Origin: Phytophthora sp. 'mugwort'
Lineage: Eukaryota > Oomycota > Peronosporomycetes > Peronosporales > Peronosporaceae
Direction of reading: 5' to 3'
NCBI GenBank assembly: GCA_033558025.1
Contig: JAUCEF010000005.1
Location: forward strand, 5,890,001-5,954,000
Length of the DNA stretch: 64,000 bases
The stretch's first letter is position 1; each line of letters opens with the position of its first letter. Under the pieces are notes generated by a model that ran no database searches, was not told the DNA's origin, and saw only the letters and a list, made by a program, of their open reading frames with translations. Below, one piece after another: positions 1 through 64,000 of the stretch. The position numbers and the translations under genes are program-made.

Positions 1-76
1 GAGCTGCATAGTAACAACAGAGTGGGCATCAGTTACGATCTCGTAGCAAAAAAACTAATGACGCTACAGCGCGTAC

Positions 77-532
77 GAGGTCCACGTTGGCGAGCTTGTC
101 CTCCCCGAGCGCCTTCTTGGCAGCCCAGTCAAAGCCTCCCTGGGCGAACAGTGCGCCCAGCTTGACCCCCTTCTTGAGGTAGGGCGCCACATGCTCCAGG
201 ATGGCCGGGTGTGCGTTCGCGGGCGCCGCCACGATGACCACGTCGGACTGTGGGATGACGTGCTTGGCGTGCTTGGACACGAGGCTCAGGCGGCCGGTCA
301 TGACGCCTTTGGACTCCCAGCTACTGCCGGCCGTGCTCAGCTCCAATGCCTGCGACCAGCGCTCAGGCTGGCGTGTCAGCACCTGCACACGCACGCCCTT
401 GGATGCCAGGTAGGCGGCCGCCACATGTGCGCCGTTGCCGCCGCCGCAGATGGTGACGACACCCACAGATGCGGCGGAAGAAGGGACGTGCTGCTTGAGC
501 TCCGCGCGCGCGGTGGCAACCGAGAGAGTCAT
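77..532 (-). CDS. Opine/octopine dehydrogenase-like protein, first exon (partial)
   Basis: The ATG at 532 opens a reading frame whose residues 27-36 (TICGGGNGAH) form the glycine-rich NAD(P)-binding loop of a Rossmann fold. Further on it reads VVIVAAPANAHPAIL and FAQGGFDWAAKKALG. The NAD(P)-binding half of octopine/nopaline dehydrogenase-like proteins has this layout; such enzymes reductively join an amino acid to an alpha-keto acid. The frame stays open to 29, but homologous-looking text stops at VDL, where a GTACGC donor lies on the minus strand (GT at 76-75). I therefore infer that exon 1 ends at 77 and the catalytic C-terminal half lies left of the window. Family-level call only; the substrate cannot be told. 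Confidence 0.6.
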
Positions 533-809
533 ATCGGACAGAAGGGTGGAGGACGGACGACGAAGTCTGCTTGGACGCGAAGATCAGTGAATGACGTGCA
601 GTATGTAGGTGCTTTGCACCGGACAACTCCTCTGTTATTAGATCGATCAAAATAGCGAGGGTGCGCGCACTTATTACTGTAGTGATGGGTGGGATGTATT
701 TTAGCATGCGAAGAGGCAAAAAAAAAAAAAACTCAGGGTTGCTTGGTCGATCTACAGTTTCTTTGGTCTACAAGGACAACGCGTTGCTGTTATCAATTGG
801 GCCATCCAG
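533..809. other. Intergenic spacer with poly-A run
   Basis: This 277-base spacer lies between the start of the opine-dehydrogenase-like gene and the 3' end of the Tom70-like gene. It holds a run of about 13 A at 720-732. TCATTCACTG on the minus strand near 580-596 is a possible transcription start for the left gene. No other coding signal is seen. Confidence 0.5.
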
Positions 810-2594
810 CTAGTGGAGCAGCACCGAGGCCTGCTGGTGCGTCTCGGCCGTCACACGGATAGCGAACAGCTCGTTAAGCTCGTCCTTGCTGAAGGCGAAG
901 ACCACTGCCTTATCAATTTGCTCGATAGCACGCGAGTACTCCTGCATCGCCATGTAAACTTGGGCCAGGTGGCAGTACGCAAACTTGGAGCGCGGGCACA
1001 TCTCTACGGCCTTCTCAAACAACGCGAGCGCTTGGTGGCCGTATTCCGTGCCTTTCTGCACCAATAGGTTGCCCTGATTGATATAGGCCATCGGGTACGA
1101 TGGGTCCAGCTCGATCGCCTTCTCGAACATTTCCTCCACGGTCTTCAGGTCCACGGTGCTACCCGGAGCTTGCAGCATCTGCATGTACGTCTCGCCAAGG
1201 TAGTTGTAGATCTCTGGCACGTCGGGCGTAATACGAGCAGCTGTCGTGAGGTACTCGACAGCGCCCTGGAAGTTGCCGTTGCGCGCATGAGTGACACCCA
1301 ACTGGATATAGGCCATAGCAAAATCAGGCGCGATACTGATGCACTTCTCCAGGTCACTCAGTGCTGCCGCCATCGACGACTCATTGCTAGTTCCATCAGG
1401 GGACACGTCAATCGAATGAAGCTGGCCGCGGTGGAAGTACGCCGTAGAGCATTCCGACTTCTCAGCCAAAGCCTTGTCGAACCATTCCAGCGCCTTCTTC
1501 AAGTCCTTCTGGTCAAAGCAAAGACCACCCATGCGGATCTTGGCGAAAATGGAGTGGGGCTTGGCAGCAAGAGCCTCCTCGAACGACTTGCAAGCACGCT
1601 CGAACTCGCCGCGCAGGTGGTGGTACGTTCCGTTCTCAATTTGAGCCGTGTAGTAGGCCTCATCCTCGGGCTGCACGAACTTGCACGCAGCGTCGAGGTC
1701 CTTGGCAGCCATATCGTATTCTTTCTCCTTCTTCAACGCAAGTCCACGTTTCGTCAGCAGCAGACCGCGTTGCTGCCGGGTGTCATCTCCAGTCTCGAGC
1801 GATTCCAGTTCGGTCGTGTACTCTCCCGAGGACTTGTCTGCAACGATGTCGTTCTCGTCGTCACTCGGATGGAATGACGAGTAGTACGACGTGACGAAGA
1901 ACTGGTCGGGCAGGTAACGCGTAGGGTTCTGTTTGTTCTGCTGGGCGTCTGCGATCTCCTTGACAGTGATGTCACTATGGATGCGGCTGATCTCCTGGGC
2001 CAAGTTCTCGTCCACCTGCTCCTGCTTCTCCTCGGAGATTACCAGCAGACACACGTAGTCCACGAGAGAGCCGCGCAAGTCGCCCTTGCTGGCTCTTGCC
2101 TTGGCGCGACGCAGGTATGACTTGGGGTGGCGCTTGTCCAAATTCAGGGCCTTAGTGCAGTCGGCCACCACGTTCTCGTAGTCCTGGAGCTTTTCATAGG
2201 CTGCAGCGCGGTTCGAGTACATGACTTTGAGGTTACGGGCGTCCAGTGGCAGTTGTTGTTCGCATTTGGAGATGGCCATGGAGTAGAGTTCCACGGCCCC
2301 ATCATAGTCACCGGCCTTGTATTTCTTGGTTGCCATCGTGGCCTCCTGCTCGCCGATGTTCGTGGCGGGCGTCGGCTTCGCATCAATATTCTGGGGGGCC
2401 TCGGGGACTTTCTGTTGTTGTTGTGTCGCGGGTTCCAGCTTCGGGGCCGAGGCCACCACCTGCGGCCGCTTCACATCCTCGATCTGCTGGTGATGCTGAT
2501 GCTGGCGTTTGCGATACAGGCCAACGGCCACGAACGCGCTGATCGTGGCCAGCGACGCCAGCACCGCGAGCTGGAGGAACGCGCGCTGGTCCAT
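810..2594 (-). CDS. TOM70: Tom70-like mitochondrial import receptor (TPR protein)
   Basis: A 594-residue intronless protein. Residues about 8-26 are a single hydrophobic helix followed by Arg/Lys and His/Gln-rich residues, a signal anchor with the bulk of the protein in the cytosol. A Pro/Gln linker follows. Then come three TPRs at about 88-190 (motifs YSNRAAAYEKLQDYENVVAD and SYLRRAKARASKGD), matching the chaperone-clamp TPRs of Tom70 that bind the Hsp70/Hsp90 C-terminus. After DQFFVTSYYSSF a long C-terminal TPR array (about 270-590) matches the preprotein-binding half. Length and layout fit Tom70 of fungi and animals. On the minus strand CTTCATATTTGT near 2628-2640 resembles the oomycete Inr/FPR element about 35 bp upstream of the ATG. 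A generic TPR cochaperone is the alternative. Confidence 0.8.
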   Translation of the reverse strand: MDQRAFLQLAVLASLATISAFVAVGLYRKRQHQHHQQIEDVKRPQVVASAPKLEPATQQQQKVPEAPQNIDAKPTPATNIGEQEATMATKKYKAGDYDGAVELYSMAISKCEQQLPLDARNLKVMYSNRAAAYEKLQDYENVVADCTKALNLDKRHPKSYLRRAKARASKGDLRGSLVDYVCLLVISEEKQEQVDENLAQEISRIHSDITVKEIADAQQNKQNPTRYLPDQFFVTSYYSSFHPSDDENDIVADKSSGEYTTELESLETGDDTRQQRGLLLTKRGLALKKEKEYDMAAKDLDAACKFVQPEDEAYYTAQIENGTYHHLRGEFERACKSFEEALAAKPHSIFAKIRMGGLCFDQKDLKKALEWFDKALAEKSECSTAYFHRGQLHSIDVSPDGTSNESSMAAALSDLEKCISIAPDFAMAYIQLGVTHARNGNFQGAVEYLTTAARITPDVPEIYNYLGETYMQMLQAPGSTVDLKTVEEMFEKAIELDPSYPMAYINQGNLLVQKGTEYGHQALALFEKAVEMCPRSKFAYCHLAQVYMAMQEYSRAIEQIDKAVVFAFSKDELNELFAIRVTAETHQQASVLLH

Positions 2595-2856
2595 GTCGGC
2601 CTCACGTGTGATCTATACAAATATGAAGTTAGCAATCGTAAAGGGATGTCGAGGCGAAGTTTTTACGAAAGAGACGTAATTACCATGCGGAAGTGAACTA
2701 AGAGTGCCCATTTTAATTAAAATAGGTAGGTCAGTAGCTTTTGTACTGTAATCAGTATGACGACGTGTACTGTACTTAGTACCCATCACATTTAAGTTGT
2801 CAGCTAACATTCAGAAAATGTGTCATCACGACTAATGCCGTGCTTCGCCCGGAAAG

Positions 2857-2870
2857 CTCTGGATATTTAT
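2857..2870 (+). repeat. Short terminal-type repeat left of helicase relic
   Basis: CTCTGGATATTTAT is an exact inverted copy of 3533-3546. It is preceded by TTCGCCCGGAAAG, which resembles TTCGCCCTAAAA directly before the right copy. Confidence 0.5.
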
Positions 2871-2929
2871 GACAGGGAATGTGACCTCTTCTTTTGATTC
2901 AGACTAGCGCTTACAACGGTTGATCTTCT

Positions 2930-3345
2930 TCAATAACACGCAAGCGGTTGCTCTCTCGCAAGGTTTTCTCGCTTGGGATGAAGTACTCTTAAGAATTGCT
3001 TCGTCAGCGGAGCCATCAAGTAAAGTTGCTTTAACGTTGTGACTCGAATGACAGCCACGTAAAATGATGAACGTTGAGGAGTTCGACGTGTTGGATGTCG
3101 GAGAGGCTCGAGAATCATCTTGTCTACGGTTAGGCCTTGACACTTCTTGGTTGTTAGCGAGTATGCAGGTACCATAGGGACTTGCAAATATCGAGAGAGA
3201 TTATTTTACGTGCGACACGAGCATGTACCGGTACACGACATCCAAGACCTGCCAAATGTTCCTCTTGGCCGACTGGGGATAACTTATGCCTTTTGTTGCA
3301 GGAATGTTTTAGGTCGATTGGGTCAACATTCTCGTGCGGTAGCAC
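2930..3345 (-). pseudogene. Decayed Pif1/Helitron-type helicase C-terminus
   Basis: Two adjacent minus-strand frames give recognisable blocks. At 3345-3187 the text NVDPIDLKHSCNKRHK matches the N-DP...LCNGTR segment of Pif1-type helicases. At 3187-2930 PMVPAYSLTTKKCQGLTVDK followed by SSFYVAVIRVTTLKQLYL matches superfamily-1 motifs V and VI (hydrophobic-T-x-K-x-QG and YVA-SR). The helicase start, motif I and the Rep nuclease are missing and the frame shifts, so this is a relic. Pif1-fused helicases belong to Helitron/Helentron transposons, common in oomycetes. A host Pif1 pseudogene is the alternative. Confidence 0.6.
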
Positions 3346-3524
3346 GAATGTTGTTCTTGGATCACTGGGTCAGCATTCAGTTATTTTAGATGCAATGTGA
3401 CAGATTATCAGTTGTTTCGTCGCTTTGTTTAGAAAACTGTAAGAGACTACGTATTGGATAATTACATCGGTAACCAATTATGTGTTCATACAGGATCCTC
3501 GACGGTTCTCCATTCGCCCTAAAA

Positions 3525-3546
3525 CTCTGGATATAAATATCCAGAG
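3525..3546 (-). repeat. Terminal-type repeat/hairpin right of helicase relic
   Basis: A 22-base near-perfect palindrome: CTCTGGATAT and ATATCCAGAG with a 2-base spacer. Its right half plus spacer is the inverted copy of 2857-2870. Helentrons and Helitron2 elements have short asymmetric inverted termini and a terminal hairpin, so this may be an element end. The assignment is inferred. Confidence 0.45.
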
Positions 3547-4166
3547 AACTCGTGCCATGATGGAGGGTGGACGTTCGCCACACATATCCACAGTTCGAAA
3601 ATACCAGTACTAGGTATCGATCTAGTGTCCCAGCAACAGAAGCTCTTCCGTACCAATGAGGGCTAAATTATGACTAGCTCAACGATACACACATACTGAA
3701 TTGATGGTCGGAGATAATGAAAATATACAATCACCACGTAGTACAATACTAGACACCGACGTCCTCTCCGCCAACCATAACGTATACAGATAACGAATAT
3801 TGATGGTGGGCATCAGTCCTTTTGGTAATGCTTTAGAAATCTATTTGTAGCTAGTTACTTTTTTACACCTTTAATGAACAGATAGAGAATCAATCAGCTT
3901 GTTTTATATGTCCAGCGCACTGTGTACCGATAGTACCATATACGATAGTACCATATACGATAGTACAATGTACGGTACTGAAGCCTTTGGGGAAAATGGG
4001 CAATGATGCCCAAAATCCCATAATGGTACTATCTGATGGTTGGCCAGAGTCGCGCAATTTTGGCTGGCCACCACGAAGTCATCAACTGTGCCGGTTCATG
4101 CTCAGTATCGAAACAGTGCAGTGATCCATCGGTCGTGAGCAAGTTACCTCCTCCCTTACACCAAGT

Positions 4167-4553
4167 ATGTCTGACGCCGTCGTGAACCCCAAGGCTTACC
4201 CGCTCGCGGACGCCAAGCTGACCGTGTCCATTTTGGACCTGGTACAGCAGGCCACCAACTACAAGCAGATTAAGAAGGGCGCCAACGAGGCCACCAAGAC
4301 GCTGAACCGCGGCATCTCCGAGTTCATCGTCATGGCCGCAGACACGGAGCCCCTGGAAATCCTGCTGCACCTACCGCTGCTGTGCGAAGACAAGAATGTA
4401 CCATACGTGTTCGTGCCCTCCAAGGTCGCCCTGGGTCGTGCCTGTGGCGTGTCGCGCCCTGTGATTGCCGCCTCTATCACGTCCAACGATGCCTCGCAGC
4501 TGGGCCCGCAGATCCAGAGCATGCGCGAACAGATCGAGCAACTCCTAATTTAA
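4167..4553 (+). CDS. SNU13: SNU13/NHP2L1 (15.5K) L7Ae-family RNA-binding protein
   Basis: A complete 128-residue protein without introns, the usual length for this family. It binds kink-turns in U4 snRNA (U4/U6.U5 tri-snRNP) and in box C/D snoRNAs, nucleating spliceosome and rRNA-methylation particles in the nucleus and nucleolus. The signature is [12 protein letters not shown] (about residues 37-48) followed by [17 protein letters not shown] and the [17 protein letters not shown] block that closes the L7Ae fold. NPKAYPLAD near the N-terminus is the SNU13-type start, which sets it apart from NHP2 or ribosomal eL8. Identification is secure. Confidence 0.96.
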
Positions 4554-4800
4554 GCGCCCTCGACTGATTGCTAGCAGCCTCTGTTGGTCGGTCGTGGATC
4601 CGTTGTATTCGACTCGTTGGCTACGATGCTAACGTGAGACCGCTGCCACGACGAGCCGCAAACCTTTTGATGTGCCTGTCAACCGCACAGATAAACTGCT
4701 GTAATGCTAAAACAACTCCACACATTTGCGCTGCATCCCAAGAACTCGTTAAATTGTTTCTTTTTGCTAATAAAATGCTGGTGGCGCCTTTGGCTGCAGT

Positions 4801-5676
4801 CTAGGTTGCACATAGGAGCACGTATTCGCGCGTGCTCTCGCCGAACTTGAGCACGTCCTTCTCTTTCAGCTCGACGTAACGGGAGCCCTCGATCATGCGG
4901 CCGTTGAGGAAAGTCGAGTTGGTGCTGTTCAGGTCCATGATGTACGGTCGTACCTCCTGCTCGAATCCGTCGTCTGTCTCCTTCTGGTACATCCGGTACT
5001 GCAAAACTGCGTGCTGTTTCGAGCACGATGGGTGCTCCGTTAGGATGTCAGCCACCGCCTTGTCGCGTCCAATGAGGAACGCGCTCTTGCGATGCACATG
5101 AAGCGTCGCTGCACCAGCCACACCGACGTCAGTCAGTTAGTTCAAGTACCGTGACATGAGCTCGACAATCAACGCACCGATGTTCTTGTCGTTCTTAAAC
5201 ACGTATAGCCGGTAGCGCTTAGTCGGCTCGCGTGCCTCTGGCGGCTCCGAGAACTTCATCACCACTCCGTTCTGCATGTTACCGGTCGTCTGGTCCGTGG
5301 CCAAAGCGCCCGTGAGTCCGAAATTGGGCTTCTCTACCTCCACGGGCTCTTCCTCCTTCTCCTCGTCCTCCTGCTTGCCCCATCTGTAGTACACGCCGCA
5401 AACAATTAATATACTACATATCCAGCCATAGCCGCCGCAAATGTAGCCGGCAAAATAAACGCACTGAACCAAGTGGGAGAAGTCGCGTGCTTTCTTCTCC
5501 TGTATGCGAGGCCGCGAGCGCTCGTTCTTGTCCTGCTGGTCCTCGCGTTGAGGGCGTCGCGACGGAGACCGTGAACGCGACCGGGAATGCGATCTCGTCT
5601 GCCAGCGACTGCGATGGGCCCCAGACGACGGACGCGGCGGCGAGCGCGAGCGGGAGCGAGATCGACGACGCGCCAT
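4801..5676 (-). CDS. SNIP1-like FHA-domain RNA-processing protein (three exons)
   Basis: Three exons: 5676-5465, 5383-5178 and 5108-4801, with introns of 81 and 69 bp. Both introns use a GTGCGT donor and end in CAG or ACAG. The exons sum to 726 nt (241 residues plus stop), which supports the model. Exon 1 from MARRRSRSRSRS encodes an Arg/Ser-rich tail. Exon 2 is acidic and then reads KPNFGLTGALA and FSEPPEAREPTKRYRLYVF, the strand leading into the FHA domain of SNIP1/DAWDLE proteins. Exon 3 is the FHA core: LIGRDK, HPSCSKQHAVLQYR (phosphothreonine contacts) and DLNSTNSTFLNG. Homologues act in the nucleus with spliceosomal and miRNA-processing complexes. An ATG 45 nt further upstream is possible. 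The gene is divergent from the exonuclease gene, with start codons 93 bp apart. Confidence 0.85.
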
Positions 5677-5716
5677 CCCAAACCAATGCGAGATTACAGT
5701 ACCCTCCCAAACTAAA

Positions 5717-5732
5717 TTCACTTGAAATTTGT
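5717..5732 (+). promoter_or_regulatory. Oomycete Inr + FPR core promoter candidate
   Basis: TTCACTTG followed directly by AAATTTGT matches the oomycete initiator (YTCANTYY) with its flanking promoter region (MAWTTTNC). It lies 37 bp before the exonuclease ATG, consistent with the short leaders of these organisms, in the intergenic strip shared with the divergent FHA gene. Confidence 0.5.
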
Positions 5733-5768
5733 AAGCAACAGTTCAACCCAGTACAGAACGACACCGAG

Positions 5769-7590
5769 ATGGCGTACCAAGGTGCCTTCACTGAGCAGCA
5801 GGAGACGCTGGCGCACTTGTTCGAACAGGTGAGGCTGGAGGACGCACTCCAACATATGCGCGAGTGGGACTCGGGCAGGCTGCGGGCGGAACTGGCGCTG
5901 GCCTTCGCGTCGGTGCCTCAGGCGCCCTCGTGCTTCCTGGAGTGCGTCCGTCTCTATGGTCAGCTACCGGACAAGCACGTGGCCTTCGTCTCACACTGGA
6001 TCGAGGCCGCTGTGGCCTGCATGAAGCTCCGCTCGGACTCACAGGTATCCCCGGGCGATAGTCTGCTGGCCGGCTCCATGCTTCCGGCCTTCAAGCGCTC
6101 GCGGATGCCCTTCGTTGCCGACTTCGCGCTCGCCTACCGCGTGGACGTAGAGGTTCTCGCCGCCTTCTGCTCGCTGCTCATCAACATCCGCGTAGGACTG
6201 GCTGCACAGTTCATGGAGTGCCTGAAGATGAAGCATCTGCTGCCGATGGACGCGGTGCTGGAGGCTGTCATCAAGCAGAAGGACTTCCGAGCGGGTGACA
6301 CGTTCGTCAAGGACCATAAAGAGAACCAGCAAATGTTCGTGCAGATGTTGATCGACAACAATGTGCAGGATAAAGTGATCAAAAAGAGACTCTCGCTCTT
6401 TAAGCTGAAGGCCAGCGCCTTCCCAGTCTACTTTGAACGGTGTGTTGTCATAGTGTTTAAAGGACCAGAGGTCTCAACTTGAGTGGCTTAACGAGTTATT
6501 GTATGTGTTTGTATTATTTTACAGCCGACAGAAGGCCACACTGAGGTTCCTGGTGTATTCGAAACTGTACGAGCAGGCGCTAGAGTTTGCTGAGAGCTCC
6601 GAACCTCTTAAGTTTTATGCTTGTAGAATGATTATCCGACATGCCGGCGCGCACGATCCAGCCACAAAGCAGTTCATTTTCCGAGCGGGTCTAGCAGAAA
6701 AGTTTCCCGATGTTGATACGAGTGCAGAAGAAGACAAGACTTTCAAGAACCAGGACGATCTCCCTCCGCTTGACACATGCCTGTCGCTGGTTGATGCCAT
6801 CGGTGAAGCTAATATTATTTTCGTGGATACTCCAACGGCGCTGCAGGCATGTGTGGATCACCTTCTGATGCAGCCGACTATTGGATTTGACTCAGAGTGG
6901 AAAGCAGTGCATCTTTCAGCTAGCTCAGACGAAGCCCCTGCGAAGTGTGCACTCCTACAGCTAGCCTCCCGCGAGAAGGCGTTTGTTGTGGATGTGGTGG
7001 CACTGTATGAGCATGGAAACATCTTAGCTCCACTCTTTCAATCGAAATCGGTGATTAAGCTCGGCTTTGATACAAGAGGGGATGTGAAGGCGATTCGCCC
7101 CTTTCTGACGGGTGGCTATGCCACTGACAACTTCATATCGATGTTAGTCGACCTGCAAGCAGTCACACGAAAGCTTCCCATCGTTAAGGGGACTGCTGCT
7201 TCTAAAGGCAAATCTGATGGAGTTGATAATGAAGGTAAGGACAGCAACGACAGCGGCAAGAGTTCGGCAGCAAACAGCAAGGCGCCAAGATCCGAGACGA
7301 AGCCCAAAAAGTGGAAAAACAAGCGCAACAAGACCAACGAAAATGATGCTACTGATCAGTCCTCTCGCTTGGGCTTGACAGCCATAGCAGAAACCTGCTT
7401 GGGTCTGCCACTAGATAAGCGTGTGCGAATGTCAGATTGGGAGCGGCGCCCACTTACACGAGCTCAACTTCACTACGCCGCTCTGGATGCACACGTGCTA
7501 GTTCAGATTTACTACAAGATGCAAGAGCAGCATCCAGTTGACACATTTGACACGGTCTTGAAACGGTGTACGCAGAAGTATGTCAAGTAA
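5769..7590 (+). CDS. Mut-7/EXD3-like DEDDy 3'-5' exonuclease (two exons)
   Basis: Exon 1 is 5769-6439 and exon 2 is 6525-7590, joined over an 85-bp intron (GTGTGT...TTACAG) to give 1737 nt, 578 residues. The junction reads E-R-R-Q-K and keeps frame. Residues 1 to about 320 are helical, like the N-terminal half of Mut-7/EXD3 proteins. The exonuclease fold follows: IGFDSEWKA (D346, E348), KLGFDTRGD (D406) and HYAALDAHV (Y541, D545), the complete DEDDy acid set of the RNase D/WRN group. A Lys/Asn/Ser-rich linker of about 55 residues interrupts the domain before LGLTAIAE. The ATG at 5769 (MAYQGAF) was chosen because the upstream extension overlaps the FHA gene. Homologues trim small-RNA or mRNA 3' ends; the exact substrate here is unknown. 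Confidence 0.85.
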
Positions 7591-8209
7591 CGCATATGTC
7601 AACGCTTTTAAAAATGTTTGTTGGCTGAAGGGAAACTACACTCTAGCACGTCCGTTTAAGACCTATCCGTGGCTCGTGGGTTGATATTCCGCTTAATGCT
7701 TGCAAGCAGTGTTGGAAAGGGGAGGCGGACTCCGATTTGTAGACACGTCGAGAATCGATAATACGTCGCCCTGTACCTCCTTACGTTGCCATTAAAAATT
7801 GGAGATACAGAATTCTTTCGCCCGTCATTACCTGAACTATGTCCCCCCTTACAATTGGTGCGGGATATTGAGAATTGTAACCTTATTTGACGATTTACCT
7901 CGTGGGCTCGATGATGAACTTCACTTTGATGGTATTCGTCTGCCTGACGATGGAATTATCGCTGCATGGGAGTGGGGGGGGGGGGGCTATCCTTAAGCGA
8001 GACTGCTCGAACTCTCATATACAAAGGTGTTATCGCTGTGCAACCAGTCTTGCGACGTCATGCAGCTTGAGTGCCGCTTCTCGCCCCGTGTCGTACATCA
8101 TCCTTATGCACGAAATAAATAACTGAATCTGTGCACAAGCAACAATAAATATGGAGAACTCGTGTGAATTGCATTCGCTTGCGAGTTACTGCAGACATGC
8201 ACCGCGGTT
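7591..8209. other. Non-coding interval with poly-G run
   Basis: Nothing coding is recognised. A run of about 13 G at 7973-7986 is the only striking feature. Confidence 0.5.
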
Positions 8210-9360
8210 TTGCCATATTCTAAGTTCACCATGAGGAAGAGTAGCATGTCGAGCGCCATCCTCGGTGCTCCGTCATTAATTCGTCACGATAGGGATCCCC
8301 GCTTCATGAGCGAAGTTTTCCAAGCGTTTGCTGTGTTGATGCAGTCGGGGTCAAGAGCAACGCTGAGTTACTTCTCTCAAGCTAAGGTCAACAAGAACGC
8401 TCAGTAAAGACGATGATCCAGACTATCCGTGTATATGTAGAAGACCCGCTGCAAGCCGACTGGGATGACATAGCTGAAAGAATGGTACCTGCATAAACAA
8501 CTCAAGCGAAATAACTCGACGTGAACACTCTTCTACTTGGTGCATGGTTGGGACGCCCAGTCCACGCTCAAAGCGATGACATCAACTATCAAAGCTGACT
8601 CAGTCAACTCAGCAGATGCTGTTCAATGTCGTAGAGAAACCAACCGCCAACAGGAAATCGCGTTACGACTTGCTACATAATACCAGATGGCGAAGAAAGC
8701 TCGGCGAGCCGAAGAACATAACGCTCGTCTTGGTAAAAGATAACGTGAAAGTATCCCGAACTCAGCTATCTCTTCCTGGTTGGGGGAAACATGTTAGCCG
8801 AGTCGGCTAGGGGCCAGAAGTCTTTGTTCAAAGAAGGAGACCAAGTGTGGTTGTTTATGGAACGTATCAAGGCGGGTTCGAAGAAGAAACTGGTTCATAC
8901 TGTAGGTAGCATGGACCGTTTCGAGTAAATAAGAAGGTCGAAGAATTTGCATACGAACTGGAGTTTCCCGACAAGAGTGGTTATCGGTTTTATCCAGTTA
9001 CATGTATCTCGGCTGAAGGAGGTGTCTCAACCGGGGAGAAGACCAACTGCTCGGCTTGTGGACGAACTCAGCGAAGACCAACGTTTCGATTTCGATAAAA
9101 ACTCCTTCCAGAAGATAGCTAGGAAGTTGACGAAAGTGTCGACCAATATGAAGTACAAGCAATCTTGGACGACGATATGCCGTTATCAACTAGCACCAAC
9201 AGAGCTCAGCGGTTGTTCTAAGTCAAATGGGTCGGATATGACGTGCCGACATGGGAAATACTTACGAATTTGTCTTACGGAGGTTTATTGTTTGACTACT
9301 TACGACAAAAGAAACGGGAGAATCGTCTGCAGATGGTGCAAGTGGCAGACAAAAATTAGC
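8210..9360 (+). pseudogene. Ty3/gypsy integrase plus chromodomain relic
   Basis: Plus-strand fragments in shifting frames reassemble in order the end of a Ty3/gypsy polyprotein. LIRHDRDPRFMSEVFQAF at about 8275-8330 is the second catalytic Asp region of the integrase core. Next come SRATLSY and a block like the SYRPQ...QE segment, then integrase C-terminal text (EGDQVWLFMERIKAG, about 8840-8880). Finally ILDDDMPLSTSTNRAQ and FEVKWVGYDVPTWE (about 9155-9255) form a chromodomain. Frameshifts and stops throughout make it non-functional. No LTR pair was identified. Confidence 0.65.
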
Positions 9361-9491
9361 ACTACGGTGTCACATGTTGGACCACCGGGTGACCATAATT
9401 CTGGCCTGGTAGGATGGAGAAAACTACTAAATTACATGATTGTATATGAATGAAATGAAGTTGGGGGAACTCAGCTGAGACGCTACAACTA
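9361..9491. other. Spacer between two decayed repeats
   Basis: Short stretch between the integrase relic and the coiled-coil relic; nothing recognised. Confidence 0.4.
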
Positions 9492-12400
9492 CTACTCGGA
9501 AAACAACTCAGCTAAACGCTCGGAAAGTGGGCGCTTTGACTGCGATAAACGCCGAAGCGACCGCCTACAATGTCTCGAAGATGGCCGGACCTTCTCGATT
9601 GGCAGGAGTCGGGGCAGTAGGAGACAGACTGCGCGGAGTCGGCTCGTTTGGATCGACATCCTCTCCCACACGAGATTAAACTCAGAATCGAACTCGACGG
9701 TGGCAAACACCGGGAACTCAGGATGTAGCGGTTGGAAACATTGGTTGAAAGGGTGCGATGACGGCATGCGTAACCACCATACGCGACCAGACTCCTCACG
9801 GTCAACTTCGGCAATACTTTCCTTCCAGTCCGCGCTTGCTGGAAACCCTCCCATATTAGTCGCCGGAGTAAATGAGACAAATGGGTCGAAAAATAATTCT
9901 GAATCCAGAGTCGGCGCGGGTTCAGCTGAGCCGCGCGCAGTAAAACCACTGGGCAAAGCTTGATACAGTTCCTTGAGAATAGGCCGAAGGCTGTCCGCAC
10001 GATGTTTCCGTTCCTTGCTATACTTGAACCAAAGCTGGAGAATGAGCTGGAGCTCGCTGAGTGGGACGCCAGGATGCAAATCTGGGTGCAAACCCAAGAC
10101 ACTTGAATCCACTATCCAGTGCAGACGCTCCCAGAGAGCAATGAAATACCGGACCCAGTCAGTCTCTTCCCCCCGTAATTTGCGCCATCATTGAGCAATG
10201 ATCTCCACCGGTGAAGCTGGCTGGTATCCTGACCCTCGCACTCGAGTAATCACCGATGGAGACATGAAGAAAGGCCCAGCTGGGAGCTTCGACATCAAAC
10301 AGCAACATGAATGTTGACGAGATTGAATATCGCCGTAAGTCGCAATACCTTCCAAGGAGGAAGGAGTCGGGCAGACCTAACGCTTCCCGTCGATGACCTC
10401 CATCTTGATTGCCACCCAACACGACGAGAAAATTTTCTCCCAACAATGAGCTGATCCGGGGTGGAAGAACGGAGGATTCAACCAGGTCTTCACTTGTTCG
10501 GTCACACGTTTGTCACGGGCTACCACTTGAGCAGCTCGCGTCCTCAGCTGAGTCATCCGTAACGCCAAAGGTCCAGAAGGCGATGGAGCGGACTCGGTAG
10601 AGGAAGTTGTCGAACTCTTGACTTGGTTGGATTTACTTGAGATAGCTGAGCTCGAACTGGGCGATACCTTCTTTCGACCTAATTTAGTTGTCGACGGCTT
10701 GGCAGAAGTCAGCTCCGCAGACGTAGTGTTCGGAGAAGCCAAGCTTATAGAAGTCGGCTTCTTTGTTGACAATCTTTTTGACGCTGAGCGTTTGGAAGCT
10801 GACTTCTTAGACGCGGATTTCTTGGCCACCGAAGGAGAAAGAGCTGCGTTCGTAGAAACTGGAGACACCAGAGCTGACTTCTCAGATGCAGACCCTTGGG
10901 AGGCTGACTTCGACAGTATGGGTCCGTGTTAGCTGACTATAGAGACGCCACCTTCGGGGAAGCCAAGTTCTTGGAAACAGAGCTGGATCTGCGTGGGGAG
11001 AGATCTGCAGACATTGCATTCTGGAGAACAGTAGGAGAAGATGTGACCAGAACATCATTGCCAGCGGAGTCGTGTCGAAGTCGCTTGGGAGTTGGTTGAG
11101 AAGGCGATGGGCGGAGACGTTTACCAGCTCCTTGACCTCGCGGAGAAGAGCTGGATGGAGTATCCGAAGTCAACTGAGGAAGGACTGATGACTGGGTTGA
11201 TACTGGCGGGATAGCTGGAGGATCCTTCTCTTCCTTGCTCGAATCAGCATCGTCATTGTTGTCTTCGGAGTTAAATATCTGGATGAAGAGGTCCTTGGGT
11301 GGCCGCGAAGGACGACTAATCTCCTCCTGCTCAACATCAGGAGAGCTGACATCAAGAGGAAGGGAAGCTGGTTCACTAGATACAGTCACATCTTTGTGCG
11401 GGAGTTCCAGCCAACTTGACCTTCACAGGTCCCAAAGCCAAGGTATCAGATGTCTCGAAGTCCTCAAGTTGGACTCGGCTAATAGCCCTTGCAGTAGCCG
11501 ATGCAGCTCGAGACGAAAGACACAGGGGCGATGGGATAGCGACCTTCGCGTTCATCGGTGAAGAAACAACTTTCTTCGACTTCTTCTTGGAATGAGGTTC
11601 CTTGGTCTTCCCTGGGTGCGTAGCCGAGATGATACCAGCCGAGGCAAACGGAGTCGGAGATCAAGACTCAGCTACCGAAGCAACTAGCCGAGATGATGCT
11701 GCAGGAGAACAGGAAGAACTTGGCGGTGGGACCGGGTCCGCCGAGCAGCGAAGTCAGCGCAACAGCCGCAGATTCCGTACTGGATAACACAGTCGAACTC
11801 GAGGGATAACTGGATGCAGTCGGCTGAAGCGTGACCGACGAGGGTACGGAAGGAAGAGTCACTGGGACGAGGGATCCCGGCGGTAACGACTCTCTGGGAC
11901 TCGGTGACGTTGATCCATGGGGGTTGGAGTCGGCTTCAGGGTTAACACCTTGATGCGTGGAGGAGGAGGCAGATCCAAAGCACGCGCTACCGAATCGATT
12001 GTCCAACTGAAAGAGGAAGAGATGAACTTGAACTCGACGAAGAGTCGGGTGGAAGTATTGAGTGGGAATCAGACTGAGATGCAGCGACAGATCTCGGATG
12101 AGGTGAAGAGGCAAAAACCGGAGGAGGACTCGACCGAGCAGCAATTTGCAAGGTAACCTCACGAGGTTCATCTGACTGCACCAGGGCGATCTCAGGCCAG
12201 TGGGCTTCGAGAAGTCGACTCAGACTGGCGTTCAAGCTGAGATCGCTAGGAGTCAGACCAGAAGCATCAAGACTTGCCATCGCCACCTCAGGATCCGCTG
12301 CCGATATTCGGCCGTGATGGCGGAGGATGTTCTTGAGGCGGGTAATCGTACGCTTCTGCTCCTGAGTCGTCTCACGTGCCAACCGAAGACTCAACTCATC

Positions 12401-12880
12401 GCTGCCGGAGGTCACAACAAATTGACTGCCTCTTGAAAACGCCGGAAATAAGTATCCGACAAAGCCTTCAAGGCATTGTAAGACACAGTACGTTCCGTAA
12501 GCTGATCGGCAAGGCGTTGGGCATCCGTGTTTCGATCCTCGATCAAGCGATAGAGCCCGTCCACATGTTCTTGGATGGCGTCAGTATGGAAATTCGCCAA
12601 CCGAGTTGATTCCCTCTTCTCCATCTCCAGTCGACAGATGGTGGAACGAAAGGAGGTCAACAGAGTAGTGTTCATGCTGGACGATTGTTTTCCACTTGTC
12701 TCGCTCACGAATCACCGCCGCCAATTTTGCTTCTAGCCGAGCCGATGACACTAAAGCTGTCTCCAACCTCCGACTTAGGGCTCCATTTTTGCGGTGCAGC
12801 CGAGTCACGCCATGCCGAAGCTGAGTTAGCTCTTCACAAGAACTCGGCTGAGTGGAAGAACCAACTTGGAGCAATGACAA
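9492..12880 (-). pseudogene. Decayed coiled-coil, Ser/Pro-rich repeat-associated ORF
   Basis: At least eight minus-strand open stretches in all three frames line up in order from 12880 down to 9492 as one broken protein of roughly 1000 residues. The N-terminal part (12880-12000) is rich in Leu/Glu/Arg heptads, for example LRHGVTRLHRKNGALSRRLE and LARETTQEQKRTITRLKNIL, and is probably coiled coil. The middle (12000-10400) is low-complexity Ser/Pro/Lys, including SASKKSASKRSASKR. The C-terminal part (10112-9492) is a denser block containing LHPDLHPGVPLSELQLIL. I do not recognise the family. Its place beside retroelements suggests a repeat-borne gene. Multiple frameshifts argue against function. 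Confidence 0.45.
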
Positions 12881-12954
12881 CCCATCTCAGCTGGCGAACG
12901 GGCCGCTAAGAGATTACTTCGGTGACGCCAATTATCAGGAATTGGATGCCGAAG

Positions 12955-15900
12955 GAGAGTAGCCCACGGCTTTCCGGTAAGGCACGCCTGCCATGCTGTC
13001 ATCATGCTTGCACCCGCCGTCGCACATAGCCTTGGTCAGCTTGAGTCCGGGGTCCTGCGGCGTTTTCACGGGCTTGCTGTTCTCCATGCTGAACTTGCTC
13101 AGGATGCTCCGCGCGAACTTGGTCTGCCGCATCGTCACCTCACCAGCCTTGATGTCTTGCTTGATCTCCATTCCGAGAAAGTAGCTCAGCTTGCCTAGGT
13201 CCGTCATCTCGAACCGCTTGCTTAGTGCGCTCTTGGTCGCCTTGAGCATGTCGTCATCACTGCTCGCAATCACCAGGTCGTCCACGTACAGCACCACGAG
13301 CACCATGCTGTCGCCGTTGCGCTTGACGTAGACGCAGTGGTCGGTCTCGCACTTGTCGAAGTCCAGCTTGAGCATGAAGTCGTCGATGGTGTGGTTCCAC
13401 ATGCGCGGCGACTACTTGAGACCGTAGAGCGCGCGCTTGAGCTTGCACACATGATCCGGGCGTCCTTCGCTTATGTATCCGTCCGGCTGCTGCATATAGA
13501 TGTCTTCATCCAGGACGCCGTTAAGAAAGGCTGTCTTAACGTCCACCTGGTGCAGCTTGAGCCCGTACTTGGCAGCCATCGCTAGCACGATTCGGATGGA
13601 CGTGAACTTGGCCACGGGCGCGAAGGTCTCGTCGTAGTCGATGCTGTGCTTCTGCGAGAAGCCCTTAGCCACCAGGCGCGCCTTGTTTAGTTCGATCTCG
13701 CCGGCTTGTTCTCCTTCACGCGAAAGACCCATCGACAGCCGATGGCCTTGCGTCCCTTGGGCAGCGGTACCACGTCCCATGTGTCGTTCTTGCGCAGCGA
13801 GTCGTACTCCGAGTCGCAGGCCTCCTTCCATTTGCGTGCGTCGCTGGATTCCATCGCCGACTTGAACGTGGTCGGCATTTCTCCCACTGAATCCACGACG
13901 TACGCCGCCTCGAAGCTCTTGTCGTTGTCTCGAGCCATGGCAGACATCTCATCCAGGCCTTGGCGTCGATTCTCTGACGCGTATCGCTTGGCACTCGGGG
14001 TCTCCACCGCTTCCTCCAGCGACTGTGTCCGCGGGTGTCTCTTGCTGCCGGGCAAGAATTCATCATCCCGCGCAGTCTCTTCATCTTCGTCGTCCGATGC
14101 CGACTGTTCATCTTTGTCCGTGGTGCCTTCTTCCGCATCTTGAAGGTCCACCAGCGCCTCCTTGGGTTTGTAGTCGCGTCTTCCACCGTCGAAGACGTCT
14201 TCCATGAACTGTGCATCGCGGCTCACCAGCACGCGACCACTCTCGATCTCCTCGAACCGATACGCTTTCTCGTGGTCCGAGTACCCCAGGAACCTGCATC
14301 GCACCGATCGCGCATCCAGCTTGGTTCGCTTCTCTTTCGCCACATGCACGTAGGCGTGGCAACCGAAGACTTTGAGGTTGGCCAGCAATGGTTTCTTGGC
14401 AGTCCACAGCTCGTACGGAGACTTATCGTTGTCAAGCGCATGTGTCGGACAGCGGTTGCGCAGGAACATAGCCGTCATGACTGCTTCGCCCCAGTATGCC
14501 TTGGACAGACTCGCGTGCTCCAGCATGCACCGCGCGCATTCAACTAGCGTCCGGTTCATGCGCTCCGCGATTCCGTTGAGCTGCGGCGTGTATGGCGGCG
14601 TGAACTTCTGCACGATGCCGCGCTTGCTGCAAAACTTGGCCATTTTGTCGGATTTGTACTCACCACCGTTGTCACTGCGAAGCTCCTTGACGCGCTTGCC
14701 GGTCTGTGTCTCCGCAAACGCCACAAAGTGCGCGAACTTGTCGGCCACCTCCCACTTGTTCTTTACCAGGTACACCACGCAGTAGCGCGACTTGTCGTCG
14801 ATAAAGGTGACGAAGTAGCGCTTGCCGCCAAACGTCGGCGTGCGCATGGGCCCGCATACGTCACTGTGCACTACCTCCAGTAGTTCATTGGCACGCTTGG
14901 GCGATGTCGATTCGAAACTCAATCGCGTCTGCTTGCCGAGCGCGCATCCGTCGCACGTCTCCCACTTGCTCGCGGACCCGAGGTCAATGCCGACGCTGAG
15001 CTTCTTCTTGACGATGGCGTCGAGCCCAGCGTGACCGATGTGGCCTAGTCGAAGGTGCCAGAGGTACGACTTGGTGTCCCCTTGGCTCCCGTTCGGACTC
15101 GCCGAATTCGCTTCGTCCAGGCGCACGGGCGTCATGCACAGCTTGAACAGCTTGCCGTCACGCGCACCTATCGTGCACTTCATCCCCTTCAGCGCGATGA
15201 AGCATCCGTCGCTGTCGAAGGTCACTGATCCGACGTCCTTGGTGAAGCGCCCGATCGAGAAGAGGTTGCGCGTTAGCTTGGGAATGTGCCACACGTTCGT
15301 GAGCACACCCTTCTTGATGCCACGAGGCGTCTTCATCTCCATCACAATGTCGCCGCTGCCGATCGCTTGAACCACACCGTCGTCTGCGAGACGCACGTCG
15401 ACCGGAGTGAAGGCCTTGTAGTTTCTCATGAACTTCTTGGAGTGCGCCATGTGCTGCGTCGCACCCGAGTCGACCAGCCATGTGCCACTCGCCGACGCTG
15501 CCATGGCCGCATCGCCATCGCCGTCGACGAAGAAGAGATAGTCGCCGGAGTCGTCCTCACGCGCGACGTTGGCACGCTGCGAGCGCTGCCGTTCCGTGTT
15601 GTCATGGATCCGCGAGGGACACTCCGCGATCCAATGTCCATGCTTGCCGCAGTTGTGGCACGCACCGTTCTTCTTCGACGGTCGGCCCTTATGCTTGTTG
15701 TCCCTCATCATGAACGCCTGGCCAGGCGCGGCGCCATCTCCATCGCCACCCTGCTCCTTACGCTTCATGTCTTCATGTAGCAGCCGAGACGTCACCAGCT
15801 CCCACGTCAGCGTGTCGGATCTTGACTCCAACGCCGTGATCAGGAACTGATACGACTCGCTCAGGCTCCCGAGAAGCGTGATCACCAAGTCGTCCTCGCT

Positions 15901-16001
15901 GACCGGAGCGCCGACCGCGTCGAGCTGTTCCGCCAGAGTCTTGAGCTTGTTGATGTGTTGAAGCACATCATCACCTTCCTCCATCATGAGCGTGAAGAAA
16001 C
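12955..16001 (-). pseudogene. Copia family A fragment S (gag-pol, truncated both ends)
   Basis: Nearly identical to the intact family A element U, from mid-gag (FFTLMMEEGDD at 16001) to reverse transcriptase (...GVPYRKAVG at about 12958). There the match stops abruptly against the decayed region. The CCHC knuckle (CHNCGKHGHWIAEC), protease DSGATQHM, integrase and the YVDDLVIAS box of RT are recognisable. Damage relative to U: one G lost near 13706, shifting the frame after RVKEN; a TAG at 13414-13412 where U has Gln; and loss of RNase H. The 5' part is cut by the LTR starting at 16002. GAAAC at 15997-16001 is probably one copy of the target duplication. Confidence 0.85.
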
Positions 16002-16351
16002 TGATGAAAGGTATGGATCTTGGACACGAAGCTTGTACGAAGCGGAGGGAGGGACGTCGCAGACGGCGGGACCGGAGCGAAGGCACTTGAGGGGTAGAAT
16101 GAAGATTCGAAAGTGATTGAATTGTTGGAGCTTACACCCTACTGTTATAGACACGCGACCCTGCGTCCTATCACCTAGTGCATCTAATCAACCATCACTC
16201 ACCGGTGTTCGTCCAATCATCCTACTCGTCTAATCATCGGTGGCGTAAACAACTTACCGTAATCACCATAATCAACGTGGGTTCGGATTGGACCGGTTCG
16301 GGTTAACCGGTTCACGGCTAATAACTGATACCAAACCGGTAACCGTCAATA
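16002..16351 (-). repeat. 3' LTR of copia family B element Z
   Basis: In minus orientation it starts TATTGACGG and ends ACCTTTCATCA, about 350 bp. It is the second LTR subtype, shared with Y (53229) and Y' (55513). A purine tract (GAGGGGGCG) sits between the pol stop and the LTR, as expected for a polypurine tract. Confidence 0.8.
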
Positions 16352-16358
16352 CGCCCCC

Positions 16359-19300
16359 TCAATGCGAAGTCCCACGAATGCCGAGAGCCGCCGTCAGATC
16401 CGTATGGCGTGGTCCCGCGAGAGCCTTCGTCATGATGTCCGCTAGCATCACAGAAGTCTCGCAGTACTCGAGCTTGACTTCACCGCGCTTCACTTCATCG
16501 CGGATGTGGTGGTACTTGATGTCGATGTGCTTGGCGCGACCGTGGTTTACTGGGTTCTTCGTCATCTTGATGCACGACTGGTTGTCTTCGCGGATCATGA
16601 GCTCGGGTCCAGTCTCATTAGCGGCCGCCAGAATTTCGCGCAGCAGGCGATGAATCCACTTGCCCTCTTGGATCGCCAGACTGAGTGCGATGTACTCCGT
16701 CTCACTCGTAGACAGCGAAACACTTGACTGCTTCTTGCTTCCCCAGCTCACTGGTGCACCCATTAGCATGAACGTGTAGCCGGAAGTCGACTTGCGGTCC
16801 GCGAGGTCGCCAGCCCAGTCCGCGTCCGAGTACCCGCGAAAGTCGATGTTGTCACCCGGCTTGAAGCAGATCCCATGCGTCTTGGTGCCTTGCAGGTAGC
16901 GAAAGATACGCTTGACCGCAACCCAGTGTTCTTCTTGAGGGTTCTCCATGAAGCGCGACGCATAGCCAACGGCGTACGCGATGTCCGGGCGCGTGGCAGT
17001 CATCAAGTGCATCAGAGCACCAACAGCTTCGCGAAACGGAGCGTTCACCTTGGTCGCTGCGTCACTTGAAATCAGTCGAGTGCTTATGTCGACGGGACTC
17101 ACCACGGCCTTGCACTCGTCCATACCAAAACGCTTGAGAATGTCATCCACATAGCGGCGCTGACACATCGTCACGCTGCCGTCCGGGCCGTCCACCAATT
17201 CGATCCCAAGAACGAACGCGCACTTGCCGCTGTCGGTCATCTCGAAGCGTGTCTTGAGGTCGGTCTTCGTGCGTGAGATCAGTTCGGGTGAACTTCCGGT
17301 AATCAGCACGTCATCCACGTAGACCAGCACTAGCACGCAGTGACCGTCAACGATCTTGATGTAGAGGCACGGGTCGAACGCCGATACTTGAAAGCCGATG
17401 GAGCACACGAACTCGTCGAAGGTCTCGTTCCACACGCGCGAAGCTTGCTTGAGACCGTAGATCGCCTTGACCAGTTCCAGGCAGTCGAAGTCATCGTCCA
17501 GCTCGACCCCTTCTGGCACCACGCAGTACACGACTTCCTTCATGATGCCGTACAGAAATGCCGTTACCACGTCGAGTTGGTCGAGGGGCCAGCCAAAATA
17601 CTTGGCAATCGCGATGATCATGCGCAGCGTCACGTACTTGACCACGGGCGAGAACGTCTCCGTGTAGTCGATGCCGTACTTCTGCTTGAACCCCTTGGCC
17701 ACGAGGCGCGCCTTGTACTTCTCGATCGATCCGTCCGCTTTGCGCTTGATCTTGAACACCCACTTGGTGCCGATGGCGCGTTGTCCGTTAGGCAACTTGG
17801 CAGCACGAAACACACCACGAAGTCGCATCGATTCGAGCTCAGCACGAATCGCCTTGCGCCAGTGCACTTGGTCGGGGCCGTTCACCGCTTCTTGGAATGT
17901 CGTCGGCTCCGATAGATCGCCTGTTTCGACGGCATTGGCACTTGCACGCCAAAAAACTGGTGGAGTCGATTCTTCATCTTGGTCTCCAGACTTTTCTTCT
18001 TCGTCTGCGTCTGCTCGGTGCGGAGGGGAGTAGTTCGGCGCACTTGCTTCTTCCAGTCCAGGTCGATGACGCACAGCTCGCGGTTTTCTGGCAGCTTCAT
18101 CTTCGTCACTCGGGCGGCTCTTGCGCTTCCCTGCCTGCGTGTACTCCGTCTGGCGGAAACCATCATTGTCGATGTCGAGCGAGTCGAAGTCCAGGTCGTC
18201 GACATCTTCATCGGAAATCGTCGGTGAACATCCAAAGGTCGACTCATCGAAGTTGACATCGCGACTGATAACCACCTGCCCCGCCTCGATGTCATAAAGT
18301 CGATACGCCTTGGACACTTCTTCGTAACCCAGGAACAGTCCAGCGCGAGCCTTGGGATCCCACTTGAACCGCTTCTCCTTCGGAGTCAGAATGTACGTCC
18401 GACAGCCGAACACACGCATGTGCTTCACACTCGGCTTGGAGTTGTAAACGATCTCGAACGGAGTCTTGTGCTCGATCTTGGGTGACGGCAGACGATTCTT
18501 CACGTAGATGGCTGTCATCGCCGCCTCAGCCCAGAAACACTTGTCCAGCTTGGCGTGGTGCAACATGCTGCGGCCGATCGTGACGATAGTTCGGATGGCT
18601 CGCTCTGCCGTGCCGTTCGTCTGGTGCGCGTACGGAACCGTGGTTTGCTGCTCGATGCCTTCGTCTTCGTAGAAGTCGTTGAGCGAGTTGGTCGCAAACT
18701 CACGAGCTCTGTCGTGCCGCACAAACTTGACCTTCTTGCCGAACTGCGTCTGCACCTTCATGATGTATGTCTTGATGCAGTCTTCACTCTCCGACTTGGC
18801 ACGCAGACAGAAACCCTTCATGCATCCGCTGGCTTCGTCCACGATCAGGAGCAGGTACTTGCTGCCGCCAAGCGAGTTTTCCTCCATGGGTCCGCAGATG
18901 TCGAAGTGGAGCAGCTCAAATGTGTCGTAGCGACGCTTGTCACGGTTGCTTGGGAATGGTTTTTGGACCATTTTGCCTTGCTGGCAACCACGACACAGAC
19001 TTGGTCCGCTCGACTTGAAAGGTGCCTTCGCGTCCTTGATCATGTGGTTGTCGACCATCTTGCGAAGCACCTCAACCGGAGCGTGACCCATGCGCGCGTG
19101 CAGGTCGACAGTCTTGCCACTCGTCGCCGCATTCGCCGATCGCTGAGGCGTCTGAAGCCAGTAGAGTCCATCCATGAGGTTTGCCGTCGCCACCACTTGC
19201 TTGGAGCCTTTGTGCGCAATCTGCATCTTGGTGCCGTCGAAAACCACTTGAAACTTGTCACTTTTGTTGATCTGCGGTACCGAAAGCAGATTCTTGCTCA

Positions 19301-19412
19301 TGCTTGGCACGTACAGCGCGTTCTTGATCTCGATCTCGCGCTCGTCGCCATTGGGCAGAACCACTTGTTCCACGATGGTCCCCACACCCATGATGGCCGC
19401 CTTGTTGCCGTC
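16359..19412 (-). pseudogene. Copia family B element Z, pol fragment (5'-truncated)
   Basis: An open pol frame from the end of the protease region (DGNKAAI) through the GAG-pre-integrase zinc region ([15 protein letters not shown]...CRGCQQGK), integrase ([15 protein letters not shown]), reverse transcriptase ([10 protein letters not shown]) and RNase H ([24 protein letters not shown]) to the stop at 16359. Gag and the protease active site are missing because element W inserted at 19413, with CCGTC at 19408-19412 as the probable target sequence. Integrase reads RHDRAREF where siblings have RHDGAREF, a change next to the second catalytic Asp. The open frame runs on into W's LTR to 19499, which is a chance fusion. 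Confidence 0.85.
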
Positions 19413-19755
19413 TGATAAAGGTGTTGAGGTCTTGAAGCGAAGCTTGAACGGAGCGAAGGGAGTTCTGCACTTGGGTGCGAGGACCGGAGTGAAGACCACT
19501 TGAGCTGAAGAAGGAAGATTCGAAAGTGATTGATTTATCGGAGCTTACACTACCTAGTCTACCACATAGATATGCAGCCCTGCATCCAATCATTTGGTGC
19601 ATCCAATCACCAACACTCCGCACTCGTCCAATCATCCTACTCGTCTAATCATCGGTTGCGTAAACAACGTACCGTAAACATCGCGGGATCGTGTTGGACC
19701 GGTTCGGGTTAACCGGTTACTGGTACACAGTACCAAAACCCGGCAACCCTCAATA
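19413..19755 (-). repeat. 3' LTR of copia family B element W
   Basis: 343 bp, minus orientation, starting TATTGAGGG and ending CACCTTTATCA. This is the same subtype and length as the LTRs of X and X', with a few substitutions. Confidence 0.85.
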
Positions 19756-19762
19756 CGCCCCC

Positions 19763-22700
19763 TCAATGCGAACACGCGTGGATTCCGAGGAATGCCGTCA
19801 GATCCATGTGGCGCGGTCCTGGCAGCGCCTTGGTCATGATGTCCGCGAGTATGATTGAAGTCTCACAATACTCGAGCTTGACTTCGCCGCGCTTGACCTC
19901 ATCACGGATGTGATGGTACTTGATGTCGATGTGCTTGGCGCGACCATGGTTCACTGGGTTCTTCGTCATCTTGATGCACGACTGGTTGTCTTCGAGGATC
20001 TTGAGCTCTGGCCCCGATTCGTTCGCTGCCGTCAAAATCTCGCACAACAGGCGATGAATCCACTTGCCTTCTTGGATCGCCAGACTGAGCGCGATGTATT
20101 CCGCCTCGCTCGTTGATAGCGACACACTTGACTGTTTCTTGCTTCCCCAGCTCACTGGTGCACCCATTAGCATGAACGTGTAGCCGGAAGTCGACTTGCG
20201 GTCCGCGAGGTCGCCAGCCCAGTCCGCGTCCGAGTACCCGCGAAAGTCGATGTTGTCACCCGGCTTGAAGCAGATCCCATGCGTCTTGGTGCCTTGCAGG
20301 TAGCGAAAGATACGCTTGACCGCAACCCAGTGTTCTTCTTGAGGGTTCTCCATGAAGCGCGACACATATCCCACGGCGAAAGCGATATCTGGTCGCGTCG
20401 CAGTCATCAAGTGCATGAGTGCACCCACAGCTTCACGAAAGGGAACGTTGATCTTGGTCGGCGCGTTGCTTGGAACCAGTCGAGTGCTCATGTCTACCGG
20501 ACTCACCACAGCCTTGCACTCATCCATGCCGAAACGCTTGAGAATGTCGTCCACGTAGCGCCGTTGGCACATTGTTACACTGCCGTCAGCGTTGTCGACC
20601 AGCTCGATACCCAAGACAAAGGCACACTTCCCGCTGTCGGTCATCTCAAAACGTGTCTTCAGGTCACTCTTGGTGCGTGCGATCAGTTCGGCCGAACTTC
20701 CGGTTACTAATACATCGTCCACGTACACCAGCAACAGAACGCAGTGACCATCGACAACCTTGATGTAGAGGCACGGATCGTAGGCCGAAACTTGAAAACC
20801 GATGGAGCACACGAACTCGTCGAAGATCTCGTTCCACACGCGCGAAGCTTGCTTGAGACCGTAGATCGCCTTGACCAGTTCCAGGCAGTTGAAGTCATCG
20901 TCCAGCTCGACCCCTTCTGGCACCACGCAGTACACGACTTCCTTCATGATGCCGTACAGAAATGCCGTTACCACGTCGAGTTGGTCCAGAGGCCAGTCGA
21001 AATACTTGGCGATCGCGATGACCATGCGCAGCGTCACGTACTTGACCACGGGCGAGAACGTCTCCGTGTAGTCGATGCCGTACTTCTGCTTGAAACCCTT
21101 GGCCACCAGGCGCGCCTTGTACTTCTCGATCGATCCGTCGGCTTTGCGCTTGATCTTGAACACCCACTTGGTACCGATGGCGCGTTGTCCGCTGGGCAAC
21201 TTGGCAGCACGAAACACACCACGAAGTCGCATCGACTTGAGTTCCGCACGAACAGCCTTGCGCCAATGCACTTGATCAGGTCCGTTCACCGCGTCTTGGA
21301 ATGTCGTCGGCTCAGACAACTCGCCGGCTTCCACTGAGTTGGCACTTGCTCGCCAAAATACGGGAGGAGTGGAATCGTCTTCTTCGTTGTCTTGAGCATC
21401 CTTCTCTTCTTCGTCAGGTAGTCCAGGTTCCATTCGAACACTCGCTCGGCGTTTGGCTTGCCGCCCAAACAAGGTGACAGGAGCGCTTGCTTCTTCCAAA
21501 CCAGTCGCACGGCGAACAGGACGCGAGTTCACTGACATGGTATCCGCATCACTTGGTCGAGTCTTGCGCTTCCCCGCCTGCTTGAATTCGGTCGGACCCG
21601 CCGAGTCATCATCACCAATCTCGAGCGAGTCGAAGTCCAGGTTCATATCTTCGTCGTCATTACTTGAGATCGCTTCTCCTTCGGGGTCAGGACGTACGTC
21701 CGACATCCAAACACACGCATGTGCTTCACACTTGGCTTGAGCTTGTATACAATCTCGAACGGAGTCTTGTTTTCGACCTTGGGCGACGGCAAGCGGTTCT
21801 TGACATAAATTGCAGCCATCGCTGCTTCGCCCCAAAAACACTTGTCCAGCTTTGCATGATGCAGCATGCTGCGACCAATCGTAACGATGGTCCGAATAGC
21901 TCTCTCTGCCGTGCCGTTGGTTTGGTGCGCGTACGGAACCGTGGTCTGCTGCTCGATGCCTTGATCTTCGTAGAAGGCCTTGAGCGAATTAGTAGCAAAC
22001 TCACGGGCTCCGTCGTGGCGCACGAACTTGATACGTTTGCCGAACTGCGTCTGCACCTTCATGATGTAGGTCTTGAGGCATTCTTCGCTCTCCGACTTGG
22101 CACTTAAGCAGAAACCCTTCATGCATCCGCTGGCTTCGTCCACTATGAGCAGCAAATATTTGCTGCCACCCAGTGACTCTTGTTCCATGGGGCCGCAGAT
22201 GTCGAAGTGGAGTAGCTCAAATACGTCGTAGTGACGCCTGTCGCGGTTGCTTGGGAACGGTTTTTGGACCATCTTCCCTTGCTGACATCCGCGACATATG
22301 CTTGGTCCACTCGACTGTGATGGTGTTTTCGCGTCCTTGATCATGCCACTGCTGACCATTTTGCGCAGCACGTCGATCGGTGCGTGGCCCATCCGCGCGT
22401 GTAGATCCACGTTGCGCGTTGACGTCGCCGCATTCACCGAATGTTGTGGTATGCGTAGCCAGTAGAGACCGTCGACGAGGTCAGCCGTTGCCACCACTTG
22501 CTTCGAGCCCTTCCGCGCGACATGCATGCTCGCACCGTCGAACACCACTTGAAACTTGCCACTCTTGTTAATCTGCGGCACCGAAAGCAGATTCTTGTTC
22601 ATCTTCGGCACGTACAGCGCGTCCTTGATTTCGATGTCGCGCTCGTCGCCGTTGGGCAGAACCACTCGTTCGATGATAGTTCCCACACCCTTAATCTCGG

Positions 22701-23409
22701 CCTTGTTTCCGTCCGCTACCGATAGTTCGCCTTCGTCTTGCTCATTCAGCGTGGCGAACTTGGTCTTGTCATTGCAAATGTGGTGCGTTGCGCCGCTGTC
22801 GACCGCCCACATCCCGGGCATATCCTTGCCCGTCGATTTTCCGCATTCCAACGAAACCGCAAACGCGACACGGTCGTAGTCGTAGTCGTCGTTGCGCCAC
22901 TGAACATGGTTTGCTCCGCGTCTACGGCCGTTGCCGCCGCGTCTTGGCCCTCGGTTCTCGTCCTTCTGCTTGGTCCAGCACTTGTCAATGACATGCCCCA
23001 ATTTTCCGCAGTACGTGCACTGACGAGATTCTCGCTCGGCACTGAACGCCTTGGCCGCGTCTTCAGTTTTCACCGTCGCCGTCTTCTCGCCCTGCCGCTT
23101 GATATGCTCGTTCGTGAGCACCTTCACGACGTCTTGCGTCTTCAGCTCCGCGCTACTCATCTCCAAGTTCAGTACGACGTTCTCGTAGCTCTTGGGGAGA
23201 CTGCGCAGCAAGCAGATCGCCACGTCCTCGTCCTCCATCTTGGCGCCGATGCTACTGAGCTTGGCGCTGATGTTCAGGACATCATTGCAATGATGCAACA
23301 CATTGCCGCCTTCCGACATCTCCATGCTGAAGAGCTGTCGCTTCAGGTAGATGCGACCAGCCTTCTGCGATCCACTGTACAGCGTCTTCAAGCGCGTCCA
23401 CGCGATCCA
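19763..23409 (-). pseudogene. Copia family B element W gag-pol (5'-truncated, internal deletion)
   Basis: Gag begins at [15 protein letters not shown] (23409), so about the first 95 residues are lost to the insertion of V. The CCHC knuckle [14 protein letters not shown], protease [14 protein letters not shown] and integrase are open down to PKEKR near 21665. The next recognisable text is [12 protein letters not shown] in another frame. Compared with X, about 55 codons are deleted there ([18 protein letters not shown]... is missing) and the frame is shifted. RT ([10 protein letters not shown]) and RNase H are then open to the stop at 19763. This copy cannot make a full polyprotein. Confidence 0.85.
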
Positions 23410-23722
23410 TGTTGTCGAGGAGACGCCTCGAGCAGCTGCTGTATACCGGTAGGATACCGGTATGACCTTCACTCAGTGGCACCTCAATCACTCCGGCGAT
23501 TACGGGACGATGATTACGATGCACGTGGGTACAAGATTGTGGGTACAAGATGGGCATCGACGTGGCGCTCTGCGATTGGCTGAAGTAACTCAGTATCCAG
23601 TAGAGAATCCAGTAGAGTGTACCCAGTAGGTAGAACTGTAGGCTTAGAGGTAGCAAGGAGTTTGCGAACTAAGGACCTAAATCAATCACTTTGCATTTTG
23701 CCATCAAGTGACCAAGCCTTTT
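23410..23722 (+). repeat. 5' LTR of copia family A element V
   Basis: 313 bp, from TGTTGTCGAGG to CCAAGCCTTTT. It is almost the same sequence as the U LTRs but in plus orientation. Upstream ATCCA (23405-23409) is the presumed target site inside W; the partner copy is not visible in the window. Confidence 0.85.
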
Positions 23723-23726
23723 GGTT

Positions 23727-24494
23727 ATGAGCCCAAGCCCCGCCTTCTCTGAAGACCCCGACTACGCCTTCGGCATGGACGCCACGCCGCCTTCTGCCTT
23801 CCGCATCAACAAGTTCGACGGAGCTAACTTCCACACGTGGAAGTTCAAGATGCAGATGGTGCTCGAGGAGCGCGAACTGTGGGAAGTGACAAGTGGGGAA
23901 GTGAAGCTGGAGCACTGCCAGACTGCGGCGGATCAAGCGCTCTTTCGGAAGAAGTCGCGCAAGGCGCTGGCGATGATCTGTCTCGCGATGGAGGATTCGC
24001 AGCTGCCGCTGGTTCGCTCGGCGAGTGGCGCGCATGATGCATGGTCAAGACTGGAAGGACACTTCGAGAAGAAGAGTTTGGCCAACAAGCTCTTTCTTCG
24101 TCGACGTTTCTTCACGCTCATGATGGAGAAAGGTGATGATGTGCTTCAACACATCAACAAGCTCAAGACTCTGGCGGAACAGCTCGACGCGGTCGGCGCT
24201 CCGGTCAGCGAGGACGACTTGGTGATCACGCTTCTCGGGAGCCTGAGCGAGTCGTATCAGTTCCTGATCACGGCGTTGGAGTCAAGATCGGACACGCTGA
24301 CGTGGGAGCTGGTGACGTCTCGGCTGCTACATGAAGACATGAAACGTAAGGAGCAGGGTGGCGATGGAGATGGCGCCGCGCCTGGCCAGGCGTTCATGAT
24401 GAGGGACAACAAGCATAAGGGCCGACCGTCGAAGAAGAACGGTGCGTGCCACAACTGCGGCAAGCATGGACATTGGATCGCGGAGTGTCCCTCG
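23727..24494 (+). pseudogene. Copia family A element V, gag 5' portion
   Basis: Begins MSPSPAFSEDPDYAFGMD at 23727, inside the primer-binding site. It encodes capsid-like gag and the CCHC knuckle (CHNCGKHGHWIAEC) and is cut at CPS by insertion of U. The reading continues in frame at 29218 after U (RIHDNTERQRS). The apparent C-terminal extension (KRLGHLMAKCK) is U LTR sequence. Gag here is otherwise intact. Confidence 0.85.
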
Positions 24495-24807
24495 AAAAGG
24501 CTTGGTCACTTGATGGCAAAATGCAAAGTGATTGATTTAGGTCCTTAGTTCGCAAACTCCTTGCTACCTCTAAGCCTACAGTTCTACCTACTGGGTACAC
24601 TCTACTGGATTCTCTACTGGATACTGAGTTACTTCAGCCAATCGCAGAGCGCCACGTCGATGCCCATCTTGTACCCACAATCTTGTACCCACGTGCATCG
24701 TAATCATCGTCCCGTAATCGCCGGAGTGATTGAGGTGCCACTGAGTGAAGGTCATACCGGTATCCTACCGGTATACAGCAGCTGCTCGAGGCGTCTCCTT
24801 GACAACA
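24495..24807 (-). repeat. 3' LTR of U
   Basis: 313 bp, TGTTGTCAAGG...CCAAGCCTTTT in minus orientation. A short palindrome ATACCGGTA(G)GATACCGGTAT lies near its start. Confidence 0.92.
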
Positions 24808-27800
24808 CTCCCACTCGACTCGATAGCCTTCGGTGCTTCGATGCCGAGCTTGCTCCGGAGACAGTCGAACTGCGCCGCTGAAATGGGCTTGGTCATCAGG
24901 TCCGCCAGCATGTCTTGCGTCGGACAGTACTCGAGCACCACTTCTCCGTCCTCGACCTTCTCGCGCACGAAGTGGTAGCGAATGTCGATATGCTTGGTAC
25001 GCTTGTGAAACTCGGGATTCTTGGCAAGCGCGATGGATCCTTGGTTGTCTTCGTAGATCTTGATCGCCTTGCCCTCTGTGGTTTCGCCTATCTCGCACAG
25101 AAACGCCTTGAGCCACACAGCCTCCTGTGTTGCCTCCGATAGCGCCATGTACTCGGCTTCCGTCGACGATAGTGCCACCGTCCTCTGCTTCTTGCTGCGC
25201 CAGCTCACGCATCCACCGCTCATTATGAACGCGTATCCGCTCGTGCTGCGGCGCGACTCCACATCACCCGCCCAGTCCGCATCCGAGTAGCCGCAGACGC
25301 CGTCTTGGTCCTTGGTGCGAAACTCGATGCCGTACGTCGCCGTGCCTTGGACGTAGCGGAGGACACGCTTGAGTGCTTGCCAGTGCGTGGGGCATGGGTC
25401 TGCAGCGAACTGACTCAGTGTGCCCACTGCCGCAGCCAGATCCGGTCGGGTGCCCACCATCAAGTACATGAGGCAGCCCACGGCGTTCCGGTAAGGCACG
25501 CCTGCCATGGTGTCATCATGCTTGCACCCGCCGTCGCACATAGCCTTGGTCAGCTTGAGTCCGGGATCCTGCGGCGTTTTCACGGGCTTGCTGTTCTCCA
25601 TGCTGAACTTGCTCAGGATGCTCCGCGCGAACTTGGTCTGCCGCATCGTCACCTCACCAGCCTTGATGTCTTGCTTGATCTCCATTCCGAGAAAGTAGCT
25701 CAGCTCGCCTAGGTCCGTCATCTCGAACCGCTTGCTTAGTGCGCTCTTGGTCGCCTTGAGCATGTCGTCATCACTGCTCGCAATCACCAGGTCGTCCACG
25801 TACAGCACCACGAGCACCATGCTGTCGCCGTTGCGCTTGACGTAGACGCAGTGGTCGGTCTCGCACTTGTCGAAGTCCAGCTTGAGCATGAAGTCATCGA
25901 TGGTGTGGTTCCACATGCGCGGCGACTGCTTGAGACCGTAGAGCGCGCGCTTGAGCTTGCACACATGATCCGGGCGTCCTTCGCTTATGTATCCGTCCGG
26001 CTGCTGCATGTAGATGTCTTCATCCAGGACGCCGTTAAGAAAGGCTGTCTTAACGTCCATCTGGTGCAGCTTGAGCCCGTACTTGGCAGCCATCGCTAGC
26101 ACGATTCGGATGGACGTGAACTTGGCCACGGGCGCGAAGGTCTCGTCGTAGTCGATGCCGTGTTTCTGCGAGAAGCCCTTAGCCACCAGGCGCGCCTTGT
26201 ATCGTTCGATCTCGCCGGCTTGGTTCTCCTTCACGCGAAAGACCCATCGACAGCCGATGGCCTTGCGTCCCTTGGGCAGCGGTACCACGTCCCATGTGTC
26301 GTTCTTGCGCAGCGAGTCGTACTCCGAGTCGCAGGCCTCCTTCCATTTGCGTGCGTCGTTGGATTCCATCGCCGACTTGAACGTGGTCGGCATTTCTCCC
26401 ACTGAATCCACGACGTACGCCGCCTCGAAGCTCTTGTCGTTGTCTCGAGCCATGGCAGACATCTCATCCAGGCCTTGGCGTCGATTCTCTGACGCGTATC
26501 GCTTGGCACTCGGGGTCTCCACCGCTTCCTCCAGCGACTGTGTCCGCGGGTGTCTCTTGCTGCCGGGCAAGAATTCATCACCTCGCGCAGTCTCTTCATC
26601 TTCGTCGTCCAATGCCGACTGTTCATCTTTGTCCGTGGTGCCTTCTTCCGCATCTTGAAGGTCCACCAGCGCCTCCTTGGGTTTGTAGTCGCGTCTTCCA
26701 CCGTCGAAGACGTCTTCCATGAACTGTGCATCGCGGCTCACCAGCACGCGACCACTCTCGATCTCCTCGAACCGATACGCTTTCTCGTGGTCCGAGTACC
26801 CCAGGAACCTGCATCGCACCGATCGCGCATCCAGCTTGGTTCGCTTCTCTTTCGCCACATGCACGTAGGCGTGGCAACCGAAGACTTTGAGGTTGGCCAG
26901 CAATGGTTTCTTGGCAGTCCACAGCTCGTACGGAGACTTATCGTTGTCAAGCGCATGTGTCGGACAGCGGTTGCGCAGGAACATAGCCGTCATGACTGCT
27001 TCGCCCCAGTATGCCTTGGACAGACTCGCGTGCTCCAGCATGCACCGCGCGCATTCAACTAGCGTCCGGTTCATGCGCTCCGCGATTCCGTTGAGCTGCG
27101 GCGTGTATGGCGGCGTGAACTTCTGCACGATGCCGCGCTTGCTGCAAAACTTGGCCATTTTGTCGGATTTGTACTCACCACCGTTGTCACTGCGAAGCTC
27201 CTTGACGCGCTTGCCGGTCTGTGTCTCCGCAAACGCCACAAAGTGCGCGAACTTGTCGGCCACCTCCCACTTGTTCTTTACCAGGTACACCACGCAGTAG
27301 CGCGACTTGTCGTCGATAAAGGTGACGAAGTAGCGCTTGCCGCCAAACGTCGGCGTGCGCATGGGCCCGCATACGTCACTGTGCACTACCTCCAGTAGTT
27401 CATTGGCACGCTTGGGCGATGTCGATTCGAAACTCAATCGCGTCTGCTTGCCGAGCGCGCATCCGTCGCACGTCTCCCACTTGCTCGCGGACCCGAGGTC
27501 AATGCCGACGCTGAGCTTCTTCTTGACGATGGCGTCGAGCCCAGCGTGACCGATGTGGCCTAGTCGAAGGTGCCAGAGGTACGACTTGGTGTCCCCTTGG
27601 CTCCCGTTCGGACTCGCCGAATTCGCTTCGTCCAGGCGCACGGGCGTCATGCACAGCTTGAACAGCTTGCCGTCACGCGCACCTATCGTGCACTTCATCC
27701 CATTCAGCGCGATGAAGCATCCGTCGCTGTCGAAGGTCACTGATCCGACGTCCTTGGTGAAGCGCCCGATCGAGAAGAGGTTGCGCGTTAGCTTGGGAAT

Positions 27801-28895
27801 GTGCCACACGTTCGTGAGCACACCCTTCTTGATGCCACGAGGCGTCTTCATCTCCATCACAATGTCGCCGCTGCCGATCGCTTGAACCACACCGTCGTCT
27901 GCGAGACGCACGTCGACCGGAGTGAAAGCCTTGTAGTTTCTCATGAACTTCTTGGAGTGCGCCATGTGCTGCGTCGCACCCGAGTCGACCAGCCATGTGC
28001 CACTCGCCGACGCTGCCATGGCCGCATCGCCATCGCCGTCGACGAAGAAGAGATAGTCGCCGGAGTCGTCCTCACGCGCGACGTTGGCACGCTGCGAGCG
28101 CTGCCGTTCCGTGTTGTCATGGATCCGCGAGGGACACTCCGCGATCCAATGTCCATGCTTGCCGCAGTTGTGGCACGCACCGTTCTTCTTCGACGGTCGG
28201 CCCTTATGCTTGTTGTCCCTCATCATGAACGCCTGGCCAGGCGCGGCGCCATCTCCATCGCCACCCTGCTCCTTGCGCTTCATGTCTTCATGTAGCAGCC
28301 GAGACGTCACCAGCTCCCACGTCAGCGTGTCGGATCTTGACTCCAACGCCGTGATCAGGAACTGATACGACTCGCTCAGGCTCCCGAGAAGCGTGATCAC
28401 CAAGTCGTCCTCGCTGACCGGAGCGCCGACCGCGTCGAGCTGTTCCGCCAGAGTCTTGAGCTTGTTGATGTGTTGAAGCACATCATCACCTTCCTCCATC
28501 ATGAGCGTGAAGAAACGCCGACGAAGAAAGAGCTTGTTGGCCAAACTCTTCTTCTCGAAGTGTCCTTCCAGTCTTGACCATGCATCATGCGCGCCACTCG
28601 CCGAGCGAACCAGCGGCAGCTGCGAATCCTCCATCGCGAGACAGATCATCGCCAGCGCCTTGCGCGACTTCTTCCGAAAGAGCGCTTGATCCGCCGCAGT
28701 CTGGCAGTGCTCCAGCTTCACTTCCCCACTTGTCACTTCCCACAGTTCGCGCTCCTCGAGCACCATCTGCATCTTGAACTTCCACGTGTGGAAGTTAGCT
28801 CCGTCGAACTTGTTGATGCGGAAGGCAGAAGGCGGCGTGGCGTCCATGGCGAAGGCGTAGTCGGGGTCTTCAGAGAAGGCGGGGCTTGGGCTCAT
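24765..28895 (-). CDS. Gag-pol polyprotein of copia element U
   Basis: A single frame of 1376 residues from ATG 28895 (MSPSPAFSED). Order: gag, CCHC knuckle CHNCGKHGHWIAEC (about residue 238), aspartic protease WLVDSGATQHM (about 300), GAG-pre-integrase zinc region (LRLGHIGHAGLDAI...CDGCALGK), integrase (HSDVCGPM, RSDNGGEY, GIAERMNRT), reverse transcriptase (KTAFLNG, YVDDLVIAS, about 1030) and RNase H (DADWAGD, SSTEAEYMAL, EDNQGS). The protease-integrase-RT-RNase H order defines Ty1/copia. The ATG lies inside the tRNA-binding site. The last 14 codons and the stop lie in the 3' LTR, so the polyprotein ends with LTR-coded residues ([13 protein letters not shown]). Confidence 0.95.
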   Translation of the reverse strand: MSPSPAFSEDPDYAFAMDATPPSAFRINKFDGANFHTWKFKMQMVLEERELWEVTSGEVKLEHCQTAADQALFRKKSRKALAMICLAMEDSQLPLVRSASGAHDAWSRLEGHFEKKSLANKLFLRRRFFTLMMEEGDDVLQHINKLKTLAEQLDAVGAPVSEDDLVITLLGSLSESYQFLITALESRSDTLTWELVTSRLLHEDMKRKEQGGDGDGAAPGQAFMMRDNKHKGRPSKKNGACHNCGKHGHWIAECPSRIHDNTERQRSQRANVAREDDSGDYLFFVDGDGDAAMAASASGTWLVDSGATQHMAHSKKFMRNYKAFTPVDVRLADDGVVQAIGSGDIVMEMKTPRGIKKGVLTNVWHIPKLTRNLFSIGRFTKDVGSVTFDSDGCFIALNGMKCTIGARDGKLFKLCMTPVRLDEANSASPNGSQGDTKSYLWHLRLGHIGHAGLDAIVKKKLSVGIDLGSASKWETCDGCALGKQTRLSFESTSPKRANELLEVVHSDVCGPMRTPTFGGKRYFVTFIDDKSRYCVVYLVKNKWEVADKFAHFVAFAETQTGKRVKELRSDNGGEYKSDKMAKFCSKRGIVQKFTPPYTPQLNGIAERMNRTLVECARCMLEHASLSKAYWGEAVMTAMFLRNRCPTHALDNDKSPYELWTAKKPLLANLKVFGCHAYVHVAKEKRTKLDARSVRCRFLGYSDHEKAYRFEEIESGRVLVSRDAQFMEDVFDGGRRDYKPKEALVDLQDAEEGTTDKDEQSALDDEDEETARGDEFLPGSKRHPRTQSLEEAVETPSAKRYASENRRQGLDEMSAMARDNDKSFEAAYVVDSVGEMPTTFKSAMESNDARKWKEACDSEYDSLRKNDTWDVVPLPKGRKAIGCRWVFRVKENQAGEIERYKARLVAKGFSQKHGIDYDETFAPVAKFTSIRIVLAMAAKYGLKLHQMDVKTAFLNGVLDEDIYMQQPDGYISEGRPDHVCKLKRALYGLKQSPRMWNHTIDDFMLKLDFDKCETDHCVYVKRNGDSMVLVVLYVDDLVIASSDDDMLKATKSALSKRFEMTDLGELSYFLGMEIKQDIKAGEVTMRQTKFARSILSKFSMENSKPVKTPQDPGLKLTKAMCDGGCKHDDTMAGVPYRNAVGCLMYLMVGTRPDLAAAVGTLSQFAADPCPTHWQALKRVLRYVQGTATYGIEFRTKDQDGVCGYSDADWAGDVESRRSTSGYAFIMSGGCVSWRSKKQRTVALSSTEAEYMALSEATQEAVWLKAFLCEIGETTEGKAIKIYEDNQGSIALAKNPEFHKRTKHIDIRYHFVREKVEDGEVVLEYCPTQDMLADLMTKPISAAQFDCLRSKLGIEAPKAIESSGSVVKETPRAAAVYR

Positions 28896-28899
28896 AACC
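28884..28899 (-). promoter_or_regulatory. Primer-binding site of U (half-tRNA type)
   Basis: GGTTATGAGCCCAAGC directly follows the 5' LTR. It is complementary to the anticodon stem-loop of initiator tRNA-Met, not to its 3' end, as in Drosophila copia, which is primed by a tRNA-iMet fragment. The gag ATG (28895) is inside it. Confidence 0.7.
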
Positions 28900-29212
28900 A
28901 AAAGGCTTGGTCACTTGATGGCAAAATGCAAAGTGATTGATTTAGGTCCTTAGTTCGCAAACTCCTTGCTACCTCTAAGCCTACAGTTCTACCTACTGGG
29001 TACACTCTACTGGATTCTCTACTGGATACTGAGTTACTTCAGCCAATCGCAGAGCGCCACGTCGATGCCCATCTTGTACCCACAATCTTGTACCCACGTG
29101 CATCGTAATCATCGTCCCGTAATCGCCGGAGTGATTGAGGTGCCACTGAGTGAAGGTCATACCGGTATCCTACCGGTATACAGCAGCTGCTCGAGGCGTC
29201 TCCTTGACAACA
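28900..29212 (-). repeat. 5' LTR of U
   Basis: 313 bp, apparently identical to 24495-24807. Confidence 0.92.
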
Positions 29213-29465
29213 CCTCGCGGATCCATGACAACACGGAACGGCAGCGCTCGCAGCGTGCCAACGTCGCGCGTGAGGACGACTCCGGCGACTATCTCTTCTT
29301 CGTCGACGGCGATGGCGATGCGGCCATGGCAGCGTCGGCGAGTGGCACATGGCTGGTCGACTCGGGTGCGACGCAGCACATGGCGCACTCCAAGAAGTTC
29401 ATGAGAAACTACAAGGCCTTCACTCCGGTCGACGTGCGTCTCGCAGACGACGGTGTGGTTCAAGC
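29213..29465 (+). pseudogene. Copia family A element V, protease-region continuation
   Basis: After the duplicated CCTCG the V frame resumes with RIHDNTERQRSQRANVARE and the protease site WLVDSGATQHM, to LADDGVVQA. There the LTR of T begins at 29466. The presumed target copy for T is CAAGC (29461-29465). The rest of V is not in the window. Confidence 0.85.
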
Positions 29466-29808
29466 TGTTGTCAAGGAGACGTCTCGACCAGCTGCTGTAT
29501 ACCGGTAGGATACCGGTATGACCTTCACTCAGTGGCATCGCAATCATCCTGTGATTACGAGACGAAGATTACGTCACGACGGTGTTTACGCCACGGACGA
29601 TTACGCCATGGGTGGGTACAAGATTGTGGGTACATGATGGGCTCTACGTGGCGCTCTGCGATTGGCTGAAGTAACTCAGTATCCAGTAGAGAATCCAGTA
29701 GAGTGTACCCAGTAGGTAGAACTGTAGGCTTAGAGGTAGCAAGGAGTTTGCGAACTAAGGACCTAAATCAATCACTTTGCATTTTGCCATCAAGTGACCA
29801 AGCCTTTT
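29466..29808 (+). repeat. 5' LTR of copia family A-like element T
   Basis: 343 bp, TGTTGTCAAGG...CCAAGCCTTTT. It resembles the 313-bp U/V LTRs, but a central segment (about 29545-29635) differs and is about 30 bp longer, marking T as a subfamily. Confidence 0.85.
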
Positions 29809-29812
29809 GGTT

Positions 29813-30286
29813 ATGAGCCCAAGCCCCGCCTTCTCTGAAGACCCCGACTACGCCTTCGCCATGGACGCCACGCCGCCTTCTGCCTTCCGCATCAACAAGT
29901 TCGACGGAGCTAACTTCCACACGTGGAAGTTCAAGATGCAGATGGTGCTCGAGGAGCGCGAACTGTGGGAAGTGACAAGTGGGGAAGTGAAGCTGGAGCA
30001 CTGCCAGACTGCGGCGGATCAAGCGCTCTTTCGGAAGAAGTCGCGCAAGGCGCTGGCGATGATCTGTCTCGCGATGGAGGATTCGCAGCTGCCGCTGGTT
30101 CGCTCGGCGAGTGGCGCGCATGATGCATGGTCAAGACTGGAAGGACACTTCGAGAAGAAGAGTTTGGCCAACAAGCTCTTTCTTCGTCGGCGTTTCTTCA
30201 CGACGATGATGGACGAAGGTGATGATGTGCTGGAGCACATCAACAAGATCAAGACGCTGGCGGAGCAGCTCGACGCAGTGGGCGCT
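29813..30286 (+). pseudogene. Copia element T, gag 5' portion (interrupted by Polinton)
   Basis: Starts MSPSPAFSEDPDYAFAMD at 29813 and runs to LAEQLDAVGA, where the Polinton inserted. The last six bases, GGCGCT (30281-30286), are repeated at 47667-47672. The frame resumes there (PVSEDDLVIT), so T's gag was open before insertion. Text near the break (TTMMDEGDDVLEHINKIK) differs from U, fitting a distinct subfamily. Confidence 0.88.
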
Positions 30287-30656
30287 AGTAGTATGTACCG
30301 GCACATTACGTGCACGTTTTTTGATTTCACCATATTCATTTGCATATAAATGCTCCACAACTGTGCTAGCGGGCTGTAGAGCATACCAGCTGATTTTACC
30401 CACAGCTCCAGTCGTGGTCTTTTATCAACAGAGAGCCTTCTTTCAATATGAGGGCAACGCCGTACCGGTTGAGGACATGAATCGCAAATTAAGAGCCAAT
30501 GATATTCCATCTGTCTGAGATCCGACAAAATCTCGCGGACAATTGCAATATGTCACGAAATCGCGCAAGCCGTTTGTGACTTTTGACTGTCATGAGGGTC
30601 CTCCATAATTGGTGGGGAACTGCATGACAAGATTTTCAGCCAATGATATTGCATCT
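30287..30656 (+). repeat. Left terminal inverted repeat of Polinton
   Basis: The outer ~180 bases (to 30466) match the right end essentially perfectly. After a ~34-base length difference, similarity resumes from AAATTAAGAGCC to about 30656. The terminus is AGTAGT. Confidence 0.92.
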
Positions 30657-31240
30657 GTCTGAGAGCCGACAAAAACTCTCGGACATATGGCGGTGGATGT
30701 GACAATTCTCAACACCTGTACCCACCGTATGGCGAAAGGTCACTCTATATATGGATTCACTTTGAAAGGTCACAAAAGCCATGGCTAATGCCTCGTGTCT
30801 TTTCATGCTCGTTGGCGCGTCGTGGTGAGTGCGACCGCTCGACGCAGCATGGTGGGGGTTCGAGTCCTCCAGCGGTCGTAGTTTCGGCAGCTTGAGATAA
30901 TTGTCGTGTGCTAGTTGCTTGTCCGGATCAGAGTCATAATCAAGAGGTTGGTGCGCCTCGAACCGCCTTAGGGCGAGACTCATAGTGATCAGACTGGTCA
31001 ACCCCGTGTGGAGAACGTGCCACCACAATCGGGGTTGTCCTATAGTCGTTCGGGCGAAGCCTAATGGGGTCATCCCCTGAGCACACACGTCCTCGGTTGG
31101 CATGCCATAACACAACACCGCTTGGTAAAACACTATTTAATAATATTATGTTTTTGCTATATTATTGTATTTAGAAAATCGTAGTTATACTTAATTATTT
31201 TTTTCAAACGTGAGAAAACATTGTCTACTATATAGCAACC
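30657..31240. other. Left subterminal non-coding region of Polinton
   Basis: About 580 bases before the polymerase gene. It holds CTATATATGG at about 30741, a tRNA-like segment listed separately, and an AT-rich leader from 31130. A second copy of the TIR phrase (CCAATGATATTGCATCTGTCTGAGAGCCGAC, about 30640-30671) forms a direct repeat with 30501-30530. No coding frame is supported. Confidence 0.6.
30812..30878 (+). other. tRNA-like segment with B box
   Basis: GGTTCGAGTCC (30857-30867) is a perfect B box. It sits in a 5-bp T-stem GGGGG/CCTCC with the 7-base loop TTCGAGT. AGCGGTC (30871-30877) follows directly and pairs over 7 bp with GACCGCT (30833-30839). Upstream TGGCGCGTCGTGG is A-box-like. 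No normal cloverleaf forms, because the acceptor partner lies too close to the T-arm. It is a minihelix or a decayed tRNA, not a confident tRNA gene. Confidence 0.35.
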
Positions 31241-34200
31241 ATGCGCGACTATCAGCTCGAAGGGTTGATGCAGCTCGGACTAGGGAAGAAGGACATCAAG
31301 CCATGGCGTACCAAGGCGGGGATCCAGTACCGAGTCAAAGTCCGTAACGAGACCGGGCGGGTTGTGTACATCACCGATCTGCGTGCTTTGAAGAAGCAAA
31401 AACTCATCAGCAAATACTACGGTATCTCGCTAGAGAAGCTTCAAAAGCATCTGTCGGGTGAGAGCGTACAGACTGCAACGCACAAGGTTTTCAGGAACAA
31501 GCGTTCGGAGATTCATGCTTTTATGGGACTCAACGATCACGAGTTCTATGATCGACTCGAGAATGTGTTGCTGCAGCAGGAGCATGCCTACAAGTTCGAC
31601 ATAGCAATCGGATATACTTTGGTCAACCGCACAGACCCGCTTGATGTGAGGCATTTTCATGCTGCTAACCACAACACGAGTCTGTTTAAGAATGCTCCTA
31701 CCCCAGGCCCGCAGTCAGTCAGCACTCGCAAGGACGCGATTCAGAGTATGAGCCAGGTGCGGAACATCATCCTAGAGCAAACACTCGACATTCCTGCTTC
31801 TCGCTACATGCTTAAGTCGGTCGACGCGTTCCAGCTGACGCTGTACCACCGCACGCACAGGCTGGGATCAGAGGAAGCGTTGATTCCTGAGGTGATCAGG
31901 CTTAACAAACATGTAATCAACTTTCCGCAGCCAGCGCAAAGCAACAAGTGCCTCATGTTCTGCATCGCCTATCACCTAGAAGGTAAGAAGCGAGCAAGCC
32001 ATCGTATGGCCGGACCCACCAAGCAAGCGGTCAAGAAGTGGCTCAGCTACAGAAATATTCAGTACTCGGACAAGACTTTTCCTGCTCTGTACAAGAACTT
32101 CCCGGCGATCGACATCTACAATCTCAGCGATGTGGAGGATTGCTTCAAGATCAACATTGAAGTATTCACGTTCGATGAGGAGACACAGCAGTTTGATCGC
32201 ACCATTGATTCGACCAAGGGGTACGAGACCACGATGAGCATTCTGAGCGTCAACAACCACGCGATGTACATCACAAACGCCGAACGCTTCTTGAGCAAGC
32301 ATGCCTGCCCCAAGTGTAGCATGGTATTCGCTAAAGCCGAGCAGCTGCGCAACCATGTGAAGAACAAATGCCAGGAGGCATACATCAAGCAATTCGTCAC
32401 TGGCCCGACTCGGTTCCGCCCAGCGACAAACAGGATCTCGCGTCTGCTTTGGAAATACGGGGTGAAGGATGTGGATGAGTACACCGACCATTACATGGTG
32501 TACGATTTCGAATCGATATTGAAGACTCTCGATGCTGACAAAGCCAAGCGGCTGTCATTTACGCATGCACACATCCCAGTCAGCGTCAGTGTCCACGATA
32601 CACTCACGGACGAGGCGAAGTGCTTCGTGAACGACTCACCAAAGCAGCTTCTCATCGACATGTTCACGCATGCAGAAGAGAAGCGAAAGCTCATCGAGGA
32701 ATACAACAGAACCAAGTACGCCAAGCTACTAGAGAAGATCAAACTGCTCAGAGAGAAAGCAGGAGAGGCATTCAGCCAGAATCGTACCAAGGAAAGCACA
32801 TGGTATTACAATTCATTGATCAAAGACGAGGACATAATCACTGGGTTTTGCAATACGGTTCCGCTCTTGGGGTACTTTTCGGGCACATATGATCTCAACC
32901 TCATCAAGGATGAATTGTTCTCGGCGATGCTGCACGTAGGAGGTTATGAGCAGGTGAAGCGAAGAGGGAGGCCGACCAAAGAGGAGGAGAAGCGAGAGTT
33001 GAGTGTTCGAGCAATCCTGGCCGGCAACGGGTACATGATGCTTCAGGCCGGCGGGTTCAAGATGCTCGATATTACGCGATACGTAGCAGCTGGCACGAGT
33101 CTGAGGCAATACCTCAAGGCTTACCTAGGCAGGTGCAAATGCTCGAACAAGATCGAGTGCACCTGTCAAATGAGCAAGGGTTACTTTCCGTACGAATACC
33201 TAACCAGCTTCGACAAGCTCGACCAGCCTGGGCTTCCTCCTCGAAGCGCCTTCGACAGCAAGCATCGGAGCAGCAAGATCAGCGACAAGGCGTGGAAGCG
33301 AGTGAAGTGGGTGTGGGAGCATCACGAAATGAAGACACTGCGCGATTTGCTCATCTGGTACAACGATTGCGACGTTGTTCCGTTCAGTCGAGCTATCCGA
33401 GAGCAGATGAAGTTCTTTCGCGGATTCGGTCTGGACATGTTTGCAGACGCTGTGAGCCTGCCGGGGCTTTCGGAGAAGATCATGTACAACAGCGTCTACA
33501 ACGACAAAGAATATCTTCAGTCTCGCCCTCGCATCCCAGCTGAGCCGTTCGAGTTTAGTCTGAGCCGCTTCAATGGATACAAACGCCAGGACGCAAAAAA
33601 GAACCGAGTGTTCAGCATGACGATGGAGCATATCTCGAAGCAACTGAAGGCACAGAAATACCTCTGTGGTCTGTGCTTTGTCCAGCTGACAGTGGAGACA
33701 GCTTCAGCTGACCGTATCAACAACCAGCGTGGCCATGTGAATGGTAATATTTTCATGACGTGCTCGGACTGCAACATCGCGCGCAAAGACATGAACATCA
33801 AATCGTTCAGATACAAAAAACATCTTGACTACAACGCCAGCCGGCTTGTCTACTCTATTGACAACGAGCAAAAGGAGATATACAGCCTCATGGAGAGGAA
33901 CATCTGCGGAGGTCCTTCGATCATCTTTAACAGATTCGCCAAAGCAGGCATGACGAGGATCAGGGGTGGCAAGCTCGTTCAGAAGGTCATTGGGTACGAT
34001 GCGAATGCTCTCTATCTCTGGTGTCTCTCACAAGACATGCCATGCAACCGTCTCACCATGGTTGAACCATACGATGGTCTGATCGATGATATCCTTGCGG
34101 GCAAGCAGTTCGGCTTCGTCGAGGTTGACATCGAGACACCAGAGCACCTGAAAGACTACTTTAGCGAGATGACACCCATTTTCAAGAACGTCGAGATCGA

Positions 34201-35347
34201 ACCTACAGCTGAAGTGATCGGTGAGTTCATGGCGGAGTTCAACAAGACTCGAGAGAATCCGTCGAAGGCGAGTCGCAAGCTGATCGGTAGCTACTTCGGA
34301 GAGAAGATTTTGCTGTATGCACCGCTGCTCAAATGGTACGTCCAACACGGCATGGTTATCACCAAGGTGTACTCGTTCGTGAAGTGCGACGCTGCTCGCC
34401 CCTTCAAAAAGTTCACCGAGCTAGTTTCAGACGCCCGTCGCAAAGGAGACGTAGACACAAGCAAAGAGATGATTGCAGAGACGATGAAAACGGTGGGCAA
34501 TACTCCATTCGGACGAGCAGGCATGAACCAATCGAAGCACAAGGATGTTTCCTACGTCAGCTGCGATGAAGAGGTCAGCAAAATGATTGAGAGCAACCTC
34601 TTTCAGGGCTTACAGGAGCTGGAGGGGATGTACGAGGTCACGCTGCGCAAGCGAACCATTATGCTGAAAAATGCTATCCACATCGCCATCGCCGTGTACC
34701 AGCTGGCCAAGCTGAGGATGCTTGAATTCTACTACGACTGCATCGACAAGTACATCGATCGTAGCGACTTCCAGTATCAGGAAATGGACACAGACAGCGG
34801 CTACATTTCCTTCAGCGACGACAATCCGTTTGCCAACCTGATCAAGCCAGAGCTCCGCGAGCACTTTGAGCAGCACAAGAACGAATGGTTTCCTCGCACA
34901 GACACGAAAGAGAATGCTAAGTACGACAAGCGCACGCCGGGGTTGTTTAAACAGGAGTGGGCGGGAGGAGCAATGATATCGCTGAGCTCGAAAAACTACA
35001 TCTGCTACGACGGCGACCTGATCAAGAAGAATTTCAACGAGAAGACCGGCAAGGAGGAGGAGGTCTACCACAAGACCAAATGTTCTTCGAAAGGAGTGCA
35101 AAAAAGCAACAACGCCGGCATCCTCACCCCAGAGCAGTTCGAAAAGGTCATTAACGAGAAGGTGACGCTGCAGGCAACCAACCGAGGCTTCAGGGTGGTG
35201 AAGCAGACGGATTTCTTCGATGGGCAGCGATTGACTAAAGGACCACAGATGCAAACGTATGAGCAGGTGAAGGCTGGCTGTAGCTACTACTTTGATAAAC
35301 GCCAAGTATTGCAGGACGGCATAACCACTATCCCACTCAACATATAG
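31241..35347 (+). CDS. Protein-primed family B DNA polymerase with embedded HNH-like domain
   Basis: 1368 residues; replicates the element. The N-terminal ~350 residues carry the NKCLMFCIAYHLEG...IDIYNLSDVEDCF...VNNHAMYI region typical of Polinton PolBs, then a zinc-finger motif CPKCSMVF...LRNHVKNKC (about 354-373). Exonuclease: DFESIL (D422, E424), GTYDLN (D551), YNDCDVV (D711). Between exonuclease and polymerase is C809-x2-C812, SADRINNQRGH (D824, H832), N836 and CSDCNIAR (C841, C844), an HNH/EndoVII-like zinc module. Polymerase: motif A YDANALYLW (D920), motif B K1083...GNTPFGRAG, motif C MDTDSGY (D1183, D1185), KxY SKNYICYD (K1251). All catalytic acids are present. ACTATATAG lies 6 nt before the ATG. 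The gene ends 6 bp before the integrase ATG. Confidence 0.95.
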   Translation: MRDYQLEGLMQLGLGKKDIKPWRTKAGIQYRVKVRNETGRVVYITDLRALKKQKLISKYYGISLEKLQKHLSGESVQTATHKVFRNKRSEIHAFMGLNDHEFYDRLENVLLQQEHAYKFDIAIGYTLVNRTDPLDVRHFHAANHNTSLFKNAPTPGPQSVSTRKDAIQSMSQVRNIILEQTLDIPASRYMLKSVDAFQLTLYHRTHRLGSEEALIPEVIRLNKHVINFPQPAQSNKCLMFCIAYHLEGKKRASHRMAGPTKQAVKKWLSYRNIQYSDKTFPALYKNFPAIDIYNLSDVEDCFKINIEVFTFDEETQQFDRTIDSTKGYETTMSILSVNNHAMYITNAERFLSKHACPKCSMVFAKAEQLRNHVKNKCQEAYIKQFVTGPTRFRPATNRISRLLWKYGVKDVDEYTDHYMVYDFESILKTLDADKAKRLSFTHAHIPVSVSVHDTLTDEAKCFVNDSPKQLLIDMFTHAEEKRKLIEEYNRTKYAKLLEKIKLLREKAGEAFSQNRTKESTWYYNSLIKDEDIITGFCNTVPLLGYFSGTYDLNLIKDELFSAMLHVGGYEQVKRRGRPTKEEEKRELSVRAILAGNGYMMLQAGGFKMLDITRYVAAGTSLRQYLKAYLGRCKCSNKIECTCQMSKGYFPYEYLTSFDKLDQPGLPPRSAFDSKHRSSKISDKAWKRVKWVWEHHEMKTLRDLLIWYNDCDVVPFSRAIREQMKFFRGFGLDMFADAVSLPGLSEKIMYNSVYNDKEYLQSRPRIPAEPFEFSLSRFNGYKRQDAKKNRVFSMTMEHISKQLKAQKYLCGLCFVQLTVETASADRINNQRGHVNGNIFMTCSDCNIARKDMNIKSFRYKKHLDYNASRLVYSIDNEQKEIYSLMERNICGGPSIIFNRFAKAGMTRIRGGKLVQKVIGYDANALYLWCLSQDMPCNRLTMVEPYDGLIDDILAGKQFGFVEVDIETPEHLKDYFSEMTPIFKNVEIEPTAEVIGEFMAEFNKTRENPSKASRKLIGSYFGEKILLYAPLLKWYVQHGMVITKVYSFVKCDAARPFKKFTELVSDARRKGDVDTSKEMIAETMKTVGNTPFGRAGMNQSKHKDVSYVSCDEEVSKMIESNLFQGLQELEGMYEVTLRKRTIMLKNAIHIAIAVYQLAKLRMLEFYYDCIDKYIDRSDFQYQEMDTDSGYISFSDDNPFANLIKPELREHFEQHKNEWFPRTDTKENAKYDKRTPGLFKQEWAGGAMISLSSKNYICYDGDLIKKNFNEKTGKEEEVYHKTKCSSKGVQKSNNAGILTPEQFEKVINEKVTLQATNRGFRVVKQTDFFDGQRLTKGPQMQTYEQVKAGCSYYFDKRQVLQDGITTIPLNI

Positions 35348-35353
35348 TCAACC

Positions 35354-36526
35354 ATGGATCAACTGTTGAGCAAGCTGTACAATGACCCACGCACGGGGTT
35401 CGTCAGCGCCCGAAAATTGTACTTGAAGGCGCGAGCGCTCGAGCCATCTGTGACGCTCAAGCAGGTTCGTGACTGGCTCAGCAATCAGTCGACCTCACAG
35501 CGATTCGGGGATCAGAAGCCCTCGTTTCAGCTGTTCAGAATCGCCAGCTCGAACCCTAATTCATGGCAAGCTGATCTCACCTTCTGGCCTGAGCTGGGCA
35601 AACAACCTATATTCACTGCTGTAAACATCAACTCGCGGTTAGGCTATGGTAGAATACTTAGTAGTAAAGAGGCGAGTGTTATGGTGACAGCTATGAAGGC
35701 GTTTGTCAAAGCATGCAAGCCCTCCATACTGACAACAGACAACGGGGTAGAGTACTTGAACAACAAAGTGCAGGCATACTTCAAGCAACAGGGCATCGAG
35801 CACTATAACAACGAGGCGGGGGATCATGCAAAAATGGGAATGATCGAGAGGTTCAACCGAACGATAAAGCAACGCCTGATCCAAATGGAACGTAAATTGA
35901 CACCGAAGCTACTCGCCGATGTCATTCACAATTACAACACGACGGAACACAGCTCGATTGGTCAGACGCCTGAGGAAGCAGCAGGCACGGTGGATAGAGA
36001 CGCTCTCGAGCACAATGAAGAGGTGATGGGGACGTTGGATAACAAGCTGCAAATCGGTGACAAAGTGCGATATCGATTGCCAAAAACAACATTCGGAAAG
36101 GAGGGAGCTCGCTGGAGCAAAGAGGTATACACTTACACGGGACTGGATGGCTACAAAGCTGATATTCGATCCAAGAACGGCCACGTAAAATACGTACCGG
36201 TCAACGATCTCAAGGTGGTCAACGCAGAGGCATCTGATGCAGAGATAGCACCGAGAGAGCTCTGGGAGGTCGAAAAGATCCTGGACCACCGTACGAGCAA
36301 AGGTAAGTATCGATACTTGGTGAAATGGATAACGGCGAAAGATCCGACGTGGGAGCCTCAAGCGAATCTCAGACTAATTAATAAGAATCGATTAAGCACG
36401 GCTGAGGAAAAATATTGGCAAGATATAGCAGCTGAGAAGCGAAAAGATGTTTCCAAGCTTTCGCAACAAAGCGGATCGCAACCAAAAGCAGCAAGACCTG
36501 CTCGCAAAGGCAGAGCGAAGAAATAG
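35354..36526 (+). CDS. Polinton integrase (DDE, rve family) with C-terminal chromodomain
   Basis: 390 residues. The core shows QADLTFW (D74), LTTDNGVEY (D129) and MGMIERFNRT (E165), giving D-x54-D-x35-E, the retroviral-integrase spacing used by Polintons. The N-terminal MDQLLSKLYNDPRTGFVSAR block is typical of Polinton integrases. KVRYRLPKTTFGKEG...WSKEVYTYTG is the small barrel-like part. The chromodomain at about 298-340 reads WEVEKILDHR, YRYLVKWITAKDPTWEP, with the aromatic cage positions kept. It would join the TIR ends to target DNA, and the chromodomain could direct insertion to methylated-histone chromatin. CATATAG precedes the ATG. Its end overlaps the next gene by 80 nt in another frame. 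Confidence 0.95.
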   Translation: MDQLLSKLYNDPRTGFVSARKLYLKARALEPSVTLKQVRDWLSNQSTSQRFGDQKPSFQLFRIASSNPNSWQADLTFWPELGKQPIFTAVNINSRLGYGRILSSKEASVMVTAMKAFVKACKPSILTTDNGVEYLNNKVQAYFKQQGIEHYNNEAGDHAKMGMIERFNRTIKQRLIQMERKLTPKLLADVIHNYNTTEHSSIGQTPEEAAGTVDRDALEHNEEVMGTLDNKLQIGDKVRYRLPKTTFGKEGARWSKEVYTYTGLDGYKADIRSKNGHVKYVPVNDLKVVNAEASDAEIAPRELWEVEKILDHRTSKGKYRYLVKWITAKDPTWEPQANLRLINKNRLSTAEEKYWQDIAAEKRKDVSKLSQQSGSQPKAARPARKGRAKK

Positions 36527-39020
36527 GCAAAATGCGGTCAAGCGAACTATGTATGCTGAGACGATTTGGGCGAGCGAAGGCGATAAAACAGTCACTACGG
36601 CAGCTAAATCAACAGAAACACAAACAGATGAAATGTTGCAACTTGACCAGATAAAAAAAAGTAACTCCTGGCTAAATGAAGGCGATATTCCGGCAGTAAC
36701 GACCACCCCGAGCGAGGTTCCGGAAGAGGTATCACCAGAGGCAGCACCGGACTTGACATTTGATGCAACTCAAGTTGAATCTAGTGATGCGGCTCGAGAC
36801 GTGGTTAGACAGTGGTTTCGGCAGCATCCCGATTTGGCTGAGCTTCGTGTGAATCCGATACGCCAAGACGGGACGGCGAATAGTAATTACACGTTGGGGA
36901 AGAGAGGAATGTTGTTTTCGACACGGACGGAAAGGGTAGGTCGCCCTCGTTTCATCGACTGGCGAGCCACGGCCGCTGAGGTAAGCGATAGAGCGCTTGA
37001 GCAAACACAGACACGTCATAATGAGGCGATTGAGCGTATCCAGCGATTCTACGAGACTCATCCAGACTACACCTCGCTGAGGGTTCGACCCATCAACACG
37101 CAAGGACAGCCTAGTAATTCATTCTATCTCGGCGAGCGAGGTCGTCTCATGAATGTTAGAACTGAAAGACCTGCAATCGTGGCATATGACTCCCCGGAAG
37201 CAATTAACTGGCTCGCTACTGATATCCGCCTGCGTCGCATGCATAGCGATGGAGAAAGCAATTCGCTCGACGAGCTAGCGACAATGCGCATGATGGATGA
37301 GCCAGCTCCAGCCGCACGATCGTTGACATTGGATGAGGCAAACGCGCAGCTTGAAAACGTTGAAGATCAGAGAGACACCGAGGCATGGGTAAGACGCTGG
37401 ATGGATGAACACCCCGGCGAATCGGTTGAAGTCGTTAACGGCGATTGGGTCGCTGCTCAAAATTCAATACTCGACCGTCGTGCTCCTGTCGTCTCGACGT
37501 ACTCGGAATGGTTAAGACGGCTCGATGAAGAAGCGCAGGAATTTGCATCGAGCGAACCGGAGATGGCTGAACAGCTTGAAGTCGCCGCGGATGAAGTAGC
37601 ACAGACTCAACTAAATGAAGATTTGGCAGAGCTTCGGGGAGAGGCATTAGCATCGCTTGAGAGGAGACGTAGACGATTAGGCATGGTTGAACGAGCTATG
37701 ACGCTTCTTAGACAGTCTCGCCTTGTCGTCTCAAGAGCTAGGCGTGATCGAATCCTCGAGCGGACACGAGCTGCAATGGATGACGCTATTAGGGAGATAC
37801 GAGAGCTAAATGCAATGGCTGAACATGATCACAATGCGAGTCAGCCAGTCGGTAACAAGAGAAGACGCACGGGTGAGACAACGGAGGAAGCAACGCTGCG
37901 AAGCGCACTGCGCCAGATTACAGCTGCTAATTTTCACTCACGATCGCGAGCTCAAAAAATAAAAATGCTCGAGACAGCAATTGCTTCTCTAAACACGGTG
38001 AAAGGGCGTATAGCACACGATGCTTTCCGGAGTCACTATCAGGCGATCGCTCGAGCAATGCGGCGAGTCATCGAGTCAGGCTCTACGAATCGGGTCAGCC
38101 GCAACGCCGAGGAGACGCAAATTCGCCTGATGAGCCAACCTACTCCAGCGTTACCCGCTCCTCGAACCGCACCAGCCGCTAGCCCAAGATCGACTCTGCG
38201 TCGCATTGTTAACAATAGGCAATTAATGAGCCAGCTGGCGTCGTCGAACATCCTTATCGTCCCCATACGACACGATGGTGAGGAGATCACCGGAATGATT
38301 ATCAGAGGACCAAAAAAGAGAGAAGGCGATTTGCAATTTGTAATTCCAACCGACTCTGAGCGTAGCAAGCCCAGCTACGAGCGCCATATCAACTTCGATG
38401 CTACCTTGGAACGCGTTGCCCGTCTTGCTCGCGACAAAGGTATTGACATCCAAGGCTCTCAGGGGTTGAATGGTCACCTCACGGGACGAGGCCTGCGCGG
38501 AGCTGGGAAGATGTATCAGACAGTGGAGCGACGTGGAAAATACTATAACCTGAACGACATACGTGGAACCGGTCTAGCATCAGCGTACATCTATCAGCCA
38601 ATAGGAAGCAAATACATCCGCGTGCCTGATCTCGATAAAAACAGACTCAATATAGTCTATCCGAGCCGCAAGAAACTAGGACCACTCCGCGATATTTCCA
38701 ATGACGTGAAGCAGATGCTGAAGGATCTAGTCTACGAAGGCAAGCTCAGCCAAGCCGCATACGACAAGCTCTCAATTGAAGACAAAAAGCTAATGAAAGA
38801 GATTCTTGCGGCTACTCACGTTCAAAATAGTTTCAAGGAGCAGCTGCCAGACCCAACGACCGCACTGAGAGCCGAGTACGATAAGCTGAAAGGCGAGCTG
38901 ATGATGGGGAATGACAGTCTATCGATTATGGCGCAGCTGAAGCCACTCCTAATCGACATGTACGCGAACCATCTGATATCGCTCAAGGAGTTCAAGCAAG
39001 TTATCGCCATGCTAATATAA
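36447..39020 (+). CDS. Large unassigned Polinton protein with internal repeats and a maturation-type cleavage motif
   Basis: 857 residues, family not recognised. Three degenerate repeats lie at about 114-172 (VVRQWFRQHPDLAELRVNPI...NYTLGKRG), 191-255 (RIQRFYETHPDYTSLRVRPI...FYLGERG) and 311-357 (WVRRWMDEHPGESVEVV...NSILDRR). A helical Arg/Glu-rich middle follows. The C-terminal part has HLTGRGLRGAGKMYQ, in which TGR-G and L683-RGA-G687 fit the (M/I/L)-x-G-x-G site of adenovirus-type proteases. The end is helical and Leu/Lys-rich. I chose ATG 36447 because ATATAG stands 18 nt before it; ATG 36549 is the alternative that avoids overlap with the integrase. Likely structural or virion-associated, by inference from the cleavage motif. 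Confidence 0.75.
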   Translation: MFPSFRNKADRNQKQQDLLAKAERRNRQNAVKRTMYAETIWASEGDKTVTTAAKSTETQTDEMLQLDQIKKSNSWLNEGDIPAVTTTPSEVPEEVSPEAAPDLTFDATQVESSDAARDVVRQWFRQHPDLAELRVNPIRQDGTANSNYTLGKRGMLFSTRTERVGRPRFIDWRATAAEVSDRALEQTQTRHNEAIERIQRFYETHPDYTSLRVRPINTQGQPSNSFYLGERGRLMNVRTERPAIVAYDSPEAINWLATDIRLRRMHSDGESNSLDELATMRMMDEPAPAARSLTLDEANAQLENVEDQRDTEAWVRRWMDEHPGESVEVVNGDWVAAQNSILDRRAPVVSTYSEWLRRLDEEAQEFASSEPEMAEQLEVAADEVAQTQLNEDLAELRGEALASLERRRRRLGMVERAMTLLRQSRLVVSRARRDRILERTRAAMDDAIREIRELNAMAEHDHNASQPVGNKRRRTGETTEEATLRSALRQITAANFHSRSRAQKIKMLETAIASLNTVKGRIAHDAFRSHYQAIARAMRRVIESGSTNRVSRNAEETQIRLMSQPTPALPAPRTAPAASPRSTLRRIVNNRQLMSQLASSNILIVPIRHDGEEITGMIIRGPKKREGDLQFVIPTDSERSKPSYERHINFDATLERVARLARDKGIDIQGSQGLNGHLTGRGLRGAGKMYQTVERRGKYYNLNDIRGTGLASAYIYQPIGSKYIRVPDLDKNRLNIVYPSRKKLGPLRDISNDVKQMLKDLVYEGKLSQAAYDKLSIEDKKLMKEILAATHVQNSFKEQLPDPTTALRAEYDKLKGELMMGNDSLSIMAQLKPLLIDMYANHLISLKEFKQVIAMLI

Positions 39021-39024
39021 AGCA

Positions 39025-39291
39025 ATGATTCTGCTCAATACTCGTTTCATTGACAAAAGCAATGGCGTGTACGCTCTGCAGGCGCAGGAGAATCTTTCGG
39101 AGCTCCGCCAGCTGATGAAAAATTTGATCATCAAGCGTCCTGATCACTCGGAGACGGTCTGGGCAAGCGACAAGCCCGGCGTGAAGATACCAGTGGAAGG
39201 TGGCCGCGTATGGGCCCAAACGGGTGTGTATCGTCAAAATTATGCTATTAAAGCCAAACCAGCGAAAAAAATTAAGACGTTTGCTCTATAG
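39025..39291 (+). CDS. Small basic Polinton protein (88 aa)
   Basis: Family not recognised. It starts 4 nt after the stop of the 857-residue protein; AATATAAAG overlapping that stop may serve as its start element. The text IIKRPDHSETVWASDK resembles AVKRTMYAETIWASEG near the start of the 857-residue protein, so the two may share a sorting or binding motif. The C-terminus is Lys-rich (IKAKPAKKIK). Its stop codon shares the CTATAG hexamer with the stop of the convergent fibre-like gene. Confidence 0.6.
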   Translation: MILLNTRFIDKSNGVYALQAQENLSELRQLMKNLIIKRPDHSETVWASDKPGVKIPVEGGRVWAQTGVYRQNYAIKAKPAKKIKTFAL

Positions 39292-41016
39292 CTTCGCCTG
39301 CAGCTCCCCAAGCATTCCCAATATTTTTTTTATTGCCACGCAATTCATGAGGGTTATCGCGCTGTAGTCAACACCTAATTGCACTCCTTCGATGTCGCCC
39401 TCTTCCTCCCGCTTCATGTTTTGATTCGGTGTGAACATTAGAGCTTCTCTACAGATCGGGAGCAACTCCTGAGCGATAATGCCGAGCTTCGTTGATGCTT
39501 CGTTTCTGAATTTGAAAGAAACGGGTCTGATACGGCGGTAGTGGTCAAGGCTAAAATCTAACGTTTTGATGTTCTCTTTGACTCGGCGATCTGATGTTGC
39601 GTACAGCTTGTCTTGCACCCATATGTTCGATCGAAAGCGCGCGCACATGCTGACAGTCACCGGACCACCACCAAGATTTGTGTAGCCATTAGTAGATACA
39701 TTGTACCCGTATGTGTTCGTTGCTATATTAATCGTAGTGGTGACGTTTGTAGCAGCACCGACGTCCAACGTACAGACGGGACTCGTTACACCTCCGAGTC
39801 CCAGCTGACCATTCGGTGTCAAAACCATTCTCGTGCCGCCCGAGTACCAATACATGCCGCCGGGGACAGTCGCATGCCCAGTGCCACCGATAGACAGCTC
39901 CCAAGATGAGAAATTGGTCCCGCTGAGGACGATACTGGTTCGTCCGGTAGTTATCGATTGGGTGTTGTGCAATTGCAGCATAGTCGACTCTCCGGTCATG
40001 TAGATTCCATTACGTGCGTTGGTTCCGCTTAGCGTGAATTGGAAGCCGTTGGTAGGCGTTAGGGTGTTAAAGCAGTAGCAATTTTCAGAGGTGATTAGCA
40101 TGTTGCTGCCGCTCGTGAACGAAGATGTCGCGGAAGAATCACAGCAAATGTTTAGTGCAGGCATGCTAGAATACCATTGAGTACCATAGCCGAATCCACC
40201 CGTCGATTGCCACGGTTGATTAGCGACCAAATACGCATGCCACCACCCCGACCAGATGTTCAATTCATTGCCAATCAGCTTATGCTCCGACCGTATGACC
40301 TCCTTATACTCCCCAGCCGATGAGCCGACGACGCCAGTCGTTTCGTATCCGCTGAACAAACGAAGCAGAGGGCTACACTTCTGGGTAGTCTGAGCTTTTG
40401 TGGCGATAACGAGACCTTCGTCGTCTGTGGGTCGGCATATCGATACGATCTCCTTGTATTGAGTGCCGCCATAGAATCGCAGACAGTTAGATGAGGGGCT
40501 GCCTTGACCCATCAACCCGACTCCGCTTGCATTCAGAGTCATTGCTTTGCTCGCTTGGAATGTACCCAGGGCGTTGATGTCCAAGTAGTTCAGCTCAGCC
40601 ACACTCGCTGCGATCGATGTGCCGCCGATACTCAGAGACGAGCACGAGAGACTACCTAGCCCGCTTATGCTTAGATTGGAGTCAAGAACGAGCGCTTTGC
40701 TTGCAGTCGCGATCCCGGGCGTTGCTGACAGAAGCGATGGGTTGATCGCCGAACCGCTTATCATCAGTGCCGAGCACGACACAGCACCAAGGCCGCTAAG
40801 GCTCAGATCACTGCCGAGCACGAGCGCGACACCAGCTGAAGCGACGCCAGGCGTTATCCCGCTGATATACGTCAACCGGAAATCATACTTGCTCAGGTAC
40901 AAAGTTTGCGCGTAAGAGTAGCTGAGAAAGCCGCTGGGATCAAGCGAGAGATAAAATCCAGGGTTGTAAATCGTAGAAGAGAAGATTGGTTGAGGATAAC
41001 TAAAGCCTCCACTCAT
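39286..41016 (-). CDS. Fibre-like protein with S74 intramolecular chaperone
   Basis: 576 residues from MSGGFSYPQ at 41016. The upstream in-frame ATG at 41052 would overlap the ATPase start. Residues about 48-150 hold repeated units of the pattern sATPGxAxAsKALVLdSnLsiSGLGslSCSsL, then AELNYLDI, as in trimeric fibre proteins of phages and large DNA viruses. A glycine/serine-rich beta region follows. At about 475 ATSDRRVKENI begins the S74 peptidase-chaperone domain (S475 and K480 are the expected dyad), continuing LGIIAQELLP. Such domains trimerise the fibre and then cut themselves off. Inferred role: host attachment. The gene is divergent from the ATPase over a 34-bp strip with a shared TATATA. 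Confidence 0.82.
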   Translation of the reverse strand: MSGGFSYPQPIFSSTIYNPGFYLSLDPSGFLSYSYAQTLYLSKYDFRLTYISGITPGVASAGVALVLGSDLSLSGLGAVSCSALMISGSAINPSLLSATPGIATASKALVLDSNLSISGLGSLSCSSLSIGGTSIAASVAELNYLDINALGTFQASKAMTLNASGVGLMGQGSPSSNCLRFYGGTQYKEIVSICRPTDDEGLVIATKAQTTQKCSPLLRLFSGYETTGVVGSSAGEYKEVIRSEHKLIGNELNIWSGWWHAYLVANQPWQSTGGFGYGTQWYSSMPALNICCDSSATSSFTSGSNMLITSENCYCFNTLTPTNGFQFTLSGTNARNGIYMTGESTMLQLHNTQSITTGRTSIVLSGTNFSSWELSIGGTGHATVPGGMYWYSGGTRMVLTPNGQLGLGGVTSPVCTLDVGAATNVTTTINIATNTYGYNVSTNGYTNLGGGPVTVSMCARFRSNIWVQDKLYATSDRRVKENIKTLDFSLDHYRRIRPVSFKFRNEASTKLGIIAQELLPICREALMFTPNQNMKREEEGDIEGVQLGVDYSAITLMNCVAIKKILGMLGELQAKL

Positions 41017-41050
41017 ACTATCAGTGTGACTATATAACCGGCGAGAAAAC

Positions 41051-41728
41051 ATGGCGTCGTTGATTCCCGACTTCGGAGCCGAGATCCCCAAGAAGTATCG
41101 TCAGCGCGGCGCGGGCGACATTGACCAGCTAGGCATTAAGGCATTGTTCAGGATGATAGTGCTCGGTCCTTCGATGTCAGGGAAAAACAACCTCTGTATG
41201 TTCATCCTCAAGCATTCTCCGCATGTGTACAGTCATTTGCACGTTATTGCACGCAACCCCCACCAGGAGCTCTATGAATACCTCCGCGACAAATTGGAGG
41301 GTTTCATAACGTTCTACGACGTACCGCCATCCGTTGATGCTATCCGAAAGACTCCAATGAAAAAACCAGAGCTTATCATCTGTGACGATTGGTCCAACGA
41401 CCGTGGGATGCAGCGCAGTATATTCAGCCACTACTACACTCGCGGTCGCCATTTTAAGCTGAGCACCATCTTCTTGAGTCATAGCTACTTCGCCACCGAA
41501 AAGATGATTCGTCTTAATAGCGAATATGTGGCGATCCTCAAGGCGAACTCCAAGCGTGATCTTCGTTTGATAGTAAAAGACTTCAACATCCCCGGCGTCG
41601 ATGAAGGGGCCATCGTGAGGCATTACAACATGGCGACTGAGCACAGGGGGCAAATGCTATTTGTTGACAGCGTTCGCAGCCAGCTGAGGTATAATTTCAA
41701 CAAAGTGATCGATGTTTCACAAGACTAA
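41051..41728 (+). CDS. FtsK/A32-type DNA-packaging ATPase
   Basis: 225 residues. Walker A is VLGPSMSGKNN (G39-K45), Walker B ELIICDDWS (D112, D113), then HYYTRGRHFKLSTIFLSHSYF, the sensor segment of A32-like viral packaging ATPases. Size and layout match Polinton and virophage ATPases. Oddity: the residue after the P-loop Lys is Asn46 where Ser or Thr normally coordinates magnesium. It lies directly upstream of the minor capsid gene; the stop TAA at 41726-41728 is embedded in that gene's ATATAC motif. Role: pumping element DNA into a preformed capsid. Confidence 0.92.
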   Translation: MASLIPDFGAEIPKKYRQRGAGDIDQLGIKALFRMIVLGPSMSGKNNLCMFILKHSPHVYSHLHVIARNPHQELYEYLRDKLEGFITFYDVPPSVDAIRKTPMKKPELIICDDWSNDRGMQRSIFSHYYTRGRHFKLSTIFLSHSYFATEKMIRLNSEYVAILKANSKRDLRLIVKDFNIPGVDEGAIVRHYNMATEHRGQMLFVDSVRSQLRYNFNKVIDVSQD

Positions 41729-41744
41729 TATACGTGGCGCAACG

Positions 41745-42623
41745 ATGTGCGCGAGCTTCCTGAAGATCGATTCGACCGATCTCGTACTGAACGGATTGAA
41801 CAATACTTGGCAATTCGATTTTCCCGGTTCGTCAGTCAATTTCCAGGATGTAGAAGTAGCTATCCAGAGCATTAGCCTGTTCAACAGTCAATTCAACATT
41901 GATTCAGATGCGTTTGCTAACACTAGCTTCAAAATTGAGCTACCTACAGCTGCCACTACATCCATCATCAGCGTGAATTTACCAGATGGCTACTACTCCT
42001 ATGCCGATATCAACAGAAACATTCAATCCTCTCTCATTAATGCTGGGGCATACCTGCTCGACGCATCAGGCAACAACGTGTTCCACCTGCAAATCGAGGA
42101 GAACTCGACATATTACAGCTGCCAACTCGATGTTACTCCGGTGCCTACTTCGCTACCAGCGGGATTCTCTCGCCCAGCTACGGGCCTCTACTCGTCAGGC
42201 GGTTCTGGTCTGCCGACCGTTGCGCGCGCGCCTCGTCTGATAATCGACAATGCGGCATTTGGGTCGGTGCTTGGTTTCATGCCTGGCACTTATTCATCTG
42301 CATCACCAACGACATCCGCGACTAGTGTGCTCAGCAATACGATTCCTCAGATCCACCCGAGTAGCTCATACATCATGAGGTGTGACCTGGTGAAAAACAA
42401 CTACGTCATCTCCGGAGACATCCTAGCAGCGTTCGACCGTGGTGACGCCGGTATCGGCCAGCTCATTCGCTATACCCCAGGCGGAGGCTATGCATGGATG
42501 GACACAAACAACGGTGCTAGAAGCTCTTTTAAGCTTAGCATCTACGACCAGGACGATCGACCGGTGCATTTCAGGGATCGATCCGTTTCGATCATGCTTC
42601 TGTTTCGTAGCAAAAAAAGCTAG
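41745..42623 (+). CDS. Minor capsid (penton-type, single jelly-roll) protein
   Basis: 292 residues from MCASFLKIDSTDL. An in-frame ATG at 41712 overlaps the ATPase; 41745 is preferred because ATATAC at 41728-41733 precedes it. Beta-rich text LVLNGLNNTWQFDFPG and VAIQSISLFNSQFNID at the N-terminus, and YIMRCDLVKNNY, GQLIRYTPGGGYAWMD and FKLSIYDQDDRPVHFRD at the C-terminus, fit the Polinton minor capsid protein that forms pentons at icosahedral vertices. Placement next to the ATPase, protease and major capsid genes supports this. Fold assignment is by pattern recognition. Confidence 0.85.
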   Translation: MCASFLKIDSTDLVLNGLNNTWQFDFPGSSVNFQDVEVAIQSISLFNSQFNIDSDAFANTSFKIELPTAATTSIISVNLPDGYYSYADINRNIQSSLINAGAYLLDASGNNVFHLQIEENSTYYSCQLDVTPVPTSLPAGFSRPATGLYSSGGSGLPTVARAPRLIIDNAAFGSVLGFMPGTYSSASPTTSATSVLSNTIPQIHPSSSYIMRCDLVKNNYVISGDILAAFDRGDAGIGQLIRYTPGGGYAWMDTNNGARSSFKLSIYDQDDRPVHFRDRSVSIMLLFRSKKS

Positions 42624-42647
42624 ACTCTTATATCATATTTTTTTGAT

Positions 42648-43364
42648 TCATAGTCTAAATGATCCTCCAGACTTCTTTCCACGTGCTGCACGTACAAGAG
42701 CCATGCGTTCCTTCGCTTGCTGTGAACCCTTGACCGCTACACCAACTCCTACACCGTACCGCTTCTTGATCTGACCTCGAACATCCTTAATTACTGCTGT
42801 ATGTGCTGGTGCACGACTAATAGCAAGCCTCTCTAGTTCATCGACAGCATCTGTCAGCACACCCTTTTTCTTCATATATTTCACCGCGTCTCTGCTCCGC
42901 TTCTTAACCGTAGCCATGCTTACACCTGCTCCTTCATCAACCCCAATTCCTGTGAGTGATCTCAGTCCTGATCGAGCAGTTGCTGCAGCCGCGGGGTTCC
43001 CTGTAAACGCTGCGATCGGGACAACAGCTGCGTCAGCAAGCTTGCTCAATACCCCCGAGTCCTTGGCCCATGAGAAAGCCTTCTTAATGCCTCCCCAGAT
43101 CTTCCCCCAGATCGATCCTCCATAAATGCCGCCGCCTTGTAAGTGCTTGAATGGATATCCTATCTCCTTGTGGGAGATCTGAAGCCGAGTTCCTTTGCCA
43201 GCTCGACGAGCTTTGAGCGCCTTCTTATATGACTCTGGATGCAGATGCAGAGTGCTGCCTTTTCCTTTCAGGTCATTGGCTGACAGTGTTAGAGTCCCGG
43301 TATTAAAGCATCGTTTTAGCTTGGTCTCCGGGATATCGGATGAAACTTCCAGCTCTTTGAACAT
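42648..43364 (-). CDS. Protein VI-like capsid-interior/membrane-active protein
   Basis: 238 residues. After a 75-residue leader comes HLQGGGIYGGSIWGKIWGG. LQGG-G (residues 75-79) fits the adenovirus-type protease site, and the segment downstream (about 83-100) is an amphipathic Trp/Lys/Gly helix followed by VLSKLADAAVVPIAAFTGNP. This layout (propeptide, protease site, amphipathic helix) is that of adenoviral pVI and its Polinton counterparts, which aid assembly and breach membranes on entry. The C-terminal half is very basic (KKRYGVGVGVAVKGS...KKSGGSFRL), suiting DNA or capsid-interior contact. It sits head-to-tail behind the protease gene on the minus strand, 15 nt apart. TATAG lies near 43374-43370, just before its ATG. 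Confidence 0.75.
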   Translation of the reverse strand: MFKELEVSSDIPETKLKRCFNTGTLTLSANDLKGKGSTLHLHPESYKKALKARRAGKGTRLQISHKEIGYPFKHLQGGGIYGGSIWGKIWGGIKKAFSWAKDSGVLSKLADAAVVPIAAFTGNPAAAATARSGLRSLTGIGVDEGAGVSMATVKKRSRDAVKYMKKKGVLTDAVDELERLAISRAPAHTAVIKDVRGQIKKRYGVGVGVAVKGSQQAKERMALVRAARGKKSGGSFRL

Positions 43365-43379
43365 CGTTTCTATACAAGC

Positions 43380-43757
43380 TCAGAGAATTGTAATGTTGAG
43401 ATCATCAAATCCCCTCGTCAACAAATGCGGCTTGTTGTGTTGCCTAGCGTACAGAAACAGTAACGCCCATACTCCGCAATACTCGGCATACGTACCCTGG
43501 TATTGAATCTCGTTATACTTTCGAACACCAAATCGAGCGGGTGGAGCCTCCCCCATTGAATCGTAATACTGACCATTATGCAGCGCTGTCCAATGACCTA
43601 GCCCTCCGCCTTTGCGCAGCAAAATCAGATATGAACCGCACTTGGGGAGAGGCCCAGTCACTTCTGGTGCGTCGAAGATGTTGTCGATCCGTACGCCGAT
43701 TCGGTCTGCGAGTTTGATCAGGTCGTCATCGCTAGTGACAGGTTTGACCAGCTCCAT
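43380..43757 (-). CDS. Adenovirus-type (C5/Ulp1-like) maturation cysteine protease
   Basis: 125 residues, short for the family but with all active-site elements: GHWTAL (H55), YYDSMGEAPP (D66), NEIQYQGTYAEYCGVWAL (Q85/Q87 oxyanion candidates, nucleophile C94). The His-Trp, Asp-Ser-x-G and Gln...Cys-Gly blocks are those of Polinton PRO and adenoviral proteases, which trim capsid proteins at xGx-G/xGG-x sites during maturation. Candidate substrates in this element are the pVI-like protein and the 857-residue protein. ATATAG lies 19 nt upstream of its ATG, in the strip shared with the divergent major capsid gene. Confidence 0.9.
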   Translation of the reverse strand: MELVKPVTSDDDLIKLADRIGVRIDNIFDAPEVTGPLPKCGSYLILLRKGGGLGHWTALHNGQYYDSMGEAPPARFGVRKYNEIQYQGTYAEYCGVWALLFLYARQHNKPHLLTRGFDDLNITIL

Positions 43758-43799
43758 TATTTATTTTTGATCAGCCTATATGGAGCCTCCAATATAACC

Positions 43800-45512
43800 A
43801 TGGCCACCCAACTAGGTGATCAGTATCTCTACCAGTCGGCTCTCAAAAATGAACCAGACATCAAGGTCAGTTCGCGTAAACGCGTGCCGTTTGTAATTGA
43901 TATTTCGCAGGGGTCGTATTCGTCCGGAGTTGTGACCATTGATGCTACTTCGCAGCTCAACGGGGCAGAGGGGCTCTCGAGCCTTCGTGAGGCATACTTA
44001 ATGATACCATACAAAGTCTCAATGAAGAATACGCATGGCTCGGTTGCTCTTGGTGCCGCTGCCAATCGACTCTCTCTCGGTCTTAAATGCGGAATCTGGA
44101 ATATCATCGATTCGATGTCACTGGAATTGAATTCGAAATCAGTCATTTCGATGATCGACTACTCAATGTTTTCGAATAATCTGCGAGCTATGACCGAATT
44201 CTCCTCGGGCTACGTGGATAAGCATGGAGCAGAGTCGTTTCTTTTCCCTGACTCGTCTGGATCAACTCTATGGAGCGCCTCAGCAACAACCAACGGCGAT
44301 GGGTTCTGCAACAACACGACCAATGTCGCAGCTAATCCATCAACCTCAGGCGTTCTTCCGGCCAATGAGGGCTTCGCTAAGCGACTGCTTTGCAACCCAC
44401 CGCCGGCCTCGACAAACACTTTCGGTTGGCCATCAATCGCATCTGCTTCGAGTAGCGTCATCGCGAATCAACATGGACGAGGCGCGTTCGTGGCAGGCTC
44501 TCCTGCCCCAGGAGCTATTGCTGGTTCGTATCATTACATGCTCAAGATCAGACTCGTTGATTTGCATCCCATCTTTGAACAGCTCAATCTATGCGCGAAC
44601 CCACAAATCAAGCTTCGATTGCGCCTCAACCAGGGTAGCGCCGTCATTAACACAGATGCTTCGTCTCGTATGTCTCTCTCCTCAGTCACTCTCGCCAGCG
44701 GTAACGTCTGCCCGATCATGGTCTCGTCCTCGGCTCCTGGTAGCCCTAACAACGGGGTGGTGCCAGCAAGCGGACAGTTTAGCATTGCTTGGGGATGCGT
44801 CGTGAACTCGCTTGAACCTACTGTCGACTCGACCTACATGTCGTTCACCACTTGCCGTCTATACGTCCCTTTCTTTGACCTCGAGAACCCTCAGGCGATT
44901 ATCTCGAAACCCCTCAAGAAGATTCGATACCTTAGCTTCTACCCTCAGTGGTTCTACCAACGCGCTGGAATTGGTATTAAACCCGATGGCACCCAACACA
45001 ACACCGCGTTCGATCTGCAATTGTCTGCTTCGTTGAAGGATGTGCGATTCGTAGCGGTATTACCATTTGCAGAGACATCGGCAGGGAACTACGCATCCGC
45101 TACGTGTCAGCAGTTCCAATCGCCTTTTGACAGCGCTCCGTGGACGGTTCAACCAGGTAGTTGTATTCGCAATTTCAACGTTCGTATCGGCTCTCAGCAG
45201 GTCTTCGACCTCAATCATGATTATGATTGGCACTCGTACTCGAACGAATTTGCGAAGATCTCCAGTATTAACGGGGATCTCTCAGAGCAGCTGTCGAATG
45301 GCCTCGTCGATTTGCGCACATGGTCATTGACAAATCGAATTCTCATCGCAGATGTTAGTCGATTGACCGATAAGGACGTCCCGCAATCGATCCAGGTCCA
45401 AGGAACGAACGCTTCGTCGCAGGGAGTCAATCTGCTCGTTCTTGTGGCCTATCAAAACGAGCTCACCTACAACATGCTCACAGGAGAGGTCGAAGAATAC
45501 ACTGCTTCGTGA
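43800..45512 (+). CDS. Major capsid protein (double jelly-roll)
   Basis: 570 residues from MATQLGDQYLY. The open frame begins at 43767, but ATATAACC ends 2 nt before the ATG at 43800 and favours this start. N-terminal RVPFVIDISQGSYSSGVVTID and LREAYLMIPYKV, central YHYMLKIRLVDLHPIFEQL, and C-terminal YLSFYPQWFY, FNVRIGSQQVFD and INLLVLVAY-type strands fit the double jelly-roll major capsid of Polintons, virophages and adenovirus-like viruses. It forms pseudo-hexameric capsomers. Length is usual for Polintons. No frameshift or stop is seen. Confidence 0.9.
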   Translation: MATQLGDQYLYQSALKNEPDIKVSSRKRVPFVIDISQGSYSSGVVTIDATSQLNGAEGLSSLREAYLMIPYKVSMKNTHGSVALGAAANRLSLGLKCGIWNIIDSMSLELNSKSVISMIDYSMFSNNLRAMTEFSSGYVDKHGAESFLFPDSSGSTLWSASATTNGDGFCNNTTNVAANPSTSGVLPANEGFAKRLLCNPPPASTNTFGWPSIASASSSVIANQHGRGAFVAGSPAPGAIAGSYHYMLKIRLVDLHPIFEQLNLCANPQIKLRLRLNQGSAVINTDASSRMSLSSVTLASGNVCPIMVSSSAPGSPNNGVVPASGQFSIAWGCVVNSLEPTVDSTYMSFTTCRLYVPFFDLENPQAIISKPLKKIRYLSFYPQWFYQRAGIGIKPDGTQHNTAFDLQLSASLKDVRFVAVLPFAETSAGNYASATCQQFQSPFDSAPWTVQPGSCIRNFNVRIGSQQVFDLNHDYDWHSYSNEFAKISSINGDLSEQLSNGLVDLRTWSLTNRILIADVSRLTDKDVPQSIQVQGTNASSQGVNLLVLVAYQNELTYNMLTGEVEEYTAS

Positions 45513-45522
45513 GCGAAAAAAA

Positions 45523-45690
45523 TTACATTCCCTTGTACCGATCAGGATCCGGTTGGATAGGCTTGGCTGTGCGCACTGCTTGATGCGGTATGAACGGCTC
45601 GTACTGGTATCGTTTCGGTGGCCGCTCAACATAGACAATGCGATTGTCGATCGGGGGTGGCTCCGGCACGTCAACGTATTCGATGTCCAT
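45523..45690 (-). CDS. Small proline-rich protein (55 aa), hypothetical
   Basis: ATG at 45690 and stop TAA at 45525-45523. It reads MDIEYVDVPEPPPIDNR, then a Pro/Tyr/Lys-rich stretch ending PDPDRYKGM. It lies 10 bp after the stop of the convergent major capsid gene and 2 bp downstream of the 102-residue gene on the same strand. TATAG stands 2 nt before its ATG and ATATAACC about 20 nt before. No family recognised; supported mainly by position and the start motif. Confidence 0.45.
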   Translation of the reverse strand: MDIEYVDVPEPPPIDNRIVYVERPPKRYQYEPFIPHQAVRTAKPIQPDPDRYKGM

Positions 45691-45692
45691 GT

Positions 45693-46001
45693 CTATAAGA
45701 TCTTGGTTATATCTGAGCGCAGCTTTGTCATTTTAACACTGAACGGGGATCGTAAAAGCCACTCCAAGTATTGACGATCGATCGCTAATACTTGAAGGAT
45801 TGTCTTATCCTTGTATTTGCCGAAGGTCAGCAGATAGCTTCCGTCAGAATCCTTAAACTTCGTGTCAAGGTATCCCCTCAGCTCCGGCTTCGATTGCAAT
45901 ATTATCTCCTGACTGTGCAGCCAGCGCATGTATCGTGGATCCTCTGTATAGGCCTCGTCGTATGACTTGCCTTTGTGTCGGCCAAAGTTAATCTCGCTCA
46001 T
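45693..46001 (-). CDS. Tandem ExoX-C/DUF3820-like small protein (102 aa)
   Basis: Two copies of one short motif: INFGRHKGKSYDEAYTEDPR-YMRWL (residues about 4-30) and LTFGKYKDKTILQVLAIDRQ-YLEWL (about 57-82). The pattern FGK(Y/H)KxKxxxxV...D..Yl.WL is that of the small domain at the C-terminus of exodeoxyribonuclease X-like proteins and DUF3820, seen in phages and large DNA viruses. There is no nuclease core, so a DNA-associated accessory role is only inference. CTATAG at 46011-46016 precedes the ATG by 9 nt. Confidence 0.65.
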   Translation of the reverse strand: MSEINFGRHKGKSYDEAYTEDPRYMRWLHSQEIILQSKPELRGYLDTKFKDSDGSYLLTFGKYKDKTILQVLAIDRQYLEWLLRSPFSVKMTKLRSDITKIL

Positions 46002-46081
46002 CGTCTATTACTATAGATACCCAACGAAAATATTTTTGAGCGATATTTACCACAGCGGCAATGCAATAGCTGGTCACCGGA

Positions 46082-46301
46082 TCATACACGTGCATGAGCG
46101 GGTAAATCTGAGGTCAGACACGTGTCTGAGCTGGTCCAATTTTATCGAGGCATTGGTTGAGCGTACGCTAGAAGCTGAATAGAGACTTCTCATGCAGGTC
46201 ACCGGATCAGACACGTGTCTGAGCGGGCTGGGTCACTTGACGTTTCTGAGCTACAATACGTGTTGGAGCTCAAAGTCTGAGCGGCAACACGTGTTGCAGC
46301 T
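46082..46301. repeat. Cluster of CACGTG-type palindromes
   Basis: TCAGACACGTGTCTGA occurs perfectly at 46114-46129 and 46207-46222. Variants are TCATACACGTGCATGA (46082-46097), CAATACGTGTTGGAGCT (about 46254) and CAACACGTGTTGCAGCT (about 46285). Most are followed by GC(T/G)(G/C)G. Possible protein-binding or replication-related sites. Confidence 0.6.
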
Positions 46302-46944
46302 CGGCTCCGTCGCGCAAACCTTTTTCTCGGACTTTTTTTTTATTTTTGCTCAACTTTTCAAAAAGTTTGCACAGACCCCAACCTTGACAAATACACCTCC
46401 TTCGCATCTGAGCTATTGCATGGCTGTTGTCGCTCGTCTCTGAGACGATCCTCGCTTTCGATATGATCTCCATCGCATGAGAAGCCTCGACACTGCTTCT
46501 AGCAAGCTCTCATTCAATGTAGACAACTGATATAGCATGCATTGCAAATCCAAGCGAAAAAGGCCTTCAAGTACTCACCAGTTCACTAAAATAAAAGAAG
46601 AGAGTAGCATCACAAATGGGCTACCTCGACGGACGTTCCGCTCCTCTCGAATGTTTCGGGCTCTATGGGGCCAGCTACTACCTGCACGCGCCTTTCTTCC
46701 GGGGTTGGTCATTCTCGACAATCTGGTGCTTGCCTCACCAAGCGAGCAGTCGGTCCATCACTCTCTTCAGTCTCAGTTGTATCTGGGTTTGACGGTCGTG
46801 GCTCCACGACACACTAGACAAGCGATGCTCAACAACGTTCGGACTCTATAGCGCAAGCGTCTTCCGTGGTTCCATTGCTGAACAGTCGCGGGTCTGGTCG
46901 TGCCGCTTCGCCGAGGTTGCAAGTCTCGACCGTTGGTATACTGA

Positions 46945-47085
46945 ACCGCCGTCGCTCAAGATGGGTTCAGTTGGTGTGGTCCACATACGCATCGCTTCGC
47001 GTACGCTACAGAACCTCTCCATATATAGTGAGCCATCGTCGCTCAAGATGGATTCATATGGTGTGGACCACAAATGTACTGTCGC
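46945..47085. repeat. Two-copy direct repeat near right end of Polinton
   Basis: CGTCGCTCAAGATGG(G/A)TTCA with following GGTGTGG(T/A)CCACA occurs at about 46953 and about 47037, each preceded by a TATAC or TATATA stretch. The period is about 84 bp. Confidence 0.6.
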
Positions 47086-47262
47086 AAACGTCTTGCAAGA
47101 TTTGGTGACAGCTCTTGATTGGCTGATCGATTAGCAAATCGCTTCTAATTGGCTAGCCTTTGATTTGCAGTTTTCCGTCACTAACGGGATTCGACATTAT
47201 GAAGCAGACTATCCGCGAGGACCATCCTGAGCAACCGGGTGCGAGATATGTCGCAGCCGGCG

Positions 47263-47666
47263 AGACGCAATATCATTGGCTGAAATTCTTGTCACGCAGT
47301 TTCCCATCAATTATGGAGGAGGCTCATAACAGGCAAATGTCACAAAGTCCTTGCGCGATTTCGTGACACATTGCAATTGTCCGCGAGATTTTGTCGGATC
47401 TCAGACAGATGGAATATCATTGGCTCTTAATTTGCATAAACCCGTTCCCGACGGAAAGCTGCAAATTAGGATTCATGTTCGCAAATGGTACGGCGTTGCC
47501 CTCATATTGAAAGAAGGCTCTCTGTTGATAAAAGACCACGACTGGAGCTGTGGGTAAAATCAGCTGGTATGCTCTACAGCCCGCTAGCACAGTTGTGGAG
47601 CATTTATATGCAAATGAATATGGTGAAATCAAAAAACGTGCACGTAATGTGCCGGTACATACTACT
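47263..47666 (-). repeat. Right terminal inverted repeat of Polinton
   Basis: Inverted counterpart of 30287-30656. It carries an extra ~34-base segment at about 47434-47470 and ends ACTACT. Confidence 0.92.
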
Positions 47667-48388
47667 GGCGCTCCGGTCAGCGAGGACGACTTGGTGATCA
47701 CGCTTTTGGGAAGTCTGAGCGAGTCGTACCAGTTCCTGATCACGGCGTTGGAGTCGAGAGCCGACTCACTGTCGTGGGAACTCGTGACGTCTCGGCTGCT
47801 TCATGAGGACATGAAGCGCAAGGAACAAGGTGGCGGTACGGACGGCACCGCGCACGGTCAAGGTCAAGCGTTCATGACAAGCGACAACAAGCGCAAGGGT
47901 CGGCAGGCGCAGAAGACTAGTGCCTGTCACTACTGTGGCGAGCAGGGACATTGGATCGCCAAGTGTCCGGTGCGAATCCGCGAGAACGCGGAGCGGCAGA
48001 GGCCGCAACGAGCGAATGTCGCGCAGAGTGAAGACGACTCTGGCGACTTCCTCTTCTCGGTTGGTGGTAACACGGGTGCCTCCAAGTCGAATGGAGTGTG
48101 GCTGGTCGACTCAGGTGCGACGCAGCACATGACGTACTCGAAGGAGTACATGAAGAACTACAAGAAGATCTCTCCGGTGGACGTGCATCTCGCGGACGAC
48201 GGTGTGGTTCAGGCTGTGGGGACCGGCGACATTGTGATGTCGATGAAGACCCCGCGCGGCATGAAGAAGGGTGTACTCACGAACGTGTGGCACATTCCGA
48301 AGCTGTCGCGCAACCTGTTTTCGGTTGGTCGGTTCACTAAGGACGTCGGGCCAGTTATCTTCGAGAGCGACGGGTGCTTCGCTGAAAC
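47667..48388 (+). pseudogene. Copia element T, gag-protease continuation
   Basis: From the second GGCGCT the T frame resumes: APVSEDDLVITLLGSLSES, CCHC CHYCGEQGHWIAKC, protease WLVDSGATQHM, GVLTNVWHIPKLSRNLFSVG, to GCFAE. It is interrupted at GAAAC (48384-48388) by element X and resumes at 53127. It differs from U at many residues (KRKGRQAQKTSACHYCGEQG), confirming a separate subfamily. Confidence 0.88.
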
Positions 48389-48731
48389 TATTGAGGGTTG
48401 CCAGGTTTTGGTACTGTGTACCAGTAACCGGTTAACCCGAACCGGTCCAACACGATCCCGCGATGTTTACGGTACGTTGTTTACGCAACCGATGATTAGA
48501 CGAGTAGGATGATTGGACGAGTGCGGAGTGTTGGTGATTGGATGCACCAAATGATTGGATGCAGGGCTGCATATCTATGTGGTAGACTAGGTAGTGTAAG
48601 CTCCGATAAATCAATCACTTTCGAATCTTCCTTCTTCAGCTCAAGTGGTCTTCACTCCGGTCCCCGCACCCAAGTGCAGAACTCCCTCCGCTCAATCCAA
48701 GCCTCGCTTCAAGACCTCAACACCTTTATCA
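48389..48731 (+). repeat. 5' LTR of X
   Basis: 343 bp, TATTGAGGG...CACCTTTATCA. An internal palindrome CCGGTTAACCCGAACCGG lies near its start. Confidence 0.92.
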
Positions 48732-48747
48732 GGTTATGAGCCCAAGC
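48732..48747 (+). promoter_or_regulatory. Primer-binding site of X (half-tRNA type)
   Basis: GGTTATGAGCCCAAGC directly follows the LTR. It is complementary to the initiator tRNA-Met anticodon region and contains the gag ATG (48736). Confidence 0.7.
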
Positions 48748-51700
48748 ACCATGTCCTCTGCCCAAGACGTCTCGACCAAGGTCTCCATCGACAAGTTCAA
48801 CGGAGACAACTACGCGACGTGGAACCGCTACATGCGTGGCGTGTTCCTGACCAAGTCGACGTGGCATGTGGTGAATCGGGAAACGTCTCCATCCTTTACG
48901 GACTCCCGGGCCAAGGACGAGTATGTCAAGTCGAGCAACATCGCTTTTGGACTGATGTTGCTTCACATGGACGCCGACTACCATCATGTGGTCGATGACT
49001 GCGAGGAAGCATGGATCGCGTGGACGCGCTTGAAGACGCTGTACGGTGGATCGCAGAAGGCTGGTCGCATCTACCTCAAGCGACAGCTCTTCAGCATGGA
49101 GATGTCGGAAGGCGGCAATGTGTTGCATCATTGCAATGATGTCCTGAACATCAGCGCCAAGCTCAGCAGCATCGGCGCCAAGATGGAGGACGAGGACGTG
49201 GCGATCTGCTTGCTGCGCAGTCTCCCCAAGAGCTACGAGAACGTCGTGCTGAACTTGGAGATGAGCAATGCAGAGCTGCGGTCGCAAGACGTTGTGAAGG
49301 TGCTCACGAACGAGCACATCAAGCGACAAGGCGAGAAGACGGCGACGGTGAAGACTGAGAACGCGGCCAAGGCGTTCAACACCGACCGTGAGCCTCGCCA
49401 ATGCACGTACTGCGGAAAATTGGGGCATGTCATTGACAAGTGCTGGACCAAGCAGAAGGACGAGAACAGAGGGCCAAGACGCGGCGGCAACGGCCGTGGA
49501 CGCGGGGCCAACAACATCCAGTGGAGAAACGACAGCGACGGCTACGACAACGACTACGATCGAGTGGCGTTCGCGGTTTCCCTGGAATGTGGAGTTTCGA
49601 CGGACAAGAATGTGTCCGGGATGTGGGCGGTTGACAGCGGTGCCACGCACCATATTTGCAACGACAAGTCCAAGTTCGCCAATTTGATCGAGCGAAATGA
49701 AGGCGAACTTTCGGTGGCCGATGGCAACAAGGCTGCCATCAAGGGTGTGGGGACCATCGTGGAAAGAGTGGTCCTGCCTAACGGCGACGAGCGCGAGATC
49801 GAGATCAAGAACGCGCTTTACGTGCCAAATATGAGCAAGAATCTGCTTTCAGTGCCGCAGATAAACAAGCATGGCAAGTTCCAAGTGGTATTTGACGGCA
49901 CTGAGATGCACGTTTCGCGCAAGGACTCGAATCAAGTGGTGGCGACGGCGGATCTCGTGGACGGACTCTACTGGCTTCGCACACCTCAGCGATCGGCAAA
50001 TGCGGCGACAAGTGGAAGGACGGTCGATTTGCACGCGCGTATGGGTCACGCTCCAGTCGAGGTTCTTCGCAAGATGGTCGACACCAAGATGATCAAGGAC
50101 GCGAAAGCACCTTCCAAGTCGAGTGGACCAAGTGTGTGTCGTGGTTGCCAGCAAGGCAAAATGGTCCAAAAACCATTCCCAAGCAACCGTGACAAGCGTC
50201 GCTACGACACATTTGAGCTGCTCCACTTTGACATCTGCGGACCCATGGAGGAAAACTCGCTTGGCGGTAGCAAGTACCTGCTCCTGATCGTGGACGAAGC
50301 CAGCGGATGCATGAAGGGTTTCTGTCTGCGTGCCAAGTCGGAAAGTGAAGACTGCATCAAGACATACATCATGAAGGTGCAGACGCAGTTCGGCAAGAAG
50401 GTCAAGTTTGTGCGGCACGACGGAGCTCGTGAGTTTGCGACTAACTCGCTCAAGGATTTTTACGAAGACGAAGGCATCGAGCAGCAAACCACGGTTCCGT
50501 ACGCGCACCAGACCAACGGCACGGCAGAGCGAGCCATCCGAACTATCGTCACGATCGGCCGCAGCATGTTGCATCACGCCAAGCTGGACAAGTGTTTCTG
50601 GGCTGAGGCGGCGATGACGGCCATCTATGTGAAGAACCGCCTGCCGTCACCCAAGATCGAGCACAAGACTCCGTTCGAGATCGTCTACAAGTCCAAGCCG
50701 AGTGTGAAGCACATGCGTGTTTTCGGCTGTCGGACGTACATCCTGACTCCGAAGGAGAAGCGACTCAAGTGGGATCCCAAGGCTCGCGCCGGATTGTTTC
50801 TGGGTTACGAAGAAGTGTCCAAGGCGTATCGACTTTATGACATCGAGGCGGGGCAGGTAGTCATCAGTCGCGATGTCAACTTCGATGAATCAACCTTTGG
50901 ATTTTCACCGTCGATTTCTGATGAAGATGTCGACGACCTGGACTTCGACTCGCTCGACATCGACGATGATGGTCCGCGCCAGACGGAGTACAAACAGGCA
51001 GGGAAGCGCAAGAGCCGCCCGAGTGACGAAGATGAAGCTGCCAGAAGACCGCGCGCTGTGCGTCATCGACCTGGACTGGAAGAAGCAAGTGCACCGAACG
51101 ACTCCCCTTCGCACCGAACAGACGCAGATGAAGAAGAAAAGTCTGGAGACCAAGATGAAGAATCGACTCCATCTGTGTTTTGGCGTGCAAGTGCCAACGC
51201 GGTCGAAGCAGCCGTGGACTTATCGGAGCCGTCGACATTCCAAGAAGCGGTCAACGGCCCGGACCAATTGCACTGGCGCAAGGCGATTCGTGCTGAGTTA
51301 AAGTCGATGCGACTTCGTGGTGTGTTTCGTGCTGCCAAGTTGCCCAGCGGACAAAGCGCCATCGGTACCAAGTGGGTGTTCAAGATTAAGCGCAAAGCCG
51401 ACGGATCGATCGAGAAGTACAAGGCGCGCCTGGTGGCCAAGGGTTTCAAGCAAAAGTACGGCATCGACTACACGGAGACGTTCTCGCCCGTGGTCAAGTA
51501 CGTGACGCTGCGCATGGTCATCGCGATTGCCAAGTATTTCGACTGGCCCCTCGACCAACTCGACGTGGTAACGGCATTTCTGTACGGCGTCATGAAGGAG
51601 TTGGTGTTCTGCGTGGTTCCTGAAGGCGTCGAGCTGGATGGTGATTTCGACTGCCTGGAATTGGTGAAGGCGATTTACGGTCTCAAGCAAGCTTCGCGCG

Positions 51701-52776
51701 TATGGAACGAGACCTTCGACGAATTCGTGTGTTCTATCGGTTTTCAAGTTTCAGCCTTCGACCCGTGCCTCTACATCAAGGTTGTCGATGGCCACTGTGT
51801 GCTCGTGCTGGTCTACGTGGACGATGTGTTGGTCACCGGAAGTTCACCCGAGCTGATCTCACGCACGAAGAACGACCTGAAGACACGCTTCGAAATGACT
51901 GACAGTGGCAAGTGTGTGTTCGTCCTTGGAATCGAGCTGGTGGATGGCCCGGACGGCAGCGTGACGATGTGCCAGCGGCGCTATGTGGATGATATCCTGA
52001 AGCGTTTCGGTATGGACGAGTGCAAGGCTGTGGTGAGTCCGGTAGACATGAGCACTCGACTGGTTCCAAGTGACGCAGCGACCAAGGTGAACGCTCCGTT
52101 TCGCGAAGCTGTGGGTGCCCTCATGCACTTGATGACTGCTACTCGCCCGGATATTGCGTACGCAGTGGGCTATGTATCGCGCTTCATGGAGAACCCCCAA
52201 GAGGAACACTGGGTTGCGGTCAAGCGCATTTTTCGCTATCTACAAGGCACCAAGACGCATGGAATCTGTTTCAAGCCAGGCAACAAGATCGACTTTCGTG
52301 GGTATTCGGATGCGGACTGGGCTGGCGACCTCGCGGACCGCAAGTCGACTTCCGGCTACACGTTCATGCTGATGGGTGCGCCAGTGAGCTGGGGAAGCAA
52401 GAAGCAGTCAAGTGTTTCGCTGTCTACGAGCGAGGCGGAATACATCGCGCTCAGTCTGGCGATCCAAGAAGGCAAGTGGATTCATCGCCTGCTATGCGAG
52501 ATTTTGGCGGCTGCCAACGAGACTGGACCCGAGCTCAAGATCCGCGAAGACAACCAGTCGTGCATCAAGATGACGAAGAACCCAGTGAACCACGGTCGCG
52601 CCAAGCACATCGACATCAAGTACCATCACATCCGTGATGAGGTCAAGCGCGGCGAAGTCAAGCTCGAGTACTGCGAGACTTCTATCATGCTGGCGGACAT
52701 CATGACCAAGGCACTGCCAGGACCGCGCCACACGGATCTGACGGCGTCCCTCGGTATCCACGCGTGTTCGCATTGA
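48736..52776 (+). CDS. Gag-pol polyprotein of copia element X
   Basis: 1346 residues in one frame. Gag includes [19 protein letters not shown] and a CCHC knuckle [14 protein letters not shown] (about 221-234). Then protease [14 protein letters not shown] (about 296), the zinc HHCC region [15 protein letters not shown]...CRGCQQGK, integrase HFDICGPM (about 495), VRHDGAREF (about 560), TAERAIRT (about 596), reverse transcriptase TAFLYG and [10 protein letters not shown] (about 1026), and RNase H DADWAGD (about 1191), [17 protein letters not shown] (about 1270). All catalytic acids are present. Gag and pol are fused without a shift, so the gag excess must come from elsewhere, such as splicing or proteolysis (not visible here). 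Confidence 0.95.
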
Positions 52777-52783
52777 GGGGGCG

Positions 52784-53126
52784 TATTGAGGGTTGCCAGG
52801 TTTTGGTACTGTGTACCAGTAACCGGTTAACCCGAACCGGTCCAACACGATCCCGCGATGTTTACGGTACGTTGTTTACGCAACCGATGATTAGACGAGT
52901 AGGATGATTGGACGAGTGCGGAGTGTTGGTGATTGGATGCACCAAATGATTGGATGCAGGGCTGCATATCTATGTGGTAGACTAGGTAGTGTAAGCTCCG
53001 ATAAATCAATCACTTTCGAATCTTCCTTCTTCAGCTCAAGTGGTCTTCACTCCGGTCCCCGCACCCAAGTGCAGAACTCCCTCCGCTCAATCCAAGCCTC
53101 GCTTCAAGACCTCAACACCTTTATCA
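52784..53126 (+). repeat. 3' LTR of X
   Basis: 343 bp, apparently identical to 48389-48731. Confidence 0.92.
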
Positions 53127-53228
53127 GAAACGAAGAGTCTCAAGTGGAAGCTCGGCGCTCGTGAGGGCAAAGGACTGTTCAAGCTGTGCATGACTCCGAT
53201 GATGCCTGACGAGGCCAATGCGGCAAGT
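53127..53228 (+). pseudogene. Copia element T, short continuation
   Basis: After the GAAAC copy the T frame continues ETKSLKWKLGAREGKGLFK then LCMTPMMPDEANAAS, matching CTIGARDGKLFKLCMTPV... of U. It is cut at CAAGT (53224-53228) by element Y. Confidence 0.85.
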
Positions 53229-53567
53229 TATTGAGGGTTGCCGGGTTTTGGTACTATGTACCAGTAACCGGTTAACCCGAACCGGTCCAACACGATCCCG
53301 CGATGTTTACGGTACGTTGTTTACGCCACCGATGATTAGACGAGTAGGATGATTGGACGAACACCGGTGAGTGATGGTTGATTAGATGCACTAGGTGATA
53401 GGACGCAGGGTCGCGTGTCTATAACAGTAGGGTGTAAGCTCCAACAATTCAATCACTTTCGAATCTTCATTCTACCCCTCAAGTGCCTTCGCTCCGGTCC
53501 CGCCGTCTGCGACGTCCCTCCCTCCGCTTCGTACAAGCTTCGTGTCCAAGATCCATACCTTTCATCA
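53229..53567 (+). repeat. 5' LTR of copia family B element Y
   Basis: 339 bp, TATTGAGGG...ATACCTTTCATCA. The first ~130 bp resemble the X LTR. The remainder is the alternative subtype shared with Z and Y'. Confidence 0.88.
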
Positions 53568-53571
53568 GGTT

Positions 53572-55512
53572 ATGAGCCCAAGCACCATGTCCTCTGCCCA
53601 AGACGCCTCGACCAAGGTCTCCATTGACAAGTTCAACGGGGACAACTACGCGACGTGGAACCGCTACATGCGTGGCGTGTTCCTGACCAAGTCGACGTGG
53701 CATGTCGTGAACCGTGAGACGACGCCAAGCTACACGGACTCGCGGGCCAAGGACGACTACGTCAAGTTGAGCAACATCGCTTTCGGACTGATGCTGCTCC
53801 ACATGGACGCGGACTACCACCATGTGGTCGACGACTGCGAGGAAGCGTGGGTTGCCTGGTCGCGCCTGAAGACGCTGTACGGTGGTTCGCAGAAGGCTGG
53901 ACGCATCTACCTGAAGCGCCAACTCTTCAGCATGGAGATGTCGGAAGGCGGCAATGTGTTGCATCATTGCAACGAGGTCCTCAACATCAGCGCCAAGCTC
54001 AGCAGCATCGGTGCCAAGATGGAGGACGAGGACGTGGCGATCTGCTTGTTGCGCAGTCTCCCCAAGAGCTACGAGAACGTCGTGCTGAACTTGGAGATGA
54101 GCAGCGCTGAACTGCGGTCGCAAGACGTCGTGAAGGTGCTCACGAATGAGCACATCAAGAGACAAGGCGAGAAGACGGCGACGGTGAAGACGGAGAACGC
54201 GGCCAAGGCGTTCAACACCGACCGAGAGTCTCGCCAGTGTACGTACTGCGGAAAAGTGGGGCACACGATTGACAAGTGCTGGACCAAGCAGAAGGACGAG
54301 AACCGAGGGCCGAGACGCGGCGGCAACGGCCGTGGACGCGGGGCCAACAACATCCAGTGGAGAAACGACAGCAACGGCTACGACTACGACTACGATCGAG
54401 TAGCGTTCGCGGTTTCACTGGAATGTGGGGTTTCGACGGGCAAGAATGTGTCCGGGATGTGGGCGGTCGACAGCGGCGCAACGCACCACATCTGCAACGA
54501 CAAGACCAAGTTCGTCCATTTGATTGAGCGGAACGAAGGCGAACTTTCGGTGGCCGACGGCAACAAGGCGGCCATCAAGGGTGTGGGGACCATCGTGGAA
54601 CAAGTGGTTCTGCCCAATGGCGACGAGCGCGAGATCGAGATCAAGAACGCGCTGTACGTGCCAAGCATGAGCAAGAATCTGCTTTCGGTACCGCAGATCA
54701 ACAAAAGTGACAAGTTTCAAGTGGTGTTCGACGGCACCAAGATGCAGATTGCGCACAAAGGCTCCAAGCAAGTGGTGGCGACGGCAAACCTCATGGATGG
54801 ACTCTACTGGCTTCAGACGCCTCAGCGATCGGCGAATGCGGCGACGAGTGGCAAGACTGTCGACCTGCACGCGCGCATGGGTCACGCTCCGGTTGAGGTG
54901 CTTCGCAAGATGGTCGACAACCACATGATCAAGGACGCGAAGGCACCTTTCAAGTCGAGCGGACCAAGTCTGTGTCGTGGTTGCCAGCAAGGTAAAATGG
55001 TCCAAAAACCATTCCCAAGCAACCGTGACAAGCGTCGCTACGACACATTTGAGCTGCTCCACTTCGACATCTGCGGACCCATGGAGGAAAACTCGCTTGG
55101 CGGCAGCAAGTACCTGCTACTGATCGTGGACGAAGCCAGTGGATGCATGAAGGGTTTCTGTCTGCGTGCCAAATCGGAGAGCGAAGACTGCATCAAGACG
55201 TACATCATGAAGGTGCAGAAGCAGTTCGGCAAGAAGGTCAAGTTTGTGCGGCACGACGGAGCTCGTGAGTTTGCGACCAACTCGCTCAACGACTTCTACG
55301 AAGACGAAGGCATCGAGCAGCAAACCACGGTTCCGTACGCGCACCAGACGAACGGCACGGCAGAGCGAGCCATCCGAACTATCGTTACGATCGGCCGCAG
55401 CATGCTGCATCACGCTAAGCTGGACAAGTGTTTCTGGGCTGAGGCGGCCATGACTGCCATCTACGTGAAGAATCGTCTGCCGTCACCCAAGATCGAGCAC
55501 AAGACTCCGTTC
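53572..55512 (+). pseudogene. Copia element Y, gag to integrase (interrupted)
   Basis: Open from [15 protein letters not shown] at 53572 through the CCHC knuckle [14 protein letters not shown], protease and integrase to [11 protein letters not shown], where the LTR of Y' enters at 55513. The stop at 55513-55515 is supplied by that LTR. Shared private variants with Y' ([19 protein letters not shown]) show Y and Y' are near-identical siblings. CGTTC (55508-55512) is the presumed target sequence. Confidence 0.87.
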
Positions 55513-55851
55513 TAATGAAAGGTATGGATCTTGGACACGAAGCTTGTACGAAGCGGAGGGAGGGACGTCGCAGACGGCGGGACCGGAGCGAAGGCACTTG
55601 AGGGGTAGAATGAAGATTCGAAAGTGATTGAATTGTTGGAGCTTATACCCTACTGTTATAGACACGCGACCCTGCGTCCTATCACCTAGTGCATCTAATC
55701 AACCATCACTCACCGGTGTTCGTCCAATCATCCTACTCGTCTAATCATCGGTGGCGTAAACAACGTACCGTAAACATCGCGGGATCGTGTTGGACCGGTT
55801 CGGGTTAACCGGTTACTGGTACACAGTACCAAAACCCGGCAACCCTCAATA
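55513..55851 (-). repeat. 3' LTR of copia family B element Y'
   Basis: 339 bp in minus orientation, almost identical to the 53229-53567 LTR. Its terminal base pair is changed (CATTA rather than CATCA end). Confidence 0.87.
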
Positions 55852-55858
55852 CGCCCCC

Positions 55859-57766
55859 TCAATGCGAACACGCGTGGATTCCGAGGGACGCCGTCAGATC
55901 CGTGTGGCGTGGTCCTGGCAGTGCCTTGGTCATGATGTCCGCCAGCATGATAGAAGTCTCGCAGTACTCGAGCTTGACTTCGCCGCGCTTGACCTCATCA
56001 CGGATGTGGTGGTACTTGATGTCGATGTGCTTGGCGCGACCGTGGTTTACTGGGTTCTTCGTCATCTTGATGCACGACTGGTTGTCTTCGAGGATCTTGA
56101 GCTCTGGCCCCGATTTGTTCGCTGCCGTCAAAATCTCGCACAACAGGCGATGAATCCACTTGCCTTCTTGGATCGCCAGACTGAGTGCGATGTACTCCGC
56201 CTCACTCGTAGACAGCGAAACACTTGACTGCTTCTTGCTTCCCCAGCTCACTGGTGCACCCATTAGCATGAACGTGTAGCCGGAAGTCGACTTGCGGTCC
56301 GCGAGGTCGCCAGCCCAGTCCGCGTCCGAGTACCCGCGAAAGTCGATGTTGTCACCCGGCTGGAAGCAGATCCCATGCGTCTTGGTGCCTTGCAGGTAGC
56401 GAAAGATACGCTTGACCGCAACCCAGTGTTCTTCTTGAGGGTTCTCCATGAAGCGCGACGCATAGCCAACGGCGTACGCGATGTCCGGGCGCGTGGCAGT
56501 CATCAAGTGCATCAGAGCACCAACAGCTTCGCGAAACGGAGCGTTCACCTTAGTCGCTGCGTCACTTGAAATCAGTCGAGTGCTTATGTCGACGGGACTC
56601 ACCACGGCCTTGCACTCGTCCATACCAAAACGCTTGAGAATGTCATCCACATAGCGGCGCTGACACATCGTCACGCTGCCGTCCGGGCCGTCCACCAATT
56701 CGATCCCAAGAACGAACGCGCACTTGCCGCTGTCGGTCATCTCGAAGCGTGTCTTGAGGTCGGTCTTCGTGCGTGAGATCAGTTCGGGTGAACTTCCGGT
56801 AATCAGCACGTCATCCACGTAGACCAGCACTAGCACGCAGTGACCGTCAACGATCTTGATGTAGAGGCACGGGTCGAACGCCGATACTTGAAAGCCGATG
56901 GAGCACACGAACTCGTCGAAGGTCTCGTTCCACACGCGCGAAGCTTGCTTGAGACCGTAGATCGCCTTCACCAATTCCAGGCAGTCGAAGTCACCGTCGA
57001 GATCAACACCTTCGGGGACCGCGCAGAACACCAGTTCTTTCATTATCCCGTACAGGAAAGCTGTCACCACGTCGAGTTGGTCGAGGGGCCAGTCAAAATA
57101 CTTGGCAATCGCGATGATCATGCGCAGCGTCACGTACTTGACCACGGGCGAGAACGTCTCGGTGTAGTCGATGCCGTACTTCTGCTTGAACCCCTTGGCC
57201 ACGAGGCGCGCCTTGTACTTCTCGATCGATCCGTCCGCTTTGCGCTTGATCTTGAACACCCACTTGGTGCCGATGGCGCGTTGTCCGTTAGGCAACTTGG
57301 CAGCACGAAACACACCACGAAGTCGCATCGATTCGAGCTCAGCACGAATCGCCTTGCGCCAGTGCACTTGGTCGGGGCCGTTCACCGCTTCTTGGAATGT
57401 CGTCGGCTCCGATAGATCGCCTGCTTCGACGGCATTGGCACTTGCACGCCAAAAAACTGGTGGAGTCGATTCTTCATCTTGGTCTCCAGACTTTTCTTCT
57501 TCGTCTGCGTCTGCTCGGTGCGGAGGGGAGTAGTTCGGCGCACTTGCTTCTTCCAGTCCAGGTCGATGACGCACAGCTCGCGGTTTTCTGGCAGCTTCAT
57601 CTTCGTCACTCGGGCGGCTCTTGCGCTTCCCTGCCTGCGTGTACTCCGTCTGGCGGAAACCATCATTGTCGATGTCGAGCGAGTCGAAGTCCAGGTCGTC
57701 GACATCTTCATCGGAAATCGTCGGTGAAAATCCAAAGGTCGACTCATCGAAGTTGACATCGCGACT
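55859..57766 (-). pseudogene. Copia element Y', pol C-terminal half
   Basis: Reading upward from 57766: [19 protein letters not shown], reverse transcriptase ([16 protein letters not shown]), RNase H ([24 protein letters not shown]), stop at 55859. Open throughout. It is separated from its N-terminal half (62505 onward) only by element X', with CGACT duplicated at 57762-57766 and 62505-62509. Before that insertion the frame was VISR-DVNF, so Y' was intact over all of the sequence seen. Confidence 0.88.
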
Positions 57767-58109
57767 TGATAAAGGTGTTGAGGTCTTGAAGCGAGGCTTG
57801 GATTGAGCGGAGGGAGTTCTGCACTTGGGTGCGGGGACCGGAGTGAAGACCACTTGAGCTGAAGAAGGAAGATTCGAAAGTGATTGATTTATCGGAGCTT
57901 ACACTACCTAGTCTACCACATAGATATGCAGCCCTGCATCCAATCATTTGGTGCATCCAATCACCAACACTCCGCACTCGTCCAATCATCCTACTCGTCT
58001 AATCATCGGTTGCGTAAACAACGTACCGTAAACATCGCGGGATCGTGTTGGACCGGTTCGGGTTAACCGGTTACTGGTACACAGTACCAAAACCTGGCAA
58101 CCCTCAATA
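57767..58109 (-). repeat. 3' LTR of X'
   Basis: 343 bp, same subtype as X. Confidence 0.92.
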
Positions 58110-58116
58110 CGCCCCC

Positions 58117-61100
58117 TCAATGCGAACACGCGTGGATACCGAGGGACGCCGTCAGATCCGTGTGGCGCGGTCCTGGCAGTGCCTTGGTCATGATGTCCGC
58201 CAGCATGATAGAAGTCTCGCAGTACTCGAGCTTGACTTCGCCGCGCTTGACCTCATCACGGATGTGATGGTACTTGATGTCGATGTGCTTGGCGCGACCG
58301 TGGTTCACTGGGTTCTTCGTCATCTTGATGCACGACTGGTTGTCTTCGCGGATCTTGAGCTCGGGTCCAGTCTCGTTGGCAGCCGCCAAAATCTCGCATA
58401 GCAGGCGATGAATCCACTTGCCTTCTTGGATCGCCAGACTGAGCGCGATGTATTCCGCCTCGCTCGTAGACAGCGAAACACTTGACTGCTTCTTGCTTCC
58501 CCAGCTCACTGGCGCACCCATCAGCATGAACGTGTAGCCGGAAGTCGACTTGCGGTCCGCGAGGTCGCCAGCCCAGTCCGCATCCGAATACCCACGAAAG
58601 TCGATCTTGTTGCCTGGCTTGAAACAGATTCCATGCGTCTTGGTGCCTTGTAGATAGCGAAAAATGCGCTTGACCGCAACCCAGTGTTCCTCTTGGGGGT
58701 TCTCCATGAAGCGCGATACATAGCCCACTGCGTACGCAATATCCGGGCGAGTAGCAGTCATCAAGTGCATGAGGGCACCCACAGCTTCGCGAAACGGAGC
58801 GTTCACCTTGGTCGCTGCGTCACTTGGAACCAGTCGAGTGCTCATGTCTACCGGACTCACCACAGCCTTGCACTCGTCCATACCGAAACGCTTCAGGATA
58901 TCATCCACATAGCGCCGCTGGCACATCGTCACGCTGCCGTCCGGGCCATCCACCAGCTCGATTCCAAGGACGAACACACACTTGCCACTGTCAGTCATTT
59001 CGAAGCGTGTCTTCAGGTCGTTCTTCGTGCGTGAGATCAGCTCGGGTGAACTTCCGGTGACCAACACATCGTCCACGTAGACCAGCACGAGCACACAGTG
59101 GCCATCGACAACCTTGATGTAGAGGCACGGGTCGAAGGCTGAAACTTGAAAACCGATAGAACACACGAATTCGTCGAAGGTCTCGTTCCATACGCGCGAA
59201 GCTTGCTTGAGACCGTAAATCGCCTTCACCAATTCCAGGCAGTCGAAATCACCATCCAGCTCGACGCCTTCAGGAACCACGCAGAACACCAACTCCTTCA
59301 TGACGCCGTACAGAAATGCCGTTACCACGTCGAGTTGGTCGAGGGGCCAGTCGAAATACTTGGCAATCGCGATGACCATGCGCAGCGTCACGTACTTGAC
59401 CACGGGCGAGAACGTCTCCGTGTAGTCGATGCCGTACTTTTGCTTGAAACCCTTGGCCACCAGGCGCGCCTTGTACTTCTCGATCGATCCGTCGGCTTTG
59501 CGCTTAATCTTGAACACCCACTTGGTACCGATGGCGCTTTGTCCGCTGGGCAACTTGGCAGCACGAAACACACCACGAAGTCGCATCGACTTTAACTCAG
59601 CACGAATCGCCTTGCGCCAGTGCAATTGGTCCGGGCCGTTGACCGCTTCTTGGAATGTCGACGGCTCCGATAAGTCCACGGCTGCTTCGACCGCGTTGGC
59701 ACTTGCACGCCAAAACACAGATGGAGTCGATTCTTCATCTTGGTCTCCAGACTTTTCTTCTTCATCTGCGTCTGTTCGGTGCGAAGGGGAGTCGTTCGGT
59801 GCACTTGCTTCTTCCAGTCCAGGTCGATGACGCACAGCGCGCGGTCTTCTGGCAGCTTCATCTTCGTCACTCGGGCGGCTCTTGCGCTTCCCTGCCTGTT
59901 TGTACTCCGTCTGGCGCGGACCATCATCGTCGATGTCGAGCGAGTCGAAGTCCAGGTCGTCGACATCTTCATCAGAAATCGACGGTGAAAATCCAAAGGT
60001 TGATTCATCGAAGTTGACATCGCGACTGATGACTACCTGCCCCGCCTCGATGTCATAAAGTCGATACGCCTTGGACACTTCTTCGTAACCCAGAAACAAT
60101 CCGGCGCGAGCCTTGGGATCCCACTTGAGTCGCTTCTCCTTCGGAGTCAGGATGTACGTCCGACAGCCGAAAACACGCATGTGCTTCACACTCGGCTTGG
60201 ACTTGTAGACGATCTCGAACGGAGTCTTGTGCTCGATCTTGGGTGACGGCAGGCGGTTCTTCACATAGATGGCCGTCATCGCCGCCTCAGCCCAGAAACA
60301 CTTGTCCAGCTTGGCGTGATGCAACATGCTGCGGCCGATCGTGACGATAGTTCGGATGGCTCGCTCTGCCGTGCCGTTGGTCTGGTGCGCGTACGGAACC
60401 GTGGTTTGCTGCTCGATGCCTTCGTCTTCGTAAAAATCCTTGAGCGAGTTAGTCGCAAACTCACGAGCTCCGTCGTGCCGCACAAACTTGACCTTCTTGC
60501 CGAACTGCGTCTGCACCTTCATGATGTATGTCTTGATGCAGTCTTCACTTTCCGACTTGGCACGCAGACAGAAACCCTTCATGCATCCGCTGGCTTCGTC
60601 CACGATCAGGAGCAGGTACTTGCTACCGCCAAGCGAGTTTTCCTCCATGGGTCCGCAGATGTCAAAGTGGAGCAGCTCAAATGTGTCGTAGCGACGCTTG
60701 TCACGGTTGCTTGGGAATGGTTTTTGGACCATTTTGCCTTGCTGGCAACCACGACACACACTTGGTCCACTCGACTTGGAAGGTGCTTTCGCGTCCTTGA
60801 TCATCTTGGTGTCGACCATCTTGCGAAGAACCTCGACTGGAGCGTGACCCATACGCGCGTGCAAATCGACCGTCCTTCCACTTGTCGCCGCATTTGCCGA
60901 TCGCTGAGGTGTGCGAAGCCAGTAGAGTCCGTCCACGAGATCCGCCGTCGCCACCACTTGATTCGAGTCCTTGCGCGAAACGTGCATCTCAGTGCCGTCA
61001 AATACCACTTGGAACTTGCCATGCTTGTTTATCTGCGGCACTGAAAGCAGATTCTTGCTCATATTTGGCACGTAAAGCGCGTTCTTGATCTCGATCTCGC

Positions 61101-62157
61101 GCTCGTCGCCGTTAGGCAGGACCACTCTTTCCACGATGGTCCCCACACCCTTGATGGCAGCCTTGTTGCCATCGGCCACCGAAAGTTCGCCTTCATTTCG
61201 CTCGATCAAATTGGCGAACTTGGACTTGTCGTTGCAAATATGGTGCGTGGCACCGCTGTCAACCGCCCACATCCCGGACACATTCTTGTCCGTCGAAACT
61301 CCACATTCCAGGGAAACCGCGAACGCCACTCGATCGTAGTCGTTGTCGTAGCCGTCGCTGTCGTTTCTCCACTGGATGTTGTTGGCCCCGCGTCCACGGC
61401 CGTTGCCGCCGCGTCTTGGCCCTCTGTTCTCGTCCTTCTGCTTGGTCCAGCACTTGTCAATGACATGCCCCAATTTTCCGCAGTACGTGCATTGGCGAGG
61501 CTCACGGTCGGTGTTGAACGCCTTGGCCGCGTTCTCAGTCTTCACCGTCGCCGTCTTCTCGCCTTGTCGCTTGATGTGCTCGTTCGTGAGCACCTTCACA
61601 ACGTCTTGCGACCGCAGCTCTGCATTGCTCATCTCCAAGTTCAGCACGACGTTCTCGTAGCTCTTGGGGAGACTGCGCAGCAAGCAGATCGCCACGTCCT
61701 CGTCCTCCATCTTGGCGCCGATGCTGCTGAGCTTGGCGCTGATGTTCAGGACATCATTGCAATGATGCAACACATTGCCGCCTTCCGACATCTCCATGCT
61801 GAAGAGCTGTCGCTTGAGGTAGATGCGACCAGCCTTCTGCGATCCACCGTACAGCGTCTTCAAGCGCGTCCACGCGATCCATGCTTCCTCGCAGTCATCG
61901 ACCACATGATGGTAGTCGGCGTCCATGTGAAGCAACATCAGTCCAAAAGCGATGTTGCTCGACTTGACATACTCGTCCTTGGCCCGGGAGTCCGTAAAGG
62001 ATGGAGACGTTTCCCGATTCACCACATGCCACGTCGACTTGGTCAGGAACACGCCACGCATGTAGCGGTTCCACGTCGCGTAGTTGTCTCCGTTGAACTT
62101 GTCGATGGAGACCTTGGTCGAGACGTCTTGGGCAGAGGACATGGTGCTTGGGCTCAT
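58117..62157 (-). CDS. Gag-pol polyprotein of copia element X'
   Basis: 1346 residues from ATG 62157 with the same domain order and active sites as the X polyprotein: [18 protein letters not shown], protease [14 protein letters not shown], integrase [37 protein letters not shown], RNase [17 protein letters not shown] found no amino-acid difference from X when comparing the translations by eye. Stop at 58117, followed by GAGGGGGCG and the 3' LTR. A candidate autonomous, recently active copy. Confidence 0.95.
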
Positions 62158-62161
62158 AACC
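62146..62161 (-). promoter_or_regulatory. Primer-binding site of X' (half-tRNA type)
   Basis: GGTTATGAGCCCAAGC next to the 5' LTR, overlapping the gag ATG, as in X and U. Confidence 0.7.
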
Positions 62162-62504
62162 TGATAAAGGTGTTGAGGTCTTGAAGCGAGGCTTGGATTG
62201 AGCGGAGGGAGTTCTGCACTTGGGTGCGGGGACCGGAGTGAAGACCACTTGAGCTGAAGAAGGAAGATTCGAAAGTGATTGATTTATCGGAGCTTACACT
62301 ACCTAGTCTACCACATAGATATGCAGCCCTGCATCCAATCATTTGGTGCATCCAATCACCAACACTCCGCACTCGTCCAATCATCCTACTCGTCTAATCA
62401 TCGGTTGCGTAAACAACGTACCGTAAACATCGCGGGATCGTGTTGGACCGGTTCGGGTTAACCGGTTACTGGTACACAGTACCAAAACCTGGCAACCCTC
62501 AATA
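62162..62504 (-). repeat. 5' LTR of X'
   Basis: 343 bp, apparently identical to 57767-58109. Confidence 0.92.
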
Positions 62505-64000
62505 CGACTGATAACCACCTGCCCCGCCTCGATGTCATAAAGTCGATACGCCTTGGACACTTCTTCGTAACCCAGGAACAGTCCAGCGCGAGCCTTGGGA
62601 TCCCACTTGAGCCGCTTCTCCTTCGGAGTCAGAATGTACGTCCGACAGCCGAACACACGCATGTGCTTCACACTCGGCTTGGAGTTGTAAACGATCTCGA
62701 ACGGAGTCTTGTGCTCGATCTTGGGTGACGGCAGACGATTCTTCACGTAGATGGCAGTCATGGCCGCCTCAGCCCAGAAACACTTGTCCAGCTTAGCGTG
62801 ATGCAGCATGCTGCGGCCGATCGTAACGATAGTTCGGATGGCTCGCTCTGCCGTGCCGTTCGTCTGGTGCGCGTACGGAACCGTGGTTTGCTGCTCGATG
62901 CCTTCGTCTTCGTAGAAGTCGTTGAGCGAGTTGGTCGCAAACTCACGTGCTCCGTCGTGCCGCACAAACTTGACCTTCTTGCCGAACTGCTTCTGCACCT
63001 TCATGATGTACGTCTTGATGCAGTCTTCGCTCTCCGATTTGGCACGCAGGCAGAAACCCTTCATGCATCCACTGGCTTCGTCCACGATCAGTAGCAGGTA
63101 CTTGCTACCGCCAAGCGAGTTTTCCTCCATGGGTCCGCAGATGTCGAAGTGGAGCAGCTCAAATGTGTCGTAGCGACGCTTGTCACGGTTGCTTGGGAAT
63201 GGTTTTTGGACCATTTTACCTTGCTGGCAACCACGACACAGACTTGGTCCGCTCGACTTGAAAGGTGCCTTCGCGTCCTTGATCATGTGGTTGTCGACCA
63301 TCTTGCGAAGCACCTCAACCGGAGCGTGACCCATGCGCGCGTGCAGGTCGACAGTCTTGCCACTCGTCGCCGCATTCGCCGATCGCTGAGGCGTCTGAAG
63401 CCAGTAGAGTCCATCCATGAGGTTTGCCGTCGCCACCACTTGCTTGGAGCCTTTGTGCGCAATCTGCATCTTGGTGCCGTCGAACACCACTTGAAACTTG
63501 TCACTTTTGTTGATCTGCGGTACCGAAAGCAGATTCTTGCTCATGCTTGGCACGTACAGCGCGTTCTTGATCTCGATCTCGCGCTCGTCGCCATTGGGCA
63601 GAACCACTTGTTCCACGATGGTCCCCACACCCTTGATGGCCGCCTTGTTGCCGTCGGCCACCGAAAGTTCGCCTTCGTTCCGCTCAATCAAATGGACGAA
63701 CTTGGTCTTGTCGTTGCAGATGTGGTGCGTTGCGCCGCTGTCGACCGCCCACATCCCGGACACATTCTTGCCCGTCGAAACCCCACATTCCAGTGAAACC
63801 GCGAACGCTACTCGATCGTAGTCGTAGTCGTAGCCGTTGCTGTCGTTTCTCCACTGGATGTTGTTGGCCCCGCGTCCACGGCCGTTGCCGCCGCGTCTCG
63901 GCCCTCGGTTCTCGTCCTTCTGCTTGGTCCAGCACTTGTCAATCGTGTGCCCCACTTTTCCGCAGTACGTACACTGGCGAGACTCTCGGTCGGTGTTGAA
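62505..64000 (-). pseudogene. Copia element Y', gag-integrase half (runs off window)
   Basis: Reading down from the window edge: [18 protein letters not shown], protease [37 protein letters not shown], integrase [25 protein letters not shown], to EAGQVVISR, where X' is inserted. Open in all visible sequence. The gag start and 5' LTR lie beyond 64000. Confidence 0.88.

What the first reader, a model, noticed from the sequence alone, without database searches (positions are those of the whole stretch)
30287..47666. Complete, apparently unbroken virion-encoding Polinton nested in a copia retrotransposon
Exact ends (AGTAGT...ACTACT), a 6-bp TSD (GGCGCT) and ~180 bp of essentially perfect inverted repeat enclose PolB, integrase, ATPase, protease, major and minor capsid, pVI-like and fibre-like genes with all visible active sites kept. 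The host gag reads through if the element is removed. That suggests a recent insertion of a capsid-capable element, which could be an integrated oomycete virus.
Basis: partly seen in the sequence, partly recalled or inferred. Interest (0 to 1): 0.9.

Follow-up and report, generated by a model that had tools for sequence, protein, structure and literature searches.

The report
Intact capsid-coding Polinton in an oomycete
A 17.4-kb virus-like mobile element with an apparently unbroken set of replication, integration and capsid genes sits inside a retrotransposon of an oomycete; it is a real and well-preserved member of an already described group of integrated viruses, with an unusual chromosomal address.

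The parts
30281..30286 (.). target site duplication GGCGCT, left copy
47667..47672 (.). target site duplication GGCGCT, right copy
30287..30656 (+). left terminal inverted repeat; outer 180 bp (30287-30466) identical to the right one
47263..47666 (-). right terminal inverted repeat; outer 180 bp 47487-47666; carries a 34-bp segment absent on the left
31241..35347 (+). PolB-type DNA polymerase, 1368 aa; exonuclease motifs DFE 422, YD 550, YNDCD 707; polymerase motifs YDANALY 919, GNTPFGR 1086, DTDS 1183; endonuclease VII/HNH-like domain at about 781-866
   Evidence: polymerase part by motif only (motif meaning recalled)
35354..36526 (+). RVE (DDE) integrase with C-terminal chromodomain, 390 aa; D74, D129, E165 (D-x35-E)
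   Evidence: Pfam PF00665 E 8.9e-9, PF00385 E 9e-9; residues
36447..39020 (+). 857-aa protein of unknown function; start overlaps the integrase by 80 bp
   Evidence: no family match above cut-off; conservation in the genome not tested
39286..41052 (-). fibre, 588 aa, C-terminal peptidase S74 / chaperone of endosialidase
   Evidence: Pfam PF13884 E 2e-10; PHROG tail fibre E 1e-12
41051..41728 (+). A32-type packaging ATPase, 225 aa
   Evidence: Pfam PF04665 E 8.9e-7, above its cut-off
41712..42623 (+). penton (minor capsid), 303 aa as called; relatives cover about 95% of it, so the start may be Met12 (41745)
42648..43364 (-). pVI-like protein, 238 aa (name by analogy)
   Evidence: relatives in 26 of 45 loci given (some loci are the same place; the eight printed are 57-60% identical); function recalled/inferred
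43380..43757 (-). adenovirus-type cysteine protease, 125 aa; H55, D66, Q87, C94
   Evidence: C in 26 of 26, H in 24 of 25, D in 23 of 26, Q in 24 of 26 aligned loci, some loci the same place; no Pfam match; role of residues recalled
43800..45512 (+). major capsid protein, 570 aa, double jelly-roll
45693..46004 (-). small protein with ExoX-like C-terminal repeats
   Evidence: Pfam PF20600 E 2.3e-18; relatives in 27 of 45 loci given
29603..30286 (+). 5' part of the interrupted copia gag frame (target), including the left target duplication
47673..48388 (+). 3' part of the interrupted copia gag frame (target)

Best explanation
It is an integrated Polinton, most likely of the Gossevirus (GKS1) group, in an oomycete close to Phytophthora. 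Shown: exact ends, TIR, 6-bp target duplication, interrupted copia gag, open ORFs, capsid-fold models. Inferred: a linear double-stranded DNA form, copied by its own PolB, was inserted by its RVE integrase with a 6-bp stagger; the chromodomain probably tethers the integrase to marked heterochromatin, which fits its place in a dense copia cluster. MCP, penton, ATPase, protease, pVI-like protein and a modular fibre form a complete morphogenesis set, so the element is best read as a provirus that could in principle make capsids. Whether it does so now is unknown.
Against: No reads, transcripts or particles examined. PolB polymerase part and protease recognised by motifs only. Fold matches are distant (Foldseek TM-scores about 0.5 for MCP, 0.42 for penton; penton rmsd 6.5-7.3 A over about 245 residues). 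No relative found in IMG/VR (3 scans). Host species not identified. For 1 of 3 other copies (C5:4.2 Mb) no TIR was found between the two end pieces. No reference Gossevirus sequence was compared.
Confidence: 0.9

Rival explanations
1. A capsid-coding element that is now only a transposon: it moves inside the genome and no longer makes particles, its capsid genes being kept by recency alone.
For: No evidence of particles was available. Many sister copies are broken or partial: only 8 of 74 MCP places (this one included) have a stop-free match over at least 95% of the protein, and 2 PolB places do (34 candidates scored of 635). Two near-identical C12 copies, L009 and L010, show pN about equal to pS (0.0077 and 0.0075), as expected without selection; L009 against L011 gives 0.0015 and 0.0025.
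Against: Capsid, protease and fibre ORFs are all open here, and MCP against L009 and L010 has pN 0.257 with pS about 0.79, so capsid function was kept over the long run. The fibre distal half matches mainly unnamed database proteins outside sequenced oomycete genomes.
Confidence: 0.35
2. An old, vertically inherited copy that looks young because its outer TIR was homogenised and chance spared its ORFs.
For: Inner TIR is only about 92% identical with a 34-bp indel; the neighbouring copia copies differ by 8-18% near the insertion; degraded relatives of its PolB-integrase pair lie at C5:0.36 and 0.44 Mb (integrase and PolB N-terminal part 67-70% identical, PolB middle part 49-52%), so its lineage has been in this genome before.
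Against: About 13 kb of open reading frames without a stop or frame break, while the C8 and C14 copies have TIRs at 94% and 87%.
Confidence: 0.2
3. An assembly artefact joining a viral contig to the chromosome.
For: The region is highly repetitive and reads could not be checked.
Against: Perfect 6-bp target duplication, gag frame kept across the junction, similar divergence from three paralogues on both sides of it.
Confidence: 0.02

Closest known systems
Gossevirus (GKS1) group of Polinton-like viruses integrated in oomycetes (Bellas and Sommaruga 2021, PMC7805220; Bellas et al. 2023, PMC10120064; passages seen)
   Same: Oomycete host; MCP structure nearest to Sputnik; cysteine protease; four of their oomycete elements have RVE and pPolB; TIRs; target duplications of 5-7 bp in some
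   Different: Not compared sequence by sequence with their elements; placement by host, gene content and MCP structure. This copy sits in a candidate centromere and lies outside the MCP clade of the host copies included in the tree
Maverick/Polinton transposons (pPolB, RVE, MCP, mCP, ATPase)
   Same: Full gene set (PolB by motif), TIR, 6-bp duplication
   Different: MCP is probably of the Gossevirus, not the animal Polinton type (from literature; no animal Polinton MCP was compared here)
Virophages (Sputnik, mavirus)
   Same: MCP and penton folds, protease, ATPase; mavirus also has an RVE integrase (recalled)
   Different: No sequence match to PDB chains of their capsid proteins; dependence on a giant virus not tested
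PLVs with S74 fibres (PMC12220804, cryptophyte PLVs; passages seen)
   Same: Fibre ending in chaperone of endosialidase
   Different: Other hosts; their fibre stems were not compared

Membership tests
[quoted passage not shown]
   Exonuclease and polymerase motifs present in order but no profile match to a polymerase; protein priming not testable
Polinton/Maverick | RVE integrase | tested here: met
   PF00665 above its cut-off, E 8.9e-9; DD35E residues present
Polinton/Maverick | Double-jelly-roll MCP | tested here: met
   predicted model:
Polinton/Maverick | Minor capsid protein (penton) | tested here: met
   predicted model:
Polinton/Maverick | A32-type packaging ATPase | tested here: met
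   PF04665 above its cut-off
Polinton/Maverick | TIRs and short target duplication (5-7 bp) | tested here: met
   also in the C8 copy
Gossevirus (GKS1) group | MCP in the Gossevirus cluster | tested here: inconclusive
   No reference Gossevirus MCP was compared; oomycete MCPs are stated to be restricted to this group, and named relatives are from Phytophthora and Plasmopara, for the penton also Lagenidium
Gossevirus (GKS1) group | Cysteine protease as core gene; MCP model nearest Sputnik | tested here: met
   criteria
Free infectious virus | Encapsidated genome | not testable with these tools
   no particle data

The most novel reading that the evidence does not exclude
This is a recent provirus of a Gossevirus lineage that still moves between oomycetes as particles, carrying a fibre module exchanged with free viruses, and its chromodomain integrase placed it in centromeric chromatin, so an intact virus-like genome is housed in a working centromere.
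Probability: 0.15. Interest if true: 0.7.

Novelty: new member of a known kind. Interest (0 to 1): 0.4.

Why it matters
Gossevirus-group MCP genes reach 299 copies in one oomycete genome (PMC10120064, passage), but in this genome 66 of 74 MCP places lack a stop-free, near-full-length match. A copy with exact ends, open genes and empty-site paralogues next door makes two questions testable: do such elements still make particles in Phytophthora-type hosts, and do chromodomain integrases steer them to heterochromatin or centromeres?

Tried and rejected
Scans of IMG/VR with the MCP, an MCP alignment and PolB gave no relative. Sequence searches of the PDB with MCP and PolB gave nothing, or matches to haemoglobin, ribosomal protein S18 and the like that I take for chance. 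NCBIfam added only transposase matches to the integrase, below cut-off. A chimeric target was considered because the left flank is 98-100% and the right flank mostly 64-90% identical to the neighbouring copia; rejected because the step lies about 90 bp left of the insertion and identity is similar on both sides of it. A lesion of PolB through the HNH-like insert was considered and rejected: it is present in 9 of 9 PolB loci examined, and endonuclease insertions in Polinton pPolB are reported (PMC11071308, one passage). A broken ATPase was considered and rejected. Host species: no listed MCP relative is identical to the host copies; best 96.5%, unnamed; best named about 95%, P. rubi; not resolved. 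The 857-aa protein could not be searched in the genome. Dropped rows: 5 of 18 host MCP rows with a stop (L023 not used), and 17 of 120 database rows under 500 aa, L006, L007 and L012, because those loci lie on the other strand and were sliced wrongly, 12 secondary pieces of 86 MCP matches and 3 short LTR pieces of 45 copia matches. A copia targeting preference of the family was considered and is not supported: 1 of 74 MCP places in 1.15% of the genome.

Full report
Observation. The element spans 30287-47666 (17,380 bp). Its two ends are inverted copies beginning AGTAGTATGTACC; GGCGCT stands directly outside both. Aligning the ends shows 180 identical bases, then a 34-bp indel and about 92% identity to roughly 370 bp. 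One genome search with the left TIR found, in the 86.26-Mb, 154-contig assembly, only the two ends and a 48-bp piece beside the left end. GC is 50.0% against 55.2% in the rest of the window.

Empty site. Joining the flanks with a single GGCGCT gives one copia gag frame that stays open across the junction. Three copia copies in the window align without a gap across the break, with GGCGCT once, at 82-92% identity from 86 bp left to 164 bp right of it; further right identity is 64-88%. Beyond about 90 bp to the left it rises to 98-100% in the two copies that reach there; this step is a separate event (gene conversion or duplication), not a chimera at the element. These are paralogous, not allelic, empty sites. 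A copia at 48389-53126 with GAAAC on both sides (read) and identical LTRs also entered the same older copia, 716 bp to the right; the order of the two events is not known.

Genes. Pfam identifies the integrase with chromodomain, the S74 fibre and the A32 ATPase, and the ExoX-like protein. The DDE residues are D74, D129, E165. PolB has the expected motifs in order but no profile match to a polymerase; PHROGs instead detects an endonuclease VII-like domain at 781-866 (E 5.4e-7), between exonuclease and polymerase parts, present in 9 of 9 PolB loci read. The protease has no Pfam match; its H-D-Q-C set is kept in most of 26 aligned loci, some of which are the same place fetched twice. The 857-aa protein is unidentified. 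Two small ORFs (30636-31103 and 45523-45732, both minus) have no relatives in the 45 loci tried and are doubtful genes.

Other copies in the genome. The MCP search scored 76 of 484 candidates and gave 86 matches, 74 distinct places after 12 secondary pieces were merged; the next best is 63% identical. 8 of 74 have a stop-free match over at least 95% of the protein, this one included. PolB (34 of 635 candidates scored) gave 56 matches; the next best is 50% identical over nearly the full length, and 2 (this and C5:4194305) are stop-free over at least 95%. The MCP beside C5:4194305 is interrupted. The ATPase search gave 153 matches, next best 74%; the integrase search 112 matches, next best near-full-length 54%. 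At C5:0.36 and 0.44 Mb lie degraded relatives whose integrase and PolB N-terminal part are 67-70% and PolB middle part 49-52% identical. Counts are lower bounds. The C8 copy has the same terminal AGTAGTA, TIR 94% identical and TGCGAG on both sides; C14 has TIR 87% and a duplication with one mismatch; for the third copy tried (C5:4.2 Mb) no TIR was found between the pieces.

Phylogeny. A quick tree (SH-aLRT support, midpoint root) of 117 MCPs: this one, 103 of the 120 listed database hits (those of 500 aa or more) and 13 of 18 host copies (those without stops). All 13 host copies fall in one clade of 60 rows (support 96) and this MCP in another of 21 rows (97), which also holds proteins of P. 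sojae, P. nicotianae, P. cinnamomi, P. fragariae and P. lilii (8 of its 20 other rows). Its sisters (98) are P0005, P0006 and P0007, from sources labelled jgi and lgn without organism name; that these are environmental is my inference. Degraded host copies were not placed, and the relatives at C5:0.36/0.44 Mb speak for an earlier presence, so a separate arrival is suggested, not shown.

Fibre. Roughly the first 170 residues match many genome loci at 45-62%, while the distal part matches a different set of loci, many with stops. In the protein database residues 160-588 have 15 relatives: 14 without organism name (sources jgi, lgn, ena, one also ncbi) and one in P. infestans at 33%. This is the pattern of an anchored stem with an exchangeable tip. 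S74 domains are reported as ubiquitous in PLVs of most eukaryotic groups (PMC12220804, passages).

Address. The best-scoring matches of two copia families of the window (42 of 45 and 40 of 40 matches used; only 40 of 818 and 40 of 814 candidates were scored) fall with 77 of 82 in one main cluster per contig on 17 contigs (one with a single hit), 0.99 Mb or 1.15% of the assembly. In P. sojae a copia element clusters in centromeres, and such clusters are proposed as a criterion for oomycete centromeres (PMC7082073, passages). Whether these copias belong to that family was not tested. By this criterion C5:5.90-5.96 Mb is a candidate centromere, and this element is the only one of 74 MCP places inside such a cluster, with three more within 100 kb of one. 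One of 74 is about what 1.15% of the genome gives by chance, so no targeting is shown for the family.

Age. 0 differences in 180 bp allow up to about 1.7% divergence between the arms (rule of three, inference). With the open ORFs this favours a young insertion, without proof. Against L009 and L010 the MCP has pN 0.257 and saturated pS about 0.79: long-term constraint, silent about the time since insertion.

Literature. PMC7805220 (passages) reports 15 complete elements from oomycetes, four with RVE and pPolB, and target duplications of 5-7 bp in three of the integrated elements. PMC10120064 (passages) reports up to 299 MCP copies in one oomycete genome, oomycete MCPs restricted to the Gossevirus group, and MCP models nearest Sputnik. 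A search for Polinton with centromere and oomycete listed 4 papers, none by its title on Polintons in oomycete centromeres (listing only). So the kind is known; this is a well-preserved new member with an unusual address.

Noticed in passing
G000:C12:2.33-2.54 Mb (outside the window): Polinton-bearing segments repeat in tandem: four units about 26,420 bp apart (each with its two Polinton halves in opposite orientation), then three about 29.3 kb apart, 99% identical to locus L009 over the main matched parts; they lie 0.1-0.3 Mb from the C12 copia cluster.
   Followed up: partly
window (copia at 24765-28895 and 48389-53126); 17 contigs of G000: Two copia families cluster mainly once per contig, a published mark of oomycete centromeres.
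   Followed up: partly
window 33581-33838: Endonuclease VII/HNH-like domain inside PolB, present in all 9 relatives read.
   Followed up: partly
window 41051-41728: Walker A motif ends in GKN instead of GK[S/T], also in 8 of 8 near-identical C12 loci and P0210; other relatives show GKK, GKP or GKT.
   Followed up: partly
window 39286-41052: Fibre looks mosaic: stem shared with many genome copies, distal part shared mainly with unnamed database proteins.
   Followed up: partly
window 29612-30190: Tract 98-100% identical to two neighbouring copia copies that drops to about 83% some 90 bp before the insertion, as after gene conversion between inverted copies.
   Followed up: no
window 48389-53126 and 57767-62504: Two inverted, identical 4.7-kb copia elements; the first has GAAAC on both sides and identical LTRs.
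   Followed up: no
G000:C5:359599-364303 and 435548-440255: Mirror-image pair of degraded PolB-integrase remnants; integrase and PolB N-terminal part (67-70%) are the closest matches to this element's in the genome, the PolB middle part is not (49-52%).
   Followed up: no
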